Shown one piece after another: positions 1 to 64,000 of a stretch of 64,000 nt of DNA; within the stretch, counting starts at the first letter, position 1, and every line of letters begins with the position of its first letter. Origin of the DNA: Rubellimicrobium arenae (GTDB lineage Bacteria; Pseudomonadota; Alphaproteobacteria; Rhodobacterales; Rhodobacteraceae); the NCBI RefSeq assembly GCF_017916275.1, contig NZ_JAFMST010000010.1:64726-128725 (forward strand), in the 5' to 3' direction. The notes under the pieces are model-generated. The model did not search any database, was not told the origin of the DNA, and saw only the letters and a program-made list of their open reading frames with translations. The position numbers were made by a program, and so were the translations under genes.

Positions 1-1454
1 TGGTCAGCATCCCGCAGATCGGCGCGGCGACGCTGGGCGATGCGGAAGAGGCGAACCTGCGCGGCTGGCTCCGGGACGGCGACCAGGCGCTCCTCGTCGC
101 CGGGCGCGGGCTCTATTCCTTCAAGGGGTCGGGCTATGTCCGCGGTGGAATCTTCGATCGCATCCAGCTCATCCAGAACGACCTGACGCTGCTCTTCCAT
201 GACCGCGACCATCGGCGCCTGAGCCAGGTGGCCGTCCCGGGCGCGCCGGCCCTGAGCGAGACCGACCTGTTCCGCATCCCGGCGGATTCGGGCTTCGATC
301 CGACGCAGCCCTGGCGGCTCCAGCTCCTCGTGAACCGGAGCGTGGGCGCGCGCGACAAGGTCTTCACCACGTTCGACCTGGGCTGGCAGCCGCCCCCGGC
401 CTTCCTGCGAAGCGTCGCCACGCCCCCGGTGCCCGCCGCCGTTGCGCCAGCCGCCACCGAGCAGGACGACGCGGCCGCCGCTCGCGCGCTCTGGCAGCGG
501 ATCTGGTGGGACAAGCGGTTCGAGGTCGCGGGCCTCGCGGTGATGCTGGCCGCGCTCACCGCCGCGTTCTTCTTCCAAGGGTTCCTCACGCGGTCGGCGC
601 GGGCGACGACCTGGTTCCGCACGGGCTTCCTTCTCGCCACGCTCGTGTTCCTGGGCTGGCACGCGAACGCGCAGCTTTCGGTCGTGAACCTGATGACGCT
701 GCTGGGTTCGCTCCGGGGCGGGTTCACCTGGGACGCCTTCCTGATGGACCCGCTCACCTTCATCCTGTGGTTCTCGGTGGCGGCGGCGCTGATCTTCTGG
801 GGCCGGGGGGCCTATTGCGGCTGGCTCTGCCCCTTCGGCGCCCTGCAGGAGCTGTCGAACCGGGTCGCGCGCATGCTGAAGGTGCCGCAGTGGACGCTCC
901 CCTGGGGGCTGCACGAGCGGCTTTGGGCGGTGAAGTACATCATCTTCCTAGGCCTCTTCGGCGTGACCCTCGCCTCCATGGACCAGGCCGAGCGGCTGGC
1001 CGAGGTGGAGCCCTTCAAGACCGCCATCGTGCTCAAGTTCGCCCGCGCCTGGCCGTTCACGCTCTATGCGCTGACGCTCCTGGGCATCGGGCTCTTCGTG
1101 GAGCGGTTCTATTGCCGCTACCTCTGCCCGCTGGGCGCCGCGCTCGCCATCCCGGCGCGCATCCGGATGTTCGACTGGCTCAGGCGCTACCACGAATGCG
1201 GCAACCCCTGCCGGACCTGCGCGGTCGAATGCCCCGTCCAGTCGATCCACCCGACCGGGGAGATCAACCCGAACGAGTGCGTCAACTGCATGAACTGCCA
1301 GGTGCTCTATCAAAGCACCACGAAATGCCCGGTCGTCATCAAGACGATCAAGCGCCGCGACGCGGTCGCCGCAGGCACGGCCCGCCTTTCCGAGGCGACG
1401 GTGCGCCGCGACCTGACCAATCACCCCAACCTGAAAGGGAAAATAGATGCCTGA
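1..1454 (+). CDS. nosR: NosR, regulatory/electron-donating membrane flavoprotein of N2O reduction (5' partial)
   Basis: The reading frame is open from base 3 and ends at 1454, so the start lies upstream of the window. The visible part holds the end of the periplasmic region, several membrane helices (about 540-1120), two cytoplasmic CxxxCP motifs (CGWLCP near 820, CRYLCP near 1120) and, at the C terminus, two ferredoxin-like cysteine clusters ([13 protein letters not shown] and CVNCMNCQ...KCP, about 1195-1340). Known NosR proteins have an FMN-binding periplasmic domain, which would lie mostly off the left edge, and are needed for nosZ expression and electron supply to N2O reductase. The gene overlaps nosZ by 8 bp, so the two are probably translated together. 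The assignment is secure from the CP motifs, the Fe-S clusters and the following nosZ. Confidence 0.97.
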
Positions 1455-3396
1455 AGACCTTCCCAAGGGCGGCCTGACCCGCCGTGGGCTCCTGGGCGCC
1501 ACCGCAGGCGGTGCCGCTCTGCTGGGCTCCATGGGAGGCGCGCGGCTGGCCGGCCTCGGTGGCGTCGCCGGCCTGGCGGGCCTGTCCGCCGCGACCCCGG
1601 CCGCCGCGCAGGAGGCCGCCTCGGGCGCCGTCGCGCCGGGCCAGCTGGATGAATACTACGGCTTCTGGTCCTCGGGCCAGACCGGCGAGATGCGCATCCT
1701 GGGCGTCCCCTCGATGCGCGAGCTGATGCGGGTGCCGGTGTTCAACCGCTGCTCGGCCACCGGCTGGGGCCAGACCAACGAGTCCCGCCGGATCATGACC
1801 GAGAACATGACCGAGAAGACGAAGAAGCAGCTCGCCGCCAACGGCAAGGTCGTGCACGACAACGGCGACCTGCACCACGTCCACATGTCCTTCACCGAAG
1901 GGCGCTACGACGGCCGCTTCCTGTTCATGAACGACAAGGCCAACACCCGCGTGGCCCGCGTCCGCTGCGACGTGATGAAGACCGACAAGATCCTCGAGAT
2001 CCCGAACGCGAAGGCCATCCACGGGATGCGCCCGCAGAAGTGGCCGCGCACCAACTACGTCTTTGCCAACGGCGAGGACGAGGCGCCGCTCGTCAACGAC
2101 GGCTCCACGATGACGGACGTGTCGACCTACGTGAACGTCTTCACCGCCGTGGACGCGGACGAGATGAAGGTCGCCTGGCAGGTGCTGGTGTCGGGCAACC
2201 TCGACAACGCCGAGGCCGACTACGAGGGCAAGTACGCCTTCTCCACCTCCTACAACTCGGAGATGGGGACGAATGCCGGCGAGATGATGGAAAGCGAGAT
2301 GGACCACGTCGTGGTCTATAACCTCGCCGAGATCGAGAAGGGCATCGCCGCCGGGGATTACCAGGAGATCAACGGCTGCAAGGTCATCGACGGCCGCAAG
2401 GGCCAGAACAAGAACTACACGCGCTACATCCCCGTGCCCAACAACCCGCACGGCTGCAACATGGCGCCCGACAAGATCCACCTCTGCATCGCGGGCAAGC
2501 TGTCGCCCACGGTCTCGGTGATCGACGTGCGCAAGCTGGACGCGGTGTTCACCGACGACGCCGACCCGTCCTCGGTCATCGTCGCGCAGCCGGAGCTGGG
2601 CCTCGGGCCTCTCCACACCGCCTATGACGGCAAGGGCAACTGCTACACCTCGCTGTTCCTCGACAGCCAGGTGGTGAAGTGGAACCTCGACGCCGCCATC
2701 CGCGCCTACAACGGCGAAAACGTCGATCCGATCCTCGAGAAGTTCGACGTCCAGTACCAGCCCGGCCACCTCAAGACCTCCATGGGCGAGACGCTGGACG
2801 CGGACGGCAAGTACCTCGCGGTGCTCTGCAAGTTCTCGAAGGACCGCTACATCAACGTGGGTCCGCTCAAGCCCGAGAACGACCAGCTCTTCGACATCTC
2901 GGGCGACAAGGCCGTGCTGCTCCATGACGGCCCGAACTTCGCCGAGCCGCACGACGCCATCGCGGTCCATGCCTCGATCGTGAACCCCCTGTCGATCTGG
3001 GACCGCCAGGACCGCATGTGGGCCGAGACCCGCAAGCAGGCCGAGGCCGACGGCGTCAACATCGACGAATGGACCGACAAGATCGTCCGCGACGGCAACA
3101 AGGTGCGGGTCTACATGTCGTCCGTCGCGCCGAGCTTCAGCCTCGAAAGCTTCACCGTGAAGGAAGGCGACGAGGTCACGGTGATCGTCACCAACCTCGA
3201 CGAGGTGGATGACCTCACCCACGGCTTCACCATGGGCAACCACGGCGTCGCCATGGAGATCGGCCCGCAGGCGACCTCCTCGGTCACCTTCGTGGCGGCC
3301 AATCCGGGCGTCTACTGGTACTACTGCCAGTGGTTCTGCCACGCGCTCCACATGGAGATGCGGGGCCGGATGTTCGTCGAGGCCAAGGGGGTCTGA
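1447..3396 (+). CDS. nosZ: Nitrous-oxide reductase NosZ
   Basis: This 649-residue protein reduces N2O to N2 in the periplasm, the last step of denitrification. The N terminus carries a twin-arginine signal ([18 protein letters not shown], residues about 10-27), typical of clade I NosZ exported folded with copper. A seven-bladed propeller region with His-rich motifs (DLHHVH near residue 140) would hold the CuZ cluster. The C-terminal cupredoxin domain has the complete CuA site ([15 protein letters not shown] near residue 625, with Cys, Cys, His and Met ligands). The ATG lies inside the end of nosR and is preceded by an AAAGGGA ribosome site. Length is normal for the family. The operon order R-Z-D-F-Y-L-X is the classic alphaproteobacterial one. 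Confidence 0.99.
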
Positions 3397-3399
3397 GCC

Positions 3400-4734
3400 A
3401 TGCGCCTCCCCCGGATCCTCCTTCTCGCCCTCGCGCTGCCGGCCCTTGGGGCCGCGGCCGAGGAGCGTCGGGTCGAGCCCGGTCCGGGGGCGCTGGCGGC
3501 CGCCGTCGCCGAGGCCCAGCCCGGCGACGTGCTGATCCTTCAACCGGGCCATTACGATGGCCCGGTGACCCTCGACCGTCCCGTGACCCTCGACGGGCAG
3601 GGGCAGGCCGAGATCCAAGGCCCCGGGACGGGGTCGGTGATCACCATCACGGGCGCGGACGTCACCGTGCGCGGGGTGCATGTCACCGGCTCGGGCTCCA
3701 GCCAGGAGACCATCGACGCCGGCATCAAGCTGACCAAGGTCGCGCGCGACGCGGTGATCGAGGACAACGTCCTCCTCGGCAACCTGCACGGCATCGACCT
3801 GCACGGCGCGAACGGCACCGTCATCCGCGGCAACACGGTCGTCGGGCGGCAGGACCACCGGATGAACGCGCGCGGCAACGGCGTCTACATCTGGAACACC
3901 AGCCACGCGGTCGTGGAGCGGAACGACATCCGCTACGGGCGCGACGGCATCTTCTCCAACATCTCGCGCGACAACGTCTACCGCGACAACCTCTTCCGCG
4001 ACCTGCGCTTCGCGGTCCACTACATGTACACCAACAACTCCGAGGTGTCGGGCAACGTCTCGATCGGCAACCACCTCGGCTTCGCGCTGATGTTCTCGGA
4101 CCGGCTGACCGTGCGGGACAATCTTTCGCTCGGGGACATCAGCTACGGGCTGATGCTCAACTACGCGAACCACGCCGACATCACCGGCAACCTCGTGCGG
4201 GGCGGGGCCGGCAAATGCCTCTTCGTGTTCAACGCCCAATCGAACCTGATCGCCGGCAACCGCTTCGAGGGTTGCGCCATCGGCATCCACTTCACCGCCG
4301 GCTCGGAACGGAACGCCCTGACGCTCAACGCCTTCATCGGCAACCAGACGCAGGTGAAGTACGTGGGCACGCGCGACGTCGAATGGAGCCTTGAGGGCCG
4401 CGGCAACTACTGGTCCGATCATCCGGCCTTCGACCTCGACGGGGACGGCCTCGCGGACGGACGCTTCCGACCCAACGACCTGATGGACCAGATCCTGTGG
4501 TCGCAGCCGGCCGCCGCCCTCCTGATCGGATCGCCCGCCGTCCAGCTCGTGCGCTGGAGCCAGGCGAACTTCCCGGCCACCCTCCCGGGCGGCGTCGTGG
4601 ACAGCCACCCCCTCATGGCCCCGATCGAGATCGCGGTGCCCGACAACATCGCCGCGATGGAGGCCGAGGCGCGCCTTCACCGGCCCGAGACAGGAGTCGA
4701 CGATGCAGACGCTGAGCTGCTCGCAGGTCACTAA
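3400..4734 (+). CDS. nosD: NosD, periplasmic copper-site maturation protein
   Basis: This 444-residue protein has an N-terminal Sec signal peptide (residues 1-20, ending ALGAAAEE) followed by a parallel beta-helix of CASH-type repeats. The repeats show as recurring G-N-x-(I/V)-x-x-N turns such as RGNTVV, SGNVSI, TGNLV and AGNRF. NosD works with the NosF/NosY ABC complex to build the CuZ cluster of NosZ. The gene begins 3 bp after the nosZ stop and its end overlaps nosF by 32 bp, which fixes it in the operon. The length agrees with known NosD proteins. No missing parts were seen. Confidence 0.97.
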   Translation: MRLPRILLLALALPALGAAAEERRVEPGPGALAAAVAEAQPGDVLILQPGHYDGPVTLDRPVTLDGQGQAEIQGPGTGSVITITGADVTVRGVHVTGSGSSQETIDAGIKLTKVARDAVIEDNVLLGNLHGIDLHGANGTVIRGNTVVGRQDHRMNARGNGVYIWNTSHAVVERNDIRYGRDGIFSNISRDNVYRDNLFRDLRFAVHYMYTNNSEVSGNVSIGNHLGFALMFSDRLTVRDNLSLGDISYGLMLNYANHADITGNLVRGGAGKCLFVFNAQSNLIAGNRFEGCAIGIHFTAGSERNALTLNAFIGNQTQVKYVGTRDVEWSLEGRGNYWSDHPAFDLDGDGLADGRFRPNDLMDQILWSQPAAALLIGSPAVQLVRWSQANFPATLPGGVVDSHPLMAPIEIAVPDNIAAMEAEARLHRPETGVDDADAELLAGH

Positions 4735-5596
4735 GACCTACGAAGGCGTGGCCGCGCTCTCGGGCGTCAGCCTCGCGCTGAACCCGGGCGAACGGGTGGC
4801 CCTGCTGGGCCACAACGGCGCGGGCAAGTCCACGCTGATGAAGATCATCCTGGGCCTGATCCCCGCGACCTCGGGCGACGTCCAGGTGCTGGGCGGCGCC
4901 CCGGGCGCGCGGGCGGCGCGCGACGGCACCGCCTACCTGCCCGAGAACGCGGCCTTCCATCCCGCGCTCACGGGGTTGGAGCAGCTCCGCTTCTACATGC
5001 GGCTCCGGGGGGCCGATCCGAAGGGCGCCATGGCGCTCCTCGAACGTGTGGACCTCGCGCAGGCCGCGACCCGCCGCATCGGCACCTATTCCAAGGGGAT
5101 GCGTCAGCGCGTGGGCCTGGCGCAGGCATTGATCGGGCGTCCGCGCCTCCTCGTGCTCGACGAGCCGACCTCCGGCCTGGACCCGGTGTCGCGGCGCGAG
5201 TTCTACGCGATCCTGGACGAGCTCGCCGCGGGCGGCGCGGCGATCCTGCTGTCCTCGCATGTCCTGACCGAGGTCGAAGCGCGCACCGACCGGATCGTCA
5301 TCCTGTCACGCGGACGGATGGTCGCCGACGACACGCTGGACGCGCTGCGGCGACGGGCATCGCTCCCGATCCAGCTTCAGGTCCGGGCGCGGCCGGGGCA
5401 GGCCGACCTCGTGGCCCGGCAGCTGGCGGGCGGGCGGCGCAACGGCGTGATGGTCGACCTCACCTGCGCGGCCGACGACAAGCTCGCGCGGCTTGGCCAG
5501 ATCGCGGCGCTGGACCGCCTCGTCGAGGATGTCGAGGTGATCCCGCCCAGCCTCGAGGACATCTACAGCCACTTCAGCCAAGGAGCCGGGGCATGA
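4703..5596 (+). CDS. nosF: NosF, ABC ATPase of the Nos maturation transporter
   Basis: This 297-residue ABC ATPase has a clean Walker A (GHNGAGKST, residues about 38-46), signature (YSKGMRQRVGLAQ, about 130), Walker B (LLVLDEPTSGLDP, about 150) and switch His (LSSHVL). It pairs with the membrane subunit NosY and energises the NosD-dependent assembly of the copper cluster in NosZ. The start at 4703 lies within the 3' end of nosD and the stop overlaps the nosY start in an ATGA, a typical arrangement for translational coupling of complex subunits. The family alternative would be a general ABC-2 exporter ATPase, but the operon position makes NosF the clear call. Confidence 0.97.
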   Translation: MQTLSCSQVTKTYEGVAALSGVSLALNPGERVALLGHNGAGKSTLMKIILGLIPATSGDVQVLGGAPGARAARDGTAYLPENAAFHPALTGLEQLRFYMRLRGADPKGAMALLERVDLAQAATRRIGTYSKGMRQRVGLAQALIGRPRLLVLDEPTSGLDPVSRREFYAILDELAAGGAAILLSSHVLTEVEARTDRIVILSRGRMVADDTLDALRRRASLPIQLQVRARPGQADLVARQLAGGRRNGVMVDLTCAADDKLARLGQIAALDRLVEDVEVIPPSLEDIYSHFSQGAGA

Positions 5597-6414
5597 GCCG
5601 CGTCCTCGCAACCGCCGCGGCGGAGTTCCGCATTGCGCTGCGCAACCGCTGGGTCGCCATCGTCATCGCGATGATGACCCTGTTCTCGCTGGTCCTGTCG
5701 GCCGCCGGCAGCGCGCCCACGGGCGATCTGGGCGTGGATCGCCTGTCCGTGACGGTGGCGAGCCTCACCTCGCTGGGCGTCTACCTCGTGCCGCTCGTGG
5801 CGCTGCTGATGTCCTTCGACGCCATCGCGGGCGAGGTCGAGCGCGGCACGCTCCCGCTCGTGCTGACCTATCCGGTGTCGAGGGGCGAGCTCCTCGCGGG
5901 CAAGTTCGCCGCGCATCTCGGGATCCTGGCCCTTGCGACCGGCGTGGGCTACGGCGCGGCGAGCGTGGCGGCCTTCGCCGTCGATGCGCACGCGGCGCAG
6001 GGGCTGCCGGCACTGCTGCGGCTCTTCTGGACGTCGCTTCTTCTTGGCGCGACCTTTTTGGGCGTGGGCTATGCCATCTCGGCCTGGGCCCGGCGGCCCG
6101 GTGCGGCGGCGGGGCTGGCCATCGGGCTCTGGCTCGTGCTCATCGTGCTTTACGACCTCGGGCTCCTGGCCGGGGTGGTCTCGGGCGGGGACGGGGTCTT
6201 CACGACCCGGGTCTTTCCCTGGCTGCTGCTCGCGAACCCCGCCGACGCCTTCCGGCTCTACAACCTGGCCGCGTCCGAGGCGGCGACGGCCGCCGCAGGC
6301 GTGGGCGGTGCGGCTGCGACGATCCCCGCCCTCGAATCCCTTCTTTCCATCGCGGGCTGGCCGGTCCTGGCCTTCCTTCTCGCCCGCCTTGCCTTTCAGC
6401 GTGTGACCCCATGA
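5593..6414 (+). CDS. nosY: NosY, ABC-2 type membrane subunit
   Basis: This 273-residue integral membrane protein has about six hydrophobic segments (for example residues 18-36, 55-75, 110-130, 140-165, 178-198 and 245-268). It also has the conserved stretch between TM2 and TM3 containing GEVERGTLPLVLTYPVSR, typical of NosY and ABC-2 permeases. It forms the membrane part of the NosDFY complex. The start codon overlaps the nosF stop (ATGA) and its stop overlaps the nosL start (ATGA), so nosF, nosY and nosL form one chain of coupled genes. Confidence 0.96.
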   Translation: MSRVLATAAAEFRIALRNRWVAIVIAMMTLFSLVLSAAGSAPTGDLGVDRLSVTVASLTSLGVYLVPLVALLMSFDAIAGEVERGTLPLVLTYPVSRGELLAGKFAAHLGILALATGVGYGAASVAAFAVDAHAAQGLPALLRLFWTSLLLGATFLGVGYAISAWARRPGAAAGLAIGLWLVLIVLYDLGLLAGVVSGGDGVFTTRVFPWLLLANPADAFRLYNLAASEAATAAAGVGGAAATIPALESLLSIAGWPVLAFLLARLAFQRVTP

Positions 6415-6989
6415 ACCGCCTGACCCTCGCCGCCTGCGCCCTCCTGGCGCTGGCCGCCTGCCGCACCGAGGAGGCAGCGCTCCCTGCGCCGGCCACGCTC
6501 ACGGCGGATGCCCTGGACACCTACTGCCAGATGGTCGTGATCGAGCATCCGGGCCCCAAGGGGCAGATCCACCTCAAGGGACAGGCCGAGCCCCTGTTCT
6601 TCGCCCAGGTCCGCGACGCCATCGCCTACCAGCGCATGCCCGAGCAGAGCGCCCCGATTGCCGCCGCCTATGTCAGCGACATGGGCGCGCCCGGGGCGAC
6701 CTGGGATCAGCCCGGGACCGATAACTGGATCCCCGCCGACACGGCCTTCTATGTCGAGGGATCGGCCCTGTCGGGCGGCATGGGCGCGCCCGAACTGGTG
6801 CCGTTCGGCGCGCGGGAGCAGGCGGCGGCCTTTGCCGAGGTGAATGGCGGACGGGTGCTGCGGCTGGACGAGATCCCGGACCGGGATGTTCTGGCCCCCG
6901 TCCCATCCGGGGAGGATCCCGCCCCGGACGGGGCCGAGGCGGATTACCTCGAGCGGCTCCATGCGATCGCGCCAGAAGGGGAGGGCTGA
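6411..6989 (+). CDS. nosL: NosL, copper-binding lipoprotein
   Basis: This is a 192-residue lipoprotein with a signal peptide ending in a good lipobox (LAAC at residues 15-18), so it is probably anchored in the periplasmic face of a membrane. The mature part carries the CQM motif (near residue 40), the Cys/Met pair that binds Cu(I) in characterised NosL proteins. NosL acts as the copper chaperone that delivers copper to the NosDFY/NosZ assembly machine. The start overlaps the nosY stop (ATGA), and the next gene begins one base after the stop. Length and motif are as expected. Confidence 0.95.
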   Translation: MNRLTLAACALLALAACRTEEAALPAPATLTADALDTYCQMVVIEHPGPKGQIHLKGQAEPLFFAQVRDAIAYQRMPEQSAPIAAAYVSDMGAPGATWDQPGTDNWIPADTAFYVEGSALSGGMGAPELVPFGAREQAAAFAEVNGGRVLRLDEIPDRDVLAPVPSGEDPAPDGAEADYLERLHAIAPEGEG

Positions 6990-6990
6990 C

Positions 6991-7893
6991 ATGGCCCGCA
7001 TCTCGCGACGCCGCTTCCTGGCCTTTTCCGCAGCCCTTCCATTGGCGGGCCGGGCCGCCGCAGCCGAACTTCCCGTGCAGCGCTTCCAAGGCACGGCGCT
7101 GGGGGCCGGAGCCTCGCTCCTGCTCGCCCATCCCGAGGCCGCCCGCATCGCCGCCCGTGTCTGGGCCGAGGTGGACCGGCTCGAGGATGTCTTCAGTCTT
7201 TACCGGCCCGACTCGGCCCTGTCCCGGCTGAACGCCGCAGGCGTGGTCGAGGCTCCGCCCTTCGATCTTCTCGACGGCCTGTCGCTGGCCGGCGCCGTCC
7301 ATACGGCCACCCAGGGCGCCTTCGACCCGACCGTGCAGCCGCTCTGGACCGAGTACGCGGCAGCGATGACCGAGGGACGCCCCCCCGATCCCGACGCGGT
7401 CCGGGATCTCGTCGGCTGGACGGGCGTGACCATCGAGCCGGGGCGCATCGCCCTGGCGCGTCCGGGCATGGCGCTGACGCTGAACGGCATCGCCCAAGGC
7501 TACATCGCGGACCGCGTCGCGGCCCTGCTGGCCGCCGAGGGCCTGACCGACATCCTGATCGACACGGGCGAACTGCGGGCGCTGGGCGGCGATCCGCGCG
7601 GAGGGGACTGGCCCGTGCAGATCGTGGAGGGGCCAGCCGTGCCGCTGCGCGATCGGGCGCTGGCGACCTCGGCTCCGCTCGGCACCACCTTCGACCAGGC
7701 GGGGCGGATCGGCCACATCCTCGACCCGCGCAGCGGTCGGCCGGCCGCGGCCGGGTGGCGCCAGGTCTCTGTCACCGCCCCATCCGCGGCCCTGGCCGAC
7801 GCCTGTTCGACCGCCTTCTGCCTCATGGGTCGTGAGGCGATCACCGAGACACTGACCCGCCTCCCGGGCCTGCGGGTCGTTTCCCTCCTTTGA
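6991..7893 (+). CDS. nosX: NosX, ApbE-family FAD:protein FMN transferase
   Basis: This 300-residue ApbE-family flavin transferase has a twin-arginine-like signal (ARISRRRFLAFSAALPLAG at residues 2-20). In Nos systems this enzyme attaches FMN covalently to a Thr of the periplasmic NosR domain. Visible family motifs are LNGIAQGYIADRV (the conserved G-x-A-x-G-Y segment), IDTGELRALGG in place of the usual DxGG loop, and DACSTAFCLMG (the metal-binding DA-(L/C)ST motif). The ATG at 6991 is one base after the nosL stop. The same frame is open further upstream, but the signal peptide and operon spacing favour this start. It is the last gene of the nos operon and is followed by a hairpin. Confidence 0.93.
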   Translation: MARISRRRFLAFSAALPLAGRAAAAELPVQRFQGTALGAGASLLLAHPEAARIAARVWAEVDRLEDVFSLYRPDSALSRLNAAGVVEAPPFDLLDGLSLAGAVHTATQGAFDPTVQPLWTEYAAAMTEGRPPDPDAVRDLVGWTGVTIEPGRIALARPGMALTLNGIAQGYIADRVAALLAAEGLTDILIDTGELRALGGDPRGGDWPVQIVEGPAVPLRDRALATSAPLGTTFDQAGRIGHILDPRSGRPAAAGWRQVSVTAPSAALADACSTAFCLMGREAITETLTRLPGLRVVSLL

Positions 7894-7907
7894 TCGCATG
7901 CACCGGG

Positions 7908-7928
7908 GCCGGGGCAACTGGCCCCGGC
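7908..7928. terminator. Hairpin between convergent nosX and copper genes
   Basis: There is a perfect 8-bp inverted repeat, GCCGGGGC and GCCCCGGC, with a 5-nt loop in the 59-bp gap between two convergent stop codons. There is no long T run on either side, so it is a strong stem without a classical tail. It probably ends or protects both transcripts. Confidence 0.6.
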
Positions 7929-7952
7929 ACAAGGGCGGCTTGGCGTGGGGGG

Positions 7953-9605
7953 CTACAGATCGAGCCTCGCGCGGGCCGTCTGCCGATCGAAATCGGACAC
8001 GAGAACCTCGAGCTCAAGGTCCCAGGCGCCCGGCACCCCCAGCGTGACCCCGTCGATGCGCCAGACCCCCGGACCGTCGGGCCGGGCTGGTCGCTCCAGG
8101 GGCGCGATGCCGCGGGAAGGATTGGAGAGGCGCAACGCAACTTGGGGAACCTGCAAAGGACGACCATCGAGATCACGCAGGCGGATGGCGACGGTATTCG
8201 CGCCAAGCCCGCCAGGGGCAAAGGAAATGTCCCCGTGGAATCCCGTTCCCATCACATGCAGGTGGCGCGCGTCCACTGCGGGGTCGTGCGGACCCGGCGC
8301 TGCAAGAGCTTCGGCGGCCATGAGCGCCCGCGGCGGCACCGTGGTCCCGAGCGCCGCCGTGACGGCGAGGATGGCTGCGACCAGAGCGGCCTCGGCCTGG
8401 ATCGACCGCCGGAGTCGGCGAGGCGACCTGGCCTCGCCCCGGATCAGCGCCGGGGTAAGGCGAAGCCGGTTGAGCGCCGCGAGGCCAAGAAGCCCCCCCA
8501 CGAGGCCGAGCTTCACCAGAAGGAAGCGGCCGTATTCGGTGGCGGGCAAGGGCGCCAGGTGACGGACCTGGAGCCAGGCCAGCCCGAGCCCGGCCAGGAC
8601 AAGGAGCGCCACCGCAGGCACCGCGCGCCGGGAGAACGTCTGGAGAAGGAGGGCGGCCTCCCGCGCGGGCCGCGTCAGCGCCCGAACCAGGGGCAGGAGC
8701 GAGCCGGCCCAGAAGGCCGCCGCCCCCACATGGAGGAGCAGGAGGGGAGAGGTGATCCAGCGCGGTCCCGCCGTCACCGCATGGCCGCTCAGGACGAAGC
8801 CCCCAAGCGCAAGCCCCGCCCCCATGAGGGCCAGGATGCCGGCTCCGGGTCTTCGCCGCGCCCTCGCCGCCGCCCCGATGAGAGCCAGGCCCGCGGCGGC
8901 GCAAAGGACGGTGCAACCGAAGGCCGACAGGGCTCCGGCCTCCCATGTGGCGGGGTCGAGCAACTGGCGGGCCGGACCTCCGAAGAGACGCCCGCCATGC
9001 AGGCCCAGCGTCGGGACCACGGCGCACAGGCCCAGGGCCGCCGAGGCTCCGGCCAGTTGCCAGACCGAGTCGCGCGCGGGGCCCGTCGGCCGCACCAGCC
9101 GCGCATAGGCGACGCCGCCCACCGCGCCGACAAGGCCCAGGTAAAGGGCGAGGCGGGCCGCCACGAAGGTCCAGCGCCAGGCCTGCGCCCCATCCGCCAC
9201 CGGATGCGCGCCACCGGACACGTGTCCAAGGCTGAAGACCAGCGATCCTTCCACCGGATGCCCGTCGAGCGAGGTGACGTGGTAGCTCACCGTGTAGGTG
9301 CCCGGGCCCAGGCGGTCGGGCAGGGAAAGATGCAGGCCGTCCTCGCGGCTCTGGGCGGCGCCGGGGGCCAGCGCATCCCGGCCATCGGGGTCCAGAACCT
9401 GCGCATGGATGAGGGCCACCGGCTCGTTGAACCGGAGGACCACCTCGGCCGGGGGGCTGGCCAGGAGGGCGCCGTCCCCGGGCTCGGCCGCCGTGACGAC
9501 GGCATGGGCCTGCGCCACGCCCGCCGCCATCAGGAGCGGCAGCAGGAGCGCGGCCCGGAGCCATCGGCCGAGGGGGAGACGGGGATGCGGCGCCTTGGCG
9601 GTCAT
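7953..9605 (-). CDS. CopC-CopD fusion copper-handling membrane protein with extra C-terminal domain
   Basis: This 550-residue protein begins with a signal peptide (residues about 12-35, ending AQAHA). A CopC domain follows (residues 35-135): an N-terminal His after cleavage, PxEVVLRFNEPV, and SLDGHPVEGS near the end, which hold the usual His copper ligands. The middle (about 150-425) is a CopD/PcoD-type bundle of eight or so helices. The last 115 residues form a soluble beta-rich domain resembling the FixH/YtkA-like domains found on YcnJ-type proteins. The role is copper uptake or periplasmic copper handling. I chose the start at 9605 because it overlaps the upstream gene in an ATGA and sits directly before the signal peptide. 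The partner is the YcnI-like gene just upstream in the same operon. Confidence 0.9.
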   Translation of the reverse strand: MTAKAPHPRLPLGRWLRAALLLPLLMAAGVAQAHAVVTAAEPGDGALLASPPAEVVLRFNEPVALIHAQVLDPDGRDALAPGAAQSREDGLHLSLPDRLGPGTYTVSYHVTSLDGHPVEGSLVFSLGHVSGGAHPVADGAQAWRWTFVAARLALYLGLVGAVGGVAYARLVRPTGPARDSVWQLAGASAALGLCAVVPTLGLHGGRLFGGPARQLLDPATWEAGALSAFGCTVLCAAAGLALIGAAARARRRPGAGILALMGAGLALGGFVLSGHAVTAGPRWITSPLLLLHVGAAAFWAGSLLPLVRALTRPAREAALLLQTFSRRAVPAVALLVLAGLGLAWLQVRHLAPLPATEYGRFLLVKLGLVGGLLGLAALNRLRLTPALIRGEARSPRRLRRSIQAEAALVAAILAVTAALGTTVPPRALMAAEALAAPGPHDPAVDARHLHVMGTGFHGDISFAPGGLGANTVAIRLRDLDGRPLQVPQVALRLSNPSRGIAPLERPARPDGPGVWRIDGVTLGVPGAWDLELEVLVSDFDRQTARARLDL

Positions 9606-10129
9606 TGCGTGACCGGCGCCGTCAGCATGAGCGAAGGTGCCGGCTCCTCGAGATCCTCGGCGCTCTGGCCCTCGGCCGGGAGGTCGATCCAGCGGGTCAC
9701 CGTGTCGCCGCACTCCTGCAGGACGGGGAAGTACAGCATCTGGCCGGGCACGCCGCCGTCCGGGAGATGGGCGCGGAACACGAATTCGTCGTACCACGCG
9801 TCGGGCAGCTCGCCGCCGCGCCAGGTGATCTCCCGCACGCCTTCGGTCAGCGTCTCGCCCCAGAGTTGGACGGGCTCCGCGTAGGCGCCGGTCGTCGTCT
9901 CGATCGTCCAGCCGGGCTTGGGCATGGGCTTCACGGCGATGACGCCATCCGGGATCTGCACCCGGATTCCGGTGGTGGCCTTACCTTCGCAGCCGTGACC
10001 GACCCGCAGGACCGCCTTGTAGGTGCTGCCGGCCGGAGCCTCGGACGTTTCGAGGGTGATATGTGCGAGGGCCGGAAGGGCCAGCCCGAGGAAGAGTGCC
10101 CCCGCGAGGGTCAGGGTCTTGATGGTCAT
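9602..10129 (-). CDS. YcnI-like (DUF1775) periplasmic copper-binding protein
   Basis: This 175-residue protein has a signal peptide (residues 1-22, ending ALAHITLE). The predicted mature N-terminal His, followed by a DUF1775 fold (GSTYKAVLRVGHGCEG near residue 38, and PKPGW with later Trp residues), matches YcnI. In that family the N-terminal His and a Trp form a copper site. It overlaps the CopC-CopD fusion in an ATGA, mirroring the ycnI-ycnJ order of Bacillus. Next to the nos operon this pair plausibly supplies or balances copper for the heavily copper-loaded NosZ. The upstream 60 bp contain a short GC hairpin (GCCCC-GGC-GGGGC at 10147-10159), but no clear copper-regulator box was recognised. 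Confidence 0.92.
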   Translation of the reverse strand: MTIKTLTLAGALFLGLALPALAHITLETSEAPAGSTYKAVLRVGHGCEGKATTGIRVQIPDGVIAVKPMPKPGWTIETTTGAYAEPVQLWGETLTEGVREITWRGGELPDAWYDEFVFRAHLPDGGVPGQMLYFPVLQECGDTVTRWIDLPAEGQSAEDLEEPAPSLMLTAPVTQ

Positions 10130-11440
10130 TGTGTCATCCAGGTTTGGCCCCGGCGGGGCGATGATCGGGAAGCAGGTATGGCCCGTCTAATCGCTTGCGG
10201 ACCGAGCCGGTTTGGCCTGGCGCAAACTTCGGACGCGTCGGACCCCACACGGCGTGGCTTGGGCGCAAGGCATGGTCCTGCCTATGGCCTGCGCCCGCGC
10301 GGATCTTCGCTGCGTTGCCGAAGGTGATGGCGCGACGCATCGGGCCGCGTGTGGCCGGTCCGGCGCGCCTCGCCCGGCGGCCCAGGTCACATGACGCCCT
10401 GGTCGCTCTCTTGTCGATCTTGGGGGCCTGCCGCGGGCCGGGTCAGGTCGACCGCAGAGTGGAACAGGGCCAGTTGAGCCCGGTGCAGGAGGGCCATGCT
10501 GCCGATGGCCGGATTCGCGGAATACGGGATCGCCCTCCCCGGCATCCGATTATCGGCGGATCTTCAGGCCCCCCTTCTCCCGGCTCCATCGATGTTGGCG
10601 ACATGATCGGACGGCGGGCGCACGGAGCCGGGGAGCGGCTTGGATTGCGGTCGGGGGGGCGTCCTTGCTGCTGAACGCTGTCCTGTTCTCGGGACCTGCT
10701 GACCTCCGATCCGTCAGGCCTTGTGCCGGGGTGCCGATGGATGACGCGCAGCTCTGACGCTGGTTCGGCCGCGCCAGCAGGTGGTTCCGCCGATTGCGGA
10801 GCGAACGGACCTTCTGTGATCGGGCGGACAAGATGCTGATGCGCGTTCGACCGCTTGGCCCGCAAGATCCGATCGCGTTTCGATCGTCGCCAATGTGCCC
10901 CGGCGATCCTTGGTCATCATGTGCCGTGGTCCCAGGCGCGGCGATCCGAGCTATTGCGGCGATGATGTCGTTACGGAGGACACCGGCGGAGATCCTGGCC
11001 CATATCGCGGCGGGCCTGCTACAAATCCGTAACCAGGAACTGTAACGGCACCGTCCTGATTGGGCATGGCAGCCGTCCAGTCGGAAGATCGGCGCCGTCA
11101 CGAGCCCTCGCATAAGGCTGTAGTCAAAGTCATTCTTCCCAGAATGTTAGGAATTTAGTCCCTTTGATCTTGACGCAAGTGGCCAAGGCGTAAGCTACGC
11201 TCCCTGATCCAAGCTCATTCGGCATTCCGAGGCCGCAAGACCTGCGCAGCCTTCGGGGTGGCGACGCGGGATGTCGTCAGGGGTTGTTCAATGGAGCTCG
11301 GGCAATCTGAATCTCGTCAGGATGAGGCGTAGGACGCCACATTGAAGGCGAAAGTGCATCCAATTATCGCCGTATTTTAACCGTAAGGTTAACGATGTGC
11401 TGCGATCAAGGATCGCTTCTCGACTCTGGGGTGCTAGGGG
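10130..11440. other. 1.3-kb stretch without a supported gene
   Basis: Several reading frames of 60-190 codons exist on both strands, but none has a recognisable domain, a ribosome site or the strong third-position GC pattern of the neighbouring genes. They look rich in Arg, Ser and Ala from out-of-frame reading. The right third (about 11100-11440) is clearly more AT-rich. A perfect small inverted repeat CATTCT-TCCC-AGAATG lies at 11131-11146. The segment could be a decayed gene or element, or regulatory DNA. I found no transposase motif. Confidence 0.5.
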
Positions 11441-11794
11441 ATGTTGCCGGTAAGCTTCCGTCGGACTGCTTCGTATCTGCTGGTCCACTTCCTGCTCGGC
11501 GGACTCTTTGCCGCAAGCAGCTTCGGGGCTCTGGTTCTCGCGATCGCTCTTCTCGTGAACCTGAGCAACCATCAGGTTCACGAGGCCCTCCTTGGGATGG
11601 GGCTGCTCCTGGGGTTCACCTATCTCATGATGCTGAGCCTGGGTCGGCTGCGGGACGCCCGTCACCAGGAACGCCAGTCGGCCTGGCGCTTCCCGGCGCA
11701 GGAGCGTTCGGTTGCAAGGCTCACCCGTTTTCCAAGGACGCTGCCCGTTGGCGCGCGTACGCGGATGCACTCCCAGGAGCCGGCTCGGGCCTGA
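11441..11794 (+). CDS. Small hypothetical membrane protein
   Basis: This is a 117-codon frame. Two hydrophobic segments (about residues 12-36 and 46-66) suggest a small two-helix membrane protein, joined by NLSNHQVHEA. The C-terminal third is basic and looks less gene-like. An AGGGG lies directly before the ATG, which is too close for a normal ribosome site, and a TTG three bases later would be spaced slightly better. No family was recognised and no operon partner is apparent. It may be a real orphan gene whose 3' part is degenerate, or a chance frame. Confidence 0.45.
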   Translation: MLPVSFRRTASYLLVHFLLGGLFAASSFGALVLAIALLVNLSNHQVHEALLGMGLLLGFTYLMMLSLGRLRDARHQERQSAWRFPAQERSVARLTRFPRTLPVGARTRMHSQEPARA

Positions 11795-11925
11795 GCGGCG
11801 GGCGTCCTGACCTGACCGGGTGCACTCGGCTGAGAGACTGCTCCTGAAGGGACTCCGGACGGCATTCCTGCGGCGAGGTCCGTCGCTCCGCCCCCGGTGA
11901 GCCAGGCCGGGAGTGCGCTGGGCGC

Positions 11926-12666
11926 TCAGGCCGACCGGATGCGGTAGTGATAGGCGTAGGCCGTTTCGAAGCCGAGGCTCGCGTAGAGCCGCTCCGCCGG
12001 GGCATTGCCGCGCCGGACTTGCAGATAGGCGCCTCGGGCGCCCATCTGCGCCCCCCAGCCCATCAAAGCCCGCGTCAGAGTGGCTCCATGCCCGCGACCC
12101 CGTGCCGCGGGATCGACGACGATGTCGAAAAGGCCGACGAGCCCCCGTTCCTGGACGGCAAGCCCGAATCCCAGCGGCGAGCCCTTGTCGTGCAGCGTGG
12201 CAAAGGCCGCGGGCCAGGCGATTGAGCCCACCACCGCATCATGCAGGGGTCGGAAGGCCCCCGTGACTGCATTGGCCCGACAGATCCCGTCGAGCCACGG
12301 GGCCGAGGGCTGGTCGTCAATGCGAACGGACGCATGATCGTGGGCCGCATCCAGCCGCGCCCCGAGGACGATCGACGGGTCCGCCACTTGGTAGCCAGCC
12401 TGCGCCAGTTCGGCCTCGGCGTCGCGGGGCGCCAAGGGGGTCAGCCTGAAGACGGTTGGCAATCCATGTCGGGCATAGAGCGCTTCGGCCACACGCCTCA
12501 CCTCGGCCATGTCGCCCCGAGGCGCCATCGCATTGGCGGAGTTGGCGCGCTTGGTGCAGCCCCCGGCCAGCCGAAGCAGCCACCCCTCGACGGTGATCGT
12601 CTGGAGCGCCGGCCAGGCATTCAGGGCGCGCTCTTCGAGCGCCAGCACGGAGGACCGCTTGAGCAT
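11926..12666 (-). CDS. GNAT-family N-acetyltransferase
   Basis: This 246-residue protein has a C-terminal GNAT core. VGLFDIVVDPAARGRG (about residues 176-191) contains the R/Q-x-x-G-x-G/A acetyl-CoA-binding loop in the form RGRGHG. It is followed by the characteristic NAPAERLYASLGFE helix and a YHYR(I/T) end. The N-terminal half (residues 1-110) resembles the extra domain found in GNAT proteins that acetylate small molecules or amino acids. The acceptor is not predictable from sequence. The gene stands alone, 77 bp downstream of the DeoR stop on the same strand, and could be cotranscribed with deoR. Confidence 0.85.
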   Translation of the reverse strand: MLKRSSVLALEERALNAWPALQTITVEGWLLRLAGGCTKRANSANAMAPRGDMAEVRRVAEALYARHGLPTVFRLTPLAPRDAEAELAQAGYQVADPSIVLGARLDAAHDHASVRIDDQPSAPWLDGICRANAVTGAFRPLHDAVVGSIAWPAAFATLHDKGSPLGFGLAVQERGLVGLFDIVVDPAARGRGHGATLTRALMGWGAQMGARGAYLQVRRGNAPAERLYASLGFETAYAYHYRIRSA

Positions 12667-12743
12667 GCAGGATGGTTACCAGTCCACGGCCGATGCGACC
12701 AGTCACGGGAAGGATGGTGGTTGCGCCGACCGTGAGGGAGAAT

Positions 12744-13484
12744 CTAGGCCGCCAGGCAGTCCACGCCGTCGGGCAACCAGGCCGGCCGGTCGTCGAGCGT
12801 GACCAGGGTGGTAACGGCCTCCAGGGGCGCGATCTGGAACGGCGAGGTCGTCGCGATCTTGTCCGGCGTGGCCAGCACCACGGTCTCGGCCGCGGATCGG
12901 ATCAGGCAGGCCTTGAGCGCCGCTTCCTCGGGATGACCGGTCGTGAGGCCGGCCTCGGGGTGTACGCCCGTCACCCCCAGGAACAGCAGGTCCGCCGCGA
13001 TGCGCCCGAAGGCTTCGGCGGTGGTTGCGCCCAGCGCCACCATGGAGAGCTTCAGAAGCGTGCCGCCAATCAGGAGGACGTCCACCCGCTCGAAGGGCTC
13101 GAGGGCGGCGGCGACCGTAGGGCTGTGAGTCACGATGGTGGCGCGCAGGTCGCGGGGGAGGGCCTGCACAAGCGCCAGATGGGTCGTGCCACCGTCAAGG
13201 ATGACGATCTGCCCCGGCCGGACCAGCTCGGCCGCGCGCCGACCGAGCCGGACCTTGGCCTCGGTCTGCAGCGCCCCCCGTTCGGCCAAGGGCCGGTGCG
13301 TCGGGGAAGCGGCCAGCGCACCGCCATGGACACGCGTCAGCCGCCCTTCGGCGGCCAGTTCCCGCAGGTCGCGCCGGATCGTGTCCTCGGAGACATTCAA
13401 TTCGTGCGCGAGGGCCGTTGCGACAAGGCGGCCTTCGGCGGCGAGGCGGTCTAGGAGAAGGGCTTTGCGCTCTCGGGTCAGCAT
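12744..13484 (-). CDS. DeoR-family transcriptional regulator
   Basis: This 246-residue DeoR-type repressor starts MLTRERKALLLDRLA and has the family helix-turn-helix (VSEDTIRRDLRELAAEG, residues 31-47) followed by RVHGGA. The C-terminal sensor domain shows the DeoRC motifs ILDGGTTHLAL (residues 95-105) and LLFLGVTGVHPEAGLTT (166-182), which normally bind a phosphorylated sugar. The frame is open far upstream, but the start at 13484 is placed by alignment with the family and leaves a compact intergenic region with the adjacent divergent gene. That region carries three phased repeats that look like its operator. The ligand is unknown, and the neighbouring DUF4406-like gene is the obvious target. 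Confidence 0.92.
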   Translation of the reverse strand: MLTRERKALLLDRLAAEGRLVATALAHELNVSEDTIRRDLRELAAEGRLTRVHGGALAASPTHRPLAERGALQTEAKVRLGRRAAELVRPGQIVILDGGTTHLALVQALPRDLRATIVTHSPTVAAALEPFERVDVLLIGGTLLKLSMVALGATTAEAFGRIAADLLFLGVTGVHPEAGLTTGHPEEAALKACLIRSAAETVVLATPDKIATTSPFQIAPLEAVTTLVTLDDRPAWLPDGVDCLAA

Positions 13485-13512
13485 GGATGGGCCTGAGTGG
13501 ATGTAAGTGAAC

Positions 13513-13541
13513 TTGCACGATATTGCACGATCATGCATGAT
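13513..13541. promoter_or_regulatory. Probable DeoR operator: three 10-bp-phased repeats
   Basis: TGCACGAT occurs at 13514-13521 and 13524-13531 and is followed in exact 10-bp phase by TGCATGAT at 13534-13541. The last copy is also part of a perfect 12-bp palindrome, ATCATGCATGAT (13530-13541). DeoR-family repressors often bind tandem direct repeats of about one helical turn. The site lies between the divergent starts at 13484 and 13577, so it could control both genes. Confidence 0.65.
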
Positions 13542-13576
13542 GTGGCAAGCCAATGCCAGCAACCATGGAGGTTCCG

Positions 13577-13978
13577 ATGCCCAAGCCCATGATGATCCTG
13601 ATCGCCGGCCCGTACCGCTCCGGCACGGGAGACGACCCCGAGAGGATGGCCGCCAACCTGCGACGCCTCGAGGAAGCGGCCTGGCCGATCTTCCGGAAGG
13701 GCCATGTGCCCATGATCGGCGAATGGGTCGCGCTTCCCGTGCTGCACGGTGCTGGCGGGAGTCAGGTCGGGGACGCCCTTTACGACCGCGTGATGCATCC
13801 GACGGCGCACCGGCTGCTGCAGCATTGCGACGCCGTGCTGCGGCTGCCCGGGGCCTCGACCGGCGCGGACAACGACGTGCGGATCGCTCGGGAGCGGGGC
13901 ATTCCGGTCTACCACTCGCTCGACGAGATTCCGCTCGACACGGCCCTGGAGCCGGCCACTCCGGCGGCTTGCGCCTAA
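13577..13978 (+). CDS. DUF4406-like / nucleoside 2-deoxyribosyltransferase-fold protein
   Basis: This 133-residue protein resembles the DUF4406 family, which is related to nucleoside 2-deoxyribosyltransferases. A beta strand ends in LIAGPYRSG (residues 8-16). An Asp/Asn-rich helix and a conserved central segment CDAVLRLPGASTGADNDVRIARERGIPVY (residues about 86-114) give the G-x-S-x-G-A-x-x-(D/E) pattern used for sugar or nucleotide binding. A strong GGAGG at 13566-13570, 6 bases before ATG 13577, selects this start over the ATG at 13553. It is divergent from the DeoR regulator across the phased repeats, which suggests a sugar- or nucleoside-linked function. Its substrate is not known. Confidence 0.7.
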   Translation: MPKPMMILIAGPYRSGTGDDPERMAANLRRLEEAAWPIFRKGHVPMIGEWVALPVLHGAGGSQVGDALYDRVMHPTAHRLLQHCDAVLRLPGASTGADNDVRIARERGIPVYHSLDEIPLDTALEPATPAACA

Positions 13979-14212
13979 CGGAGCTCCGGCGCCACCCCCT
14001 GGTCCAGGTCATGGGCCCCAGCCCAGGGCTTGCGACGACATGGATCATGCGGTTGCATGACTCATCCTTCCAAGGTGGGACGGGTCGGACCAGGGTCCGC
14101 GAACCCGGCCCTCCGGATCCTGATCGATCCTCGACAGCGGCCCTGTCGGTTCAAGTCAGGCCGTGCCAAGGGCTTGGGCACCGGCAGCCGTCTGAGGAGT
14201 GGTTCGTCCCCG

Positions 14213-14560
14213 ATGCGCATCCTTGAGAACATCATCAGCGACCGCGGCTCGAAATATGCCGTGTCAGGGGGATCCTGCAGGTCGGCCGAGGAGGCCCGCG
14301 CCTTTCTGGCCGAGCTCAAGCGCAACAAGAGGTTCGCCAAGGCCACCCACAACTCCTGGGCGCTCCTTTGCGACGACGGCGCCTTGAAGAACGATGACGG
14401 CGAGGCCGGGGCGGGGCTGGTCATCCTGCGGATGCTCGAACGCAACGGGCTGCGCGACCACATCGTCGTGGTGACCCGCTGGTTCGGCGGCAAGCACCTG
14501 GGCGGCGACCGCTTCCGGCATGTGCAGGAGGCGGTGCGGATCTACCTGGCCGAACCGTGA
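14213..14560 (+). CDS. IMPACT/YigZ-like (UPF0029) single-domain protein
   Basis: This 115-residue protein contains the UPF0029 core: SKYAVSGGSCRSAEEARAFL near the N terminus, HNSWALLCDDG in the middle and TRWFGGKHLGGDRF (residues about 89-102), the hallmark WFGG-x-x-LG-x-x-R motif of YigZ and IMPACT. Most bacterial YigZ proteins are about 200 residues with a second EF-G-like domain, and here only the first domain is present. The start at 14213 follows a GAGGAG located 13 bases upstream. The frame continues further up without family similarity. The function in bacteria is uncertain (translation- or stress-related in eukaryotic IMPACT). Confidence 0.8.
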   Translation: MRILENIISDRGSKYAVSGGSCRSAEEARAFLAELKRNKRFAKATHNSWALLCDDGALKNDDGEAGAGLVILRMLERNGLRDHIVVVTRWFGGKHLGGDRFRHVQEAVRIYLAEP

Positions 14561-14737
14561 GCCCGGCCTCGTCTCCGGGGTGGTGCGCCAGCCGGCTGGC
14601 ATGGTTGCCGCCTCGCCCCACGATCGCCGCCGCGGCAATGGTGAAGGTGCGATCCGCCGGATCGGTCGAATCGGGGCGTCCTCGGCACGCTGTCCGTCTG
14701 CCGCGCTGCAGTCAGTCCCCGGGGCTGAAGGCCTTCA

Positions 14738-15298
14738 TCAGCGAGCGTCCCGGCTGAGCAGGAAGAAGAAAGGCCGCGCCATCCCGCGGCGCTCCATCAG
14801 GCCGATCAGCCGGGCCGCATCGATCTGGCGGAGATGATCCACGATGGGCTGACGGAGGTAGACGACCGCGACGCCGTCGCGGCCCTGGAACTCCCGTGGC
14901 TCGACCCGAGCGGCAGGACCCCTCGCCCGGAGCAGGGGGCTCAGGGCCCGAAAGGCCATGCGTGCCACGGGACTGTGGGCGAGCGCCGGCCACCGCAGCG
15001 CAAGGCCGGCCGGCATCCAGGCCGGCTCCAGAGCCTCGACCTGGCCGGAGGGGTGGCGGAACAGAAGAGGATGCACCCTGCCATCGGCCAGGATCTCCTT
15101 GCCGTGCCAGCCCAAGCCGTCCAGCAGGCCGTCAAGGGGATGCCCCGTGGGCAGGGTCCGGCCCAGCCAGACGCCCGTGAGGCCCGCCGGGTCCGCGCCG
15201 GGCAGGTCCACGAAGCGGTCCAGGGCCTCGCGCGGGCTGATCCCTTGGGATTGCCAATGCGCCAGCCAGCCTGGCCCGAACCGTCCTGACGCCACCAT
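14738..15298 (-). CDS. GXWXG/DUF4334 domain protein
   Basis: This 186-residue cytoplasmic protein has two recognised small domains of unknown function. The N-terminal GXWXG domain contains LTGVWLGRTLPTGHPLDG (residues about 40-57) and GWHGKE. The C-terminal DUF4334 domain contains DGVAVVYLRQPIVDHLR and ends RGMARPFFFLL. The start at 15298 has AGGAG about seven bases upstream, and the family homology begins just after it. It is a stand-alone gene upstream of nothing obviously related. The family is common in actinobacteria and proteobacteria and its biochemical role is not established. Confidence 0.85.
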   Translation of the reverse strand: MVASGRFGPGWLAHWQSQGISPREALDRFVDLPGADPAGLTGVWLGRTLPTGHPLDGLLDGLGWHGKEILADGRVHPLLFRHPSGQVEALEPAWMPAGLALRWPALAHSPVARMAFRALSPLLRARGPAARVEPREFQGRDGVAVVYLRQPIVDHLRQIDAARLIGLMERRGMARPFFFLLSRDAR

Positions 15299-15481
15299 GG
15301 CCCGCTCCTGTGCTTGCCGGGGACAGGACAAGACGTAGCGCGCCTCACCCAAAGCGCCCTTGGCCGGATTCGGCGACAAGACATCCCTGGGATCTGGCCA
15401 GCCTTGCGTGCCGGCTCCGGAGGCCGGGCGAGGCGCGAAGGATGCACGGCGGACGCACAGCCGCCGGCATCGCCCCGCCGT

Positions 15482-16972
15482 TCAGTGCGCGGTCAGCTTC
15501 TGGAGCGTTCCCGGCTTGTCATGGACCGCCAGCCGGTCGACGATCGTCTCGGACGCCTCGTTCAAGCCCACGACCCGCACCTCGGCTCCGTTGCGGCGGA
15601 ACTTCAGCACGGCCGTGTCGAGGGCCGCGACCGAGGAGATGTCCCAGATATGGGCGCGGCTCACGTCGATGGTGACCCGGGCGAGCGTCTCGCGGAAGTC
15701 GAAGGCCCGCAGGAACTCCTCGACGCTGGCGTAGAAGAGCTGCCCTTCGATCACGTAGGTCCGCTCCTGTCCGTCGGCGCTCAGGGTGGAGGTCACGCCG
15801 AAGAGCTGGGCGATCTTGGCGGCGAAGAACGCGCCCGAGAGCAGAACGCCCACGAGCACCCCGATGGCGAGGTTGTGGGTCCAGACCACGGTCGCGACGG
15901 TGGCCAGCATCACGACCGACGACGAGGTCGGATGCGTCCGGAGCGCCTTGAGCGAGGCCCAGGAGAAGGTGCCGACCGAGACCATGATCATGATCGCGAC
16001 GAGCGCGGGCATCGGGATGATGCTGACCCAGTCGCCCAGGCCCACCACCAGGATGAGGAGGAACACCCCCGCCACGAAGCAGGACAGCCGGCCGCGCCCG
16101 CCCGACTTCACGTTGATCATGGACTGCCCGATCATGGCGCATCCGGCCATGCCGCCGATGAAGCCGGTCGCGACGTTGGCGAGACCCTGGCCGATGCATT
16201 CCTGGTTGCGATCCGAGCGCGTGTCGGTGAGCTCGTCCACGAGGTTCTGGGTCATCAGGCTCTCGAGGAGCCCCACCACGGCCACGGCGGCCGAATAAGG
16301 AAAGATGATGGCCAGCGTCTCGAGGGTGAGGGGCACGTCCGGCAGCAGGAACATGGGCAGCGTGTCCGGGAGCTGTCCCATGTCGCCGACCGTGCGCACG
16401 TCCCAACCCATGGCCAGCGTCAGCGCGGTCAGCACGACGATGGTCACCAGGGGCGAGGGCACCGCCTTCGTCAGGCGCGGGAACAGGTAGATGATGGCGA
16501 GCCCGGCCGCCACGAGAGCGTAGGTGAGCGGGCCCACGCGCGACGGATCGAGCTCGGGCAGCTGGGCCATGAAGATGAGGATCGCGAGCGCGTTCACGAA
16601 GCCCGTCATCACCGAGCGCGAGACGAAGCGCATGACCGCGCCCAGCCGCAGGAGCCCCGCCCCGATCTGGAGGAGGCCCGCCAGCACGGTGGCGGCCAGG
16701 AGGTATTCGAGGCCGTGGTCGCGCACGAGCGTGACCATCAGGACGGCGGTGGCGGCGGTGGCGGCCGAGATCATGCCGGGGCGCCCGCCTGCGATGGCGG
16801 TGACGACGGCGATGGAGAAGGACGCGTAGAGCCCGACCTTGGGGTCGACGCCCGCGATGATGGAAAAGGCGATCGCCTCGGGGATGAGCGCGAGCGCCAC
16901 GACGAGCCCCGAGAGGAGGTCGGCGCGGATGTGGCCCAGCCATTCCTGGCGGTAGGCGGCAATTGATGTCAT
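15482..16972 (-). CDS. SulP-family anion transporter with STAS domain
   Basis: This 496-residue protein belongs to the SLC26/SulP family. It has about 12 hydrophobic segments, with the family motif [27 protein letters not shown] split over residues 23-50. Other family segments are [23 protein letters not shown] (around 275-297) and a C-terminal STAS domain (about 390-490, ending [10 protein letters not shown]). SulP proteins of this short type transport sulfate, bicarbonate or other anions, usually with Na+ or H+. Substrate choice cannot be read from sequence. The ATG at 16972 is chosen because the similarity starts there, although a GTG further up keeps the frame open. It appears to be a single-gene unit. 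Confidence 0.92.
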
Positions 16973-17330
16973 GCGTGTTCGATGTTCAACGAGGGCCCAT
17001 CCGGTCAGCCCGATACGGGTCTCCGGCAGCACGGATCGGGCGTATCGGTTGTCCGGCGGATCGGCGGCCGGAAGAGCCACCCGGGATCTCACCGGGTCCA
17101 GTCGAATGAATGCCTCTTAGGGCAAGGGCGCGACAGGGGGCAACCCCAAAGGCGCCGGCGGTCCGGCGATCGGACCCGGCACCCGGTCGCCGCGCCCGGC
17201 TCAGGGGCATGTGCGTCGTGCCAAGAGGCAGAGTGCCCAAGGTGCCGGCATGGATCCTGGCCCAGGGCCGCAAGAGGTTCCGCGTCCCGGCGGCAAAGGC
17301 GGTAACCGGCTCCCTCGGGCGCAGGAACCG
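16973..17330. other. 358-bp intergenic region
   Basis: The region lies between the start of the SulP gene and the end of the GlxA-type regulator, both on the minus strand. It must hold the SulP promoter. I saw no convincing gene, hairpin or operator. Confidence 0.5.
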
Positions 17331-18281
17331 TCAGGTCAGGCCGGCGCGCTGTGAGCCCGGCGAGATGCCATACCGTTCGCGGAACACGCGGGAAAAATGC
17401 GAGGTGGAGTTGAAGCCGCTGGCCATCGCGATCTCGGACAGGGACTGCTCGCTTTGGACGATCAGGTTGCGCGCCCGGTGAAGGCGCAGCTCCATCGCAT
17501 AGCGCTTGGGCGAGGTGCCGAGATGACGGTCGAAGAGCCGCTCGAGCTGGCGGGTCGAGATCCCGAGCTCGGCGGCGACCTCGCAGGGCCGGGGCGGCGC
17601 CTCGAGACGCTCCTCGAAGATCTTGACCGCGCGAACCAGGGTGGAGTTCCGCGTCCCGTGGCGCGCCTGGACCGAGACGCGCTGGCCGGCGCTGCCCTCG
17701 CGCACGGCATTGTAGACCATCTGGTCAGCCACCTCGACGGCAAGGTCCTTGCCGTGCTCGAGGCCAATCATGTGCAGCATCAGGTCCGCCGCGGCGGTCC
17801 CGCCCGAAGCGGTGACAAAGCGCGGTCCGGCCACGAACACGGACGGGCGCAGGATCACCTCGGGGAACCGCTCGGACATGAGGTCGTGGTAGGCCCAGTG
17901 GATCGCCGTCTCGACCCCGTCGAGGAAGCCGGCCTCGGCCAGGACGAAGGCGCCCGAGCAGATGGCGCCGATCCGGCGCCCGCGGGCCTTTTCGCGCCGG
18001 AGGAAGGCGAGCACCTCGGGTGTCACGCGACGCTCGACGTTCAGGCCCGAGACGACAAAGAGCCGCGCGTCGCGGTCGAGCGGATCGAGCCCGCCGTCCA
18101 CGCGGGTCAGGAGGCCGTTGGAGCTGCGTGCATCCCGCCCGGCCTCGGAGATCAGCGACCAGCGGTAAAGGGTCCGACCGGCCACGAGGTTCGCGATCCG
18201 CAGCGGCTCGATCGCGCAGGAGAAGGCGAGATGGGTGAAATCCTCGATGAGGAGGAAGGCGATCGACTGGGGCTCGGTCAT
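17331..18281 (-). CDS. GlxA-family (DJ-1/PfpI + AraC) transcriptional regulator, GbdR-like
   Basis: This 316-residue protein has an N-terminal DJ-1/PfpI-like domain (residues about 5-180) with the elbow GAICSGAFVLAEAG and a family-typical FVTASGG. It is followed by an AraC-type DNA-binding domain (about 215-310) with LGISTRQLERLFDRHLG and EIAMASGFNSTSHFSRVFRERYG, the two helix-turn-helix units. Members of this family such as GbdR and CdhR control glycine betaine, dimethylglycine and carnitine catabolism. It sits directly downstream of a betaine-type ABC operon on the same strand, which supports a similar role here. The Cys in the elbow is present, although these regulators are not thought to be catalytic. 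Confidence 0.9.
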   Translation of the reverse strand: MTEPQSIAFLLIEDFTHLAFSCAIEPLRIANLVAGRTLYRWSLISEAGRDARSSNGLLTRVDGGLDPLDRDARLFVVSGLNVERRVTPEVLAFLRREKARGRRIGAICSGAFVLAEAGFLDGVETAIHWAYHDLMSERFPEVILRPSVFVAGPRFVTASGGTAAADLMLHMIGLEHGKDLAVEVADQMVYNAVREGSAGQRVSVQARHGTRNSTLVRAVKIFEERLEAPPRPCEVAAELGISTRQLERLFDRHLGTSPKRYAMELRLHRARNLIVQSEQSLSEIAMASGFNSTSHFSRVFRERYGISPGSQRAGLT

Positions 18282-18312
18282 GGCGGCACGCGGGGCAGGC
18301 GGGGGGAAAGGA

Positions 18313-18328
18313 CGCCCGTTCCCGGGCG
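18313..18328 (-). terminator. Possible terminator after proX
   Basis: A perfect 6-bp stem CGCCCG-TTCC-CGGGCG lies in the 60-bp gap after the proX stop. On the minus strand it is followed by TCCTTTCC, a weak pyrimidine tail. It may attenuate read-through into the regulator gene rather than terminate fully. Confidence 0.4.
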
Positions 18329-18341
18329 CCCTCGGTGTGGT

Positions 18342-19331
18342 TCAGTTGGGGACCGCGGCGCGGGCCGCGGCGAGCCAGGAGTCGTATTCCGCCTGATGGG
18401 CGGCGATCCATTCGTCGGCGTGACGCTCGATGTCCTCGTCGCTGTCCTCGCCCGACGAGATGCGCAGGGCTTCGGCCGAGATGTCGTTGATGTCGATCGT
18501 TGCGGCCTCGAACAGGGCGCGCGCCGCCGGGTTCGCCTCGAGGAAGTCGTTGCGGGCGACGACGCGGATCGAGTCGACGGCGAAGCCCAGGTTCTTGCCC
18601 TCGAATTCCGTGTTGGCGGTCGCGCCGTCCGGCAGCGACGTATAGGGCACGGACAGCCATTCGGCGTCCCGGCCCGGGACCAGCTCGCCCGCGACCCAAT
18701 AGGGCGTCCAGGTGTAGTACAGGATCGACTGGCCGTTCTCGAGGCGGGCCATCGAATCGGCGATCATCGCCTGATAGGCGCCCTGGTTGTGGGTGACGGT
18801 GTCGCGCAGGCCATACTCGTCGAGGTGATGCTCGATGACGCGCTCGCAGCCCCAGCCGGGGATGCAGCCTGCGAGGTCCGCCTTGCCGTCGCCGTCGGCG
18901 TCGAAGCGCTTGGCGACCTCGGGGTCGGCAAGCTGGCTGAGATCGGTGATCCCGGCGTCGTAGCTGGCCTTGTCCACCATGTAGCCCTGGAGCGCGCCCT
19001 TGATGAGGGTGCCGACCTTGGTCAGCACGGCGTCGCCGCCCGCTTCCTGGAAGAAGGAGTCGTGGAGCACGTCCCAGCTCACCGCCGTGAAGTCGGCGTC
19101 GCCCGCGCCCACTGCGAGGTGGAGCGTCTGGTACTCCGCCTCGTCGGGCTCGGCGATGGTGTAGCCCAGGTCCTCGAGGGCCCGGAACAGGATCAGGTGC
19201 TGCATGTGCTCCTCGATCTGCACGGGCATGATCGGGCGCACGGTGACGCCTTCGCCGGGCTTGTCCTGCGCCAGGAGCGCGGACGGCGCGAGCGTCATCG
19301 CCAGGAGGGCGGCGAGCTTAAGCTGTTTCAT
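18342..19331 (-). CDS. proX: Glycine betaine/proline-betaine-type substrate-binding protein (ProX-like)
   Basis: This 329-residue periplasmic binding protein has a signal peptide (residues 1-21, ending SALLAQ). It shows the OpuAC/ProX hallmarks ADFTAVSWDVLHDSF, GCIPGWGCERVIEHHL and LYYTWTPYWV, the aromatic residues of which build the quaternary-ammonium cage in ProX. An acidic DADGDGKADL loop lies near residue 148. It overlaps the end of the permease gene by 14 bp, so the operon order is ATPase-permease-binding protein. The likely ligand is a trimethylammonium or dimethylammonium carboxylate such as glycine betaine or proline betaine, in line with the catabolic genes around it. Confidence 0.92.
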   Translation of the reverse strand: MKQLKLAALLAMTLAPSALLAQDKPGEGVTVRPIMPVQIEEHMQHLILFRALEDLGYTIAEPDEAEYQTLHLAVGAGDADFTAVSWDVLHDSFFQEAGGDAVLTKVGTLIKGALQGYMVDKASYDAGITDLSQLADPEVAKRFDADGDGKADLAGCIPGWGCERVIEHHLDEYGLRDTVTHNQGAYQAMIADSMARLENGQSILYYTWTPYWVAGELVPGRDAEWLSVPYTSLPDGATANTEFEGKNLGFAVDSIRVVARNDFLEANPAARALFEAATIDINDISAEALRISSGEDSDEDIERHADEWIAAHQAEYDSWLAAARAAVPN

Positions 19332-20307
19332 GGATCGTTTTCCCTGTTGTCTGCTTTTGGTCTTGTTCGTGATGTCCGCGTTGCCGGACGAGGTGGAGCA
19401 CGGCGCCGACCGGGCCGCTTTCCCACCAATGGTGATGCCCGCGCTCCCGCGTCGAACGGCCGAGCCCCTGGGTGATCCGGTCCAGCACGATGGCCAGGAT
19501 CACGATGCCAAGGCCGCCGACGATGGCCTTGCTCGCATCGAGCCGGCCCATGGCGCGCAGCACCTCGTTGCCGAGGCCCTTGACCGAGATCATCGAGGCG
19601 ATGACCACCATCGACAGCGACAGCATGATGGTCTGGTTGAGCCCGGCCAGGATCGTCGGCGCCGCGAGCGGCAGCTCGACCTTGGTCAGGATCTGCCGGG
19701 GCGTGGCCCCGAACGCGCGGGCGGCCTCGACGACCGAGGCGTTCACGCCGCGGATGCCGAGCGAGGTGAGGCGCACGATCGGCGGCAGGGCGAAGATGAT
19801 GGTGACGATCACGCCCGAGACGTTGCCGATGCCCATGAGCATCACGACCGGCACGAGGTACACGAAGGCCGGGATGGTCTGCATGGTGTCGAGGACGGGG
19901 CGCAGCGCCGCCTCGAACCTGTCGCTCTTGCCGGCAAGGATCCCGAGCGGCAGCCCGATGAGGACGCAGACGATCACCGACGCGATGACGATGGCGAGCG
20001 TCGTCATGGCCAGCGACCAGGCATCGGGCGTCAGGAAGCCGAGCACCAACAGGCAGCCTCCCACCAGGAGGGCGGTGCGCCGGCCGGCGGCCTGCCAGGC
20101 GATCAGGACGAGAAGCGCAAGCATCACGAGCGGCGGAACCGCCTGGAGCGTCGCTTCGATCCAGGTGATCAGGCCGTCGAGGACCCGCTTGAGCGGATCG
20201 ATCGCCGCACGGTGGCTGATGGCCCAGTGCTTGATGCCGTCGGCGCGGTCGGCGATGTCGAGATCGACCGAGCGGAACGGGTCCAGGATGTTGAATCCGT
20301 CTGCCAT
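19318..20307 (-). CDS. proW: Betaine ABC transporter permease (ProW-like)
   Basis: This 329-residue membrane protein has about seven hydrophobic segments and the binding-protein-dependent transport signature (ARAFGATPRQILTKVELPLAAPTILAGLNQT, spread over residues about 190-220). The N terminus (DPFRSVDLDIADRADGIKHW) resembles ProW. The C-terminal tail is unusually long and His/Gln-rich (HHHWW, then RQRGHHEQDQ) and reads into the next gene, so its last 5 codons overlap proX. The start overlaps the ATPase stop as TGATG. It forms the channel of the betaine importer with the flanking genes. Confidence 0.92.
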   Translation of the reverse strand: MADGFNILDPFRSVDLDIADRADGIKHWAISHRAAIDPLKRVLDGLITWIEATLQAVPPLVMLALLVLIAWQAAGRRTALLVGGCLLVLGFLTPDAWSLAMTTLAIVIASVIVCVLIGLPLGILAGKSDRFEAALRPVLDTMQTIPAFVYLVPVVMLMGIGNVSGVIVTIIFALPPIVRLTSLGIRGVNASVVEAARAFGATPRQILTKVELPLAAPTILAGLNQTIMLSLSMVVIASMISVKGLGNEVLRAMGRLDASKAIVGGLGIVILAIVLDRITQGLGRSTRERGHHHWWESGPVGAVLHLVRQRGHHEQDQKQTTGKTIHETA

Positions 20308-21398
20308 CAGGCTGCTCCTCGCATGGAAAGGGTGTTGGTTTCGGACCGTCCCTGAATCCCGCGCAGGAGCGCCCCCTTGGTGACGACGCCGAGCCGCTGG
20401 GCGCCTTCGGACACGAGGATCGGATGGTCGCTGCCGACGGCGAGGTCGACGAGCGCGTTGAGGGTGTCCCCCGGCCGGGCCACAGGCCAGCCCGCCGCGT
20501 CGAGAGGGCCGTTCTCGCGCTCGTAGAGGCCGAGCGGCTGCATGATGCGGCCGGCCGTGACCAGGTCGAGCTTGGAGATGCCGGCCACGAAGTCGGCGAC
20601 GTAGGCGTCGGCGGGACGAGTCACGATCTCCTCGGGCGTGCCGACCTGCACCAGCACCCCGTCCTTCATGATCGCGATGCGGTGGCCGATGCGGATCGCC
20701 TCGTCCAGGTCGTGGGTGATGAAGACCGTGGTCTTGTGCATCCGCGCCGCGAGATCGATGAACACGTCTTGGAGCTGCCGCCGGATCAGCGGGTCGAGCG
20801 CCGAGAAGGGCTCGTCCATCAGCAGGATGGACGGGTCGGCGGCGATCGCGCGGGCCAGGCCCACGCGCTGCTGCATCCCGCCCGAAAGCTCGTCGGGGTA
20901 CTTCGCCTCCCAGCCCGTGAGGTCCACCGCATCGATGGCCCGTGCCGCGATCCGGGCGCGTTCCTCGTCGGGTCGGCCCCGCACCTCGAGCGAGAAGGCC
21001 ACGTTGTCGCGCACGGTGCGGTGCGGCATCAGGGCCATGTTCTGGAAGACCATCCCGATCTGTTCGGCCCGAAGCGCCCGCAGGTCGCGGGCGTTCATGG
21101 CCGAAACGTTGCGGCCCTCGATGTGGATGGTGCCGTGGGTGGGCTCGATCAGGCGGTTGATATGGCGGATCAGGGTCGACTTGCCCGATCCCGACAGCCC
21201 CATGATGCAGAAGATCTCGCCCCGCCCGACGGTGAAGCTGGCGTCCCTGACGCCGACGACGCAGCCGAAGCGGTCGCGAACCTCCGCCTTGGAAAGGTTG
21301 TCCCTGAGGATCGCCTCCATCGCCTGACGGGCCCGGGACCCGAACACCTTCCAGATGTTCCGGACCTCGATGGCGACGCTTCGTTCCGTTGTGGCCAT
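20307..21398 (-). CDS. proV: Betaine ABC transporter ATPase (ProV-like)
   Basis: This 363-residue ATPase of the OpuA/ProV type has the family N-terminal motif EVRNIWKVFG and a Walker A, GLSGSGKST. The signature is LSGGMQQRVGLARA, Walker B is ILLMDEPFSALDP, and a C-terminal extension carries a CBS-like segment (ILVSEGAQRLGVVTKGALL) that in ProV/OpuA senses ionic conditions. A purine-rich GAGGGAGAG about 7 bases before the ATG at 21398 selects this start. The gene leads the V-W-X operon and is transcribed away from the GntR regulator, with an inverted repeat between them. Confidence 0.93.
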   Translation of the reverse strand: MATTERSVAIEVRNIWKVFGSRARQAMEAILRDNLSKAEVRDRFGCVVGVRDASFTVGRGEIFCIMGLSGSGKSTLIRHINRLIEPTHGTIHIEGRNVSAMNARDLRALRAEQIGMVFQNMALMPHRTVRDNVAFSLEVRGRPDEERARIAARAIDAVDLTGWEAKYPDELSGGMQQRVGLARAIAADPSILLMDEPFSALDPLIRRQLQDVFIDLAARMHKTTVFITHDLDEAIRIGHRIAIMKDGVLVQVGTPEEIVTRPADAYVADFVAGISKLDLVTAGRIMQPLGLYERENGPLDAAGWPVARPGDTLNALVDLAVGSDHPILVSEGAQRLGVVTKGALLRGIQGRSETNTLSMRGAA

Positions 21399-21443
21399 GC
21401 GCGAGCTCTCCCTCTGCGACCCGAGCAGCATGGAAAACTACTG

Positions 21444-21458
21444 TAGACTATTTGTCTA
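21444..21458. promoter_or_regulatory. Inverted repeat TAGAC-N5-GTCTA, probable GntR operator
   Basis: A perfect 5+5 inverted repeat with a 5-bp AT-rich spacer (TATTT) lies in the 128-bp region between the divergent proV and gntR starts. It sits in an AT-rich patch likely to contain promoters. FadR-type GntR proteins bind short inverted repeats of this size, and binding here could co-regulate the importer and the catabolic genes. Confidence 0.55.
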
Positions 21459-21526
21459 TCCTCTGGCTACTATGATCTTGCATCTTCGACCGCGAAGAGC
21501 GATTGCCACCCAAAAAGGGGAGCGCC

Positions 21527-22240
21527 ATGGCCGACACGAGCCGGAGCCGCAAGGCAAACTGCGCCGAGGACCTGCGGCGGCGCATCCTGACGCAGGAGCT
21601 CGAGCCGGGCAGCACGCTCGATGAAACCGAGCTCGCCGCAGCCTACGAGATGTCGCGGCCGCCCCTGCGCGAGACGCTGCGCCAGCTTGCGGGGGAGGGT
21701 TACGTCGTCCTGCGCGAGAACCGGGCGGCGCAGGTCGCGCCGATGTCGCACAAGTCCCTGCGCAACTTCTTCGTCGTGGCGCCGATGATCTATTCGGCGG
21801 TGAGCCGGCTCGCCGCCCTCCATGCGACGCGGGCCCAGGTCGATCGTCTCAGGGCGCTCCAGGCCCAGTTCCGCGCCGCCATCCGCGAGGGGGACACGGC
21901 GGGCCGGGCGCTCACCAACGAACGGTTCCACGCCCTTATCGGCGAGATGGCCGACAACGAATACCTGCTGCCGAGCCTCCGGCGGCTGCTCATCGACCAT
22001 ACGCGGATCGGGATGACCTTCTATTCGTCCCGCAATCGGTCGCTGGCCTCTCGTCAGGAGGTGGCGGCCGATCAGCACGACCAGTTCATCGACCTCATCG
22101 AAGCGGGGGACGCCGACGGCGCCGCCGCGCTCGCCATCGCCCACTGGGAGCTTTCCCGGGCCGAGATCGAGAGCTTTGTAACGCCCCCGGGGCTCGACAT
22201 TCCGCTCGGCGCAAGCCCGAGCGCGAGGGAGACAGCATGA
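21527..22240 (+). CDS. GntR-family regulator, FadR/FCD subfamily
   Basis: This 237-residue regulator has an N-terminal winged helix (LRRRILTQELEPGSTLDETELAAAYEMSRPPLRETLRQLAGEGYVV, split over residues 17-62). A C-terminal all-helical FCD domain has metal-binding-type residues (NERFHALIGEMADN and a later DQHDQFIDLIEAGD). The ATG at 21527 follows GGGGAG by four bases, so the upstream ATG at 21503 is not needed. The gene overlaps the downstream DapA-type gene in an ATGA and is divergent from proVWX, so it probably senses the imported compound or a breakdown product and controls both units. Confidence 0.92.
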   Translation: MADTSRSRKANCAEDLRRRILTQELEPGSTLDETELAAAYEMSRPPLRETLRQLAGEGYVVLRENRAAQVAPMSHKSLRNFFVVAPMIYSAVSRLAALHATRAQVDRLRALQAQFRAAIREGDTAGRALTNERFHALIGEMADNEYLLPSLRRLLIDHTRIGMTFYSSRNRSLASRQEVAADQHDQFIDLIEAGDADGAAALAIAHWELSRAEIESFVTPPGLDIPLGASPSARETA

Positions 22241-23178
22241 AGTTCGAAGGGATCTACACGCCCGCCGTCACGCCGCACCGCGAGGATGGCTCGATCGACC
22301 GCGACGGCTTCGTGGCCATGATCGACTACCTCGCCGCAGCCGGCGTCCACGGCATCATCATCGGCGGCTCGACGGGCGAGTACTATGCCCAGTCGCTCGA
22401 GGAGCGCGAGGAGCTCGCGGCTCTGGCCAAGGACGCGATCGCTGGACGCACGGCGCTGATCGTGGGCACGGGCGCGATCAAGCAGGAGGACTCGATCCGC
22501 ATGGCCGGCTTTGCGGCAAGGCTGGGGGCGGATGCGATCCTCGTGGGCTCGCCGCCCTACGCGGTGCCGACCGAACGCGAGAACGCGCTCAACGCGCTGG
22601 CGATCGACCGCGCGGCCGACCTGCCGATCATGCTCTACAACTACCCCGGCCGCATGGGCGTCAACATGGGCGAGGAGTTCCTCGACCGCGTGGGCCGGTC
22701 GCGGAACTTCCAGTCGATCAAGGAAAGCTCGGGGGACGTGAACCGCATCCACCTGCTGGCCCGGGACTACCCGCATATCCAGATGTCCTGCGGGATGGAC
22801 GACCAGGCGCTCGAGTTCTTCGCCTGGGGGGCGCAGAGCTGGGTCTGCGGCGGATCGAACTTCCTGCCGCACGAGCACATCGCGCTCTGGCAGGCCTGCG
22901 CCGTGGAGGGCGACTTCGCCAAGGGCCGCCGGATCATGTCCGCGATGATGCCGCTCATGCGCGTGCTCGAGCAGGGGGGCAAGTTCATCCAGTGCATCAA
23001 GCACGGGGTGGAGATGAACGGCCTCCGGTCCGGGCCGCCCCGGCCGCCGCTCAAGGCGCTCAACAAGGACGACAAGCGCGAGCTGGAGCAGGTCGTGCGC
23101 GTGCTCAAGGCGACCGTCGCCGCCATCCTGGCCGAAGGCTCGGCCGTCACCCCCCTGCGCGCGGAGGCCGCGGAATGA
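22237..23178 (+). CDS. DapA-family lyase/deaminase (dihydrodipicolinate synthase-like)
   Basis: This 313-residue class I aldolase-type TIM barrel has Schiff-base Lys162 in SIKESSGD, the catalytic Tyr134 in YNYPGR and the GGSTGE loop (residues 43-48). The superfamily includes DHDPS, N-acetylneuraminate lyase, KDG aldolase and 1-pyrroline-4-hydroxy-2-carboxylate deaminase of hydroxyproline catabolism. The genomic setting, in an ATGA-coupled chain with an aldehyde dehydrogenase and near an HpbD-like epimerase, favours the hydroxyproline-type deaminase or a related 2-oxo-acid aldolase over lysine biosynthesis. The exact reaction cannot be decided from sequence. No residue expected for catalysis is missing. 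Confidence 0.85.
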   Translation: MKFEGIYTPAVTPHREDGSIDRDGFVAMIDYLAAAGVHGIIIGGSTGEYYAQSLEEREELAALAKDAIAGRTALIVGTGAIKQEDSIRMAGFAARLGADAILVGSPPYAVPTERENALNALAIDRAADLPIMLYNYPGRMGVNMGEEFLDRVGRSRNFQSIKESSGDVNRIHLLARDYPHIQMSCGMDDQALEFFAWGAQSWVCGGSNFLPHEHIALWQACAVEGDFAKGRRIMSAMMPLMRVLEQGGKFIQCIKHGVEMNGLRSGPPRPPLKALNKDDKRELEQVVRVLKATVAAILAEGSAVTPLRAEAAE

Positions 23179-24677
23179 ACGCCCTGCTAACCATCGACGA
23201 CTACTCGGCCATCGCCGCGACCGTGGTGCCGCCGACCGGAGCCTTCATCGACGGGTCCTTCCGTCCGGCGGTCTCGGGCAAGACCTTCCAGACCGTGAAC
23301 CCGGCGACGGGCGACGTCCTGGCCGAGGTCGCCTCCTGCGAGGCCGCCGACGTGGACTTCGCGGTCCAGAAGGCCCGCGAGGCCTTCGACGACGGGCGCT
23401 GGTCCCGGCTCCACCCCGGCGCGCGCAAGGAAGTCCTGATCCGGCTCGCCAAGCTGATGACGCGCAACGCGCGCGAGCTCGCGGTGCTGGAAAGCCTCGA
23501 TTCCGGCAAGCCGATCTATGACTGCGAGACGGTGGACATCCCCGAGACGATCCATGTGCTCAAGTGGCACGCAGAGCTGATCGACAAGATCTACGACCAG
23601 GTCTCGCCCGCCTCGGACGACCACATCGCCATGATCCTGCGCGAGCCGGTGGGCGTCGTGGGCCTGGTGCTGCCCTGGAACTTTCCGCTGCTGATGCTGG
23701 CCTGGAAGATCGGGCCGGCGCTGGCCTCGGGCTGCTCGGTGATCGTGAAGCCGGCGTCGGAGACCTCGCTCACCGCGCTGCGCGTGGCGGAGCTGGCCAT
23801 GGAGGCCGGGCTGCCCGCGGGCGTCCTGAACGTCGTGCCGGGCTCGGGCCGCGGCGCGGGCGAGCCCTTGGGCCGCCACATGGACGTGGACATGGTGAGC
23901 TTCACCGGATCGACGGCCACGGGGCGGCGCTTCCTGTCGTATTCGGCCGAGTCGAACCTCAAGGAGGTCGTCCTTGAGATGGGGGGCAAGAATCCCGCCG
24001 TGGTGCTCGATGATGCCGAGAACCTGGACCGCGTGGCGGCCCATATCGTCAACGGCGCCTTCTGGAACATGGGCGAGAACTGCTCGGCCGCCTCGCGCCT
24101 GATCGTGCAGAACGGCATCAAGGAGGAGCTCCTCGATCGTGTTCTCGCCCATGCCCGCGAATGGCCGATGGGCAACCCCCTCGACCCGCGCAACCGGGTG
24201 GGCGCCCTCGTGAGCCAGTCGCATTTCGCCAAGGTCTCCTCCTATCTCGGTGGGGCCGACCGGGTGCTGATGGGCGGAGGGACCCAGGGCGGCGCCTTCG
24301 TGGAGCCCACGATCCTGGAGGTCGGCGACCCCAAGGCGCTCCCGGCCCGCGAAGAGATCTTCGGGCCGATCCTGTCGGTCCTGACCGTGGGCAGCTTCGA
24401 CGAGGCGATCCGGCTCGCCAACGACACGGATTACGGCCTTGCGGCATCGATCTTCACGTCCAACGTGAAGAAGGCCATCCGAGGGGCGCGGGCGATCCGC
24501 GCGGGTACAGTGACGGTGAACAGCTTCGGCGAGGGGGACATCACGACGCCCTTCGGCGGCTACAAGCAGTCGGGCTTCGGGGGGCGCGACAACGGCATCC
24601 ACGCGCACGACCAGTATACGCAGCTCAAGACGATCTGGGTGGACCTCAGCGACGACGCCGACGAGGCGGTGGACTGA
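23175..24677 (+). CDS. NAD(P)-dependent aldehyde dehydrogenase
   Basis: This 500-residue aldehyde dehydrogenase has the catalytic Cys in NMGENCSAASR, the general base Glu in LEMGGKNP, the cofactor loop FTGSTATGRR and PWNFPLLM. It most resembles the PuuC/betaine-aldehyde type that oxidises amino-aldehydes and semialdehydes. The ATG at 23175 overlaps the DapA stop (ATGA) and the frame above it is an artefact of the DapA coding region. In this operon it would oxidise a semialdehyde such as 2-oxoglutarate semialdehyde if the DapA homologue is a pyrroline-carboxylate deaminase. Other aldehydes are possible. Confidence 0.9.
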   Translation: MNALLTIDDYSAIAATVVPPTGAFIDGSFRPAVSGKTFQTVNPATGDVLAEVASCEAADVDFAVQKAREAFDDGRWSRLHPGARKEVLIRLAKLMTRNARELAVLESLDSGKPIYDCETVDIPETIHVLKWHAELIDKIYDQVSPASDDHIAMILREPVGVVGLVLPWNFPLLMLAWKIGPALASGCSVIVKPASETSLTALRVAELAMEAGLPAGVLNVVPGSGRGAGEPLGRHMDVDMVSFTGSTATGRRFLSYSAESNLKEVVLEMGGKNPAVVLDDAENLDRVAAHIVNGAFWNMGENCSAASRLIVQNGIKEELLDRVLAHAREWPMGNPLDPRNRVGALVSQSHFAKVSSYLGGADRVLMGGGTQGGAFVEPTILEVGDPKALPAREEIFGPILSVLTVGSFDEAIRLANDTDYGLAASIFTSNVKKAIRGARAIRAGTVTVNSFGEGDITTPFGGYKQSGFGGRDNGIHAHDQYTQLKTIWVDLSDDADEAVD

Positions 24678-24868
24678 GCCGCCCGGGGACAGGGAGCGTC
24701 CGCCGAGGATTCCATCAGCGCGGGGGAGGGGCGCCCTGGCAGGCCGCAGGACCTCTCCTGCAGGGACCACCCGGGCAGGCGGCCGGATCGGGCGCTCGGG
24801 CCTGGGCCCGCCACCCCTCCCGCCAGTCGGGCCGGGCGCCGGCCATCGAGACAAAGAGATTGACCCTC

Positions 24869-26290
24869 ATGACGAGCACATCGGGATCGGAACACTCGGC
24901 CTGGCCCCCGGCGTCGACCGCCCGGGCGCCCGCAAGCGGCACCCCGCGCGAACGCCGCGCCGTCCGGCTGCCGGTCCAGCGCGGGCCGGCCGCCTGGTCG
25001 GCCATCCTGCCAGGGCAGCCCGCCCCGGTGGCGGTCGACCGGGACATGACGGCGGACTTCGCGATCGTGGGCGGCGGCTTCGCCGGCCTCGCCGCCGCGC
25101 GCCGGCTGGCCCAGCTGAACCCCGGCGCGACGATCGTCGTGCTGGAGGCGGGGCGGCTGGCCGAGGGGGCCTCGGGGCGCAACTCGGGCTTCATGATCGA
25201 CCTGCCGCACGACATCGCGTCGGACGACTACTCCGGCCATGGCGCCGACGCGGACCGGGGGCAGATCGCGCTGAACCGCCATGCCATCGCCTTTGCGCGC
25301 GAGGCGGTCGACACCTACGGCGTCCCGGCGGACTACTTCGATCCGGCTGGAAAGGTGAACGGGGCCGCCAGCGAGTCGGCCGATGCGCTGAACCGCAGCT
25401 ACGCCCGGCACCTGACCGAGCTCGGCGAACCCTGCGAGAGGCTCGACAGCCAGGCCATGTTCGAGCTGACCGGCAGCCGCCATTACCTGTCGGGGCTTTA
25501 CACGCCGGGCACCGTGATGCTCCAGCCGGCGGGCTATGTCCGGTCCCTGGGCGAAGGGCTCCGGCGCGACGGGGTCCGGGTGTTCGAGACCTCGCCCGTG
25601 CGGGCGATGCGGCGCGAGGGGCGCTCCTGGGATCTCGCCACCTCGGGCGGGCGGGTCCGGGCGGGCAAGGTGATCCTGGCGAACAACGGCCACCTCGAGA
25701 GCCTCGGCTTCGAGAGCCGCCGGCTCATGCACGTCTTCCTTTACGCGTCGATGACGGTGGAGCTCGATGCGGAGGCGCTGGGGCGCTTGGGAGGGCAGCC
25801 GCGGTGGGGCGTGACGCCGTCGGACCCGATGGGCACCACCATGCGCCGCATCGACACGGGGCAGGGGGGCAACCGGATCGTCACGCGAACCTGCGCCACC
25901 TTCGAGCCGGGCATGGAGCCGACCGAGTCGAGCCTGCGTCGCACCGCGGCGGTCCACCGCGAGAAGTTCGAAGCCCGCTTCCCCCTGCTCAGGGGCGTGG
26001 ACATGGAGCACACCTGGGCCGGGCATCTCTGCCTGAGCCGCAATGGCGTGTCCGTGATGAAGCAGCTGGAGGAGGGGCTCTGGTCCGCCTGCGTCTGCAA
26101 CGGCCTTGGGACGACGCGGAGCACGCTGACCGGGATCGGTGCGGCGGAACTCGCCTCGGGGGTCGAAAGCGACGTGACGCGCCATTTCCTGACCGAGCCG
26201 CAGCCGACCAAGCTGCCCCCGCCCCCATTCTCGACCCTGGGCGCGAACGCCTATCTGCGTTGGAAGGAATGGCGGGCGAGCCGGGAATGA
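24869..26290 (+). CDS. FAD-dependent amine/imino-acid oxidoreductase (PuuB-like)
   Basis: This 473-residue flavoprotein has a dinucleotide-binding GGGFAGLAAARRL motif (residues about 65-77), EAGRLAEGASGRNSGF (about 92-107) and a C-terminal GLGTTRSTLTGIGAAELASG, typical of the DAO/GlpD fold in gamma-glutamylputrescine oxidase-like enzymes. These enzymes oxidise secondary or primary amines to imines. The first 60 residues are Ala/Pro-rich and lie before the flavin domain. A later ATG at 25047 is possible, but the family N-terminal PAAWSAILPG segment argues for the long form. It is 191 bp downstream of the ALDH, perhaps in the same transcript. Convergent SDR genes follow after a hairpin. Confidence 0.87.
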   Translation: MTSTSGSEHSAWPPASTARAPASGTPRERRAVRLPVQRGPAAWSAILPGQPAPVAVDRDMTADFAIVGGGFAGLAAARRLAQLNPGATIVVLEAGRLAEGASGRNSGFMIDLPHDIASDDYSGHGADADRGQIALNRHAIAFAREAVDTYGVPADYFDPAGKVNGAASESADALNRSYARHLTELGEPCERLDSQAMFELTGSRHYLSGLYTPGTVMLQPAGYVRSLGEGLRRDGVRVFETSPVRAMRREGRSWDLATSGGRVRAGKVILANNGHLESLGFESRRLMHVFLYASMTVELDAEALGRLGGQPRWGVTPSDPMGTTMRRIDTGQGGNRIVTRTCATFEPGMEPTESSLRRTAAVHREKFEARFPLLRGVDMEHTWAGHLCLSRNGVSVMKQLEEGLWSACVCNGLGTTRSTLTGIGAAELASGVESDVTRHFLTEPQPTKLPPPPFSTLGANAYLRWKEWRASRE

Positions 26291-26297
26291 TCCGAGG

Positions 26298-26322
26298 GGG
26301 GAGGGGCCGACGGACCCTCCCC
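26298..26322. terminator. Bidirectional terminator hairpin
   Basis: There is a perfect 8-bp stem GGGGAGGG and CCCTCCCC with a 9-nt loop, extended by two G-T wobbles, in the 40-bp gap between convergent stop codons at 26290 and 26331. On the plus strand it is followed by TTCC. Position and symmetry fit a shared terminator. Confidence 0.65.
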
Positions 26323-26330
26323 TTCCGGTC

Positions 26331-27065
26331 TCAGGGCAGGGGCAGCTTCACCATGCGCCCGCCGTCCACGACATAAGTCTGCCCGGCGACGAAGCCCGAT
26401 TCCTCGGAGGCGAGCCAGGCCACCATCGCGGCCACGTCCTCGGGGCGCCCCGTCCGGCCCACAGGGTGAATGCGGCCGATCTGGCGGCGGACGGCGGCGG
26501 GGTCGGGCATCGATTCGATGTAGGCCTCGGACAAGTCCGTATCGATCCAGCCGGGCGCCACGGCGTTGCAGCGGATCCCCTCGGCCCCGTGGTCCACGGC
26601 GATGGCGCGGGTGAGGCCGTGGAGCCCCGCCTTGGTGGCGCTGTAGGCGGCGTGGAGCGGGTTGCACCCGATCCCCTCGATCGAGCCGATGTTGACGATG
26701 GCGCCCCGCGTCGCCCGCAACTGCGGCAGCGCCGCCTGGATGAGCAGGAACGGCGCGGTCAGGTTGACCCGGATCATCCGCTCCCAGGCCTCAAGGGCCA
26801 TGTCCTCGGCGCGCGCCTCCTGCATGAAGCCCGCGTTGTTGACGAGGATGTCGAGCCGGCCCGCGCGGGCCACGATCTCGGCGATCACCCGCGCGGGGGC
26901 CTCGCTGTCGGCGAGGTCCGCCTCGATGCCCTCGAACTCCGGGTCCTCGCCCCGCTGCGCCGTGAACACCCGCGCCCCATCGTCGCGCAGCCGCCGGGCG
27001 ATGGCCTGCCCGATCCCCATCCGCCCGCCGGTGACGAGGGCGACCTTTCCGTCGAGGCGGCTCAT
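26331..27065 (-). CDS. Short-chain dehydrogenase/reductase (SDR)
   Basis: This 244-residue classical SDR has the cofactor motif TGGRMGIG (residues about 12-19), NNAG (about 86) and the catalytic YSATK with an upstream Ser. It reads AEGIRCNAVAPGWIDTDL and ends in GQTYVVDGG, as usual for NAD(P)-dependent alcohol or ketone dehydrogenases. It overlaps the next SDR in an ATGA. The pair lies in the minus-strand operon that ends the epimerase-containing run, so it probably handles a hydroxyl or keto intermediate of the same substrate. The specific reaction is unknown. Confidence 0.88.
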   Translation of the reverse strand: MSRLDGKVALVTGGRMGIGQAIARRLRDDGARVFTAQRGEDPEFEGIEADLADSEAPARVIAEIVARAGRLDILVNNAGFMQEARAEDMALEAWERMIRVNLTAPFLLIQAALPQLRATRGAIVNIGSIEGIGCNPLHAAYSATKAGLHGLTRAIAVDHGAEGIRCNAVAPGWIDTDLSEAYIESMPDPAAVRRQIGRIHPVGRTGRPEDVAAMVAWLASEESGFVAGQTYVVDGGRMVKLPLP

Positions 27066-27796
27066 TTCACGGATTTCCCGCCGTTCACCTCGACCAGCGC
27101 CCCGCACATGTAGCGCGCGGCGTCCGAGGCGAGGAACAGGACCACGTCGGCGATGTCCTCGGGCTCGGCGATGCGGCCCAGGGGCACGGTCTTGCCCAGT
27201 TCCGCCACCGCCGTATCGGGGTCGAAACCGCGCTTGGCAAAGCCCGTCCGCAGCATGGGCGTGTTCACCTCGTTGGGGCAGACGGCGTTGATGCGGATGC
27301 CTTGGTGGGCGTGATCCATGCCCATGCACTGGGTGAGCGAGGCGATGGCGGCCTTGGTCATGCAGTAGACGGCGTGATCGGGCCCCGGGCGCAGGCCCCA
27401 GCAGGAGGCGGTGTTGACGATGGCGCCCCCGCCTTGCGCGGCCATGATCGGGATTGCCGCGCGGCTGATGCGGAACGGCGCCTCCACGTTGACGCCCAGC
27501 GACAGCGACCAGTCGGCGTCGGTGGTGTCCGTGACCTTGCCGCGGGTGATGACGCCCGCGTTGTTGACCACGATGTCAAGCCGCCCGAGCGCCGCGAGGG
27601 CCGCTTGGGGCAGTCCGTCCGCATAGGCCGGGTCGAGGAGGTCGCCCGGCAGGTGCGCGTTCGCCTCAAGGCCGGAGGTGTCGCGGTCGGCCACGGCCAC
27701 GCGCGCGCCCTCGGCCCGCAGCATCCGCACGATGGCCGCACCGATGCCGCCCGCCGCGCCGGTGACAAGGGCCGCGCGGCCCGTGAAGCGAGTCAT
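27062..27796 (-). CDS. Short-chain dehydrogenase/reductase (SDR)
   Basis: This is a second 244-residue classical SDR: TGAAGGIG (residues about 12-19), NNAGVITRG (about 82-90) and catalytic YCMTKAA. It has the usual HQGIRINAVCPNEVNTPM and ends ALVEVNGGKSVK. It resembles 3-hydroxyacyl/gluconate-type SDRs but no substrate can be given. The start is placed at 27796, 10 bases after the epimerase stop, and the stop overlaps the following SDR. Two tandem SDRs with different cofactor loops suggest two consecutive redox steps or opposite stereospecificities. Confidence 0.88.
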   Translation of the reverse strand: MTRFTGRAALVTGAAGGIGAAIVRMLRAEGARVAVADRDTSGLEANAHLPGDLLDPAYADGLPQAALAALGRLDIVVNNAGVITRGKVTDTTDADWSLSLGVNVEAPFRISRAAIPIMAAQGGGAIVNTASCWGLRPGPDHAVYCMTKAAIASLTQCMGMDHAHQGIRINAVCPNEVNTPMLRTGFAKRGFDPDTAVAELGKTVPLGRIAEPEDIADVVLFLASDAARYMCGALVEVNGGKSVK

Positions 27797-27806
27797 GTGA
27801 TGATCC

Positions 27807-28916
27807 TCAGGCATAGGACGCGACGGGCGCGCCGAGCTTGCTCTCATCGGGGACGATGCCGAGGCCCGGGCCGTCGGGCAGGCGGATGTGACCGCCCTCG
27901 ATGCGGATGCCGTTCTCGGGGTCGAAGTGGCCATCGATGTAGGGCTCGGCCAGCCAGGCCCCCTCCATCAGCCGGGGCTGGACGGTGGCCCCGATCTGCG
28001 TGCAGGCGGCCGCCATGATGTCGCCGCCCCACGAGTCGTCGCAGGTGTGGGGCAGGGAGCGGGCCTCGCAGATGTCGCGGAAGGTGGCCATGGCGTGGAG
28101 CCCGCCGATCCGGGTGACCTTCATGCCGAAGCCGTCGCAGAGCCCCTGGCCGACGAGCCGCAGCACCGTCGCGAGGTCCTCGCCGTTCTCGTCGATGTAG
28201 ACGGCGTGGTGGAGCTGCCCCCGGATCGCGGCGATCTCTTCGATGGTATTGCAGGGCTGTTCCATCACGAAGGGGATGTCGGGGCATTCGCGCGACAGGC
28301 GCAGGGCGTCCCGGGTGGTCAGGCCGCGGTTGGCGTCGGCCGCCAGGCGGATGGCTTGGCCGCCCACGCGCTCCCAGACCTTGCGCAGCGTCTCGATGTC
28401 CTGTTCGACCGCGCGGCCGCCGATCTTGATCTGGAGACGGGGGTAGCCTTCCGCGACCTTGTCCGCGGCGATGCGGGCGGTCTCGTCCGGGTCGCCGACG
28501 ATGGTCGAGTAGTAGGACGGCACGCGCTCGGTCACGGCGCCACCCAGCAGGTCCGCCACCCGTGCCCCATAGGCCTTGCCCATGAGATCGTGGGCCGCGA
28601 TGTCGAGGGCGGCCTTGGCGTAGCGGTGGCCGTTGAGCTGGCCGTCCATGCGCCGGCGCAGCGCGACCGGCGTGAGCGGATCGGCCCCGATCAGGCCCGG
28701 GGCGATCTCGGCCAGGGCCGCCCGGGCGCCGGCAGCGTGCTGCGGCTGGTAGGTGGGCCCCACGGGGCAGGTCTCGCCCCAGCCCACGTGGCCCGCGTCG
28801 GTGACGATCTTCACGAGCGTCGAATCGAGCGCCCAGACCTCGCCGCTCGACATCCGGTAGGGGCCGTCCTTCACGGGGAGGGGGACGGAGTAGACGTGGA
28901 TCTCGGTGATCTTCAT
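27807..28916 (-). CDS. Enolase-superfamily epimerase, HpbD-like (hydroxyproline-/proline-betaine 2-epimerase)
   Basis: This 369-residue mandelate racemase/muconate lactonising-type enzyme has metal ligands Asp194, Glu219 and Asp242. Two catalytic lysines, Lys164 (in LQIKIG) and Lys266 (in [11 protein letters not shown]), are placed for a 1,1-proton transfer. The segments [38 protein letters not shown] and [13 protein letters not shown] match what I remember of the 4-hydroxyproline betaine 2-epimerase HpbD, including the QxK in place of KxK. That enzyme inverts C2 of proline-type betaines. The gene begins 29 bases after the MttB-like gene and precedes the SDR pair, in a cluster with a Rieske demethylase, which supports this role. 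Another betaine-like substrate remains possible. Confidence 0.8.
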
Positions 28917-28945
28917 TTGTGCCTTCCAGGTGGGCGAGGGCGCCC

Positions 28946-30511
28946 TCAGTGGTCGTTGTTCAGGGCGTCGACGGCCGGGATCTCGCGCATCCGCCGATCC
29001 ATGTAGTCGCGCAGCGCCTCGTCCAGGCCGGGATCGAGCCGAGGCTCCTCGTATTCGTTGAGGAGCTTCCGGGCATGGCCGAGCGCCCGCTCGGTGATCT
29101 CGATGCTGCCCTCGGCCTGCCACTGCTCGATCGAGTTGTTGTCGAACATCCTGGGCATGAAGAAGGCCCGCTCGAAGTTGGCCTGCGTATGGGGATGGCC
29201 GAGGTAGTGCCCGCCCGGCCCCACGTCGCGCACGGCCGCCAGCGCCTCGTCGAAATCATCCCAGCGGGGGCCTTCGGCCATGCGGTAGCCCATCGCGCAC
29301 ATCTCGGCGTCGACGACGAACTTGGCGACGGAGCAGTGCATCCCGGCCTCGTTCCAGCCGGCCGAGTGCCAGATGTAGTTGGCCCCGGCATGGAGGACGG
29401 CGTTCATGGTCATGGCGCTCTCGTAGCCCGCCTGCGCGTCGAAGGTCTTGGCCCCGCCCAGCAGGTTCGAGGTCCGCCACGGGACATCGTAGAAGCGCGC
29501 CATCTGCCCGATCATGAAGTTCATGAGCGAGATCTCGGGCGTGCCCGCCATGGGCGCCCCGGATTTCATCGACACCGTGGACAGGTAATGGCCATAGATC
29601 GCGGGGCAGCCCTTGCGGACGACCTGCGTGTAGGCCAGCGCCGACAGCGCCTCGGCGTTGAGCTGCGCCACGGCGGGGGCGACCGAGGCGGGCGTGTTCG
29701 CCCCGCCCAGCACGAAGGGCGAGCAGAGCACCGGCTGGTTCCGGCGGCAGAAGGCCCGCATGGCGCCCAGCATCACCTCGTCCCAGACGAGGGGCGAGTT
29801 GCCGTTGCAGTTGCCGGTGACGACCGGCGTCTGCTCCATCACGTCCCGGCCGAACAGGATCTCGCACATCTCCATGACGTCCTCGGCGTTCCTGGGCGAG
29901 GTCGTCATGCCCATGAAGGTCTTGTCCGAATACTTCATGCTTGAGTAGGTGATGTGCAGGTGCCGGTGGCTGACGGGCAGGTCCATCGGCTCGACGATGT
30001 GGTGCGCCGTGGAATGCAGCGCCGGGCTCATGTGCGCGAGCTTGTGGAACATGTTCAGGTCGCCGATCGTCGGCCAGCGCCGCGCGTCGTCGAGGTCGCG
30101 GATGAAGGGCGCGCCTGTCATCGGCACAAAGATCGAATGCGGGCCGCCGAACGGCAGGTTCCGCTCGGGGTTGCGCGCGCGGTAGGTGAAGCCCGACGGG
30201 ATCGAGGCGATGAGCTCGCGCACGAGACCGCGGTCGAGATGCACCCGATCGCCCCGCACGTCCGCTCCCGCCCGCGTCCAGTCGGCCAGCGCGATCTCGT
30301 CCCGAAAGACGACGCCCACCTCCTCGAGGATCGACATGGAGGCCGCATCGATGCGCTCGACCTGCTCGCCGGACATCACCTCGCATTCGGGAATCCCGCG
30401 GTGAAGGGACGGCAGCATCGACATGTCGGGGGCCGAGCGCAGCGCCCGCCGCGCGCCACGACCGCCGCTGCGCGAGGGCCGCACGTCCGTCTGGGTGGCT
30501 TCTGTTAGCAT
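28946..30511 (-). CDS. MttB-family (trimethylamine/betaine:corrinoid) methyltransferase, non-pyrrolysine type
   Basis: This 521-residue protein of the MttB superfamily has a basic leader (residues 1-40), then the TIM-barrel core with family segments such as [26 protein letters not shown] and [17 protein letters not shown]. The C terminus runs [19 protein letters not shown]. The frame has no in-frame TAG, so it is of the non-pyrrolysine type that includes glycine-betaine (MtgB) and proline-betaine (MtpB) methyltransferases. Those need a corrinoid protein and a corrinoid reactivator, and neither is encoded in this window. GGGAGAG lies 7 bases before the ATG at 30511. It heads the run with the epimerase and SDRs. 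Confidence 0.87.
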
Positions 30512-30769
30512 GGCGGCGCTCTCCCGGCCTCGTGTGACGTGGGAAGGGAACGCCAGGGCGCGCGTGGCGGCAGCCCGAAAGACGAACGGGTCGTGACGCA
30601 AAACGACAGGCACCTTGTCGCAGGATGGACAGGGCCGGCCGCAGGGGACGCGGAATGCCCCCAAGGGTTCAGCGTGGGAGCGTGCCATCCGGGGGCGCGC
30701 CGCCCGCCCCGCATGGCCGCAGCATGTTCCCCGGCCCGCGCGGACCGGGTCACCCGGTTGTCCGGCGGC
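30512..30769. promoter_or_regulatory. 258-bp gap upstream of the mttB-epimerase-SDR operon
   Basis: The gap between the reductase stop and the mttB start probably holds the promoter of the minus-strand mttB operon. The frame is open across much of it, but there is no homology before the ATG at 30511. I saw no clear operator. Confidence 0.4.
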
Positions 30770-31840
30770 TCAGGCCTCGATCTCGACCTGCCCGATCGGG
30801 CGCGAGCAGCAGGCGAGGATCCAGCCTTCGGCGATGTCCTCGTCCGAGATGCCGCCGTTGTGCACCATGTGAACCTCGCCCGAGGCCTTGCGGATCTTGC
30901 AGGTGCCGCACACGCCGAAGGTGCAGCCCGAGGGCAGGTTGAGGCCCGAGGTCTTGGCCACCTGCAGGATCGTGTCGGTCTGCGAGCAGCTGACCGTCCG
31001 GCCCGAGCGCGCGAAGATCAGTTCGGCCACGGCGGCCGGGTCCGGCGCCACGTCGGGCGGGGGCGGATCGTCCGCGTGCTCGACCGGGGCCGTGAAGGTC
31101 TCCTGGTGGTAACGCGCCATGTCGTAGCCGAGGCTCTGGAGCGTCTCGCGCACCGCCCGCATGAAGGGCTCGGGGCCGCAGCAGTAGACGTCGCGTTCCA
31201 GGTAGTCGGGCGTGGTCAGGCCCAGCATGAGCTGGTTGAACCGGCCCCGGTAGCCGGTCCAGACCTCGAAGGGCTCGTCCTGGTCCACCACGAAGTGCAG
31301 CTTCAGCCCGCCCACCCGGCTCGCCATGTATTCGAGCCGCTTGCGGAAGATGAGGTCCGAGGGCTTGCGGGCGCAGGCCACGAGGCTCACGTCCGGGTCC
31401 TCGCCCCGCTCGAAGAGCGTGGTGGTCATGGACATCAGCGGCGTGATGCCTGACCCTGCGCCGATGAACAGGTACTTGCCATCCGGGTGGCGCGGCAGGT
31501 GGAAGAGGCCGCCCGGCCCCGTCACCCGGAGGCGCATCCCCGGCCGCAGATTGTCGTGCATCCAGCGCCCGCCGACGCTGCCCGGCTGGGCCTTGACCGT
31601 GACCGAGATGTAGGCGTTCGAGATCGGCGCCGAGGAGATCGTGTAGGTCCGGTGGAGCGGCCCGCCCGGCAGGGGCAGCTCCAGGGTCACGAACTGCCCG
31701 GCGCGGAAGACGAAGACCGCGCCCGAGGGCGGGCGGAAGACGAAGGTCTTCACGTCCGCCGTCTCGGGGACGACCATGACGCATTCGAGGGGCTCCACAC
31801 CGTCCCAGCGCGGCGTGGTCTCGTTGGGCAGCGGGATCAT
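30770..31840 (-). CDS. Rieske-system reductase (FAD/NAD plus C-terminal 2Fe-2S ferredoxin), GbcB-like
   Basis: This 356-residue electron-transfer protein has an FAD-binding RTYTISS (residues 64-70), an NAD-binding GAGSGITP (127-134) and CCGPEPFM. A C-terminal plant-type 2Fe-2S ferredoxin domain has cysteines 306, 311, 314 and 344. It would pass electrons from NAD(P)H to the Rieske oxygenase encoded just upstream, with only 4 bases between the two genes. The pair matches the glycine-betaine demethylase GbcAB and the stachydrine (proline betaine) demethylase systems. The start is chosen at 31840, after the Rieske stop. Confidence 0.93.
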   Translation of the reverse strand: MIPLPNETTPRWDGVEPLECVMVVPETADVKTFVFRPPSGAVFVFRAGQFVTLELPLPGGPLHRTYTISSAPISNAYISVTVKAQPGSVGGRWMHDNLRPGMRLRVTGPGGLFHLPRHPDGKYLFIGAGSGITPLMSMTTTLFERGEDPDVSLVACARKPSDLIFRKRLEYMASRVGGLKLHFVVDQDEPFEVWTGYRGRFNQLMLGLTTPDYLERDVYCCGPEPFMRAVRETLQSLGYDMARYHQETFTAPVEHADDPPPPDVAPDPAAVAELIFARSGRTVSCSQTDTILQVAKTSGLNLPSGCTFGVCGTCKIRKASGEVHMVHNGGISDEDIAEGWILACCSRPIGQVEIEA

Positions 31841-31844
31841 CGCG

Positions 31845-33083
31845 TCACTCGGCCGCCAGCACGAGCTTGCGCCCGGTGATCGAGCCCTGGAGCGTCCGGG
31901 CGTACCAGTCGACGAACTGGAGGACGCCGCTCTCCTGCTTGGGCGAGTAGGGGCCGGGCTCATAGGCGGGCGAGTTGATGCCGACCTGGTTCTCCTCGAC
32001 GATGCGGCGGTCCTCGTCGTTGGTGGCGACCCAGACCTCGGTCAGGCGGTTCAGGTCGTAGTCCCGCCCTTCGACCGCGTCGCGATGCACGAGCCAGGTG
32101 GTCGTGACCTGCGTGCGCTGCGCGTCGATGGGCAGCACGCGGAAGTTCAGCACATGGTCCGACAGGAAATGGTTCCAGGTGTTGGGGTAGTGGAAGAACA
32201 GGAGGCTTCCGGCATTGGCGAAGGGCATCCCCGGGATGCCACCCGCGACCGCCGCGCGGCCGTCCATCGTATAGCTCACCGCGTCGCCCACGAAGGGGAT
32301 GCGCACGAGCCGCCACTGCTCGTTGGGCGCGATTACGTAACGCGAGGGCAGGCCCGCCGCCTCGCAGCGCGCGACATGCGCCGCGCCCTGCGGCGAGGAC
32401 AGGCTGTCATCCGATCCCACGAGGTCCGGGTCGTCGTTGAAGGTCCGGCACAGCGCCGGGTGCGAGCCTGCGCAGTGGTAGCACTCGCGGTTGTTCTCGA
32501 GCACCAGCTTCCAGTTCGCCTGCTCGACGATGGTGGACTGGTGCGCGACCTTGAGCTCGTCCAGCCGGTGCGGCGCCGCGTAGCGGTCGGCGGCGGCCTT
32601 GAGCGCGGAGGCGTCGGGGGCGACCTCGGCGAGGCAGATGAACACCATCCCGGCGGTGACGGTGGCGTGGATCGGCTTCAGGCCGTGCTTGGTGGGTTCG
32701 AAGTCCGGGCCCATGTCGCGGGCCCAGAGGAGCCGTCCGTCGAGTTCGTAGGTCCACTGGTGGTAGGGACAGACGAGCTTGGGCGACGTGCCCTTCGCTT
32801 CGGAGCAGATGCGGCTGCCGCGGTGGCGGCAGGAGTTGTGGAAGGCCCGGATCGCGCCGTCCGCGCCACGGACGATGACGATCGGGTAGGCCCCGATCTG
32901 AAGCGTGACGTATGAGCCCGCCTTGGGCATCTCGGCGGCCGAGGCCGCAAAGATCCACTCCTTGGTCCAGATGTGCCGCAGGTCGGCGTCGTGCGCTTCG
33001 GGCGAGACGTAGAAGGGCCGCGCCAGCGAGGTTCCGGGGCGGCGGGACAGGAGAAGGGCAAGGAGATCGGCGTCGTCGAGCAT
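31845..33083 (-). CDS. Rieske non-haem iron oxygenase, betaine N-demethylase type
   Basis: This 412-residue oxygenase has a Rieske centre of Cys85, His87, Cys105 and His108 (CRH and CPYH). The mononuclear iron site lies in NWKLVLENNRECYHCAGSHP, with His203 and His208 as ligands. It resembles the GbcA and Stc2 family, which oxidatively remove an N-methyl group from glycine betaine or proline betaine, releasing formaldehyde. The reductase follows 4 bp after its stop. Which betaine it acts on cannot be decided from these motifs, but the neighbouring HpbD-like epimerase favours a proline-type betaine. Confidence 0.93.
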   Translation of the reverse strand: MLDDADLLALLLSRRPGTSLARPFYVSPEAHDADLRHIWTKEWIFAASAAEMPKAGSYVTLQIGAYPIVIVRGADGAIRAFHNSCRHRGSRICSEAKGTSPKLVCPYHQWTYELDGRLLWARDMGPDFEPTKHGLKPIHATVTAGMVFICLAEVAPDASALKAAADRYAAPHRLDELKVAHQSTIVEQANWKLVLENNRECYHCAGSHPALCRTFNDDPDLVGSDDSLSSPQGAAHVARCEAAGLPSRYVIAPNEQWRLVRIPFVGDAVSYTMDGRAAVAGGIPGMPFANAGSLLFFHYPNTWNHFLSDHVLNFRVLPIDAQRTQVTTTWLVHRDAVEGRDYDLNRLTEVWVATNDEDRRIVEENQVGINSPAYEPGPYSPKQESGVLQFVDWYARTLQGSITGRKLVLAAE

Positions 33084-33267
33084 GGGGCAGGTTCCGCGAT
33101 GGGAGGGGGAAGCGGGGTTTGCCCAGTTGATACGGCCATCGGCCGACGCAGCGCCTCGAAGATTGCGGCATGTCCGTTGCGGGTAGCGACGGCCTTCCCG
33201 ATCCGGAGGCTCCCGACCCGGCATTCCGGACGCGCGCCGGACGTCGGCACTGCGCCCCTTCCGGGCC

Positions 33268-34563
33268 TCAGGTCCGGTGCGCGGCCTTGACCGGACGGGG
33301 TCCGTGGAACCGCATGGGGGAAAGCCTTGTCAGGTCCGCAGGGGACGGCTGGCCGGCGGCAAGGGCCGCCATCGCCTTGCCTGCCATCGGGCCAGGGCCG
33401 AAGCCATGGCCGCTGAACCCGGTCGCCACCAGCAGGCCGCCGACGTCGTCCACCGGGCCAAGCACCGGGACGAGGTCGGGCAAGGTGTCGATGATCCCGG
33501 CCCAGCAGGTCTCGGCCGGGAGATCCGCCAGCGCCGGAAAGAGCTGGCCGAACTCTGCAAGGGCCTGACGGGCGCGCCGTTCCTCGGGGCGCACGGCGTC
33601 GCGCGTGGGCGGGATGTCGGTGAGCGGGGCCTCGCCGCCCCGCGGGAGCAGGTGCTGGAGCGGCGCGAGATAGTTGATGCGCGCCGCGTCGGGGTTCGCC
33701 TTCCGGGTCGGGGCATACCATCGCATGTGACGCCAGGAGTCGGGCCGCACGTCGTATTCGCCCCCCGCCACCGAGACGACGAAGGCGCCGTTCACGTCCT
33801 GCCGGATCCCGGTTTGCGGCCCCGACACGCATGGATCGAGCCGCAGCCCCGGGCGGGGGGCCGTGCGGACCACCGTTGCGCGGATCCGTTCCTGCGGCAG
33901 GTCGAGCCCCGCCCCCCGCAGGAGCTGCGCGCTGCCGGCCCCGGCGGCGCAGAGCACGACGTCCGCGCGATGGAAGCGGTCGCCCGCCCAGACGCCCGAG
34001 ACATGGCCGGCGCTGACGTCGATCCGCGACACCGGCTGCCCGAGGCTGACGGAGGCTCCATGCTCCAGCGCGGCCTCGAAGAACGCACGGGTGGCGCGGG
34101 CGGGCTCGGCCCGGCCGTCCGAGGGCGTGTACATCGCGCCCAGCACGCCCCTGTCCCGGGCGAGGTGCGGGAGAAGGTCGAAGGTCTCGTCCGCCGACAG
34201 CATCCGCGTGTCGAGGCCGAACTCCTCGCGCCCGCGCTGGTGCCAGTCCCGGCGGGACACGAGATCGGCCTCGGTCAGGAGGAGGGCGACGTTGCCGCCC
34301 TGCCGCCAGCCGACCGGGCGCCCCAGCTCGGCCTCGAGACCTTCCCACAGGCGCATCGCCCCGATCATCAGGTCCAGCTCGGCAAAGTCGCGGGCCTGCT
34401 GCCGCACGAAGCCGAGATTGCGGCCCGACTGGGCGGACCCCGGCGCGTCGCGCTCGACCAGCAGCACCCGCAGTCCGGCCCTGGCCGCATAATAGGCGGC
34501 CGAGCAGCCGACGATGCCGGCGCCGACCACGACGAGGTCCCAGCGGGTCGCGATGGATCCCAT
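33268..34563 (-). CDS. DAO-family FAD-dependent oxidoreductase
   Basis: This 431-residue flavoprotein has an N-terminal VVVGAGIVGCSAAYYAARAG (residues about 11-30), ERDAPGSAQSGRNLGF and, near the C terminus, GLLVATGFSGHGFGPGPMAGKAMA. These are typical of sarcosine/D-amino-acid dehydrogenase-like enzymes. Such enzymes oxidise N-methyl or D-imino acids, for example N-methylproline or cis-hydroxy-D-proline, to an imine or pyrroline. It is the last gene of the polar-amino-acid ABC operon (12 bases after the ATPase stop), so its substrate is probably what that transporter brings in. The ATG at 34563 starts just before the flavin motif. Confidence 0.9.
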   Translation of the reverse strand: MGSIATRWDLVVVGAGIVGCSAAYYAARAGLRVLLVERDAPGSAQSGRNLGFVRQQARDFAELDLMIGAMRLWEGLEAELGRPVGWRQGGNVALLLTEADLVSRRDWHQRGREEFGLDTRMLSADETFDLLPHLARDRGVLGAMYTPSDGRAEPARATRAFFEAALEHGASVSLGQPVSRIDVSAGHVSGVWAGDRFHRADVVLCAAGAGSAQLLRGAGLDLPQERIRATVVRTAPRPGLRLDPCVSGPQTGIRQDVNGAFVVSVAGGEYDVRPDSWRHMRWYAPTRKANPDAARINYLAPLQHLLPRGGEAPLTDIPPTRDAVRPEERRARQALAEFGQLFPALADLPAETCWAGIIDTLPDLVPVLGPVDDVGGLLVATGFSGHGFGPGPMAGKAMAALAAGQPSPADLTRLSPMRFHGPRPVKAAHRT

Positions 34564-34574
34564 GGCCGGCCGCC

Positions 34575-35339
<765 letters not shown>

Positions 35340-35353
35340 GTCCTGTCCCTCGC

Positions 35354-36262
35354 CTACTGTCGTGCGCGCCGCGCTTGCGACGCTTGCAGGCTCGACCGGC
35401 CGAAATGGCGTTCGACGCGCGCCTGGATGAGGCTGAACACGGTGGTCGCCAGGAGATACCACAGGCAGGCCACGATCAGCAGCGGGATCGTCTGGTAATT
35501 GCGCGAATAGATCGTCTGCACGGAATACAGCAGGTCCGACAGGGCGATGACGCTCACGAGGGACGAGGTCTTGAGCATCCCGATCGCCTGGTTTCCGGTC
35601 GGCGGGACGATGATCGGCATGGCCTGGGGCAGCACGATGCGCCACAGCGCCCGGCCGCTGGTCATGCCGAGCGACTTGGCCGCCTGCCTTTGCCCGGGAT
35701 CGACCGCCAGCAGCCCGCTGCGGATGATCTCGGACATGTAGGCGCCTTCGTTGAGGCCCAGTCCGAGGACTGCGGCCATGACCGGGGAGATCGCGGTGTT
35801 CGTCGGCACGGAGATCCAGAGCGACGTGAACGGGATGCCGATCGAAAGCTCGGGGAAGAGGGCGCCCAAGTTGTACCAGAAGATCAGCTGCACGAGCACG
35901 GGCGTGCCGCGGAAGAACCAGATGTAGGCGTTGGCGATCGTCGCGATCACGACGTTGCCCGACATGCTCATGACCGCGAAGACGGTGCCGAGCACGATCC
36001 CGATGACCATCGTCACCAGGGTCAGCCACAGCGTGAGATAAAGTCCCGACAGGATGCGCGGGTCGAACAGGTACTCGCCCACCACCGTCCAGCCGAAGTT
36101 GGGGTTGCTGGCGATCGACCACAGGAAGGACACCACCACCAGGAGGAGCGCCACCGCGGCGATGCGCGTTCCCCAGGCCTTGGCCGGAACATAGGTGAGA
36201 CGCGGCTCCTCGGAGGGCCTGTGGTCCGCCACTGAGTTGGAATGCGCTTCCAGCACGGTCAT
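35354..36262 (-). CDS. Polar-amino-acid-type ABC transporter permease
   Basis: This 302-residue HisM-type permease has a cytoplasmic N terminus, a first long hydrophobic segment (residues 34-52) and about five further helices. The membrane signature is EIIRSGLLAVDPGQRQAAKSLGMTSGRALWRIVLPQAM (split over about 177-214). It carries FFRGTPVLVQLIFWYN, characteristic of the polar amino acid family, and only one permease gene is present, so it may form a homodimer. A stem-loop separates it from the binding-protein gene upstream. Confidence 0.92.
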   Translation of the reverse strand: MTVLEAHSNSVADHRPSEEPRLTYVPAKAWGTRIAAVALLLVVVSFLWSIASNPNFGWTVVGEYLFDPRILSGLYLTLWLTLVTMVIGIVLGTVFAVMSMSGNVVIATIANAYIWFFRGTPVLVQLIFWYNLGALFPELSIGIPFTSLWISVPTNTAISPVMAAVLGLGLNEGAYMSEIIRSGLLAVDPGQRQAAKSLGMTSGRALWRIVLPQAMPIIVPPTGNQAIGMLKTSSLVSVIALSDLLYSVQTIYSRNYQTIPLLIVACLWYLLATTVFSLIQARVERHFGRSSLQASQARRARQ

Positions 36263-36276
36263 GATATCTCCAGCGT

Positions 36277-36303
36277 AGGCGGGCGCGACGGGGCCGCCCG
36301 CCT
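36277..36303 (-). promoter_or_regulatory. Intra-operon stem-loop between binding-protein and permease genes
   Basis: A perfect 8-bp stem AGGCGGGC and GCCCGCCT with an 11-nt loop lies in the 66-bp gap between the SBP stop and the permease start. Such hairpins after a binding-protein gene often stabilise its mRNA or reduce downstream expression, giving more SBP than membrane subunits. Confidence 0.55.
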
Positions 36304-36328
36304 GGGTGGCGGCCGGCCCCGCGCCGGG

Positions 36329-37216
36329 TCAGTTGCTCGGCAGGGTGGACAGGTTGATGCCGGGCTCATGGTCCATGCGCATCGGCGTCACGGCCCACTT
36401 CTCGTAGATCGCGTCGTAGGTGCCGTCGGCCATCACCTCCTTGAGCGCGGCCAGGAGCGCCTCGCCCAGGTCGGTCTCGTCCTTGCGGAAGGCGATGCCG
36501 CTCGGCTGGCGGGGCAGGATGCTCATGGGCACGACCTTGATGGGACGCGGCGCCGCCTTCATGATCTCCTGGGCCGAAGCCGCCGAGGTCAGGACGAAGT
36601 CGGTGCGGGCCGAATACAGCGACAGGAGCGTGGCGTCCGAGGTGCCGAACTCCGACGCGGTCGGCGCCGGCAGGCCGGCTTCCTCGCAGGCGGCCGCCAT
36701 CTCGCCGGTGATCATGCCGACCCATTCGGTGCCGCTCTGCGCCGCGCCGTTGAGGCCGCAAAGGCCGAGATGGTCGGTGATCTCGGCGCCCTTGTCCTCG
36801 AGGACATAGGCCGAGGAGGTGGTGTAGCCGTAATCGACGAAGCTCACCACCTGCTGCCGCTCGGCGTTGTCGGTGATGCCTTCCATGGCGATGTCCCAGC
36901 GGTTCGACTGCACGCCGGGAATGAGCGAGTCGAAGGCGACCGACGTCACCTCCATCTTCACGCCCAGGCGCTCCGCGATGGCGTTCCAGAGGTCCACCTC
37001 GAAGCCGACCATCTCGCCGGATTCGTCGATGTACTGGAAGGGCGGATACTTCGCGTCGGTGACCAGCTTGATGACGCCGGCGTCGCGGTACTTCGCGGGC
37101 AGAAGGTCCATCGCCCCTTCGGCGTTCGCGGCGCGGATGTCCGCCGTCGTGGCCAGGGCCACGGCGGCCAGCCCGCAGAAGGCCAGATGACGCCAGCCCG
37201 TCGTTGCTTTTTGCAT
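36329..37216 (-). CDS. Polar-amino-acid-type substrate-binding protein
   Basis: This 295-residue family 3 periplasmic binding protein has a signal peptide (residues 1-32) and the motif GEMVGFEVDLWNAIAERLG (residues about 66-84). IAMEGITDNAERQ is followed by SFVDYGYTTSSAYVL. The C-terminal segment LLAALKEVMADGTYDAIYEKW is typical. It starts the operon SBP-permease-ATPase-FAD oxidoreductase, and the aldehyde dehydrogenase upstream on the same strand may belong too. The ligand is not readable from sequence. The catabolic neighbours suggest a cyclic or N-methylated amino acid. Confidence 0.92.
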   Translation of the reverse strand: MQKATTGWRHLAFCGLAAVALATTADIRAANAEGAMDLLPAKYRDAGVIKLVTDAKYPPFQYIDESGEMVGFEVDLWNAIAERLGVKMEVTSVAFDSLIPGVQSNRWDIAMEGITDNAERQQVVSFVDYGYTTSSAYVLEDKGAEITDHLGLCGLNGAAQSGTEWVGMITGEMAAACEEAGLPAPTASEFGTSDATLLSLYSARTDFVLTSAASAQEIMKAAPRPIKVVPMSILPRQPSGIAFRKDETDLGEALLAALKEVMADGTYDAIYEKWAVTPMRMDHEPGINLSTLPSN

Positions 37217-37311
37217 TTCAAACCTCCGATGTTGTCCCGGCCCGTTCTTTGTTCACCACCGGACCGTTGTGGTCGTACTCCGGGCCGGTTTCGGGCCCGG
37301 AGGCAGTTCGT

Positions 37312-38802
37312 TCATCCGATGACGAACGGGTTCGCGATCTCCTCGGCGGTCGACAGCCAGACGGCCTTGGTCTGGAGATACTCGCGGATCCCCTCGACGC
37401 CGTTCTCGCGGCCGATGCCGCTCTTCTTGTAGCCGCCGAATGGCGTCGTGTAGGACACGTCCCGGTAGGTGTTGACCCAGACGCTCCCGGCCTCGAGCCG
37501 TTCCGACATCAGCAGGGCACGGCGCATGTCGGAGGTCCAGACCCCCGCCGCGAGGCCGAACTCGCTGTCGTTGGCGATGGCGATGGCCTCCTCCGGGTCG
37601 TCGAAGGGGATCGCGGCCAGGACCGGGCCGAACACCTCCTCGCGGGCGATGCGCATCTCGTTGTGCACGCCGGAGAAGATCGTGGGCTCGATGAAGAAGC
37701 CGGCTTCGCATTCCGCGATCTCGGGCCGTCCGCCGCCCAGCCGCAGCTCCGCGCCCTCCTGGCGGGCGATGTCGATGTAGCCCAGCACGCGGTCGTACTG
37801 CATCCGGTTCGCGATCGGGCCGATGCGGGTGTCCTTGTGCCGGGGATCGCCGATGCGGGCGGTCTTGGTGAAGGCCGTCAGCTTCTCAAGGAACTCGTCG
37901 TGGATGGACCTGTGCAGGAGCAGGCGCGAGCCCGCGATGCAGGTCTGGCCGACCGCGCCGAAGATGCCGCCCACGACGCCCCGCACCGCGTTGTCGAGAT
38001 TGGCGTCGCCGAAGACGATGTTCGGGGACTTGCCGCCCAGCTCGAGGCTGACGCGCTTGATGTCCTTCGCGGCCAGCGAATACAGGTGCGCCCCCGTCTT
38101 CGTGGAGCCGGTGAAGCCGACATGCCGGGTCAGCGGATGCGTCACGAGGGGCTCGCCCACCTCGGGGCCGTAGCCGGTCACCACGTTGATCACGCCCGGC
38201 GGGAAGCCCGCGGCCTCGACCAGCTCCATGAGCTTGAGCGCGGTCGCCGAGGTGTGCTCGGCGGGCTTCATCACCAGCGTGTTGCCGGCCGCCAGGGCCG
38301 GGGCGGCCTTGAGCGAGAAGAGGAACAGCGGCGCGTTCCAGGGGACGATGCCGATGCAGACGCCAAGAGGCTCATGCCGCGAGAAGCTGAGCGCCGGCTT
38401 GTCGCAGGGATGGACGGAGCCTTCGATCTTGTCGGCCAGGCCCGCGTAGTAGTGGAACCACCGCGGGACATAGCGGATCTGGTGCCGCATCTCGGCCAGC
38501 AGGCGGCCGTTGTCGCGGACCTCGATCTCGGCCAGGTCGTCCGCGTTCTGCTCGATCAGCTCGGCGAAGCGCTGGATGATGCGGCCCCGGAGGCTCGGGT
38601 GCATGCGGCGCCAGGGGCCTTCGGTGAAGGCCCGGTGCGCCGCGCGCACGGCCCGGTCGGCGTCCTCGGCGTTGCCCCGCGGCACGAGAGCCCAGGGCTC
38701 GGCGGTGAAGGGGTCCACGGTCTCGATGTAGTCCCCCGACGCCGGAGCGACCCATTCGCCATCGATATACATGGACAGCTTCGGCAGGCGTTCGGTCGAC
38801 AT
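37312..38802 (-). CDS. Aldehyde dehydrogenase (second copy in island)
   Basis: This 496-residue NAD(P)-dependent aldehyde dehydrogenase has the catalytic Cys in AVGQTCIAGSR, the general base Glu in SLELGGKSP and the cofactor motif FTGSTKTGAH. GPVLAAIPF and YTTPFGGYKKSGIG also lie in the sequence. It is clearly different from the ALDH at 23175, so it has another substrate. A strong AAGGAGG, spaced 4-5 bases from the ATG at 38802, fixes the start. It is divergent from the GntR/UTRA regulator and the region between carries two copies of an AGTGATATCA palindrome, so it is probably the main target of that regulator. Confidence 0.9.
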   Translation of the reverse strand: MSTERLPKLSMYIDGEWVAPASGDYIETVDPFTAEPWALVPRGNAEDADRAVRAAHRAFTEGPWRRMHPSLRGRIIQRFAELIEQNADDLAEIEVRDNGRLLAEMRHQIRYVPRWFHYYAGLADKIEGSVHPCDKPALSFSRHEPLGVCIGIVPWNAPLFLFSLKAAPALAAGNTLVMKPAEHTSATALKLMELVEAAGFPPGVINVVTGYGPEVGEPLVTHPLTRHVGFTGSTKTGAHLYSLAAKDIKRVSLELGGKSPNIVFGDANLDNAVRGVVGGIFGAVGQTCIAGSRLLLHRSIHDEFLEKLTAFTKTARIGDPRHKDTRIGPIANRMQYDRVLGYIDIARQEGAELRLGGGRPEIAECEAGFFIEPTIFSGVHNEMRIAREEVFGPVLAAIPFDDPEEAIAIANDSEFGLAAGVWTSDMRRALLMSERLEAGSVWVNTYRDVSYTTPFGGYKKSGIGRENGVEGIREYLQTKAVWLSTAEEIANPFVIG

Positions 38803-38897
38803 GGTCCCTCCTTCTGGCAGCGTGCGGGTGGCGTCGCGACCCGCGTGGCCGGGCCGACCCCGCTGCGCTGAACTCAATAGCGATGTCTTATCGGTTA

Positions 38898-38907
38898 AGT
38901 GATATCA
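38898..38907. promoter_or_regulatory. Operator copy 1, AGTGATATCA
   Basis: AGTGATATCA lies in the AT-rich region upstream of the aldehyde dehydrogenase at 37312-38802. The same word recurs at 39028, immediately before the GntR/UTRA gene. HutC-type GntR proteins bind GT-N(2-4)-AC-like palindromes, so this is a likely site for the adjacent regulator on the ALDH promoter. Confidence 0.55.
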
Positions 38908-39027
38908 GAGCAGAGTGTCAACAACAGACAATGTATCTGGCATAAATCTGATATGTTTGCTGAAAGTACAGAAAACGGGCAGATTTCCCTTGCAAGCGGA
39001 CTTTCGCGATGCGAACTCTGCGCCGAT

Positions 39028-39039
39028 AGTGATATCACT
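39028..39039. promoter_or_regulatory. Operator copy 2, AGTGATATCACT palindrome
   Basis: A perfect 12-bp palindrome ends 12 bases before the GTG start of the GntR/UTRA gene and just before its ribosome site. Occupancy would block transcription or early elongation of the regulator, consistent with autorepression. It shares AGTGATATCA with the site at 38898. Confidence 0.6.
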
Positions 39040-39051
39040 TTAGGTGGACCT

Positions 39052-39798
39052 GTGGACCGGGATCAGCCCCTGTACGAGCAGATCAAGACGGTGATCGATC
39101 GGCGGATCGAGACCGAGGAATGGCCCGCAAATTTCCAGGTCCCCTCGGAGGAGGAGCTCGCCGGCGAATTCGGCGCCTCGCGGCTGACCGTGCGCCGGGC
39201 CTTGCGCGAACTTCAGGCCGATGGCGTGCTCGTGCGCATCCAGGGCCGGGGCACCTTCGTCATCGGCCCGCGGATGCAATGCGCGATCTTCAACCTCCCC
39301 GACATCACCGAGGAGATCACCTTCTCGGGCGGCGCGCACACGTGCCGGGTGCTGGCCCACGCGGCGCTGGGGCGGGAAAGCCCCGGCCGCAACATGCTGC
39401 TCTTGCCGGCCGAGGGCGTCGTGTTCCATTCGCGCCTGCTCCACCTCGAGGACGGCACGCCGATCCAGCTCGAGGACCGCTACGTGAATGCCGCGGAGGC
39501 GCCCGGGTACATCGATCAGGACTTTTCGAAGGTCAGCCCCCACAGCTGGCTCGTGCGCGAGACCACCGTGACGACCGTGGACAACACGATCCGGGCCATC
39601 CGCGCCGACGAGGAGACCCGCCAGCACCTGCAGATCGACGCCAACCAGCCATGCCTGCTGCTGGACCGCTCGACCTGGCGCGACGGCATTCCCGTCACCC
39701 GCAGCCGCTTCATCAGCCCTGGCGACCGCTACCGGCTCCGCTCGACCCACGAGGCGCGCACGAATCGGATCGTCACAACACCCGGCATGGGCCGCTGA
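39052..39798 (+). CDS. GntR-family regulator with UTRA sensor domain (HutC subfamily)
   Basis: This 248-residue regulator has an N-terminal winged helix (PLYEQIKTVIDRRIETEEW, VPSEEELAGEFGASRLTVRRALRELQADG) followed by RIQGRGTFV. A UTRA ligand-binding domain then runs to the end (FHSRLLHLEDGTPIQLEDRYVN, CLLLDRSTWRDGIPVTRSRF). The GTG at 39052 has AGGTGG four bases upstream and matches where the family begins. The frame is open 51 codons further up, but that part contains the operator palindrome. It precedes ubiD and ubiX on the same strand and is divergent from an aldehyde dehydrogenase, so it probably responds to their substrate. Confidence 0.9.
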   Translation: MDRDQPLYEQIKTVIDRRIETEEWPANFQVPSEEELAGEFGASRLTVRRALRELQADGVLVRIQGRGTFVIGPRMQCAIFNLPDITEEITFSGGAHTCRVLAHAALGRESPGRNMLLLPAEGVVFHSRLLHLEDGTPIQLEDRYVNAAEAPGYIDQDFSKVSPHSWLVRETTVTTVDNTIRAIRADEETRQHLQIDANQPCLLLDRSTWRDGIPVTRSRFISPGDRYRLRSTHEARTNRIVTTPGMGR

Positions 39799-39819
39799 GC
39801 CCGCCCGCAAGGAGCCCCA

Positions 39820-41145
39820 ATGAGAGAGTTCGTTCGCAAGCTTCAGGAGCGCGGTGATCTCATGGTCGTCGACCGCGAGATCGACCCCGCCCACGAGCTG
39901 GCCGCCGTCACCCACCTGGCGCAGAAGCGCTGGGGCAAGCCCGTGATGTTCACCAACGTCAAGGGCACCCGCTTTCCGGTGGTGACCAACGTCTACAGCA
40001 CGCGCGAGCGGCTGGGCGAGGTGATCGGCATCGATCCGCGCGACTTCTGCACCCAGTGGAGCAAGCTGTCGTCGCTGGCCTCCGCCGAGATGAAGGAGCC
40101 GCTGGTCCCCGCGACCGAGACGCCCGGCTACGAGGAGGTCAAGCTGTCGGACCTGCCGCTGATCACCTATTCGGATCGTGACGGCGCGCCCTACTTCACG
40201 TCGGCGATGTTCATCGCGAAGGACCCGGAGACCGGGGTGGGGAACCTGTCCTTCCACCGCTCCATGTTCATCAGCGACAGCGAGCTGCGCTGCCGGCTCG
40301 CTCCGCGGCACCACCTGACCATCTACCACGAGAAGGCCGAGAAGATGGGCCGGCCGCTGGAAGCGGCCATGCTGATCGGCCCGCCCGCGCACGCCTTCCT
40401 GACCGCCGCGGCGCCCTTGCCCTACGACGTGGACGAGCTCGAGGTCGCGGCCCGCCTGCGCGGCCGGCCGATCCCGATGCGCAAGTGCAACCACATCGAT
40501 CTCGAGGTTCCCGCCGAGACCGAGGTGGTGATCGAGGGCCGCTTCCTGCCCAATGAGCGCCGCCCCGAAGGCCCCTTCGGCGAGTTCATGGGCTACTACG
40601 TCCCCGTCGGCCCGAATGCCGTGTTCGAGGTGCTGGGCGTCACCGTGCGCAAGGATGCGATGTTCCACTCGATCCTCTGCGGCTCCCCCGAGGAGGTGCT
40701 GACGCTCGAGCTGTCGGTTTCGGCCAACATCTACCAGCGGCTGAGCGCGGCCCTGCCCGGCATCGTCAACGTCACCTGCCAACCCTTCGTCAACCACGCC
40801 ATCGTGCAGATCGCGCCCCAGTTCGAGGGCCACGCGCGTCAGGTCATGCTCGCCACGATCGGCGCCGAGCCGATCTGGGCCAAGCAGATCACCGTCGTCG
40901 ACACGGACGTGAACATCTATGACATGGACGACGTGCAGTGGGCGATCCTGACTCGGTGCCGGCCCGACAAGGACATGATGATCATCCCCGACACCCCCTC
41001 GTTCTACCGCGATGAGGCCAAGGACCACTGGGGCCGCCTCCTGGTCGACGCCACCAAGCCCTGGGGGCGCGAGGCGGAGTTCGAGCGCAAGCGCCTGCGG
41101 ATGGTGGACGAGGTCCGCCTCGGGGACTGGTTCGCGGGCGCCTGA
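39820..41145 (+). CDS. ubiD: UbiD-family prenylated-FMN-dependent decarboxylase
   Basis: This 441-residue protein has the UbiD motif RRPEGPFGEFMGYY (residues about 247-260), which carries an Arg and the Glu residues of the active site. It also has TNVYSTRERLGE and VVDTDVNIYDMDDVQWAI. UbiD enzymes use prenylated FMN, made by UbiX, to (de)carboxylate aromatic or unsaturated acids. It is shorter than E. coli UbiD (497) and is cotranscribed with ubiX (3 bases between genes) behind a GntR/UTRA regulator. This points to a catabolic decarboxylase for an aromatic or heteroaromatic acid rather than ubiquinone synthesis. Confidence 0.9.
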   Translation: MREFVRKLQERGDLMVVDREIDPAHELAAVTHLAQKRWGKPVMFTNVKGTRFPVVTNVYSTRERLGEVIGIDPRDFCTQWSKLSSLASAEMKEPLVPATETPGYEEVKLSDLPLITYSDRDGAPYFTSAMFIAKDPETGVGNLSFHRSMFISDSELRCRLAPRHHLTIYHEKAEKMGRPLEAAMLIGPPAHAFLTAAAPLPYDVDELEVAARLRGRPIPMRKCNHIDLEVPAETEVVIEGRFLPNERRPEGPFGEFMGYYVPVGPNAVFEVLGVTVRKDAMFHSILCGSPEEVLTLELSVSANIYQRLSAALPGIVNVTCQPFVNHAIVQIAPQFEGHARQVMLATIGAEPIWAKQITVVDTDVNIYDMDDVQWAILTRCRPDKDMMIIPDTPSFYRDEAKDHWGRLLVDATKPWGREAEFERKRLRMVDEVRLGDWFAGA

Positions 41146-41148
41146 CCG

Positions 41149-41730
41149 ATGAGCCCGCCACGACTGATCATCGGCATTTCCGGGGCCTCGGGCGCGGCCT
41201 ACGGCATCCGCGCCCTGGAGCTCGCGCGGGCGGCGGGGGTCGAGACCCACCTCGTCGTGTCGCGATCGGCGCTTCTGACGCTGCACCAGGAGCTCGGCCT
41301 GCAGAAGGCCGACCTCGAGGGCCGCGCGGACGTCATCCATCCGGTGGCGGACATCGGCGCCACGATCGCCTCGGGCTCGTTCCGCACGATGGGGATGCTG
41401 ATCGCGCCCTGTTCGGTCAAGACCATGTCCGAGATCGCATCCGGCGTGACCTCGACGCTCATGAGCCGGGCCGCCGACGTCGTGCTGAAGGAGCGTCGCC
41501 GACTGGTCCTGATGCTGCGCGAAACGCCGCTGCACCTGGGCCATCTGCAGACGATGACCGCGCTGACGCAGATGGGCGCGATCATCATGCCCCCGGTCCC
41601 CGCCCTTTACGCCCATCCCCAGAGCATCGACGAGATGGTGACCCATTCCACCGGCCGAGCGCTCGACCTGTTCGACATCGACGCCGGCGCGGTGAAGCGC
41701 TGGAGCGGGTTGAAGGAGAACCTGTCCTGA
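41149..41730 (+). CDS. ubiX: UbiX, flavin prenyltransferase
   Basis: This 193-residue flavin prenyltransferase makes the prenylated FMN cofactor for UbiD. It has the N-terminal ISGASGAAYGIRALE (residues about 9-23), the conserved APCSVKTMSEIASG (about 86-99) and RRLVLMLRETPLH, a typical phosphate- and prenyl-binding segment. Length is as expected. It directly follows ubiD on the same strand, so enzyme and cofactor maker are produced together. Confidence 0.95.
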   Translation: MSPPRLIIGISGASGAAYGIRALELARAAGVETHLVVSRSALLTLHQELGLQKADLEGRADVIHPVADIGATIASGSFRTMGMLIAPCSVKTMSEIASGVTSTLMSRAADVVLKERRRLVLMLRETPLHLGHLQTMTALTQMGAIIMPPVPALYAHPQSIDEMVTHSTGRALDLFDIDAGAVKRWSGLKENLS

Positions 41731-41779
41731 CGATGCCGTCCAGGATCGTAGGCCGGCCGGTAGGGAAGGGAGGCGTCGC

Positions 41780-42304
41780 ATGACGGGGACCGACAAGGAC
41801 CCATTCGACCCCTGGGGCTTCATGGTGCGCTTCTACGCGGTGCCCGGCATCGCCCCGGCCTGCCTGCGCCTGCAGGAGGCCCATGGTCTCGACATCCCGT
41901 TCTTCCTGGCGCTGCTGCACGCCAGGGTCACTGGCCGGGTGCTGGATCGGGACCTGGTCCAGCGACTCGACGGGGAGTGCGCAAGCTGGCGCGACGAGGT
42001 GATCCGGCCCTTGCGCGCGGTCCGCATCAGGATGAAGGCGCATCCCTGGATGACGCCGCACGCCCCGGTTCCAGAGCTGCGTTCGGCGATCAAGGAGCAG
42101 GAGCTTCGCGCGGAGCGGATCGAAGTCGAGATGCTCGCGCGCCGTCTGGCCGATCTGCCCTCCGCCGGGCCGTGCCATGACCCGGCCGAGTTGCGCGATG
42201 TGGCCCGGCTGGTGCTGGACCGTCAGTCCCCTTCGCGCCCCGAAGCCCTTCCGGAGGACGCCAGGTTCATCGCCGAGGCTGCGGCCGAGTTCGTCGCGAC
42301 CTGA
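41780..42304 (+). CDS. DUF2390 (TIGR02444-type) protein
   Basis: This 174-residue, mostly helical cytoplasmic protein of the DUF2390 family is recognisable from the N-terminal DPWGFMVRFYAVPGIAPACLRLQEAHGLDIPFFLALL (split over about residues 10-46). No enzymatic motif is visible and the family has no established function. It lies 49 bases after ubiX on the same strand and 260 bases before hutC. It could be the last gene of the ubiD operon or a separate unit. Confidence 0.8.
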   Translation: MTGTDKDPFDPWGFMVRFYAVPGIAPACLRLQEAHGLDIPFFLALLHARVTGRVLDRDLVQRLDGECASWRDEVIRPLRAVRIRMKAHPWMTPHAPVPELRSAIKEQELRAERIEVEMLARRLADLPSAGPCHDPAELRDVARLVLDRQSPSRPEALPEDARFIAEAAAEFVAT

Positions 42305-42471
42305 GCCCCGCGCCGGTCCGCCACGGGCCGGCAAGCTGGGAGCATCGCCCTGCAGCCCAGGAGGGCAGGGCCGGCCTGTCGCCATGCCGCGCAGGGAAAG
42401 GCGCGTCCGGCGCAGTCGCGGATCGGCGGCCCAAGGCGCCACTGGGACGCTTTTGCGTACCGATGTATGCG

Positions 42472-42488
42472 ATTATGTCTATGTTTAT
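42472..42488. promoter_or_regulatory. Candidate HutC site upstream of hutC
   Basis: ATTATGTCTATGTTTAT lies 77 bases before hutC in a locally AT-rich stretch. Its first nine bases reappear inverted at 44662-44670 between hutF and hutI. A shared word at the two hut regulatory regions and nowhere else I noticed suggests a common HutC operator. Confidence 0.5.
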
Positions 42489-42564
42489 CGATGCTGACGG
42501 GTGTGCCCCGCGACGGCGGCCCCGGGATGGCAAAGGCGTGTGAAGAAAGTGGAAGGGCGCAGGC

Positions 42565-43254
42565 GTGGTCACGACCTATCGGGACATCAAGGCGGACATC
42601 CTGGGCAAGATCACGCGAGGCGAATGGCGGCCCGGCAGCCTCATCCCGAGCGAACTGGAACTGGCCGAACGCTACGGGTCCGCGCGGGCGACAGTGAACC
42701 GGGCCATGCGCGAGCTGGTCGAGGACGGGCTCATCGAGCGTAAGCGCAAGGCCGGTTCGCGGGTGCGGCTGTCGCCCCTGCGCCAGGCGCGCTTCGACAT
42801 TCCCGTGATCCAGCGCGAGATCGAGGGGCAGGGGGCGTCCTACCGCTACGCCCTTGTGCACTCCGAGGTCGTGCCGGCGCCGGACTGGCTGCGGGCGCGA
42901 CTGGGGCTGTCCGACGGGGCCGAGGTGCGGCACCTCGTGTGCCTCCATTTCGCGGCGGGCGCGCCCTATCAGCACGAGGACCGATGGATCAACCTGGGCC
43001 TCCTGCCGCAGGCGCGCGACGCCGACTTCTCGGCCCAGGCCCCGACCGAATGGCTGATGGCGCAGATCCCCTTCTCCGAGGTGGAGATCGGGATCACGGC
43101 GACGGCCGCCGACGGGGACCTCGCGCGGCATCTGGACTGCGCGCCGGGGGACCCGCTCCTCCAGGTCGAGCGGTCCACCCGCTGGGAAGAGCGCGCGGTG
43201 ACCTATGTGCGCCTCGTGCACCGGCTCGGCTACCGCATGACCACCCGGTACTGA
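42565..43254 (+). CDS. hutC: Histidine utilisation repressor HutC
   Basis: This 229-residue GntR/UTRA regulator has a winged helix (YRDIKADILGKITRGEW, IPSELELAERYGSARATVNRAMRELVEDG) and a UTRA domain (HFAAGAPYQHEDRWINL, DPLLQVERSTRWEERAVTYVRL), ending RLGYRMTTRY. It is a close match to HutC, which represses hut genes and is relieved by urocanate. Translation uses GTG at 42565, preceded by GAAGGG. It converges with hutF and lies at the head of the hut region. Related words upstream of it and between hutF and hutI are likely binding sites. Confidence 0.95.
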   Translation: MVTTYRDIKADILGKITRGEWRPGSLIPSELELAERYGSARATVNRAMRELVEDGLIERKRKAGSRVRLSPLRQARFDIPVIQREIEGQGASYRYALVHSEVVPAPDWLRARLGLSDGAEVRHLVCLHFAAGAPYQHEDRWINLGLLPQARDADFSAQAPTEWLMAQIPFSEVEIGITATAADGDLARHLDCAPGDPLLQVERSTRWEERAVTYVRLVHRLGYRMTTRY

Positions 43255-43258
43255 GCGC

Positions 43259-44623
43259 CTAGAGGCCCTCGCGCAGCGGGCGCACCGCGCGGCGGTACGC
43301 CTGTTCGATGGCGTCGCGCCGGACATGCCGGCCCCCCTGGACCACGTGGCGGCCCGCGGCCCAGACATCGGCGACCATGTCGTTGCCGCCGGCAAGGACG
43401 AAGCTGTCGAGGATGGTGTCCCCGACAAGCCCTTCCAGGTCGGGGTGGGTCATGTCGAAGGCCAGGAGATCGGCCCAGGCCCCTGCGGCGATGACCCCGG
43501 CCTCCCGCCCGGCGGCCTGGGCGCCGCCCTGCGCCGCCGCGTCGAGGAGCCGCCGCCCGGTGGACCGGTCCGGCGTCGCCAGGGCGGCCCGGACATGGTC
43601 GCGCAGCCGCTGGCTGGTGTCGAACTGGCGAAGCTCCTCGGCCAGGCCGATCCGGATGTTGCTGTCCGACCCGATCCCGACCCGCCCCCCGGCCTGCATC
43701 CATCGCACCCCGTCGAAGATGCCGTCGCCCAGCGACGCTTCCGTCAACGGGCAGAGACCCGCGACCGCGCCGCTCCGCGCGAGGGCCAGCGTTTCCCTGG
43801 GCGTCATCTGGGTGACATGGATCAGGCACCAGCGCGCATCGGGGTCCAGCCGGTCGAGCACCCATTCCACCGGCCGCGCCCCATAGGCGGCCTGCACCTC
43901 CTCCACCTCGGCCAGGGTCTCGGCCAGGTGCATGTGGACCGGACGGCCCGGGAGGAGCGTGGCGGCCGTCGCGATGTCCTCGGGCGAGGCGGCGCGCAGG
44001 GAGTGGGGGGCGACGCCCAGCCCCGCGTCCGCCGGCAGCCCGGCAAGCGCCCGCCCGGCGCCCTCCAGCAGGCGTGCGAAGGAGTCGGGGTCGTTGCCGA
44101 AGCGGCGCTGCCCCCCGACAAGAGGGCGGCGGTCGCATCCTCCGAACCGGTAGAGCACGGGCAGAAGGGTCAGGCCGATCCCGCTCGTCGCGGCGGCGGC
44201 GGCGATCCGGCCCGACATCTCGGACTGGTCGGCATAGGGCGCCCCGTCGGACCGATGGTGCAGGTAATGGAACTCCACGTTGGTCGAGAAGCCGGCTTCC
44301 AGCATCTCCATCTGCACGAAGGCGGCGATGGCCTCGACCTGATCGGGATCGAGCCGGTCCAGGAAGCGGTACATCAGCTCCCTCCAGGTCCAGAAGCTGT
44401 CCGTCGGATTCGGCCCGCGCCGCTCCGTCAGCCCGGCCATGGCCCGCTGGAAGGCGTGCGAGTGAAGGTTGGCCGGAGCGGGCACGAGGACCCCGACCCG
44501 TTCCCCGGCTGGCGCAGTCCCGGGGCGGACGGCGGCGATCCGTCCCGCATCATCCAGATCGACGGCTACGTCGCTGGCCCATCCTTCGGCCAGCAAGGCC
44601 TGGTCCGCCCAGATCGTCCTCAT
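43259..44623 (-). CDS. hutF: Formimidoylglutamate deiminase HutF
   Basis: This 454-residue amidohydrolase-superfamily enzyme converts N-formimino-L-glutamate to N-formylglutamate and ammonia in histidine breakdown. Metal ligands are visible as His54 and His56 (LHSHAFQRA), His232 or its neighbour in HMHLAE, a later His in LIHVTQM and Asp320 in GSDSN. The family segment FWTWRELMY is also present. The ATG at 44623 has GGCGGG six bases before it. An ATG two codons earlier is too close to that site. It is divergent from hutI over a short AT-rich region. Its presence together with hutG shows the five-step pathway. Confidence 0.96.
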   Translation of the reverse strand: MRTIWADQALLAEGWASDVAVDLDDAGRIAAVRPGTAPAGERVGVLVPAPANLHSHAFQRAMAGLTERRGPNPTDSFWTWRELMYRFLDRLDPDQVEAIAAFVQMEMLEAGFSTNVEFHYLHHRSDGAPYADQSEMSGRIAAAAATSGIGLTLLPVLYRFGGCDRRPLVGGQRRFGNDPDSFARLLEGAGRALAGLPADAGLGVAPHSLRAASPEDIATAATLLPGRPVHMHLAETLAEVEEVQAAYGARPVEWVLDRLDPDARWCLIHVTQMTPRETLALARSGAVAGLCPLTEASLGDGIFDGVRWMQAGGRVGIGSDSNIRIGLAEELRQFDTSQRLRDHVRAALATPDRSTGRRLLDAAAQGGAQAAGREAGVIAAGAWADLLAFDMTHPDLEGLVGDTILDSFVLAGGNDMVADVWAAGRHVVQGGRHVRRDAIEQAYRRAVRPLREGL

Positions 44624-44646
44624 GCACATCCCGCCTTGACAGAGAA

Positions 44647-44670
44647 TTATGCATATACATAAGACATAAT
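44647..44670. promoter_or_regulatory. Inverted repeat at hutF-hutI divergent promoter (candidate HutC operator)
   Basis: TTATG-N6-CATAA (44647-44662) forms a near-perfect palindrome and is followed by GACATAAT, so that AGACATAAT (44662-44670) matches the inverted ATTATGTCT at 42472. The 75-bp region is the most AT-rich in the neighbourhood and lies between divergent hut genes, an ideal HutC target. Confidence 0.6.
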
Positions 44671-44698
44671 GAAGTAGATCAAACAAGGGCCGAGTCCC

Positions 44699-45875
44699 AT
44701 GATCCTGACCAATGCGACGCTTGCCACGATGCAGGGGGGCTACGGCCTCATCGAAGGGGCCGCGATCGTCATCGAGGACGGCCGCATCGCTTGGGCCGGT
44801 CCGCAGGAGCAGTTGCCCTGGACCGACGGACCCCGGAGGGACCTCGATGGGCGGCTGGTCACGCCGGGCCTGATCGACTGCCACACCCATGTGGTCCACG
44901 CCGGCAGCCGTGCGCGGGAGTTCGAGATGCGCCTCAACGGCGCCAGCTACGAGGAGATCGCGCGCGCCGGTGGCGGCATCGTCTCGACCGTCGCCGCGAC
45001 CCGTGCCGCCACCGAGGACGAGCTGGTCGCGCAAGCCCTGCCGCGGCTCGACCAGATGCTGGCGGAAGGCGTGACCCTGGTCGAGGTGAAGTCGGGCTAC
45101 GGGCTCGACATCGAGACGGAGCTGCGGATGCTGCGCGCCGCGCGGTGGCTGCCCAGGGTCCGCCGTGTCCGGGTCCGCACGAGCTTCCTGGGCGCCCATG
45201 CCGTTCCGCCTGAGTTCAAGGGCCGTCCCGACGACTACCTGACCGAGGTCTGCCTGCCCGCTCTCCGCGCCGCCCACGAGGACGGCCTCGTGGATGCCGT
45301 GGACGGCTTCTGCGAAGGGATCGCGTTCTCGCCCGCCCAGATCGCCCGGGTCTTCGACGAGGCGCGCGCCCTGGGCCTGCCGGTCAAGCTTCATGCCGAA
45401 CAGCTGTCCAACCTGCACGGCGCCGCGCTGGCGGCGGGCTACGGGGCGCTCTCGGCGGATCATCTCGAGCATCTGGACGAGGACGGCGCCCGGGCGATGG
45501 GCCAGGCCGGCACCGTCGCCGTGATCCTGCCCGGCGCGTTCTACACCCTGCGCGACACCCGGGTGCCGCCCCTCGATCTCCTGCGGCGGCACGGCGTGCG
45601 CATGGCCGTCGCGACCGACTGCAATCCCGGCACCGCGCCCATGACCTCGCTCTGCCTTGCGATGAACATGGCCTGCACCCTGTTCCGCATGACCCCCGAG
45701 GAGGCGCTGCTCGGAGTCACCGTCCATGCAGCGGCCGCCCTGGGGGATCCCGAAGCGGGGCGGGTCGCGCCCGGGCTGCGCGCCGATCTCGCCGTCTGGG
45801 AGGCTGCCCATCCCGCCGAGCTGGCCTACCGGGTCGGCTCCACACCCCTTCACGCCCGTATCCACGGAGGCCACC

Positions 45876-45886
<11 letters not shown>
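44699..45886 (+). CDS. hutI: Imidazolonepropionase HutI
   Basis: This 395-residue metal-dependent amidohydrolase hydrolyses imidazolone propionate to N-formiminoglutamate. It has the metal motif [10 protein letters not shown] (His62 and His64), [25 protein letters not shown] with ligand His and Glu, and the late [10 protein letters not shown] with the Asp ligand. Length is normal. It starts the plus-strand operon hutI-H-G-U-D and its 3' end overlaps hutH by 11 bp. Confidence 0.97.
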
Positions 45887-47408
<1,522 letters not shown>

Positions 47409-47410
47409 TC

Positions 47411-48205
47411 ATGGATCCGGTGATCGTCGAACGGGGCGATGGCCCGCTCGTCCTGGGCTTCCCGCACACCGGCACCCACGTCCCGGAGGCCGTCCGGGCG
47501 CGTCTCAACGCCAGGGGCCGGCAGCTGACCGACACCGACTGGCGCATCGAGGACCTGTATGGCGGGCTGGCGCCCGGCGCGACCGTGGTGCGCGCCACCG
47601 TGCACCGCTACGTCGTCGACGCGAACCGCGACCCGTCGGGCGCGAGCCTCTACCCGGGGCAGTCCACGACCGACCTCGTGCCGCTGACCGACTTCGAGGG
47701 CGAGCCCATCTGGACCGATCCGCCGACCGAGGCCGAGGTGGCCGAGCGCACCGCGGCCTTCCACGCCCCCTACCACGCCGCGCTCCGGGCGGAGATGGAG
47801 CGGGTCCGCGACCGGCACGGCGTCGCGATCCTTTGGGACGCCCATTCGATCCGGTCGCGCCTGCCGTTCCTGTTCGACGGTCTCCTGCCCGACCTCAACA
47901 TCGGGACCAACTCCGGCGCGTCCTGCGACCCCGGCCTCGAACGGGCGGTCGCGGACCTCGCCGCGGACTCCGGCTTCACCCATGTCGCGAACGGCCGGTT
48001 CAAGGGTGGCTGGACCACCCGCCATTACGGCCAGCCCGGCGCGGGCTGGCACGCCATCCAGATGGAGATCGCCCAGAGCGCCTACCTCGTCGAGGAGGCG
48101 CCGCCCTGGACCTGCTCCGACCAGAAGGCGCAACGCCTTCGCCCCGTGCTCGGCGCCATGCTCCGGACCCTTGCCGACCTTGCCCCATCCCTCAGGAGGC
48201 CCTGA
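47411..48205 (+). CDS. hutG: N-formylglutamate deformylase HutG
   Basis: This 264-residue N-formylglutamate amidohydrolase releases formate and L-glutamate. Family features are PHTGTHVPE (residues about 18-26), the metal-ligand-rich [33 protein letters not shown] and a late [13 protein letters not shown]. It begins two bases after the hutH stop and its stop shares one base with the hutU start. Together with hutF it completes the deiminase/deformylase branch. Confidence 0.95.
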
Positions 48206-49866
48206 TGTTCGACCGCACCAACGCCCGCGTGATCCGCCCCGCCACCGGGACCGACCGGACGGCCAAGAGCTGGGCCACGGAGGCGGCGCTCCGGATGCTG
48301 ATGAACAACCTGCATCCCGACGTCGCCGAGAACCCCGAGGAGCTGGTCGTCTACGGCGGCATCGGCCGGGCGGCACGGAGCTGGGAGGACTTCGACCGCA
48401 TCGTGGCGAGCCTGCGCGACCTGGACGAGGACGAGACGCTGCTCGTCCAGTCGGGGCGGCCGGTCGGCATCTTCCGGACGCATCCGGACGCGCCGCGAGT
48501 GCTCATCGCCAACTCCAACCTGGTGCCGAAATGGGCGACCTGGGAGCACTTCAACGAGCTCGATCGCAAGGGCCTGATGATGTACGGCCAGATGACCGCC
48601 GGGTCCTGGATCTACATCGGCACCCAGGGGATCGTGCAGGGCACCTACGAGACCTTCGCCGAGGCCGGGCGCCAGCACTATAACGGCGACCTCACCGGCC
48701 GCTGGATCCTGACCGGGGGCCTGGGCGGCATGGGCGGCGCGCAGCCCCTGGCCGCCGTCATGGCCGGGGCCTGCTGCCTGGCCATCGAGGTGGACGAGAC
48801 GCGGATCGATTTCCGCCTGCGGACCCGCTACCTCGACGCCAAGGCGCGCACCCTGGACGAGGCTCTGGAGATGATCCGCGACTGGACCTCGCGCGGGGAG
48901 GCCAAGTCGGTGGGCCTCTTGGGCAACGCCGCCGAGCTGGTGCCCGAGCTGGTCCGCCGCGGCGTGCGGCCCGACATCGTCACCGACCAGACCTCGGCGC
49001 ATGATCCGCTGCACGGCTACTGTCCGACGGGCTGGAGCGTCGGGGAATGGCGGGCGCGGCAGGAGAGCGATCCCAAGGCCGTCGAGCAGGCGGCCCGCGC
49101 CTCCATGCGCGCCCATGTCGAGGCGATGGTCGCCTTCTGGAAACAGGGCGTGCCCGTGGTCGACTACGGCAACAACATCCGTCAGGTCGCGCAGGATGAA
49201 GGGCTCGTGGACGCCTTTGCCTTCCCGGGCTTCGTGCCGGCCTACATCCGGCCGCTGTTCTGCCGGGGCATCGGGCCGTTCCGCTGGGTGGCCCTGTCGG
49301 GCGACCCCGAAGACATCCGCAAGACCGATGCCGCCATGAAGCGGCTGTTCCCGGAGAACGCGCACCTGCACCGCTGGCTGGACATGGCGGGCGAGCGGAT
49401 CGCCTTCCAGGGGCTGCCGGCACGGATCTGCTGGATCGGGTTGGGGGACCGGCACCGGGCGGGGCTGATGTTCAACGAGATGGTGGCCTCGGGCGAGCTG
49501 AGCGCGCCTATCGTGATCGGGCGCGACCATCTGGATTCGGGCTCGGTCGCGTCGCCCAACCGGGAAACCGAGGGCATGCGGGACGGCTCGGACGCGGTGT
49601 CGGACTGGCCGCTGCTGAACGCGCTGCTCAACACGGCGTCGGGAGCGACCTGGGTATCGCTGCACCACGGCGGCGGCGTGGGCATGGGCTACAGCCAGCA
49701 CTCGGGCATGGTGGTGGTGGCGGACGGCACGCCCGAGGCCGCGCGGCGGCTGGAGCGGGTGCTTTGGAACGATCCGGCCACCGGCGTCATGCGGCACGCC
49801 CATGCGGGGTATGACATCGCCCGGGACTGCGCGGCCGAGCTGGATCTCAGGCTGCCGGGGCTCTGA
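48205..49866 (+). CDS. hutU: Urocanate hydratase HutU
   Basis: This 553-residue enzyme adds water to urocanate with tightly bound NAD+ to give imidazolone propionate. It has the typical [16 protein letters not shown] motif (residues about 172-184), [38 protein letters not shown] with the conserved Cys, and a C-terminal [18 protein letters not shown]. It follows hutG with a TGATG overlap and has AGGAGG six bases before the ATG. Length matches the family. Confidence 0.98.
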
Positions 49867-49870
49867 GGCC

Positions 49871-50455
49871 GTGGGGGCGCGGGCGCGTCTGATCCGCTGG
49901 TCGGACACCCGGCCGATGCCATGGAGGAACGGCGGGGGCATCACCCATGAGGTGGCGGTCTCGCCGGAGGGGGCCGGGCTCGACGGCTTCGACTGGCGCC
50001 TCAGCCTGGCGCTGGTGGCGCAGGGCGGTCCATTCTCCCGCTTCGAGGGCGTGGACCGCACCCTTGCGGTGATCGAGGGGGGAGGCCTTTACCTGCTGAC
50101 CACCGGCCGCCCGGAGATCCTGTTGGACCCCTGGGCCGATCCCCTGCCGTTCACGGGCGAGGAGGCCGTCACCAGCCGCCTGCCCGCCGGGCCCACGCTC
50201 GACTTCAATGTCATGACCCGTCGTGCGGGGTGGAGCCATGCCGTGCGTCGGATCGACGTGGAAGGCCGGTCCAGCCTCACCATCCGGGCGCCGGTCGTGG
50301 CGATCCTCTGCCAGGAGGGCGATCTGCGCCTTCCCGGCTTGGACATGCGCCTGCGGGCCAGGGATTGCCTCCTCGTGACCGGTCCTGAACGGGCCTTGGA
50401 CCTGGAGGGCAGGGGACGCGCGCTCCTGGCCGAGATCGCCCCGCGCGACGCGTGA
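49871..50455 (+). CDS. hutD: HutD-family protein
   Basis: This 194-residue cupin-like protein of the HutD family has MPWRNGGGITHEVAV near the N terminus, FDWRLSLALVAQGGPFSRFEGVDRT (split over about 38-62) and FNVMTRRAGW. HutD is thought to limit hut expression or fine-tune the pathway in Pseudomonas, and its biochemical activity is not settled. The GTG at 49871, 4 bp after hutU, begins the family homology and GAGG overlaps the hutU stop. It is the last gene of the operon and converges with ohr. Confidence 0.88.
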   Translation: MGARARLIRWSDTRPMPWRNGGGITHEVAVSPEGAGLDGFDWRLSLALVAQGGPFSRFEGVDRTLAVIEGGGLYLLTTGRPEILLDPWADPLPFTGEEAVTSRLPAGPTLDFNVMTRRAGWSHAVRRIDVEGRSSLTIRAPVVAILCQEGDLRLPGLDMRLRARDCLLVTGPERALDLEGRGRALLAEIAPRDA

Positions 50456-50551
50456 CCGGCGCGGCAGCCCTATGGCGCATCCCGCCCGTCCCGGTCCGGA
50501 ATCCTTTGGGGCGCCGCCGGTAGCCCCTCGGGGACGAGGTCCGGATAGAAC

Positions 50552-50581
50552 CGGCCCCGAAGGCAGCGACGGCAGGGGCCG
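50552..50581. terminator. Possible hairpin between convergent hutD and ohr
   Basis: A 7-bp stem CGGCCCC and GGGGCCG with a 16-nt loop overlaps the very end of the ohr region. There is no T run. It is a weak candidate for a shared terminator. Confidence 0.3.
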
Positions 50582-51025
50582 TCAGGCGACCTGCACCGTC
50601 TCCGCCGAATGGCTCAGCGCGACCGAGACGCCGTTGCGCGCAAGGTGCGAATAGGGGCAGACCACATCCGCCTGATGCACGAGGTCGCGCGCGACCTCAG
50701 GGTCGAGGCCGGGGAGGTTGGCGCGCAGCGCTACAGTCAGGCCAAAGCCCTGGCCATCGTCGCGCGGGCCGATGCCCACCGTCACGGTGACGGTGGCCTC
50801 TTCGCCAAGCCGCACCTTGGCCTTCGACGCCACGACCTTGAGCGCCCCGAGGAAGCAGGCCGCATAACCGGCCGCGAAGAGTTGCTCGGGGTTGGTGCCG
50901 TCCCCTCCGGCGCCGCCCAGTTCCTTGGGGGTGACCAGCGTCACGGCAAGCGCGCCATCCGCACTGCGGGCCGAACCGGTGCGGCCGCCCGTCGCCGTGG
51001 CTTCGGTCTGGTAAAGGGTCGTCAT
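50582..51025 (-). CDS. ohr: Organic hydroperoxide resistance protein Ohr
   Basis: This 147-residue OsmC/Ohr-family thiol peroxidase has both catalytic cysteines: Cys57 in GYAACFLGAL and Cys123 in DVVCPYSHLAR. It reduces organic and lipid hydroperoxides. NPEQLFAAGYAACF is the classic Ohr motif. The ATG at 51025 has GGAG seven bases before it, and the frame above contains the regulator's operator. It is divergent from the MarR-type OhrR gene, the standard arrangement. Confidence 0.95.
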   Translation of the reverse strand: MTTLYQTEATATGGRTGSARSADGALAVTLVTPKELGGAGGDGTNPEQLFAAGYAACFLGALKVVASKAKVRLGEEATVTVTVGIGPRDDGQGFGLTVALRANLPGLDPEVARDLVHQADVVCPYSHLARNGVSVALSHSAETVQVA

Positions 51026-51051
51026 CGGAGATCTCCAGTGCATCGCAAAGA

Positions 51052-51069
51052 TGTTTATCGTGATAAACA
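51052..51069. promoter_or_regulatory. OhrR operator 1: TGTTTATC-GT-GATAAACA
   Basis: This 8+2+8 perfect inverted repeat starts 27 bases upstream of the ohr ATG. Its core TATCGTGATA is repeated at 51124. Such symmetric AT-rich sites are bound by OhrR/MarR repressors. Confidence 0.7.
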
Positions 51070-51123
51070 ATATCTAGCCGGCGATCCCGCTTCCGTCCAG
51101 CACTGAGTTGCGGCGCGAAATGT

Positions 51124-51133
51124 TATCGTGATA
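51124..51133. promoter_or_regulatory. OhrR operator 2: TATCGTGATA core
   Basis: This is the same 10-bp core as at 51056-51065, 68 bp away, within TGTTATCGTGATATGG. It lies 43 bases before the GTG of ohrR, so it could serve autorepression. Confidence 0.6.
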
Positions 51134-51175
51134 TGGATGCGTTAACCCGGAGGGCATCACATAGCCGACGCGACC

Positions 51176-51664
51176 GTGCCGACCGCTCTCGACGAGCAGA
51201 TCTGCTTCGCCCTTTACGGCGCATCGATGGCCGTGGGCCGCCTTTACAAGCCGCTCCTGGACGAACTCGGCATCACCTATCCGCAATACCTGGCGCTCAG
51301 CGCCCTATGGGAAGAGGACGGCCGCGGCATCGGGGCCATCGCCGACCGTCTCGCGCTCGAGCCGAGCACGGTGACCCCGCTGGTCAAGCGCCTGGAGGCG
51401 GCCGGTCTTGTCCGGCGCGAACGCAACCCGGCCGATGAACGCCAGGTGTTCGTGAGCCTCACGGAGACGGGACGGGCCATGCAGGGCCGCAGCCGCTGCC
51501 TGGGCGAGGCCCTGATGGCGGCCAGCGCCATGACGCCGGACCGCCTGATGCGCCTCGGGGCCGAGGTCCGCGCCCTGAGGGACGCCTTGGCGCGCCAGAT
51601 CGCGGACCGGGGCGAGCCTGTCTCCGAACGGCCGAACGACCCCGAGGGGTCGGATCGGGCCTGA
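51176..51664 (+). CDS. ohrR: MarR-family organic hydroperoxide sensor OhrR
   Basis: This 162-residue MarR repressor has the reactive cysteine at residue 10 (LDEQICFALYGAS), the hallmark of OhrR, and the winged helix (LTPxxx-type: GAIADRLALEPSTVTPLVKRLEAAGLVRRERNPADERQVFVSLT, split over about 58-100). Oxidation of the Cys by organic peroxides releases DNA. I use the GTG at 51176. A GGAGGG at 51149-51154 is ideally placed for an in-frame ATA codon at 51161, which would add five residues (see findings). It regulates ohr and itself through the two TATCGTGATA sites. Confidence 0.93.
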   Translation: MPTALDEQICFALYGASMAVGRLYKPLLDELGITYPQYLALSALWEEDGRGIGAIADRLALEPSTVTPLVKRLEAAGLVRRERNPADERQVFVSLTETGRAMQGRSRCLGEALMAASAMTPDRLMRLGAEVRALRDALARQIADRGEPVSERPNDPEGSDRA

Positions 51665-51802
51665 TGCTGCAGCCGTGATCGGTCCCCGTCCTACCCCGAG
51701 CGGGCCAGCGGGGGCGCCCGGCCCGGCCGGGTCGCGGCTCGGGCTGACTTGCTTGCGCGGCCGACCCGGTTAGGTGGAGGGGCCATTCCGTCGGCCCGGC
51801 GC

Positions 51803-51828
51803 GGAACGCATCCTTGTGGTTCCCTGTT
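51803..51828 (+). promoter_or_regulatory. Possible EcfG-type (general stress sigma) promoter
   Basis: GGAAC (51803-51807) and tGTT (51825-51828) separated by 17 bases resemble the alphaproteobacterial EcfG consensus GGAAC-N16/17-cGTT, 41 bp before the HWE kinase gene. The first base of the -10 element is T rather than C. This is by inspection only. Confidence 0.4.
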
Positions 51829-51868
51829 GAGAGGGGCTTGAGCGGCTCGCCTTTCGGAGGACAGGTCC

Positions 51869-54304
51869 ATGGCGCCCAGTGATCGAGCCCCGGCCTGGCC
51901 GGCCGGGACCAGCGGGATGGCACGGCGCATCCGGGAGCTGGACTGGAGCGCCACCCCCTTGGGCCCGGTGGAAGGCTGGCCCGAGCGTCTGAAGGTCGTG
52001 GTCGAGATGATGCTGGCGAGCCCGCTCGTCAGCACCCTGGCCTGCGGACCCGAGCGCGTGTTCCTTTACAACGACGCCGCCGGCCGCCTGTACGGCCAGC
52101 GGCATCCGCAGATGCTGGGGCGTCCCCTGGCCGAGAGCTTCCCCCGGAGCTATCCGGAGGTGATCGCGTTCTACGACAGGAGCTTCGCGGGCGAGCCGGT
52201 GCATGTCGCGGCCCAGCCGGCCGATGTGAGCGAGCAGGGCGGCGAGATCTTCGAAGCCTATCTCACGCCGGTGCGCGGCAGCGACGGTCGGGTCATTGCC
52301 GTCCACATGACGGGCTTCGAGGTCGGCCGACGGCTGGCCGCCGACGCGGCGCTGCGCGAAAGCGAGGAACGGCAGGCCGCCCTGCTCAAGCTCGCGGACG
52401 CGTTGCGCCCCCTGGTCGATCCCATCCAGATCCAGAGCACGGCGAGCCGCATCCTGGGGGAGCATCTCCGCGCCAACCGGGTGGCCTATGCCGAGGACCT
52501 GGGAGACGGAGCCACGGTGATCCTGACCCGCAACTACACCGACGGGGTGCCCGGCATCGAGGGCCGCTACAGTTACCTGGACTACGGCGAGGACCTCCTG
52601 CCCGAGATGCAGGCCGGCCGGCCGGTGATCCGCCCCGACATCGCGAACGACCCTCGTCTGAGCGTGGCCGAGAAGGCCGCCCATGCCGTCCTGCAACTGG
52701 GGGCCACCCTGAACGTGCCGCAGGTGAAGGACGGGCGCCTGGTGGCGATCCTGGCCGTCCACTACAGGACGGCGCACAGCTTTCCGCCCCAGGAGGTCGC
52801 GCTGGTGCAGGAGGTGGCCGAACGGACCTGGGCCGCGCTGGAGCGGGCGCGGGCCGAGGAGGCGTTCCGCCGCGGCGAGGAGCGGTTCCGCGCCATCGTC
52901 GAGACCGCGCGGGATTATGCGATCTTCGCCGTGGACGCCGCGGGCCGGATCGAAGCCTGGCCCACCGGAGCCCGTGAGGTCTTCGGCTGGTCGGCGGAGG
53001 AGGCGATCGGCCAACCGGTCGACATGACCTTCACGCCCGAGGACCGGGCCAGGGGCGTGCCCGAGGCGGAACGGAGCACCGCCCGGATCGCCGGGGCCGC
53101 CCCGGACGTGCGCTGGCATCTTCGCAAGGATGGCTCCCGCGTCTTCATCGACGGGGTGACCCGGCCGCTCACCGGTCCCGATGGCGCCGTCACGGGCTTT
53201 CTCAAGGTCGGCCAGGACGTGACGGAGCGGCGGGCGACCGAGGACGCGCTGCACGAAAGCGAGGCGCGCTTCCGCCAGTTCGGCGACGCCTCGGCGGACG
53301 TGCTCTGGATCCGCAACGCCGAGACGCTGGAATTCGAGTATGTCAGCCCGGCCTTCGAGGAGATCCATGGCGCGCCGCTGAGTTCCATCCTCGACGGCAA
53401 TCATGTCCGGCGCTGGCTGGAGCTGGTCCTGCCCGAGGACCGGGCTTTGGCGCTCGACCATCTCCGGCGTGTGCGCGAGGGGGAGCACGTGCTCCATGCC
53501 TACCGGGTCCTGCGGCCCGACGGCGAGGTCCGCTGGATCCGCGATACGGGGTTTCCGCTGCTCGACGACCGGAACCGGGTGCAGCGCCTGGCCGGCATCG
53601 GCCATGACGCCACCGAGGAGGTCGAGCTGAACGACCGGCTGCGCGTGCTGGTGGCCGAACTGCAGCACCGGTCCCGCAACCTGATGAGCGTGGTGCGGGG
53701 CGTGGCCGACCGGACCCTGACCACCTCCGAGACCCTGGACGACTTCCGCCCCCGGTTCCGGGCACGGCTGGAGGCGCTGGGTCGGGTCAACGGGCTCCTG
53801 TCGCGTCTGGACGAGGGCCAGAGGATCACCTTCGACCAGCTCCTGCGGACAGAGCTGGCGGCGCATGGGGTCCTCGACGGCCCGGATCATGGCGAGCAGG
53901 TCGAGCTCAGCGGGCCCGCCGGCGTGCCCCTGCCGTCGGCCACGGTGCAGACCTTTGCGCTGGCGCTCCATGAGCTCGCGACCAATGCCCTGAAGCACGG
54001 GGCGCTGTCTCGCCCGGAAGGACGGCTGCGGGTGAGCTGGAGCCTGCAGCGGGGGCGGGAGGGCGAGCGGCGGCTGCGGGTGGAGTGGCGCGAACACGGC
54101 GTGCCGGTGGACGTGCCCGACGACGCTCCGGCCGGGGGGCGCCAGGGTTACGGCCGCGTCCTGATCGAGCTCGCGCTGCCGTATCAGCTCCGGGCGCCGA
54201 CGACCTACGAGCTCACGGCGGAGGGGCTGCGCTGCACCGTGATCGTGCCTGTTTCCTCCACACTGGATGTGGCATTCTCCAGTCAGAGGGACGCCCATGC
54301 CTGA
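51869..54304 (+). CDS. PAS-GAF-PAS-PAS sensor histidine kinase of the HWE family
   Basis: This 811-residue soluble sensor kinase has an N-terminal PAS-like domain (about residues 25-150), a GAF domain (about 165-325), two PAS/PAC units (about 335-455, with WPTGAREVFGWSAEEAIG, and 460-585, with FEYVSPAFEEIHG) and an HWE kinase domain. The phosphorylatable His is near residue 600 in ELQHRSRNLMSV and the N box is ALHELATNALKHGALS. The Trp-x-Glu (VEWREHG) names the family. There are no membrane helices. The PAS and GAF domains may bind haem, flavin or a bilin, but no chromophore Cys is obvious. GGAGGA is 7 bases before the ATG. It overlaps the response regulator by 8 bp. Confidence 0.92.
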   Translation: MAPSDRAPAWPAGTSGMARRIRELDWSATPLGPVEGWPERLKVVVEMMLASPLVSTLACGPERVFLYNDAAGRLYGQRHPQMLGRPLAESFPRSYPEVIAFYDRSFAGEPVHVAAQPADVSEQGGEIFEAYLTPVRGSDGRVIAVHMTGFEVGRRLAADAALRESEERQAALLKLADALRPLVDPIQIQSTASRILGEHLRANRVAYAEDLGDGATVILTRNYTDGVPGIEGRYSYLDYGEDLLPEMQAGRPVIRPDIANDPRLSVAEKAAHAVLQLGATLNVPQVKDGRLVAILAVHYRTAHSFPPQEVALVQEVAERTWAALERARAEEAFRRGEERFRAIVETARDYAIFAVDAAGRIEAWPTGAREVFGWSAEEAIGQPVDMTFTPEDRARGVPEAERSTARIAGAAPDVRWHLRKDGSRVFIDGVTRPLTGPDGAVTGFLKVGQDVTERRATEDALHESEARFRQFGDASADVLWIRNAETLEFEYVSPAFEEIHGAPLSSILDGNHVRRWLELVLPEDRALALDHLRRVREGEHVLHAYRVLRPDGEVRWIRDTGFPLLDDRNRVQRLAGIGHDATEEVELNDRLRVLVAELQHRSRNLMSVVRGVADRTLTTSETLDDFRPRFRARLEALGRVNGLLSRLDEGQRITFDQLLRTELAAHGVLDGPDHGEQVELSGPAGVPLPSATVQTFALALHELATNALKHGALSRPEGRLRVSWSLQRGREGERRLRVEWREHGVPVDVPDDAPAGGRQGYGRVLIELALPYQLRAPTTYELTAEGLRCTVIVPVSSTLDVAFSSQRDAHA

Positions 54305-54671
54305 GCCGAACACCGCCAGCCGCCTGCTTCGGGGCCGCCGTATCCTGGTGGTCGAGGATGACTACATCACGGCCGAGGACCTGGCCATGGAGCTTGCATC
54401 GCTGGGGGCCGAGGTGATCGGGCCCGTGCCGGACCTCGCGGGCGCCTTCGAGCTTCTCGCCGCCGATCCCCCGCCCCATGCCGCCATCCTCGACATCAAC
54501 CTGGGAGGAGAGATGGTCTTCCCCCTGGCGGATCGGCTGCGCGACCGGGCCATCCCCTTCGTCCTCGCCACCGGCTACGAGGAATGGGCCATCCCCGAGC
54601 CCTATGTCCGGATGCCCCGCTTCGAAAAGCCGCTGAACATCCGCCAGGTCGCCAGCGCGCTTGCGGAATGA
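54297..54671 (+). CDS. Single-domain response regulator
   Basis: This 124-residue receiver-only protein has acidic pocket VVEDDY (residues about 20-25), phospho-acceptor Asp66 in AILDINLGG, a Thr in LATGYEEW and Lys in RFEKPLNIRQV. It lacks an output domain, so it probably shuttles phosphate or acts by protein contact, as is common for partners of HWE kinases. It overlaps the kinase gene by 8 bp and has AGAGGG eight bases before its ATG, so the two form a coupled pair. Confidence 0.93.
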   Translation: MPEPNTASRLLRGRRILVVEDDYITAEDLAMELASLGAEVIGPVPDLAGAFELLAADPPPHAAILDINLGGEMVFPLADRLRDRAIPFVLATGYEEWAIPEPYVRMPRFEKPLNIRQVASALAE

Positions 54672-54716
54672 GGGAAGGGCTCCGCGGCCCATGAGCGCCC
54701 CCGGACTCCGGGGGCC

Positions 54717-55625
54717 CTAGCGCGGCGGCATCAGGCTCTGGCGCGCCTCGAGGACGACCTCGCGCGTGAGGGCATCGAGAAGGCGGGCCCCGAGCCGGGC
54801 GTGCTGCCAGTGCAGCTGCACGTCCAGGGGGCACCCCGGCATCAGGTCCGCCAGCCGCCCGGCCGCGAGATGCGGGCCGGCCAGGGCCAGGGGGTTCATC
54901 GCCCAGCCGAGCCCGGCGAGGCTTGCGTCGAGGAAGCCCTGGGTCGAAGGCACCCAGTGGGTCGGCGCTTCCAGCGCAAAGCCGAACCTGTCCCGCACCC
55001 ACCGGACCTGGAGCGCGTCCATCCGGTCGAACCGGAGCACGGGCGCGCGGGCCAGCGCAGGGATGTCGACGCCCTCCGCGAAGTGACGGCGCACGAAGGC
55101 GGGGCTGGCGGAGGCGATGTAGCGAAGCGCCCCCAGGGGCCGGGTGCGGCAGCCCGGGACCGGCGCCGGATCGGCCGTCACCGCCGCCAGGACCTCGCCC
55201 GAGCGCAGGCGCTCGGCCGTGCGCTCCTCCGCGTCGAGAACGAAATCCAGGAAAGCCCCCGTGCGTTCGGCGAAGCGGGCCGCCGCGGGCAGGAACCAGC
55301 TGCCCAAGGAATCGGCGTTGACCGCGATGCGCAGCGTCACCGGCGCATGGTCGCCGGCCACAGAGCCCTCGACCCCGGGGAGCGCGTCGGCCAGCTCCCC
55401 TTCCAGGAGCCGCACGCGCTCGACATGGGCGCACAGGCGCGCGCCGGCTTCGGTCGGCACCGGGGGCTGGCTGCGCACGACCAGGGTCGCCCCGACCCGT
55501 TCCTCGAGGGCGCGCACGCGCTGGGACACCGCCGAAGGCGTGACACCCAGGGCAGCGGCGGCCCGTTCAAAGCCGCCTTCGCGCACGACGGCGGCCAAGG
55601 TGGCCAGGACGGTGTAATCGAGCAT
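54717..55625 (-). CDS. LysR-family regulator, ArgP/LysG type
   Basis: This 302-residue LysR protein starts MLDYTVLATLAAVVREGGFERAA and has the LysR helix-turn-helix (ALGVTPSAVSQRVRALEERVGATLVVR, split over about 26-51). The remainder is a binding-protein-like sensor domain. The N-terminal pattern and neighbour fit ArgP/LysG, which activates an amino-acid exporter in response to Arg or Lys. It is divergent from the ArgO/LysE-type gene. The 72-bp gap is AT-rich and is its likely operator. Confidence 0.9.
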   Translation of the reverse strand: MLDYTVLATLAAVVREGGFERAAAALGVTPSAVSQRVRALEERVGATLVVRSQPPVPTEAGARLCAHVERVRLLEGELADALPGVEGSVAGDHAPVTLRIAVNADSLGSWFLPAAARFAERTGAFLDFVLDAEERTAERLRSGEVLAAVTADPAPVPGCRTRPLGALRYIASASPAFVRRHFAEGVDIPALARAPVLRFDRMDALQVRWVRDRFGFALEAPTHWVPSTQGFLDASLAGLGWAMNPLALAGPHLAAGRLADLMPGCPLDVQLHWQHARLGARLLDALTREVVLEARQSLMPPR

Positions 55626-55697
55626 CTTAAGTCCAGCTTCAGGCGGCTTAGCATCTTTATCTCGCCTGCACCGGCTCCCCATGGCAAGGGAGCGGCC

Positions 55698-56327
55698 ATG
55701 TTCGATCCCGCTCCCCTCCTGACCGGCTTCGCCCTTTCGGCCGGGCTCATCATCGCCATCGGCTCGCAGAACGCCTTCGTGCTCCGGCAGGGTCTTCGGC
55801 GCGAGCATGTGGGACCGGTGGTGGCCTTCTGCGCGCTGGCGGACCTCGTGCTCATGGCGGCAGGCGTGGCGGGGCTCGGCGCGGTGATCAGGGGGCTGCC
55901 GGGACTGGTGACCCTCCTGGCGCTGGGCGGGGCGGCGTTCCTGGGCTGGTACGGGCTGGCCGCGCTGCGCCGGGCCGCCCGGCCGGACCGGCTCTTGGCC
56001 CAGGGAACCGGCGGCGCCGTGTCGCTGGGCGCCGCGCTGGCCCAGGTCGCGGCCTTCACGCTCCTGAACCCCCATGTTTATCTCGATACGGTGCTCCTGG
56101 TGGGATCGGTGGGCGCGGCCCAGCCCGACGGCGCGCAGGTCCCCTTCGTCGCCGGCGCAGGCCTCGCGAGCGCCACATGGTTCGCGGCGCTCGGGTTCGG
56201 GGCGCGCCTCCTGGCCCCGTGGTTCGCCCGGCCCGCCGCATGGCGCCTGCTCGACCTTCTCATCGGGGTCACCATGCTGGTTCTCGCGGCGGGGCTTCTG
56301 GGCTATGCGGCAGGCGAGGGCGCCTGA
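55698..56327 (+). CDS. argO: LysE/ArgO-family basic amino-acid exporter
   Basis: This 209-residue membrane protein has about six hydrophobic segments and the LysE/ArgO signature GSQNAFVLRQGLRREHV (residues about 23-39), with LGWYGLAALRRA and FTLLNPHVYLDTVLL. The function is export of L-arginine or L-lysine and toxic analogues. AAGGGAG precedes the ATG at 55698. Together with the divergent regulator it forms the standard argP-argO unit. ArgO and LysE cannot be told apart confidently. Confidence 0.88.
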   Translation: MFDPAPLLTGFALSAGLIIAIGSQNAFVLRQGLRREHVGPVVAFCALADLVLMAAGVAGLGAVIRGLPGLVTLLALGGAAFLGWYGLAALRRAARPDRLLAQGTGGAVSLGAALAQVAAFTLLNPHVYLDTVLLVGSVGAAQPDGAQVPFVAGAGLASATWFAALGFGARLLAPWFARPAAWRLLDLLIGVTMLVLAAGLLGYAAGEGA

Positions 56328-56367
56328 CCGCTTCGCCGTCCGATCCCCTCATCCCTGGAGCCCGCCC

Positions 56368-56994
56368 ATGTACACGCCGCCCGCGTTCCGCCTCGAGGAT
56401 CTGGCCGAGTTGCACCGGACCATGCAGGCCGTCCCCCTGGCGACCTTCGTGACCGCCACGGATCAGGGGCTGCTGGCGACGCCGCTCCCCCTGTTCCTGG
56501 TGCCCGACGAGGGCCGCCTGGGCACCCTTTACGGCCACCTCGCCCGCGCCAACCCGCAGGCGACGCTGGCGGCCTCGACCGAGGCCATGGTGCTGTTCAC
56601 GGGGCCGGACGCCTATGTCACGCCGGCCTGGTACGCGACCAAGCCGGAGACCGGCCGCGTGGTGCCGACCTGGAACTACCTGGCCGTCCATGCCTACGGC
56701 GTCCCCGAGATCTTCGAAGACCAGGGGCGTCTGCTTGATGTGGTCACGCGGCTGACCGACCTCCACGAGGGCCGCCGGGCCGAGCCCTGGTCCGTCGCGG
56801 ATGCCCCCGCCGCCTTCATCCAGGGCCAGTTGCGCGGGATCGTGGGCCTGCGGCTGCCGATCGCCCGGATCGAGGGCAAGCTGAAGATGAGCCAGAACCG
56901 CAGCGCCGCGGATCGGGCGGGGGTGAAGGCCGGGCTGGCCGCGAGTCCCCGGTCCGAGGACCGTGACGCGGCCGCCCTCATCCCGGGCGATTGA
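56368..56994 (+). CDS. PaiB-like FMN-binding protein
   Basis: This 208-residue protein of the PaiB/FMN-binding split-barrel family starts MYTPPAFRLEDL. It contains LATFVTATDQGLLATPLPLFL, ETGRVVPTWNYLAVHAYG and the late GIVGLRLPIARIEGKLKMSQNRSAADRAG, each typical of PaiB. PaiB was described as a repressor in Bacillus but the fold suggests an oxidoreductase or flavin binder. It follows argO on the same strand (40 bp) and may be cotranscribed. Confidence 0.88.
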   Translation: MYTPPAFRLEDLAELHRTMQAVPLATFVTATDQGLLATPLPLFLVPDEGRLGTLYGHLARANPQATLAASTEAMVLFTGPDAYVTPAWYATKPETGRVVPTWNYLAVHAYGVPEIFEDQGRLLDVVTRLTDLHEGRRAEPWSVADAPAAFIQGQLRGIVGLRLPIARIEGKLKMSQNRSAADRAGVKAGLAASPRSEDRDAAALIPGD

Positions 56995-56995
56995 G

Positions 56996-57022
56996 GGCCG
57001 GGCGGGGCCAGGACCCCCGGCC
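56996..57022. terminator. Hairpin between convergent paiB-like and RTX genes
   Basis: GGCCGG pairs with CCGGCC, continued inward by G-C pairs around a one-base bulge, in the 44-bp gap between convergent stops. There is no T run. It is a probable bidirectional terminator. Confidence 0.5.
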
Positions 57023-57038
57023 TCTCCCGCGGCGGGGC

Positions 57039-58754
57039 TCAGATGATCAGGATATCCCCGGCATCAAGCTGGGGCGCGCCGTTCAGGATCGCGAACTCGT
57101 GACGCGCACCACGGCCCGATCCGTCCGCGTCGAAGTACAGGGTGCCGTCGTGGCGGTCGTAGAGGATCCGGTCCGACCCATCGACGCGCCCCTCCCCGAG
57201 CACCCGGAACGCCCCCCGGGACAACCCGCCCTCGGGGCCGACCCCCCGGAAGTCGGCGTTGTCGAGAAGGATCTGGTCGTTCCCGCCAAAGTCCGTGATG
57301 CGGTCCGGCCCGTTCGTTCCGTTCGGCTTGCCGTTGAACACGAAGTCGTCGGCGCCGCGCCCCCCCGTGAGCCGGTCCCGGCCCGGCCCGCCGTAAAGGA
57401 CGTCGTCGCCGCCGTTGCCCAGAAGGGTGTCGTTCCCCGCCCCGCCATGGATCACGTTGCCCTTGCTGTTCCCGTTCAGGCGGTCGTGGCCTCCAAGGCC
57501 TGACAGGTAGTTGCCGGCGTCGACGGTCACGGTGTCGTTCCCCTTCGTCCCCCGGCCGAAGATGCGCGCTCCGATCCCTTCGTGATCGCCGTCGAGGTTG
57601 TCATGGGCGTAGCTGACCACGAAGCCGCCCCCGGCCAGCGCCTCAACCACGGGGTCGGATTGCTCGTCGTACCGGCTGTAATCCAGCCCGACCTCGAAGG
57701 CCGCCGTCAGCGGCCGTCCCGAGGCCGAAAGGACGCGGGCCATGACGTCGTTGCCGACCTCGCCCTTGGGAATGGGCTGCTGCTCCCAGACGACGACGAT
57801 CTCCCCGGTGCTGAGCCGGGCCACGTCGGTGGAATAGACCACCTCCTCCGTCCGGAAGGCCGAGATGCGGCCCGAGGTCGTGCGGGCGTCGTCGTCGAAG
57901 GTCTGCACCACGACATGGTACAGATAATCGGTCCCGAACCTCGATCCGTACTCCATCTGGCTGATGACGAAGCCGTTCCCGGCCTCCGCCACGCTGAAGC
58001 CCTGGCCGTTGCCGCCGCCCGCGCTCCCGAAGTTCGAGCTCAGGTGCACATCGCTCCGGAGCACTTCGCCCTTGGGCGAGAAGACCGTGGCCCGGAGTTC
58101 GTTGCTGTCGAGGTCGCCTTTGGTGTCGAGCGTGGATTCGCTGTTCCACAGGGCCACGATCCGGCCGTTCGCCATGCGGGCGGTCTCGACGATGCCTTGG
58201 TCGAGATAATCCTCCCGCGTGTTCATGCGGCGCTCGCGGCCCAGCGGGTCGCCGTCGGCGTCGTAGCGGCGCATGTAGACGTCGTCGAAGGTGGGGCCGG
58301 CCTTGTCGGCCGTGTAGAAGACCATGAAGCCGCCGCCCTGGGTGCCCACCACACGGGGCTGAACCGCTTCGAACAGGTCGATCGTGTCCACCCGAAGGGC
58401 CTTGGTGCGGGGCGTGCCATCGGCGTCGAAGGCGCGGACATAGGCCTGTGTCCGGCCCAGGATGCCGTCCGGGGAATAGGACCAGGCCATGGCGTAGCCG
58501 CCATCGCCGAGCGCGGTGATCGACGGTTCGGTCGAGGCCGCCTGGTCGATGCCGTCGATCAGGAACTCGCTGCCCACCCGCCGGCCCGAGGCGTCGTAGC
58601 GCTGGCCCGACAGGATATAGGCGGACGGTCCGTCGTCGTATTCGTTGAGGTAGCTGTCCCAGGTCACGAGGAACCCGCCGTTCGGCAGGGCCAGGATGTC
58701 CGGCTCGTCCTGCCAGTTGTTGGTGTAGGTGTTGACTTGGAACTGCTTGCCCAT
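57039..58754 (-). CDS. RTX (haemolysin-type calcium-binding) protein
   Basis: This 571-residue acidic protein has no signal peptide. Residues 1-400 contain repeated units of roughly 50-60 residues ending in patterns like LPNGGFLVTWDS, LGDGGYAMAWS, QGGGFMVFY, LSTGEIVVVWE and AGGGFVVSY, probably a beta-propeller. Nonapeptide RTX calcium repeats follow at about residues 437-471 (GGAGNDTLLGNGGDDVLYGGPGRDRL, split). The C-terminal region (ITDFGGNDQILL, and the end DAGDILII) is the typical uncleaved type I secretion signal. It is therefore probably secreted. No type I secretion genes lie in the window. Confidence 0.88.
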   Translation of the reverse strand: MGKQFQVNTYTNNWQDEPDILALPNGGFLVTWDSYLNEYDDGPSAYILSGQRYDASGRRVGSEFLIDGIDQAASTEPSITALGDGGYAMAWSYSPDGILGRTQAYVRAFDADGTPRTKALRVDTIDLFEAVQPRVVGTQGGGFMVFYTADKAGPTFDDVYMRRYDADGDPLGRERRMNTREDYLDQGIVETARMANGRIVALWNSESTLDTKGDLDSNELRATVFSPKGEVLRSDVHLSSNFGSAGGGNGQGFSVAEAGNGFVISQMEYGSRFGTDYLYHVVVQTFDDDARTTSGRISAFRTEEVVYSTDVARLSTGEIVVVWEQQPIPKGEVGNDVMARVLSASGRPLTAAFEVGLDYSRYDEQSDPVVEALAGGGFVVSYAHDNLDGDHEGIGARIFGRGTKGNDTVTVDAGNYLSGLGGHDRLNGNSKGNVIHGGAGNDTLLGNGGDDVLYGGPGRDRLTGGRGADDFVFNGKPNGTNGPDRITDFGGNDQILLDNADFRGVGPEGGLSRGAFRVLGEGRVDGSDRILYDRHDGTLYFDADGSGRGARHEFAILNGAPQLDAGDILII

Positions 58755-58954
58755 GTGGCTCCTCGCTCGACCCGTGCCGGGATGCTCTAAGGAGTGCCGG
58801 AGGTTAGTGCCCCGAAGGCCGGCCGCAAGGCTCGGTTGCCAACTCCCGCGTGGGGCTCGGGGGCGACGGGATCAGGCTGGCGGCATCCCCGGCCGGGAGG
58901 GCCGGGCGCCATCGGGCCGAGGCGGACCTGACGGTCCGGCCGGCGGGGCTCCCT

Positions 58955-59911
58955 CTACTGCGAAGGCGAGGCCCGGAAGGCGGCGAAGGCCGCCTCGGCT
59001 GCGGGATGCAGGGGCGCGGACAGCCCCTCGGTCCGCATCGCCTCGGAGGTGAGGCCCGCCAGGAGCGGATCGTCGCGGCGCAGGGCGTCGAGGCCCCCGA
59101 GCGTGGCCCGCACGAAGTCGGTGACGATGGCCGGGTCGGTGTCGGCCCGCGCCACCACCGTTGCCCGGACCTCGAAGGTGGCCACGGGGCGGGCAAGCTG
59201 CGGATAGGAGCCCGCCGGGATCGCCCCCTGGCTGAACCCGGCGTTGGCCTGCACGAGCCTGTCCACCTCGGGGCCCGCCAGCGGCAGGACCTGCACGTCG
59301 CAACGCTCCAGCGTGCGGGCGACGGTGGCGCTGGGATGGCCCGTGACGAGGAGGGTCGCGTCCACCGCCCCGGCGCAGAGCGCGTCGAGCGCCGGGCCCG
59401 TCAGCAGTTCGGTGACCTCCGAGAAGTCGTCCTCCTTCATGCCATAGGCCGACAGCAGGGTCAGGAACGTGGCGTGCCGGCCCGAGGAGGGATGCCCGAT
59501 GTCCACCCTCTTGCCCTCGAGGTCGCGGAACTCCGCCACGCCCGAGCCCCGCCGCACGAGGAGCGTCGCCTGCTCGGGGTAGAGCGACAGGACGCTGCGC
59601 AGCTCCGTCATGGGGCCGCCGTCCTGGAAGAGGGACACCCCGTCCCAGGCATCGCGATGCCAGTCCGACTGCACGATGGCGAGGTCGAGTTGGCCGCGCC
59701 GCAGGGCCATGAGGTTGTAGACCGACCCCGGCGTGGGTTCGGGCGAGCAGCGCACCTCCGCGTCGCCGTCCCTGTTGGCATGGTCGCAGATCCTCGCAGC
59801 CACCCGGTAGTAGCCCCCGTCCAGGTCGGCCGTCCCCACCGAGTAGAAGGTCATCGCCCCGGCCGGGCCTGCGGTCATCGCGGCCAGGACCGCAAGGCGA
59901 AGGAACGTCAT
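58955..59911 (-). CDS. TAXI-type TRAP transporter solute-binding protein
   Basis: This 318-residue periplasmic protein of the TAXI family has a signal peptide (residues 1-18), then MTFYSVGTADLDGGYYRVAARICDHANRDG and RCSPEPTPGSVYNLMALRRGQLDLAIVQSDW (each recognised as family patterns, split). There are also GKRVDIGHPSSGRHATFLTLLSAYG and, near the middle, the single LCAGAVDATLLVTGHPSATV. TAXI receptors feed TRAP permeases, but no permease gene is adjacent, so the partner must be elsewhere or it works alone. GGGAGGG precedes the ATG at 59911. Confidence 0.88.
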   Translation of the reverse strand: MTFLRLAVLAAMTAGPAGAMTFYSVGTADLDGGYYRVAARICDHANRDGDAEVRCSPEPTPGSVYNLMALRRGQLDLAIVQSDWHRDAWDGVSLFQDGGPMTELRSVLSLYPEQATLLVRRGSGVAEFRDLEGKRVDIGHPSSGRHATFLTLLSAYGMKEDDFSEVTELLTGPALDALCAGAVDATLLVTGHPSATVARTLERCDVQVLPLAGPEVDRLVQANAGFSQGAIPAGSYPQLARPVATFEVRATVVARADTDPAIVTDFVRATLGGLDALRRDDPLLAGLTSEAMRTEGLSAPLHPAAEAAFAAFRASPSQ

Positions 59912-60029
59912 GGCGGGCCCTCCCTGTTCGCCTCGATTATGCCAAGCGGCCTTCCGCAAGGGAAGCGAGCTTGATCCGCGACCGAAGCGACGTAAGGTAA
60001 ATGCAAGGTCTCCAAGTGTTCGGGTGTCC

Positions 60030-60836
60030 ATGTTCCGCGACCTGATCCAGACCACGCCCGCCGACCGACTGGCGCTCCTGTTCGCGGTGGCCTCCGTGGG
60101 GGCCGTCGTCCTCGGCATCCTGATCCTCAAGCCGATCCTGCGCCTCGCCATCGGGCGCGGCGACCCCACGATCAACGACAGCATCGGCTACGGCACGGCG
60201 AGCTTCAGCCTGTTCTACGCGCTGCTGCTGGGCCTCCTCACCGTTGCCGCCTACCAGAACAAGGACCGGGTGGAGCAGTCCGTCCTGACCGAGGCCGGGG
60301 CCGTCGGCGGCCTTTACGCCAGCATGAACAGCTACCCCGAGCCCACGCGCTCGGACGTCAAGGCGCTGCTGCGCGACTATGTGCTGTTCACCATCCACCG
60401 CGACTGGCCCGCGCACCGGCAGGGCACCTATCTCGACGGCGGCACCAACCGCATGGACGCGATCCGCCAGCGGCTCACCCGCTTCACGCCCTCGAACCCC
60501 GGGCAGGAGATCCTGCACGCCGAAACCGTCAGCGCCTTCAGCCACTTCGCCGAGGCGCGGCAGCAGCGGCTCAACGGCCTCATCACCCGCATCCCCGACG
60601 TGCTCTGGTACGCGGTCCTCGTCGGGGCCGCGCTCAACATCCTGATCCTGATCCTGCTGCGGATGAGGCTCTTGGCGCACCTGATCCTGGGGGCGATCAG
60701 CGCCTTCTTCCTGGGGGTGGTGCTGTACGTCATCGCCGTGCTCGACGATCCGCTCCGCAGCAGCCTCGGCGTCCAGCCCACGGCCTTCCAGCTCCTCTGG
60801 GACCGCCAGATGGTCTGGGACGAATCGATCGGCTGA
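60030..60836 (+). CDS. DUF4239 (bestrophin-like) membrane protein
   Basis: This 268-residue protein has two N-terminal hydrophobic segments (about 15-37 and 55-76), a central soluble part (about 80-190), then two more helices (about 195-215 and 222-243). The topology and SIGYGTASFSLFYALLLGLLTVAAYQN fit DUF4239, a family distantly like bestrophin channels with no settled function. It lies 14 bases before the AIM24-family gene on the same strand, so the two are probably cotranscribed. The ribosome site is weak (GGGTG). Confidence 0.82.
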   Translation: MFRDLIQTTPADRLALLFAVASVGAVVLGILILKPILRLAIGRGDPTINDSIGYGTASFSLFYALLLGLLTVAAYQNKDRVEQSVLTEAGAVGGLYASMNSYPEPTRSDVKALLRDYVLFTIHRDWPAHRQGTYLDGGTNRMDAIRQRLTRFTPSNPGQEILHAETVSAFSHFAEARQQRLNGLITRIPDVLWYAVLVGAALNILILILLRMRLLAHLILGAISAFFLGVVLYVIAVLDDPLRSSLGVQPTAFQLLWDRQMVWDESIG

Positions 60837-60850
60837 AGGGGGGAACCGCC

Positions 60851-61531
60851 ATGGCCCAGTTCACCGTGCGCGAGGTCGAGGGCATGCGGCAGGTCCGCAT
60901 CGACCTCCAGGACGAGGCGATCCGCACCCGGCGCGGCGCGCTGTCGAACCTGCGCGGGCGCATCCGCGTCACCGCCCGCCTGCCCGGCATGGGCGACCTC
61001 GTGCGCGGGGCCCTGACCGACGAGGCGCGCGTCCGGCCCGAATATTCCGGCACCGGCGCGATCCTGCTCCAGCCCTCGCTGGGCGGCTATCACGTGATGG
61101 AGCTGACCGGCGGCGACCGCTGGGTGCTGGAGCCCGGGGTGTTCTGGGCCTCCGAATCCACGGTCAGCCTGGGCCTCCACCGCGAACGGATGTGGCCGAG
61201 CTTCTGGGCCGGCGACGGCTTCCTCGCATGGAAGACCACGGTGGCGGGCCAGGGCCTCGTGGCCATCAACGCCCCCGGCCCCGTCGAGGTGGTCGAGGTC
61301 GAGGACAACGAAATTCGTGTGCAGGGCCGCCTCGTGCTGGGCCGCACCGACGGCCTGAGCTTTTCCATGAAGCGGGCGAGCACGCTGCTCCGCTCTCCCC
61401 TCGTGGGGCAGAAGCTCCTACGCGTCCTGACCGGGACCGGCAAGGCGCTGGTGTGCTGGACCCCGTACTGGAACCAGCACATCTACCAGCGCATGACAGG
61501 CGAGACGATCCGCGCCTCCCTGTTCGAGTGA
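60851..61531 (+). CDS. AIM24-family protein
   Basis: This 226-residue beta-rich cytoplasmic protein is recognisable as AIM24/TIGR00266 from GTGAILLQPSLGGYHVMELTGG. VLEPGVFWASESTVSLGL and GQGLVAINAPGPVEVVEVEDNEIRVQGRLVLG (split) also fit. The C terminus differs from the standard family in the WTPYWNQHIYQRM segment. Function in bacteria is unknown. GGGGGG, six bases before the ATG, marks the start. Its neighbour is the DUF4239 gene and the LacI gene converges 40 bp downstream. Confidence 0.83.
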   Translation: MAQFTVREVEGMRQVRIDLQDEAIRTRRGALSNLRGRIRVTARLPGMGDLVRGALTDEARVRPEYSGTGAILLQPSLGGYHVMELTGGDRWVLEPGVFWASESTVSLGLHRERMWPSFWAGDGFLAWKTTVAGQGLVAINAPGPVEVVEVEDNEIRVQGRLVLGRTDGLSFSMKRASTLLRSPLVGQKLLRVLTGTGKALVCWTPYWNQHIYQRMTGETIRASLFE

Positions 61532-61571
61532 TCCCGCAGCCCCGCGTCCCTGCCGACCGGGGCCGCGCCGC

Positions 61572-62597
61572 TCAGAGCCCGCAGTTGTAGCGGGTGTGGA
61601 TGAGGATCTGGCTGGGCGGCGGCTCGGTCCAGCGCCCCGACCGCGATTCCCGGATCCATCGGGCCGCCGTGGCGAGCTCCGCCTCGATGTCGTGGGAGAT
61701 GACGTAATCCATCGTCCCGCTCTCCAGGAGCTGCCTCGACCGGGGCGTGAGCTCGTGGCCGACGAAGATGGCGTCCCCCGCCCGGCCCGACCGTTCGAGC
61801 GCCAGCGCCACGCCCCGGTTGGCGCCGCCCAGGTTGTAGATCGCCGCCGGCACGCCGCTGGCATCGAAGTAGCGGGACAGCTGGTCGAAGGTCGTCTCGG
61901 GCTGGTCGTCCGAGATCACGCGTTCCTCGATCCTGAGATGCGGGTATTCGGCGCGCAGCACCCGCCTGAAGCCCATCTCGCGCTCCTGCTGGCAGCGGAA
62001 CGACGTGCTCATGACGATCATGATGCGGCAGCGGTCCGGCGGCAGCCCCCGGCCGATGAGCTGGGCCGCCACGCTGCCCGCCGCGTGCTGGTCGTTGCCG
62101 ACATAGACGCTGCGACGCGAGTTCGGGAGGTCGGTCGTCAGGCAGGCCACGGGGACCTCCTCGGACCGCAGCCTGCGGACGGCCCGGTTGATGGCCGGAT
62201 GCTCCCGCGCGACAAGGACGACCCCATCGGAGCGGAGCCCGTCCTCCATCAGCTTGCGCGCAAAGGCATCCGGGTCGAGCCGGCTGGTGGGCACGTAGTG
62301 GCCCGTCACGACCGCGCCCGACACCGAGCGGTTGATCTCGGCCTCCGCCGCGGCCAGCACCTCGTTGAAGCTCTCGCCCGAGTCGCAGAAGAGCCGGATG
62401 TCGAGGCGCTGTTCGCCGTCCTGCCGTTCGGCGGCGAGCTTGTCGAGCGCGGCGCGCACGCGGCGGCGGGTCCGTTCCCGGACCCCCGGCCTGTCGTTCA
62501 GCACCCGGTCCACGGTCGCGGGACCGACCCCGGCGACCTCGGCGATGTCCCGGACCGTTGGCCCCTTCCAGCGCGGACCGGCGACCTCCCTTGGCAT
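61572..62597 (-). CDS. LacI-family transcriptional regulator
   Basis: This 341-residue LacI protein has an N-terminal HTH (TVRDIAEVAGVGPATVDRVLNDRPGVRERTRRRVRAAL, split over about 14-52) and a periplasmic-binding-like domain with SDGVVLVAREHPAIN, VYVGNDQHAAGSVAAQLI and IFVGHELTP. GGAGG lies six bases before the ATG at 62597. The fold indicates sugar sensing. It is divergent from a sugar-type ABC ATPase and permease, which it probably represses or activates. An inverted repeat TGATGC-N5-GCATCA lies in the gap. Confidence 0.93.
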   Translation of the reverse strand: MPREVAGPRWKGPTVRDIAEVAGVGPATVDRVLNDRPGVRERTRRRVRAALDKLAAERQDGEQRLDIRLFCDSGESFNEVLAAAEAEINRSVSGAVVTGHYVPTSRLDPDAFARKLMEDGLRSDGVVLVAREHPAINRAVRRLRSEEVPVACLTTDLPNSRRSVYVGNDQHAAGSVAAQLIGRGLPPDRCRIMIVMSTSFRCQQEREMGFRRVLRAEYPHLRIEERVISDDQPETTFDQLSRYFDASGVPAAIYNLGGANRGVALALERSGRAGDAIFVGHELTPRSRQLLESGTMDYVISHDIEAELATAARWIRESRSGRWTEPPPSQILIHTRYNCGL

Positions 62598-63019
62598 CGC
62601 CGCCTCCGAGATTGATGCGAACCCGATCATCCTCGTCCTGTGGAGGATCGCAAGTGTCTGGCCTCTTTGCCGTCATTCTGCGGCTGCGAAGGATTTTGAT
62701 GCCTTTCGCATCAGGATTGGGCCGCCGAGCAGCTTTGCGGAGGCCGGAACCGCCGCCATAGTTGGCCTACCCCGCTCGGAGAAGCGGGAAGGGGAGGAGA
62801 CTGGCCACCGGCCCGACCATCGGGTGCGGGGCCGGCGCATCGGATGGCCAAGGGGAAGAGACAGGCGCTGACTGCCGGGGATGCCGCCGACGCAGCCGTC
62901 GTCGGCAGGGCGGATCACGGGACGGCCGTGCCGCGGGTCCCCGGCCAGCGCTGCACGGATCGGCCGGGACGCGCGGTTTCAGCCGGGCCCGGTCGCCGCT
63001 CGACAAGGGGAGGAACTGG
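62598..63019. promoter_or_regulatory. 422-bp divergent regulatory region of LacI and sugar ABC operon
   Basis: The region has no supported gene, although one frame is open before the ATPase ATG. It contains TTGATGCGA at 62612-62620 and the operator candidate at 62697-62713. The left half (about 62620-62760) is less GC-rich than the rest and probably holds the promoters of both directions. Confidence 0.5.
62697..62713. promoter_or_regulatory. LacI-type operator candidate TGATGC-N5-GCATCA
   Basis: A perfect 6+6 inverted repeat with a 5-bp spacer lies 100 bases upstream of lacI. The half TTGATGC recurs at 62612 in the leader of lacI. Symmetry and half-site sequence fit LacI-family binding. Confidence 0.6.
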
Positions 63020-63760
63020 ATGAGCCTGCTGGAACTGGATGGGATCACGAAAAGCTTCGGGGCCATCCATGCGCTGCAGGGCGTGAGCCTGTCGGTCGCG
63101 CCGGGGGAGGCGGTGGGCCTGATGGGCGACAACGGGGCCGGCAAATCGACCCTGATGAAGATCATCGCCGGGAACTTTCCCCCGACCTCCGGCCAGATCC
63201 GGATCGAGGGCCGGCAGGTCCAGTTCCACAAGCCGATCGACGCCCGCCAGAGCGGCATCGAGATCGTCTACCAGGACCTTGCGCTGTGCGACAACCTGAC
63301 GGCGGCGGCCAACGTCTTCCTGGGGCGCGAGCTCAAGAAGTCCTTCGGGCCGATCCGGTATCTCGACTACAAGGCGATGTACAAACGCGCGGCCGAGCTC
63401 TTCGCGGAACTCAAGTCCGAGACGCGGCCCCGCGACCTCGTCAAGCAGATGTCGGGCGGGCAGCGCCAGGCGGTGGCGATCGCCCGGACCCGCCTGTCGG
63501 ACCCCAAGCTCGTGCTCATGGACGAGCCCACGGCCGCCATCTCGGTCCGGCAGGTCGCCGAGGTGCTGAACCTCATCCAGCGGCTCAAGGACACGGGCCA
63601 CGCGGTGATCCTGGTGTCGCACCGGATGCCCGACGTCTTCGACGTCTGCGACCGGGTCGCGGTGCTGCGTCGCGGGACCAAGGTCGCGGACAAGCGCATC
63701 GATCAGACCACGCCCGAGGAAGTGACCGGGCTCATCACGGGGGCGATTGCATCGGCATGA
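63020..63760 (+). CDS. Sugar-type ABC transporter ATPase, single domain (FrcA-like)
   Basis: This 246-residue ATPase has a Walker A, GDNGAGKST (residues about 37-45), Q-loop IVYQDLALCDNL, signature MSGGQRQAVAIART, Walker B LVLMDEPTAAIS and LVSHRMPDVFDVCDRV. It resembles one half of the duplicated RbsA-type ATPases, like FrcA of fructose uptake, and must act as a dimer. The signature and Walker B are intact. GGGGAGGA before the ATG at 63020 selects this start. The permease begins in an ATGA overlap at 63757. Confidence 0.93.
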   Translation: MSLLELDGITKSFGAIHALQGVSLSVAPGEAVGLMGDNGAGKSTLMKIIAGNFPPTSGQIRIEGRQVQFHKPIDARQSGIEIVYQDLALCDNLTAAANVFLGRELKKSFGPIRYLDYKAMYKRAAELFAELKSETRPRDLVKQMSGGQRQAVAIARTRLSDPKLVLMDEPTAAISVRQVAEVLNLIQRLKDTGHAVILVSHRMPDVFDVCDRVAVLRRGTKVADKRIDQTTPEEVTGLITGAIASA

Positions 63761-64000
63761 GCGAGACAACCAGCCAGGATCTTCGCACCCGACCCGGCCG
63801 GGGCCCCATGGGCCATGCCGAGATCGACGAATCCATCACCACCCGCACCGAGACGAGCGGCCTTCAGGCCATCATCCGCACCCAGCCCTTCTGGGTCCTC
63901 ATGGCGATCATCGTCATCGGCCTCGTGATGAGCTTCGTGTCCGACGTGTTCCTGACCGAGCGGAACTTCTTCAACACCACGCGCAACTTCGCCTTCTTCG
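63757..64000 (+). CDS. Sugar-type ABC transporter permease (3' partial)
   Basis: Only the first 81 residues are present and the frame runs off the right edge. A hydrophilic N terminus of about 45 residues is followed by FWVLMAIIVIGLVMSFVSDVFL, the first helix, and ERNFFNTTRNFAFF, matching the N-terminal region of RbsC/FrcC permeases. The start overlaps the ATPase stop (ATGA). A substrate-binding protein is not in the window and may follow downstream. Confidence 0.88.
   Translation, partial: MSETTSQDLRTRPGRGPMGHAEIDESITTRTETSGLQAIIRTQPFWVLMAIIVIGLVMSFVSDVFLTERNFFNTTRNFAFF

What the first reader, a model, noticed from the sequence alone, without database searches (positions are those of the whole stretch)
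17331..41730. A 24-kb betaine-type amino-acid catabolic island with two importers and at least five regulator-target units
The sequence shows a ProVWX-type and a polar-amino-acid-type importer, a Rieske oxygenase with reductase, an MttB-family protein, an HpbD-like epimerase, two SDRs, two FAD amine oxidoreductases, a DapA homologue, two different ALDHs and UbiD/UbiX. From known pathways, (hydroxy)proline-betaine breakdown uses epimerase, Rieske demethylase, FAD oxidase, DapA-type deaminase and semialdehyde dehydrogenase. The MttB protein, the SDR pair and the UbiD/UbiX module do not belong to that pathway as I know it. The inference is a broader or different N-methylated cyclic acid (hydroxyproline betaine, or a pyridinium carboxylate such as trigonelline or homarine).
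Basis: partly seen in the sequence, partly recalled or inferred. Interest (0 to 1): 0.75.

Follow-up and report, generated by a model that had tools for sequence, protein, structure and literature searches.

The report
Hydroxyproline-betaine cluster beside unrelated UbiD cassette
The stretch is not one large new pathway: most of it is a known type of gene cluster for eating (hydroxy)proline betaine, here carrying both an oxygen-dependent and a vitamin-B12-type demethylase plus an unexplained pair of dehydrogenases, and it happens to lie next to a separate travelling set of genes of unknown substrate.

Summary
Synteny splits them into three modules. A (17331-30511): AraC/ProXWV, GntR-DapA-ALDH1-DAO1 and MttB-HpbD-SDR1-SDR2; this block recurs in the same order in Cereibacter sphaeroides 2.4.1 and, in variants, at HpbD loci (MttB 47, SDR1 46, DapA 45, DAO1 48 of 80). 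B (30770-33083): an Stc2-like Rieske oxygenase and reductase (10 of 80). C (33268-42304): DAO2, polar-amino-acid ABC, ALDH2, HutC-like regulator, UbiD, UbiX, TIGR02444; each is in 0 of 80 HpbD loci, and versions of the cassette lie without hpb genes around them in Ochrobactrum, Sinorhizobium pSymA and Paracoccus. A+B is best read as the known hydroxyproline-betaine/proline-betaine pathway. The SDR pair belongs too but has no assigned step; I predict stereo-inversion through a 4-oxo intermediate (low confidence). Module C is a separate cassette of unknown substrate. Nothing found supports trigonelline or homarine. I count three regulators, not five. Verdict: known kind, new variant, moderate interest.

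The parts
17331..18281 (-). AraC/GlxA-type regulator (DJ-1/PfpI + AraC HTH), module A
   Evidence: Pfam; GbdR-like but below its cut-off (304.6 of 480 bits); in 28 of 80 HpbD loci
18342..19331 (-). ProX-type betaine-binding protein, module A
   Evidence: Pfam OpuAC; NF008334 ProX 422 bits over the 215 cut-off; 19 of 80 HpbD loci
19318..20307 (-). ProW-type permease, module A
   Evidence: Pfam; synteny; 20 of 80 HpbD loci
20307..21398 (-). ProV-type ATPase, module A
   Evidence: TIGR01186 344.6 bits over the 326.6 cut-off; 25 of 80 HpbD loci
21527..22240 (+). GntR-FCD regulator, module A
   Evidence: Pfam; 43 of 80 HpbD loci
22237..23178 (+). DapA-family protein, predicted Pyr4H2C deaminase, module A
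   Evidence: Pfam; 45 of 80 HpbD loci; near an annotated 4-hydroxyproline epimerase in Paracoccus methylovorus
23175..24677 (+). ALDH1, predicted alpha-ketoglutarate semialdehyde dehydrogenase, module A
   Evidence: Pfam; 45 of 80 HpbD loci
24869..26290 (+). DAO1, predicted cis-4-hydroxy-D-proline oxidase, module A (start uncertain; a start near 24950 would match the relatives' length)
   Evidence: Pfam DAO in the ORF 24161-26290; 48 of 80 HpbD loci; start read from the translation
26331..27065 (-). SDR2, module A
   Evidence: Pfam; 45 of 80 HpbD loci; N, S, Y in 48 of 48, K in 47 of 48, Q37 and R38 each in 44 of 48
27062..27796 (-). SDR1, module A
   Evidence: Pfam; 46 of 80 HpbD loci; PDB 3uxy 437 bits; D37 and N-S-Y-K in 47 of 47
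27807..28916 (-). HpbD-type 2-epimerase of the enolase superfamily, module A
   Evidence: PDB 4e8g/4izg/4j1o 633.6 bits and 2pmq 510.8 bits with both lysines aligned
28946..30511 (-). MttB-superfamily methyltransferase, module A
   Evidence: Pfam MTTB 733.6 bits; PDB 4yyc, 2qne and 9yce (glycine betaine methyltransferase)
30770..31840 (-). Rieske-oxygenase reductase, module B
   Evidence: Pfam; GbcB-like, below its cut-off (354 of 500); next to the Rieske gene in the 10 Rieske-positive HpbD loci of 80
31845..33083 (-). Rieske N-demethylase, Stc2-like, module B
   Evidence: PDB 3vca/4qup 547 bits; Rieske motif
33268..34563 (-). DAO2, FAD amine oxidoreductase, module C
   Evidence: Pfam; relatives at E 1e-60 in 20 plasmid records, all of which also hold a UbiD (19 listed, one annotated)
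34575..35357 (-). polar-amino-acid ABC ATPase, module C
   Evidence: within the ORF 34575-36122; 82% identical in the Ochrobactrum cassette
35354..36262 (-). polar-amino-acid ABC permease, module C
   Evidence: Pfam
36329..37216 (-). family-3 solute-binding protein, module C
   Evidence: Pfam; 76% in Ochrobactrum and 74% in S. meliloti cassettes
37312..38802 (-). ALDH2, module C
   Evidence: Pfam; 85-89% in five UbiD cassettes elsewhere (L007, L008, L009, L055, L057)
39052..39798 (+). HutC-like GntR/UTRA regulator, module C
   Evidence: TIGR02018 256 bits over the 220 cut-off
39862..41145 (+). UbiD-family prFMN decarboxylase, module C
   Evidence: Pfam; nearest solved relative 6h6v, 234 bits; EGPFGE motif at residue 236
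41149..41730 (+). UbiX flavin prenyltransferase, module C
   Evidence: NF004685 248 bits over the 188 cut-off
41780..42304 (+).
   Evidence: Pfam; TIGR02444; in related cassettes

Best explanation
Three adjacent modules. Modules A+B are a (hydroxy)proline-betaine catabolic cluster of the hpb/hyp kind. ProXWV imports the betaine. HpbD epimerises C2 (L to D). One N-methyl is removed either by the Rieske/reductase pair (O2-dependent, as formaldehyde) or by the MttB-type methyltransferase, which would pass it to a shared corrinoid protein (MtgC type) and on to tetrahydrofolate. The second N-methyl is removed by HpbA, encoded elsewhere in the genome. DAO1 oxidises cis-4-hydroxy-D-proline to pyrroline-4-hydroxy-2-carboxylate, DapA deaminates it to alpha-ketoglutarate semialdehyde, and ALDH1 gives alpha-ketoglutarate. 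The SDR pair is predicted to interconvert stereoisomers of the 4-hydroxyl through a 4-oxo intermediate. Module C is a separately acquired cassette in which DAO2 oxidises an imported amine or amino acid, ALDH2 the resulting aldehyde, and UbiD (with prFMN from UbiX) decarboxylates an aromatic or alpha,beta-unsaturated acid. Shown here: gene families, similarity, synteny, conserved residues. Inferred: every reaction in this organism. Weakest: the SDR step and the whole of module C.
For: HpbD: 633.6 bits to 4e8g/4izg/4j1o and 510.8 to 2pmq, both lysines (K164, K266) aligned. Rieske: 547 bits to 3vca/4qup. Module A in the same order in C. sphaeroides 2.4.1 pB, 65-87% identity. In S. bermudensis HTCC2601 (L145) HpbA, Rieske, Red, MttB, HpbD, DAO1, ALDH1, DapA, GntR, ProVWX and AraC lie together at 54-81% identity. 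Co-occurrence at 80 HpbD loci and MttB with HpbD in 18 of 19 genomes. In the same genome: one B12-binding_2 protein (MtgC candidate; the only match), DUF1638 about 0.6 kb from it, two pterin-binding proteins (one an MtgD candidate), and HpbA at 84% identity to that of Rhodobacter sp. CZR27. Aerobic pfam06253 demethylation of glycine betaine through MtgC/MtgD was shown in Ruegeria pomeroyi (PMC12478193; abstract, sections 5 and 9 read). DAAO + DHDPS + ALDH as the hydroxyproline route stated in PMC4113996 (passages). DapA-ALDH1-DAO1 near an annotated 4-hydroxyproline epimerase in P. methylovorus and near two proline-racemase-family genes in Peteryoungia: 2 of the 11 annotated DapA contexts looked at. 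Module C without hpb genes in the stretch in Ochrobactrum, S. meliloti, P. denitrificans, P. pantotrophus, Pseudohalocynthiibacter; each gene in 0 of 80 HpbD loci; UbiD in 2 of 394 family genomes at E 1e-120.
Against: No biochemistry. DapA, ALDH1, DAO1, HpbD, MttB, Rieske and Red score below the curated cut-offs of their best NCBIfam models. DapA is only 26% identical to its best match in a 38-kb stretch of S. meliloti pSymB where I recall the hyp genes to lie (record unannotated). 33 of 80 HpbD loci lack a close MttB and 34 of 80 lack SDR1 within the held flanks, which are short in some loci. The S. bermudensis locus lacks the SDR pair, so it is not essential. HpbA is near HpbD in only 4 of 80. 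76 of 375 family genomes without HpbD hold the same kind of MttB, so it may have further substrates. The exclusive grouping of the module-A-type MttBs rests on a node whose printed support was only 0.172. Four of 48 SDR2s, among them both Desulfobacteria ones, have an NAD-type D37, which weakens a strict NAD/NADP relay. Modules A and C can share a replicon without touching: S. meliloti AK57 pSymA has UbiD at about 140 kb and the module-A DapA at about 574 kb, so adjacency here is not the only case of both in one genome.
Confidence: 0.8

Rival explanations
1. One integrated 24-kb pathway for a different N-methylated cyclic acid (trigonelline, homarine or similar), in which UbiD/UbiX, DAO2 and ALDH2 act after the Rieske, MttB and HpbD steps.
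For: Physical adjacency: ALDH2 to SDR2 run on one strand (38802-26331), with gaps of only 258 nt (MttB-Red) and 184 nt (Rieske-DAO2) at the module borders. One module-C relative carries a glycine-betaine-type ABC.
Against: None of nine module-C genes passes its threshold in any of 80 HpbD loci; module C lies without hpb genes in a 40-kb stretch of Ochrobactrum; among 394 family genomes UbiD and HpbD occur together only in this one. Three literature searches naming homarine or trigonelline showed no matching gene set in their listings.
Confidence: 0.06
2. MttB is the working demethylase of module A and the Rieske pair is a redundant or proline-betaine-specific addition, so module A's demethylation works without oxygen.
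For: C. sphaeroides pB has MttB next to HpbD while its Rieske pair lies elsewhere on the plasmid. Rieske is in 10 of 80 HpbD loci against MttB in 47. Two Desulfobacteria MAG loci have HpbD, an SDR pair, an MttB (36%), ProXWV, a glycyl-radical enzyme and a P5C-reductase-like gene, and no Rieske match.
Against: The Rieske pair lies beside MttB and HpbD in S. bermudensis, Gemmobacter tilapiae and others. No methyl-transfer assay.
Confidence: 0.45
3. DAO1 acts directly on N-methyl-cis-4-hydroxy-D-proline and DapA releases methylamine, so that a single demethylation suffices and HpbA is not needed for the hydroxylated substrate.
For: HpbA lies near HpbD in only 4 of 80 loci, and 4 of 19 HpbD genomes have no HpbA match at E 1e-180 (read from the listing).
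Against: 15 of 19 HpbD genomes, this one included, do have HpbA. The described pathway goes through free cis-4-hydroxy-D-proline (PMC4113996, passages).
Confidence: 0.12
4. Module C degrades an imidazole or histidine-like compound, in line with its HutC-like regulator and its place next to a hut operon.
For: Its regulator passes the HutC model (256 over 220 bits). A hut operon (HutC, I, H, G, U, D) lies at 42565-50455. The S. meliloti and Ochrobactrum cassettes carry a second HutC-like gene.
Against: No hut enzyme gene is annotated in the stretches around the cassettes elsewhere. The two UTRA regulators here share only 33% identity. The S. meliloti ABC homologue is called satABC, a putative arginine transporter (PMC7268258, passage).
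Confidence: 0.15

Closest known systems
trans-4-hydroxyproline-betaine pathway of Pelagibaca (Salipiger) bermudensis (Zhao 2013 and Kumar 2014: not held here, cited through PMC4113996 passages; details recalled)
   Same: HpbD, Rieske/reductase, MttB, DAO1, DapA, ALDH1, GntR, ProVWX and an AraC regulator are shared with locus L145, at 54-81% identity.
   Different: The window adds the SDR1/SDR2 pair, has HpbA elsewhere in the genome, and has module C attached.
Proline-betaine (stachydrine) demethylation Stc2/Stc4, StcD/HpbA
   Same: Rieske 547 bits to PDB 3vca/4qup; Rhodobacter sp. CZR27 has an 80% identical Rieske gene with reductase, GntR, ProVWX, an MttB and an annotated hpbA.
   Different: There the MttB is a different one (43% identical to the window's), and the 29-kb stretch has no HpbD, DapA, ALDH1 or SDR2 match and only a distant SDR (35%).
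MtgBCD corrinoid glycine-betaine demethylation of Ruegeria pomeroyi (PMC12478193)
   Same: pfam06253 methyltransferase, a B12-binding protein with DUF1638 near by, and a spare pterin-binding protein in the same genome.
   Different: The methyltransferase sits with HpbD and hydroxyproline genes; substrate untested; orthology of the partners to MtgC/MtgD rests on domain content only.
S. meliloti pSymA cassette with satABC/potABCD4/SMa2211
   Same: ALDH2, HutC-like, UbiD, UbiX, TIGR02444, DAO2 and the polar-amino-acid ABC.
   Different: S. meliloti adds a TPP enzyme, a racemase, a three-part dehydrogenase, RidA and a second ABC; these are not in the window's module.

Membership tests
HpbD (betaine 2-epimerase) | End-to-end match to the solved HpbD enzymes with both active-site lysines | tested here: met
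   633.6 bits to 4e8g/4izg/4j1o; K164 and K266 aligned with Lys in 4e8g and 2pmq (that these two lysines are catalytic, and that these entries are HpbD, is recalled)
HpbD (betaine 2-epimerase) | Epimerase activity on proline or hydroxyproline betaine | not testable with these tools
   needs enzyme assay
Stc2-type Rieske N-demethylase | Full-length match to Stc2, Rieske C-x-H/C-x2-H motif, reductase gene adjacent | tested here: met
   reductase 4 nt away. That 3vca/4qup are Stc2 is recalled.
GbcAB glycine betaine monooxygenase (NCBIfam) | Score over the curated cut-off | tested here: not met
   494 of 670 bits (oxygenase), 354 of 500 bits (reductase)
Hydroxyproline route (HypO/HypD/HypH type) | DAAO, DHDPS and ALDH genes together with a (hydroxy)proline or betaine epimerase | tested here: met
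   PRS-family epimerase near the trio in 2 of 11 annotated contexts
Hydroxyproline route (HypO/HypD/HypH type) | Close similarity to the S. meliloti HypD sequence | tested here: inconclusive
   26% to the best match in an unannotated 38-kb pSymB stretch; identity of that gene only recalled
MttB superfamily (non-pyrrolysine, MtgB-like) | pfam06253 full length without an in-frame stop, corrinoid partner in the genome | tested here: met
   best PDB relatives 4yyc, 2qne, 9yce
Trimethylamine methyltransferase MttB proper (TIGR02369) | Score over the curated cut-off | tested here: not met
   271 of 525 bits
UbiD/UbiX decarboxylase | UbiD domains and EGPFGE motif with UbiX adjacent | tested here: met
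   (the catalytic role of the motif is recalled)
HmfF 2,5-furandicarboxylate decarboxylase | HmfF substrate-site residues (recalled as His/Arg near positions 296-304 of HmfF) | tested here: inconclusive
   the alignment shows Glu-Glu where 6h6v has Glu-His and no Arg where 6h6v has Ala-Arg-Glu-Ala; numbering not checked against the structure paper; that 6h6v is HmfF is recalled

The most novel reading that the evidence does not exclude
The MttB-HpbD-SDR-SDR core is an oxygen-independent device for any stereoisomer of 4-hydroxyproline betaine. HpbD inverts C2, the two SDRs (one oxidising with NAD, one reducing, often NADP-type) invert C4 through 4-oxoproline betaine, and the corrinoid methyltransferase strips the first methyl. 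Aerobes feed the product into DAO1/DapA/ALDH1; sulfate-reducer relatives feed it into a CutC/HypD-like glycyl-radical enzyme and a P5C-reductase-like enzyme, which would be an anaerobic hydroxyproline-betaine pathway that I did not find described.
Probability: 0.25. Interest if true: 0.65.

Novelty: new variant of a known kind. Interest (0 to 1): 0.4.

Why it matters
It makes a concrete, testable extension of a known osmolyte pathway. Aerobic bacteria seem to pair HpbD with a cobalamin-type demethylase, as recently shown for glycine betaine and as PMC12478193 suggests in general for further pfam06253 proteins. A conserved SDR pair (46 and 45 of 80 HpbD loci) still lacks a step. The work also removes a false lead: the UbiD/UbiX genes say nothing about the betaine substrate.

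Tried and rejected
Rejected: trigonelline or homarine as substrate of the whole stretch. The 0-of-80 result removes the UbiD genes from the argument. Literature searches: one search gave 1 listing (a glycine-betaine paper), one search gave 20 listings of 1,549 without a homarine gene set in view, one search gave 12 listings of 17; trigonelline growth of S. meliloti depends on pSymA (PMC4207669, passage), but nothing ties it to the UbiD cassette there.

Rejected: HpbD as cis-3-hydroxyproline dehydratase (275.5 of 500 bits).

Led nowhere: promoter and terminator scan of 24000-43000 (0 promoter-like sites against 1.2 expected; 5 terminator-like against 4.8 expected); repeat search of 16900-43300 (20 of at least 60 direct families and 25 of 137 inverted pairs shown; none that I recognised as marking a module boundary); GC and GC3 per gene, which do not separate the modules; a search for HpbD or hydroxyproline betaine in the literature (25 of 127 listed, two of which use the term hydroxyproline betaine in their text, neither on this pathway by title and abstract); a search for an anaerobic hydroxyproline-betaine route with glycyl-radical enzymes (10 of 45 listed, none on this by title and abstract). 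The statement that I did not find such a route described rests only (12 of 17 listed) and 101 in an open-licence library.

Not used: structure prediction and fold search.

Full report
What is there. Window genes were called by a codon-usage script, completed by two genes from the ORF list, and identified with Pfam, NCBIfam and PDB sequence searches. Between 17331 and 41730 I find three regulators (AraC/GlxA, GntR-FCD, HutC-like), not five. The window lies on a 164-kb contig of a 4.55-Mb genome. For module A and B proteins the best plasmid hits are Cereibacter, Rhodobacter and other Rhodobacterales, with some Rhizobiaceae; for UbiD they are Sinorhizobium meliloti, at about 91%.

The stretch is a mosaic. 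Module A (17331-30511) recurs in the same order on plasmid pB of C. sphaeroides 2.4.1 at 65-87% protein identity. The same genes, rearranged and in part matching in two pieces each, are on pSymA of S. meliloti AK57. Module B (30770-33083), the Rieske/reductase pair, lies elsewhere on the same C. sphaeroides plasmid and in Rhodobacter sp. CZR27 beside ProVWX, an MttB and an annotated hpbA. Module C (33268-42304) is found in Ochrobactrum quorumnocens with the same five-gene order ALDH2-SBP-permease-ATPase-DAO2, divergent from HutC-like, UbiD, UbiX and TIGR02444 genes, and in variants in S. meliloti pSymA, Paracoccus denitrificans (27), P. pantotrophus (29) and Pseudohalocynthiibacter (46, 62).

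Test of the mosaic. With identity thresholds set per gene, one search counts MttB 47, SDR1 46, SDR2 45, DapA 45, ALDH1 45, DAO1 48, GntR 43, AraC 28, ProV 25, ProW 20, ProX 19, Rieske 10, Red 10, HpbA 4 of 80, and 0 of 80 for each of nine module-C genes (DAO2, three ABC genes, ALDH2, HutC, UbiD, UbiX, DUF2390). Among the 56 longer loci, DapA and MttB occur together in 33, DapA alone in 1, MttB alone in 3, neither in 19 (the loci are related, so the printed p-value does not count independent events). In 394 genomes of the family, UbiD was matched in 2 (this one, and one at 50% identity; E 1e-120), HpbD in 19 (E 1e-120), the MttB in 94 (E 1e-200) and HpbA in 208 (E 1e-180). 18 of the 19 HpbD genomes have the MttB, and only this genome has both HpbD and UbiD. 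Outside the family both modules can share a replicon: S. meliloti AK57 pSymA holds UbiD near 140 kb and the module-A DapA near 574 kb.

How modules A and B work. HpbD aligns end to end with solved HpbD-type structures with both lysines kept. The Rieske protein aligns over nearly its whole length with Stc2 structures (that 3vca/4qup are Stc2 and 4e8g/2pmq HpbD is recalled). In Salipiger (Pelagibaca) bermudensis HTCC2601, the species whose hydroxyproline-betaine pathway I recall from Zhao 2013, HpbA, Rieske, Red, MttB, HpbD, DAO1, ALDH1, DapA, GntR, ProVWX and AraC lie within one 21-kb stretch (L145). [quoted passage not shown] DapA-ALDH1-DAO1 also stands near an annotated 4-hydroxyproline epimerase in Paracoccus methylovorus and near two proline-racemase-family genes in Peteryoungia. 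That is 2 of the 11 annotated DapA contexts I looked at; the other nine show no such gene in the annotation shown.

MttB. It is directly upstream of HpbD in 37 of 45 loci that hold a match of at least 60%. In a tree of 62 MttBs, 49 of the module-A type (45 from HpbD loci, the window's, one from C. sphaeroides, and two plasmid ones without a close HpbD in the stretch) form an exclusive group against 13 others. Their identity to the window protein is 75-92% against at most 48%, though the printed node support was only 0.172. The genome holds candidate partners as described for aerobic glycine-betaine demethylation in Ruegeria pomeroyi (PMC12478193; abstract, sections 5 and 9 read): a B12-binding protein (the only PF02607 match), DUF1638 close to it, and two pterin-binding proteins. 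HpbA, 84% identical to that of CZR27, lies on another contig. So two routes for the first demethylation seem to coexist; which dominates is open.

SDR pair. SDR1 has the full N-S-Y-K set and Asp37 in 47 of 47 aligned sequences (NAD-type). SDR2 has N, S, Y in 48 of 48, K in 47 of 48, and Gln37 and Arg38 each in 44 of 48 (NADP-type), but four, including both Desulfobacteria sequences, have Asp37 (the cofactor rules are recalled). SDR1 has a solved structure, 3uxy (437 bits), whose listed name gives no reaction; the next hit, at 146 bits, is a quinuclidinone reductase, acting on a cyclic amino ketone. In two Desulfobacteria MAG loci an SDR pair stands with HpbD, another MttB (36%), ProXWV, a glycyl-radical enzyme close to the CutC and HypD models but below their cut-offs, and a P5C-reductase-like gene; the activase was identified in L147 only, its counterpart in L144 was not scanned. 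This is why I predict a redox inversion at C4. It is inference: the S. bermudensis locus lacks the pair.

Module C. DAO2 relatives at E 1e-60 occur in 20 plasmid records, all of which also hold a UbiD (19 in the listing, one annotated). ALDH2 and UbiD/UbiX recur with changing importers. Burkholderiaceae relatives of the UbiD (50-51%) also have an ALDH, a TPP enzyme and an FAD oxidoreductase near by. The S. meliloti homologues include satABC, named a putative arginine transporter from TnSeq (PMC7268258, passage; that SMa2195-97 is the same ABC rests on gene order and numbering, with SMa2211 named a TPP protein in a table passage of PMC12542648). UbiD's nearest solved relative is 6h6v (recalled as HmfF), 234 bits, with the EGPFGE motif kept. 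A hut operon begins 260 nt after the module (42565-50455), which may be chance. The substrate remains unknown.

Verdict. A known kind of cluster in a variant with both demethylase types and the SDR pair, plus an unrelated cassette. Interest 0.4; the open questions worth testing are the SDR step and the anaerobic relatives.

Noticed in passing
L147 429-14208; L144 1029-14315: In a Desulfotignum and a Desulfobacteraceae MAG, HpbD stands with an SDR pair, an MttB, ProXWV, a CutC/HypD-like glycyl-radical enzyme (activase identified in L147) and a P5C-reductase-like gene: a possible anaerobic hydroxyproline-betaine pathway.
   Followed up: partly
window 42565-50455: Histidine utilisation operon (HutC, HutI, HutH, HutG, HutU, HutD) directly after module C; the gene at about 43255-44697 was not identified and may be on the minus strand.
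   Followed up: partly
window 228-7893: Nitrous oxide reductase (nos) operon: Fer4_5 protein, NosZ, NosD, an ABC pair, NosL and ApbE.
   Followed up: no
window 24678-24950: ALDH1 and DAO1 are 191-272 nt apart depending on the DAO1 start, whereas the two genes overlap by 4 nt in C. sphaeroides.
   Followed up: partly
L075 (before the window, contig C1:61866-63377): A second MttB paralogue (37% identical) lies about 1.3 kb before the window start; the genome has five MTTB genes in all.
   Followed up: no
L010: On S. meliloti AK57 pSymA the module-A genes are rearranged, and AraC, ALDH1, DAO1, MttB and HpbD match in two pieces each, as if broken or mis-sequenced.
   Followed up: no
L106, L111, L129, L148: HpbD at 68-71% identity also occurs in actinobacteria (Streptomyces, Pseudonocardia, Saccharopolyspora), without the close MttB or SDR genes in the held stretch.
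   Followed up: no
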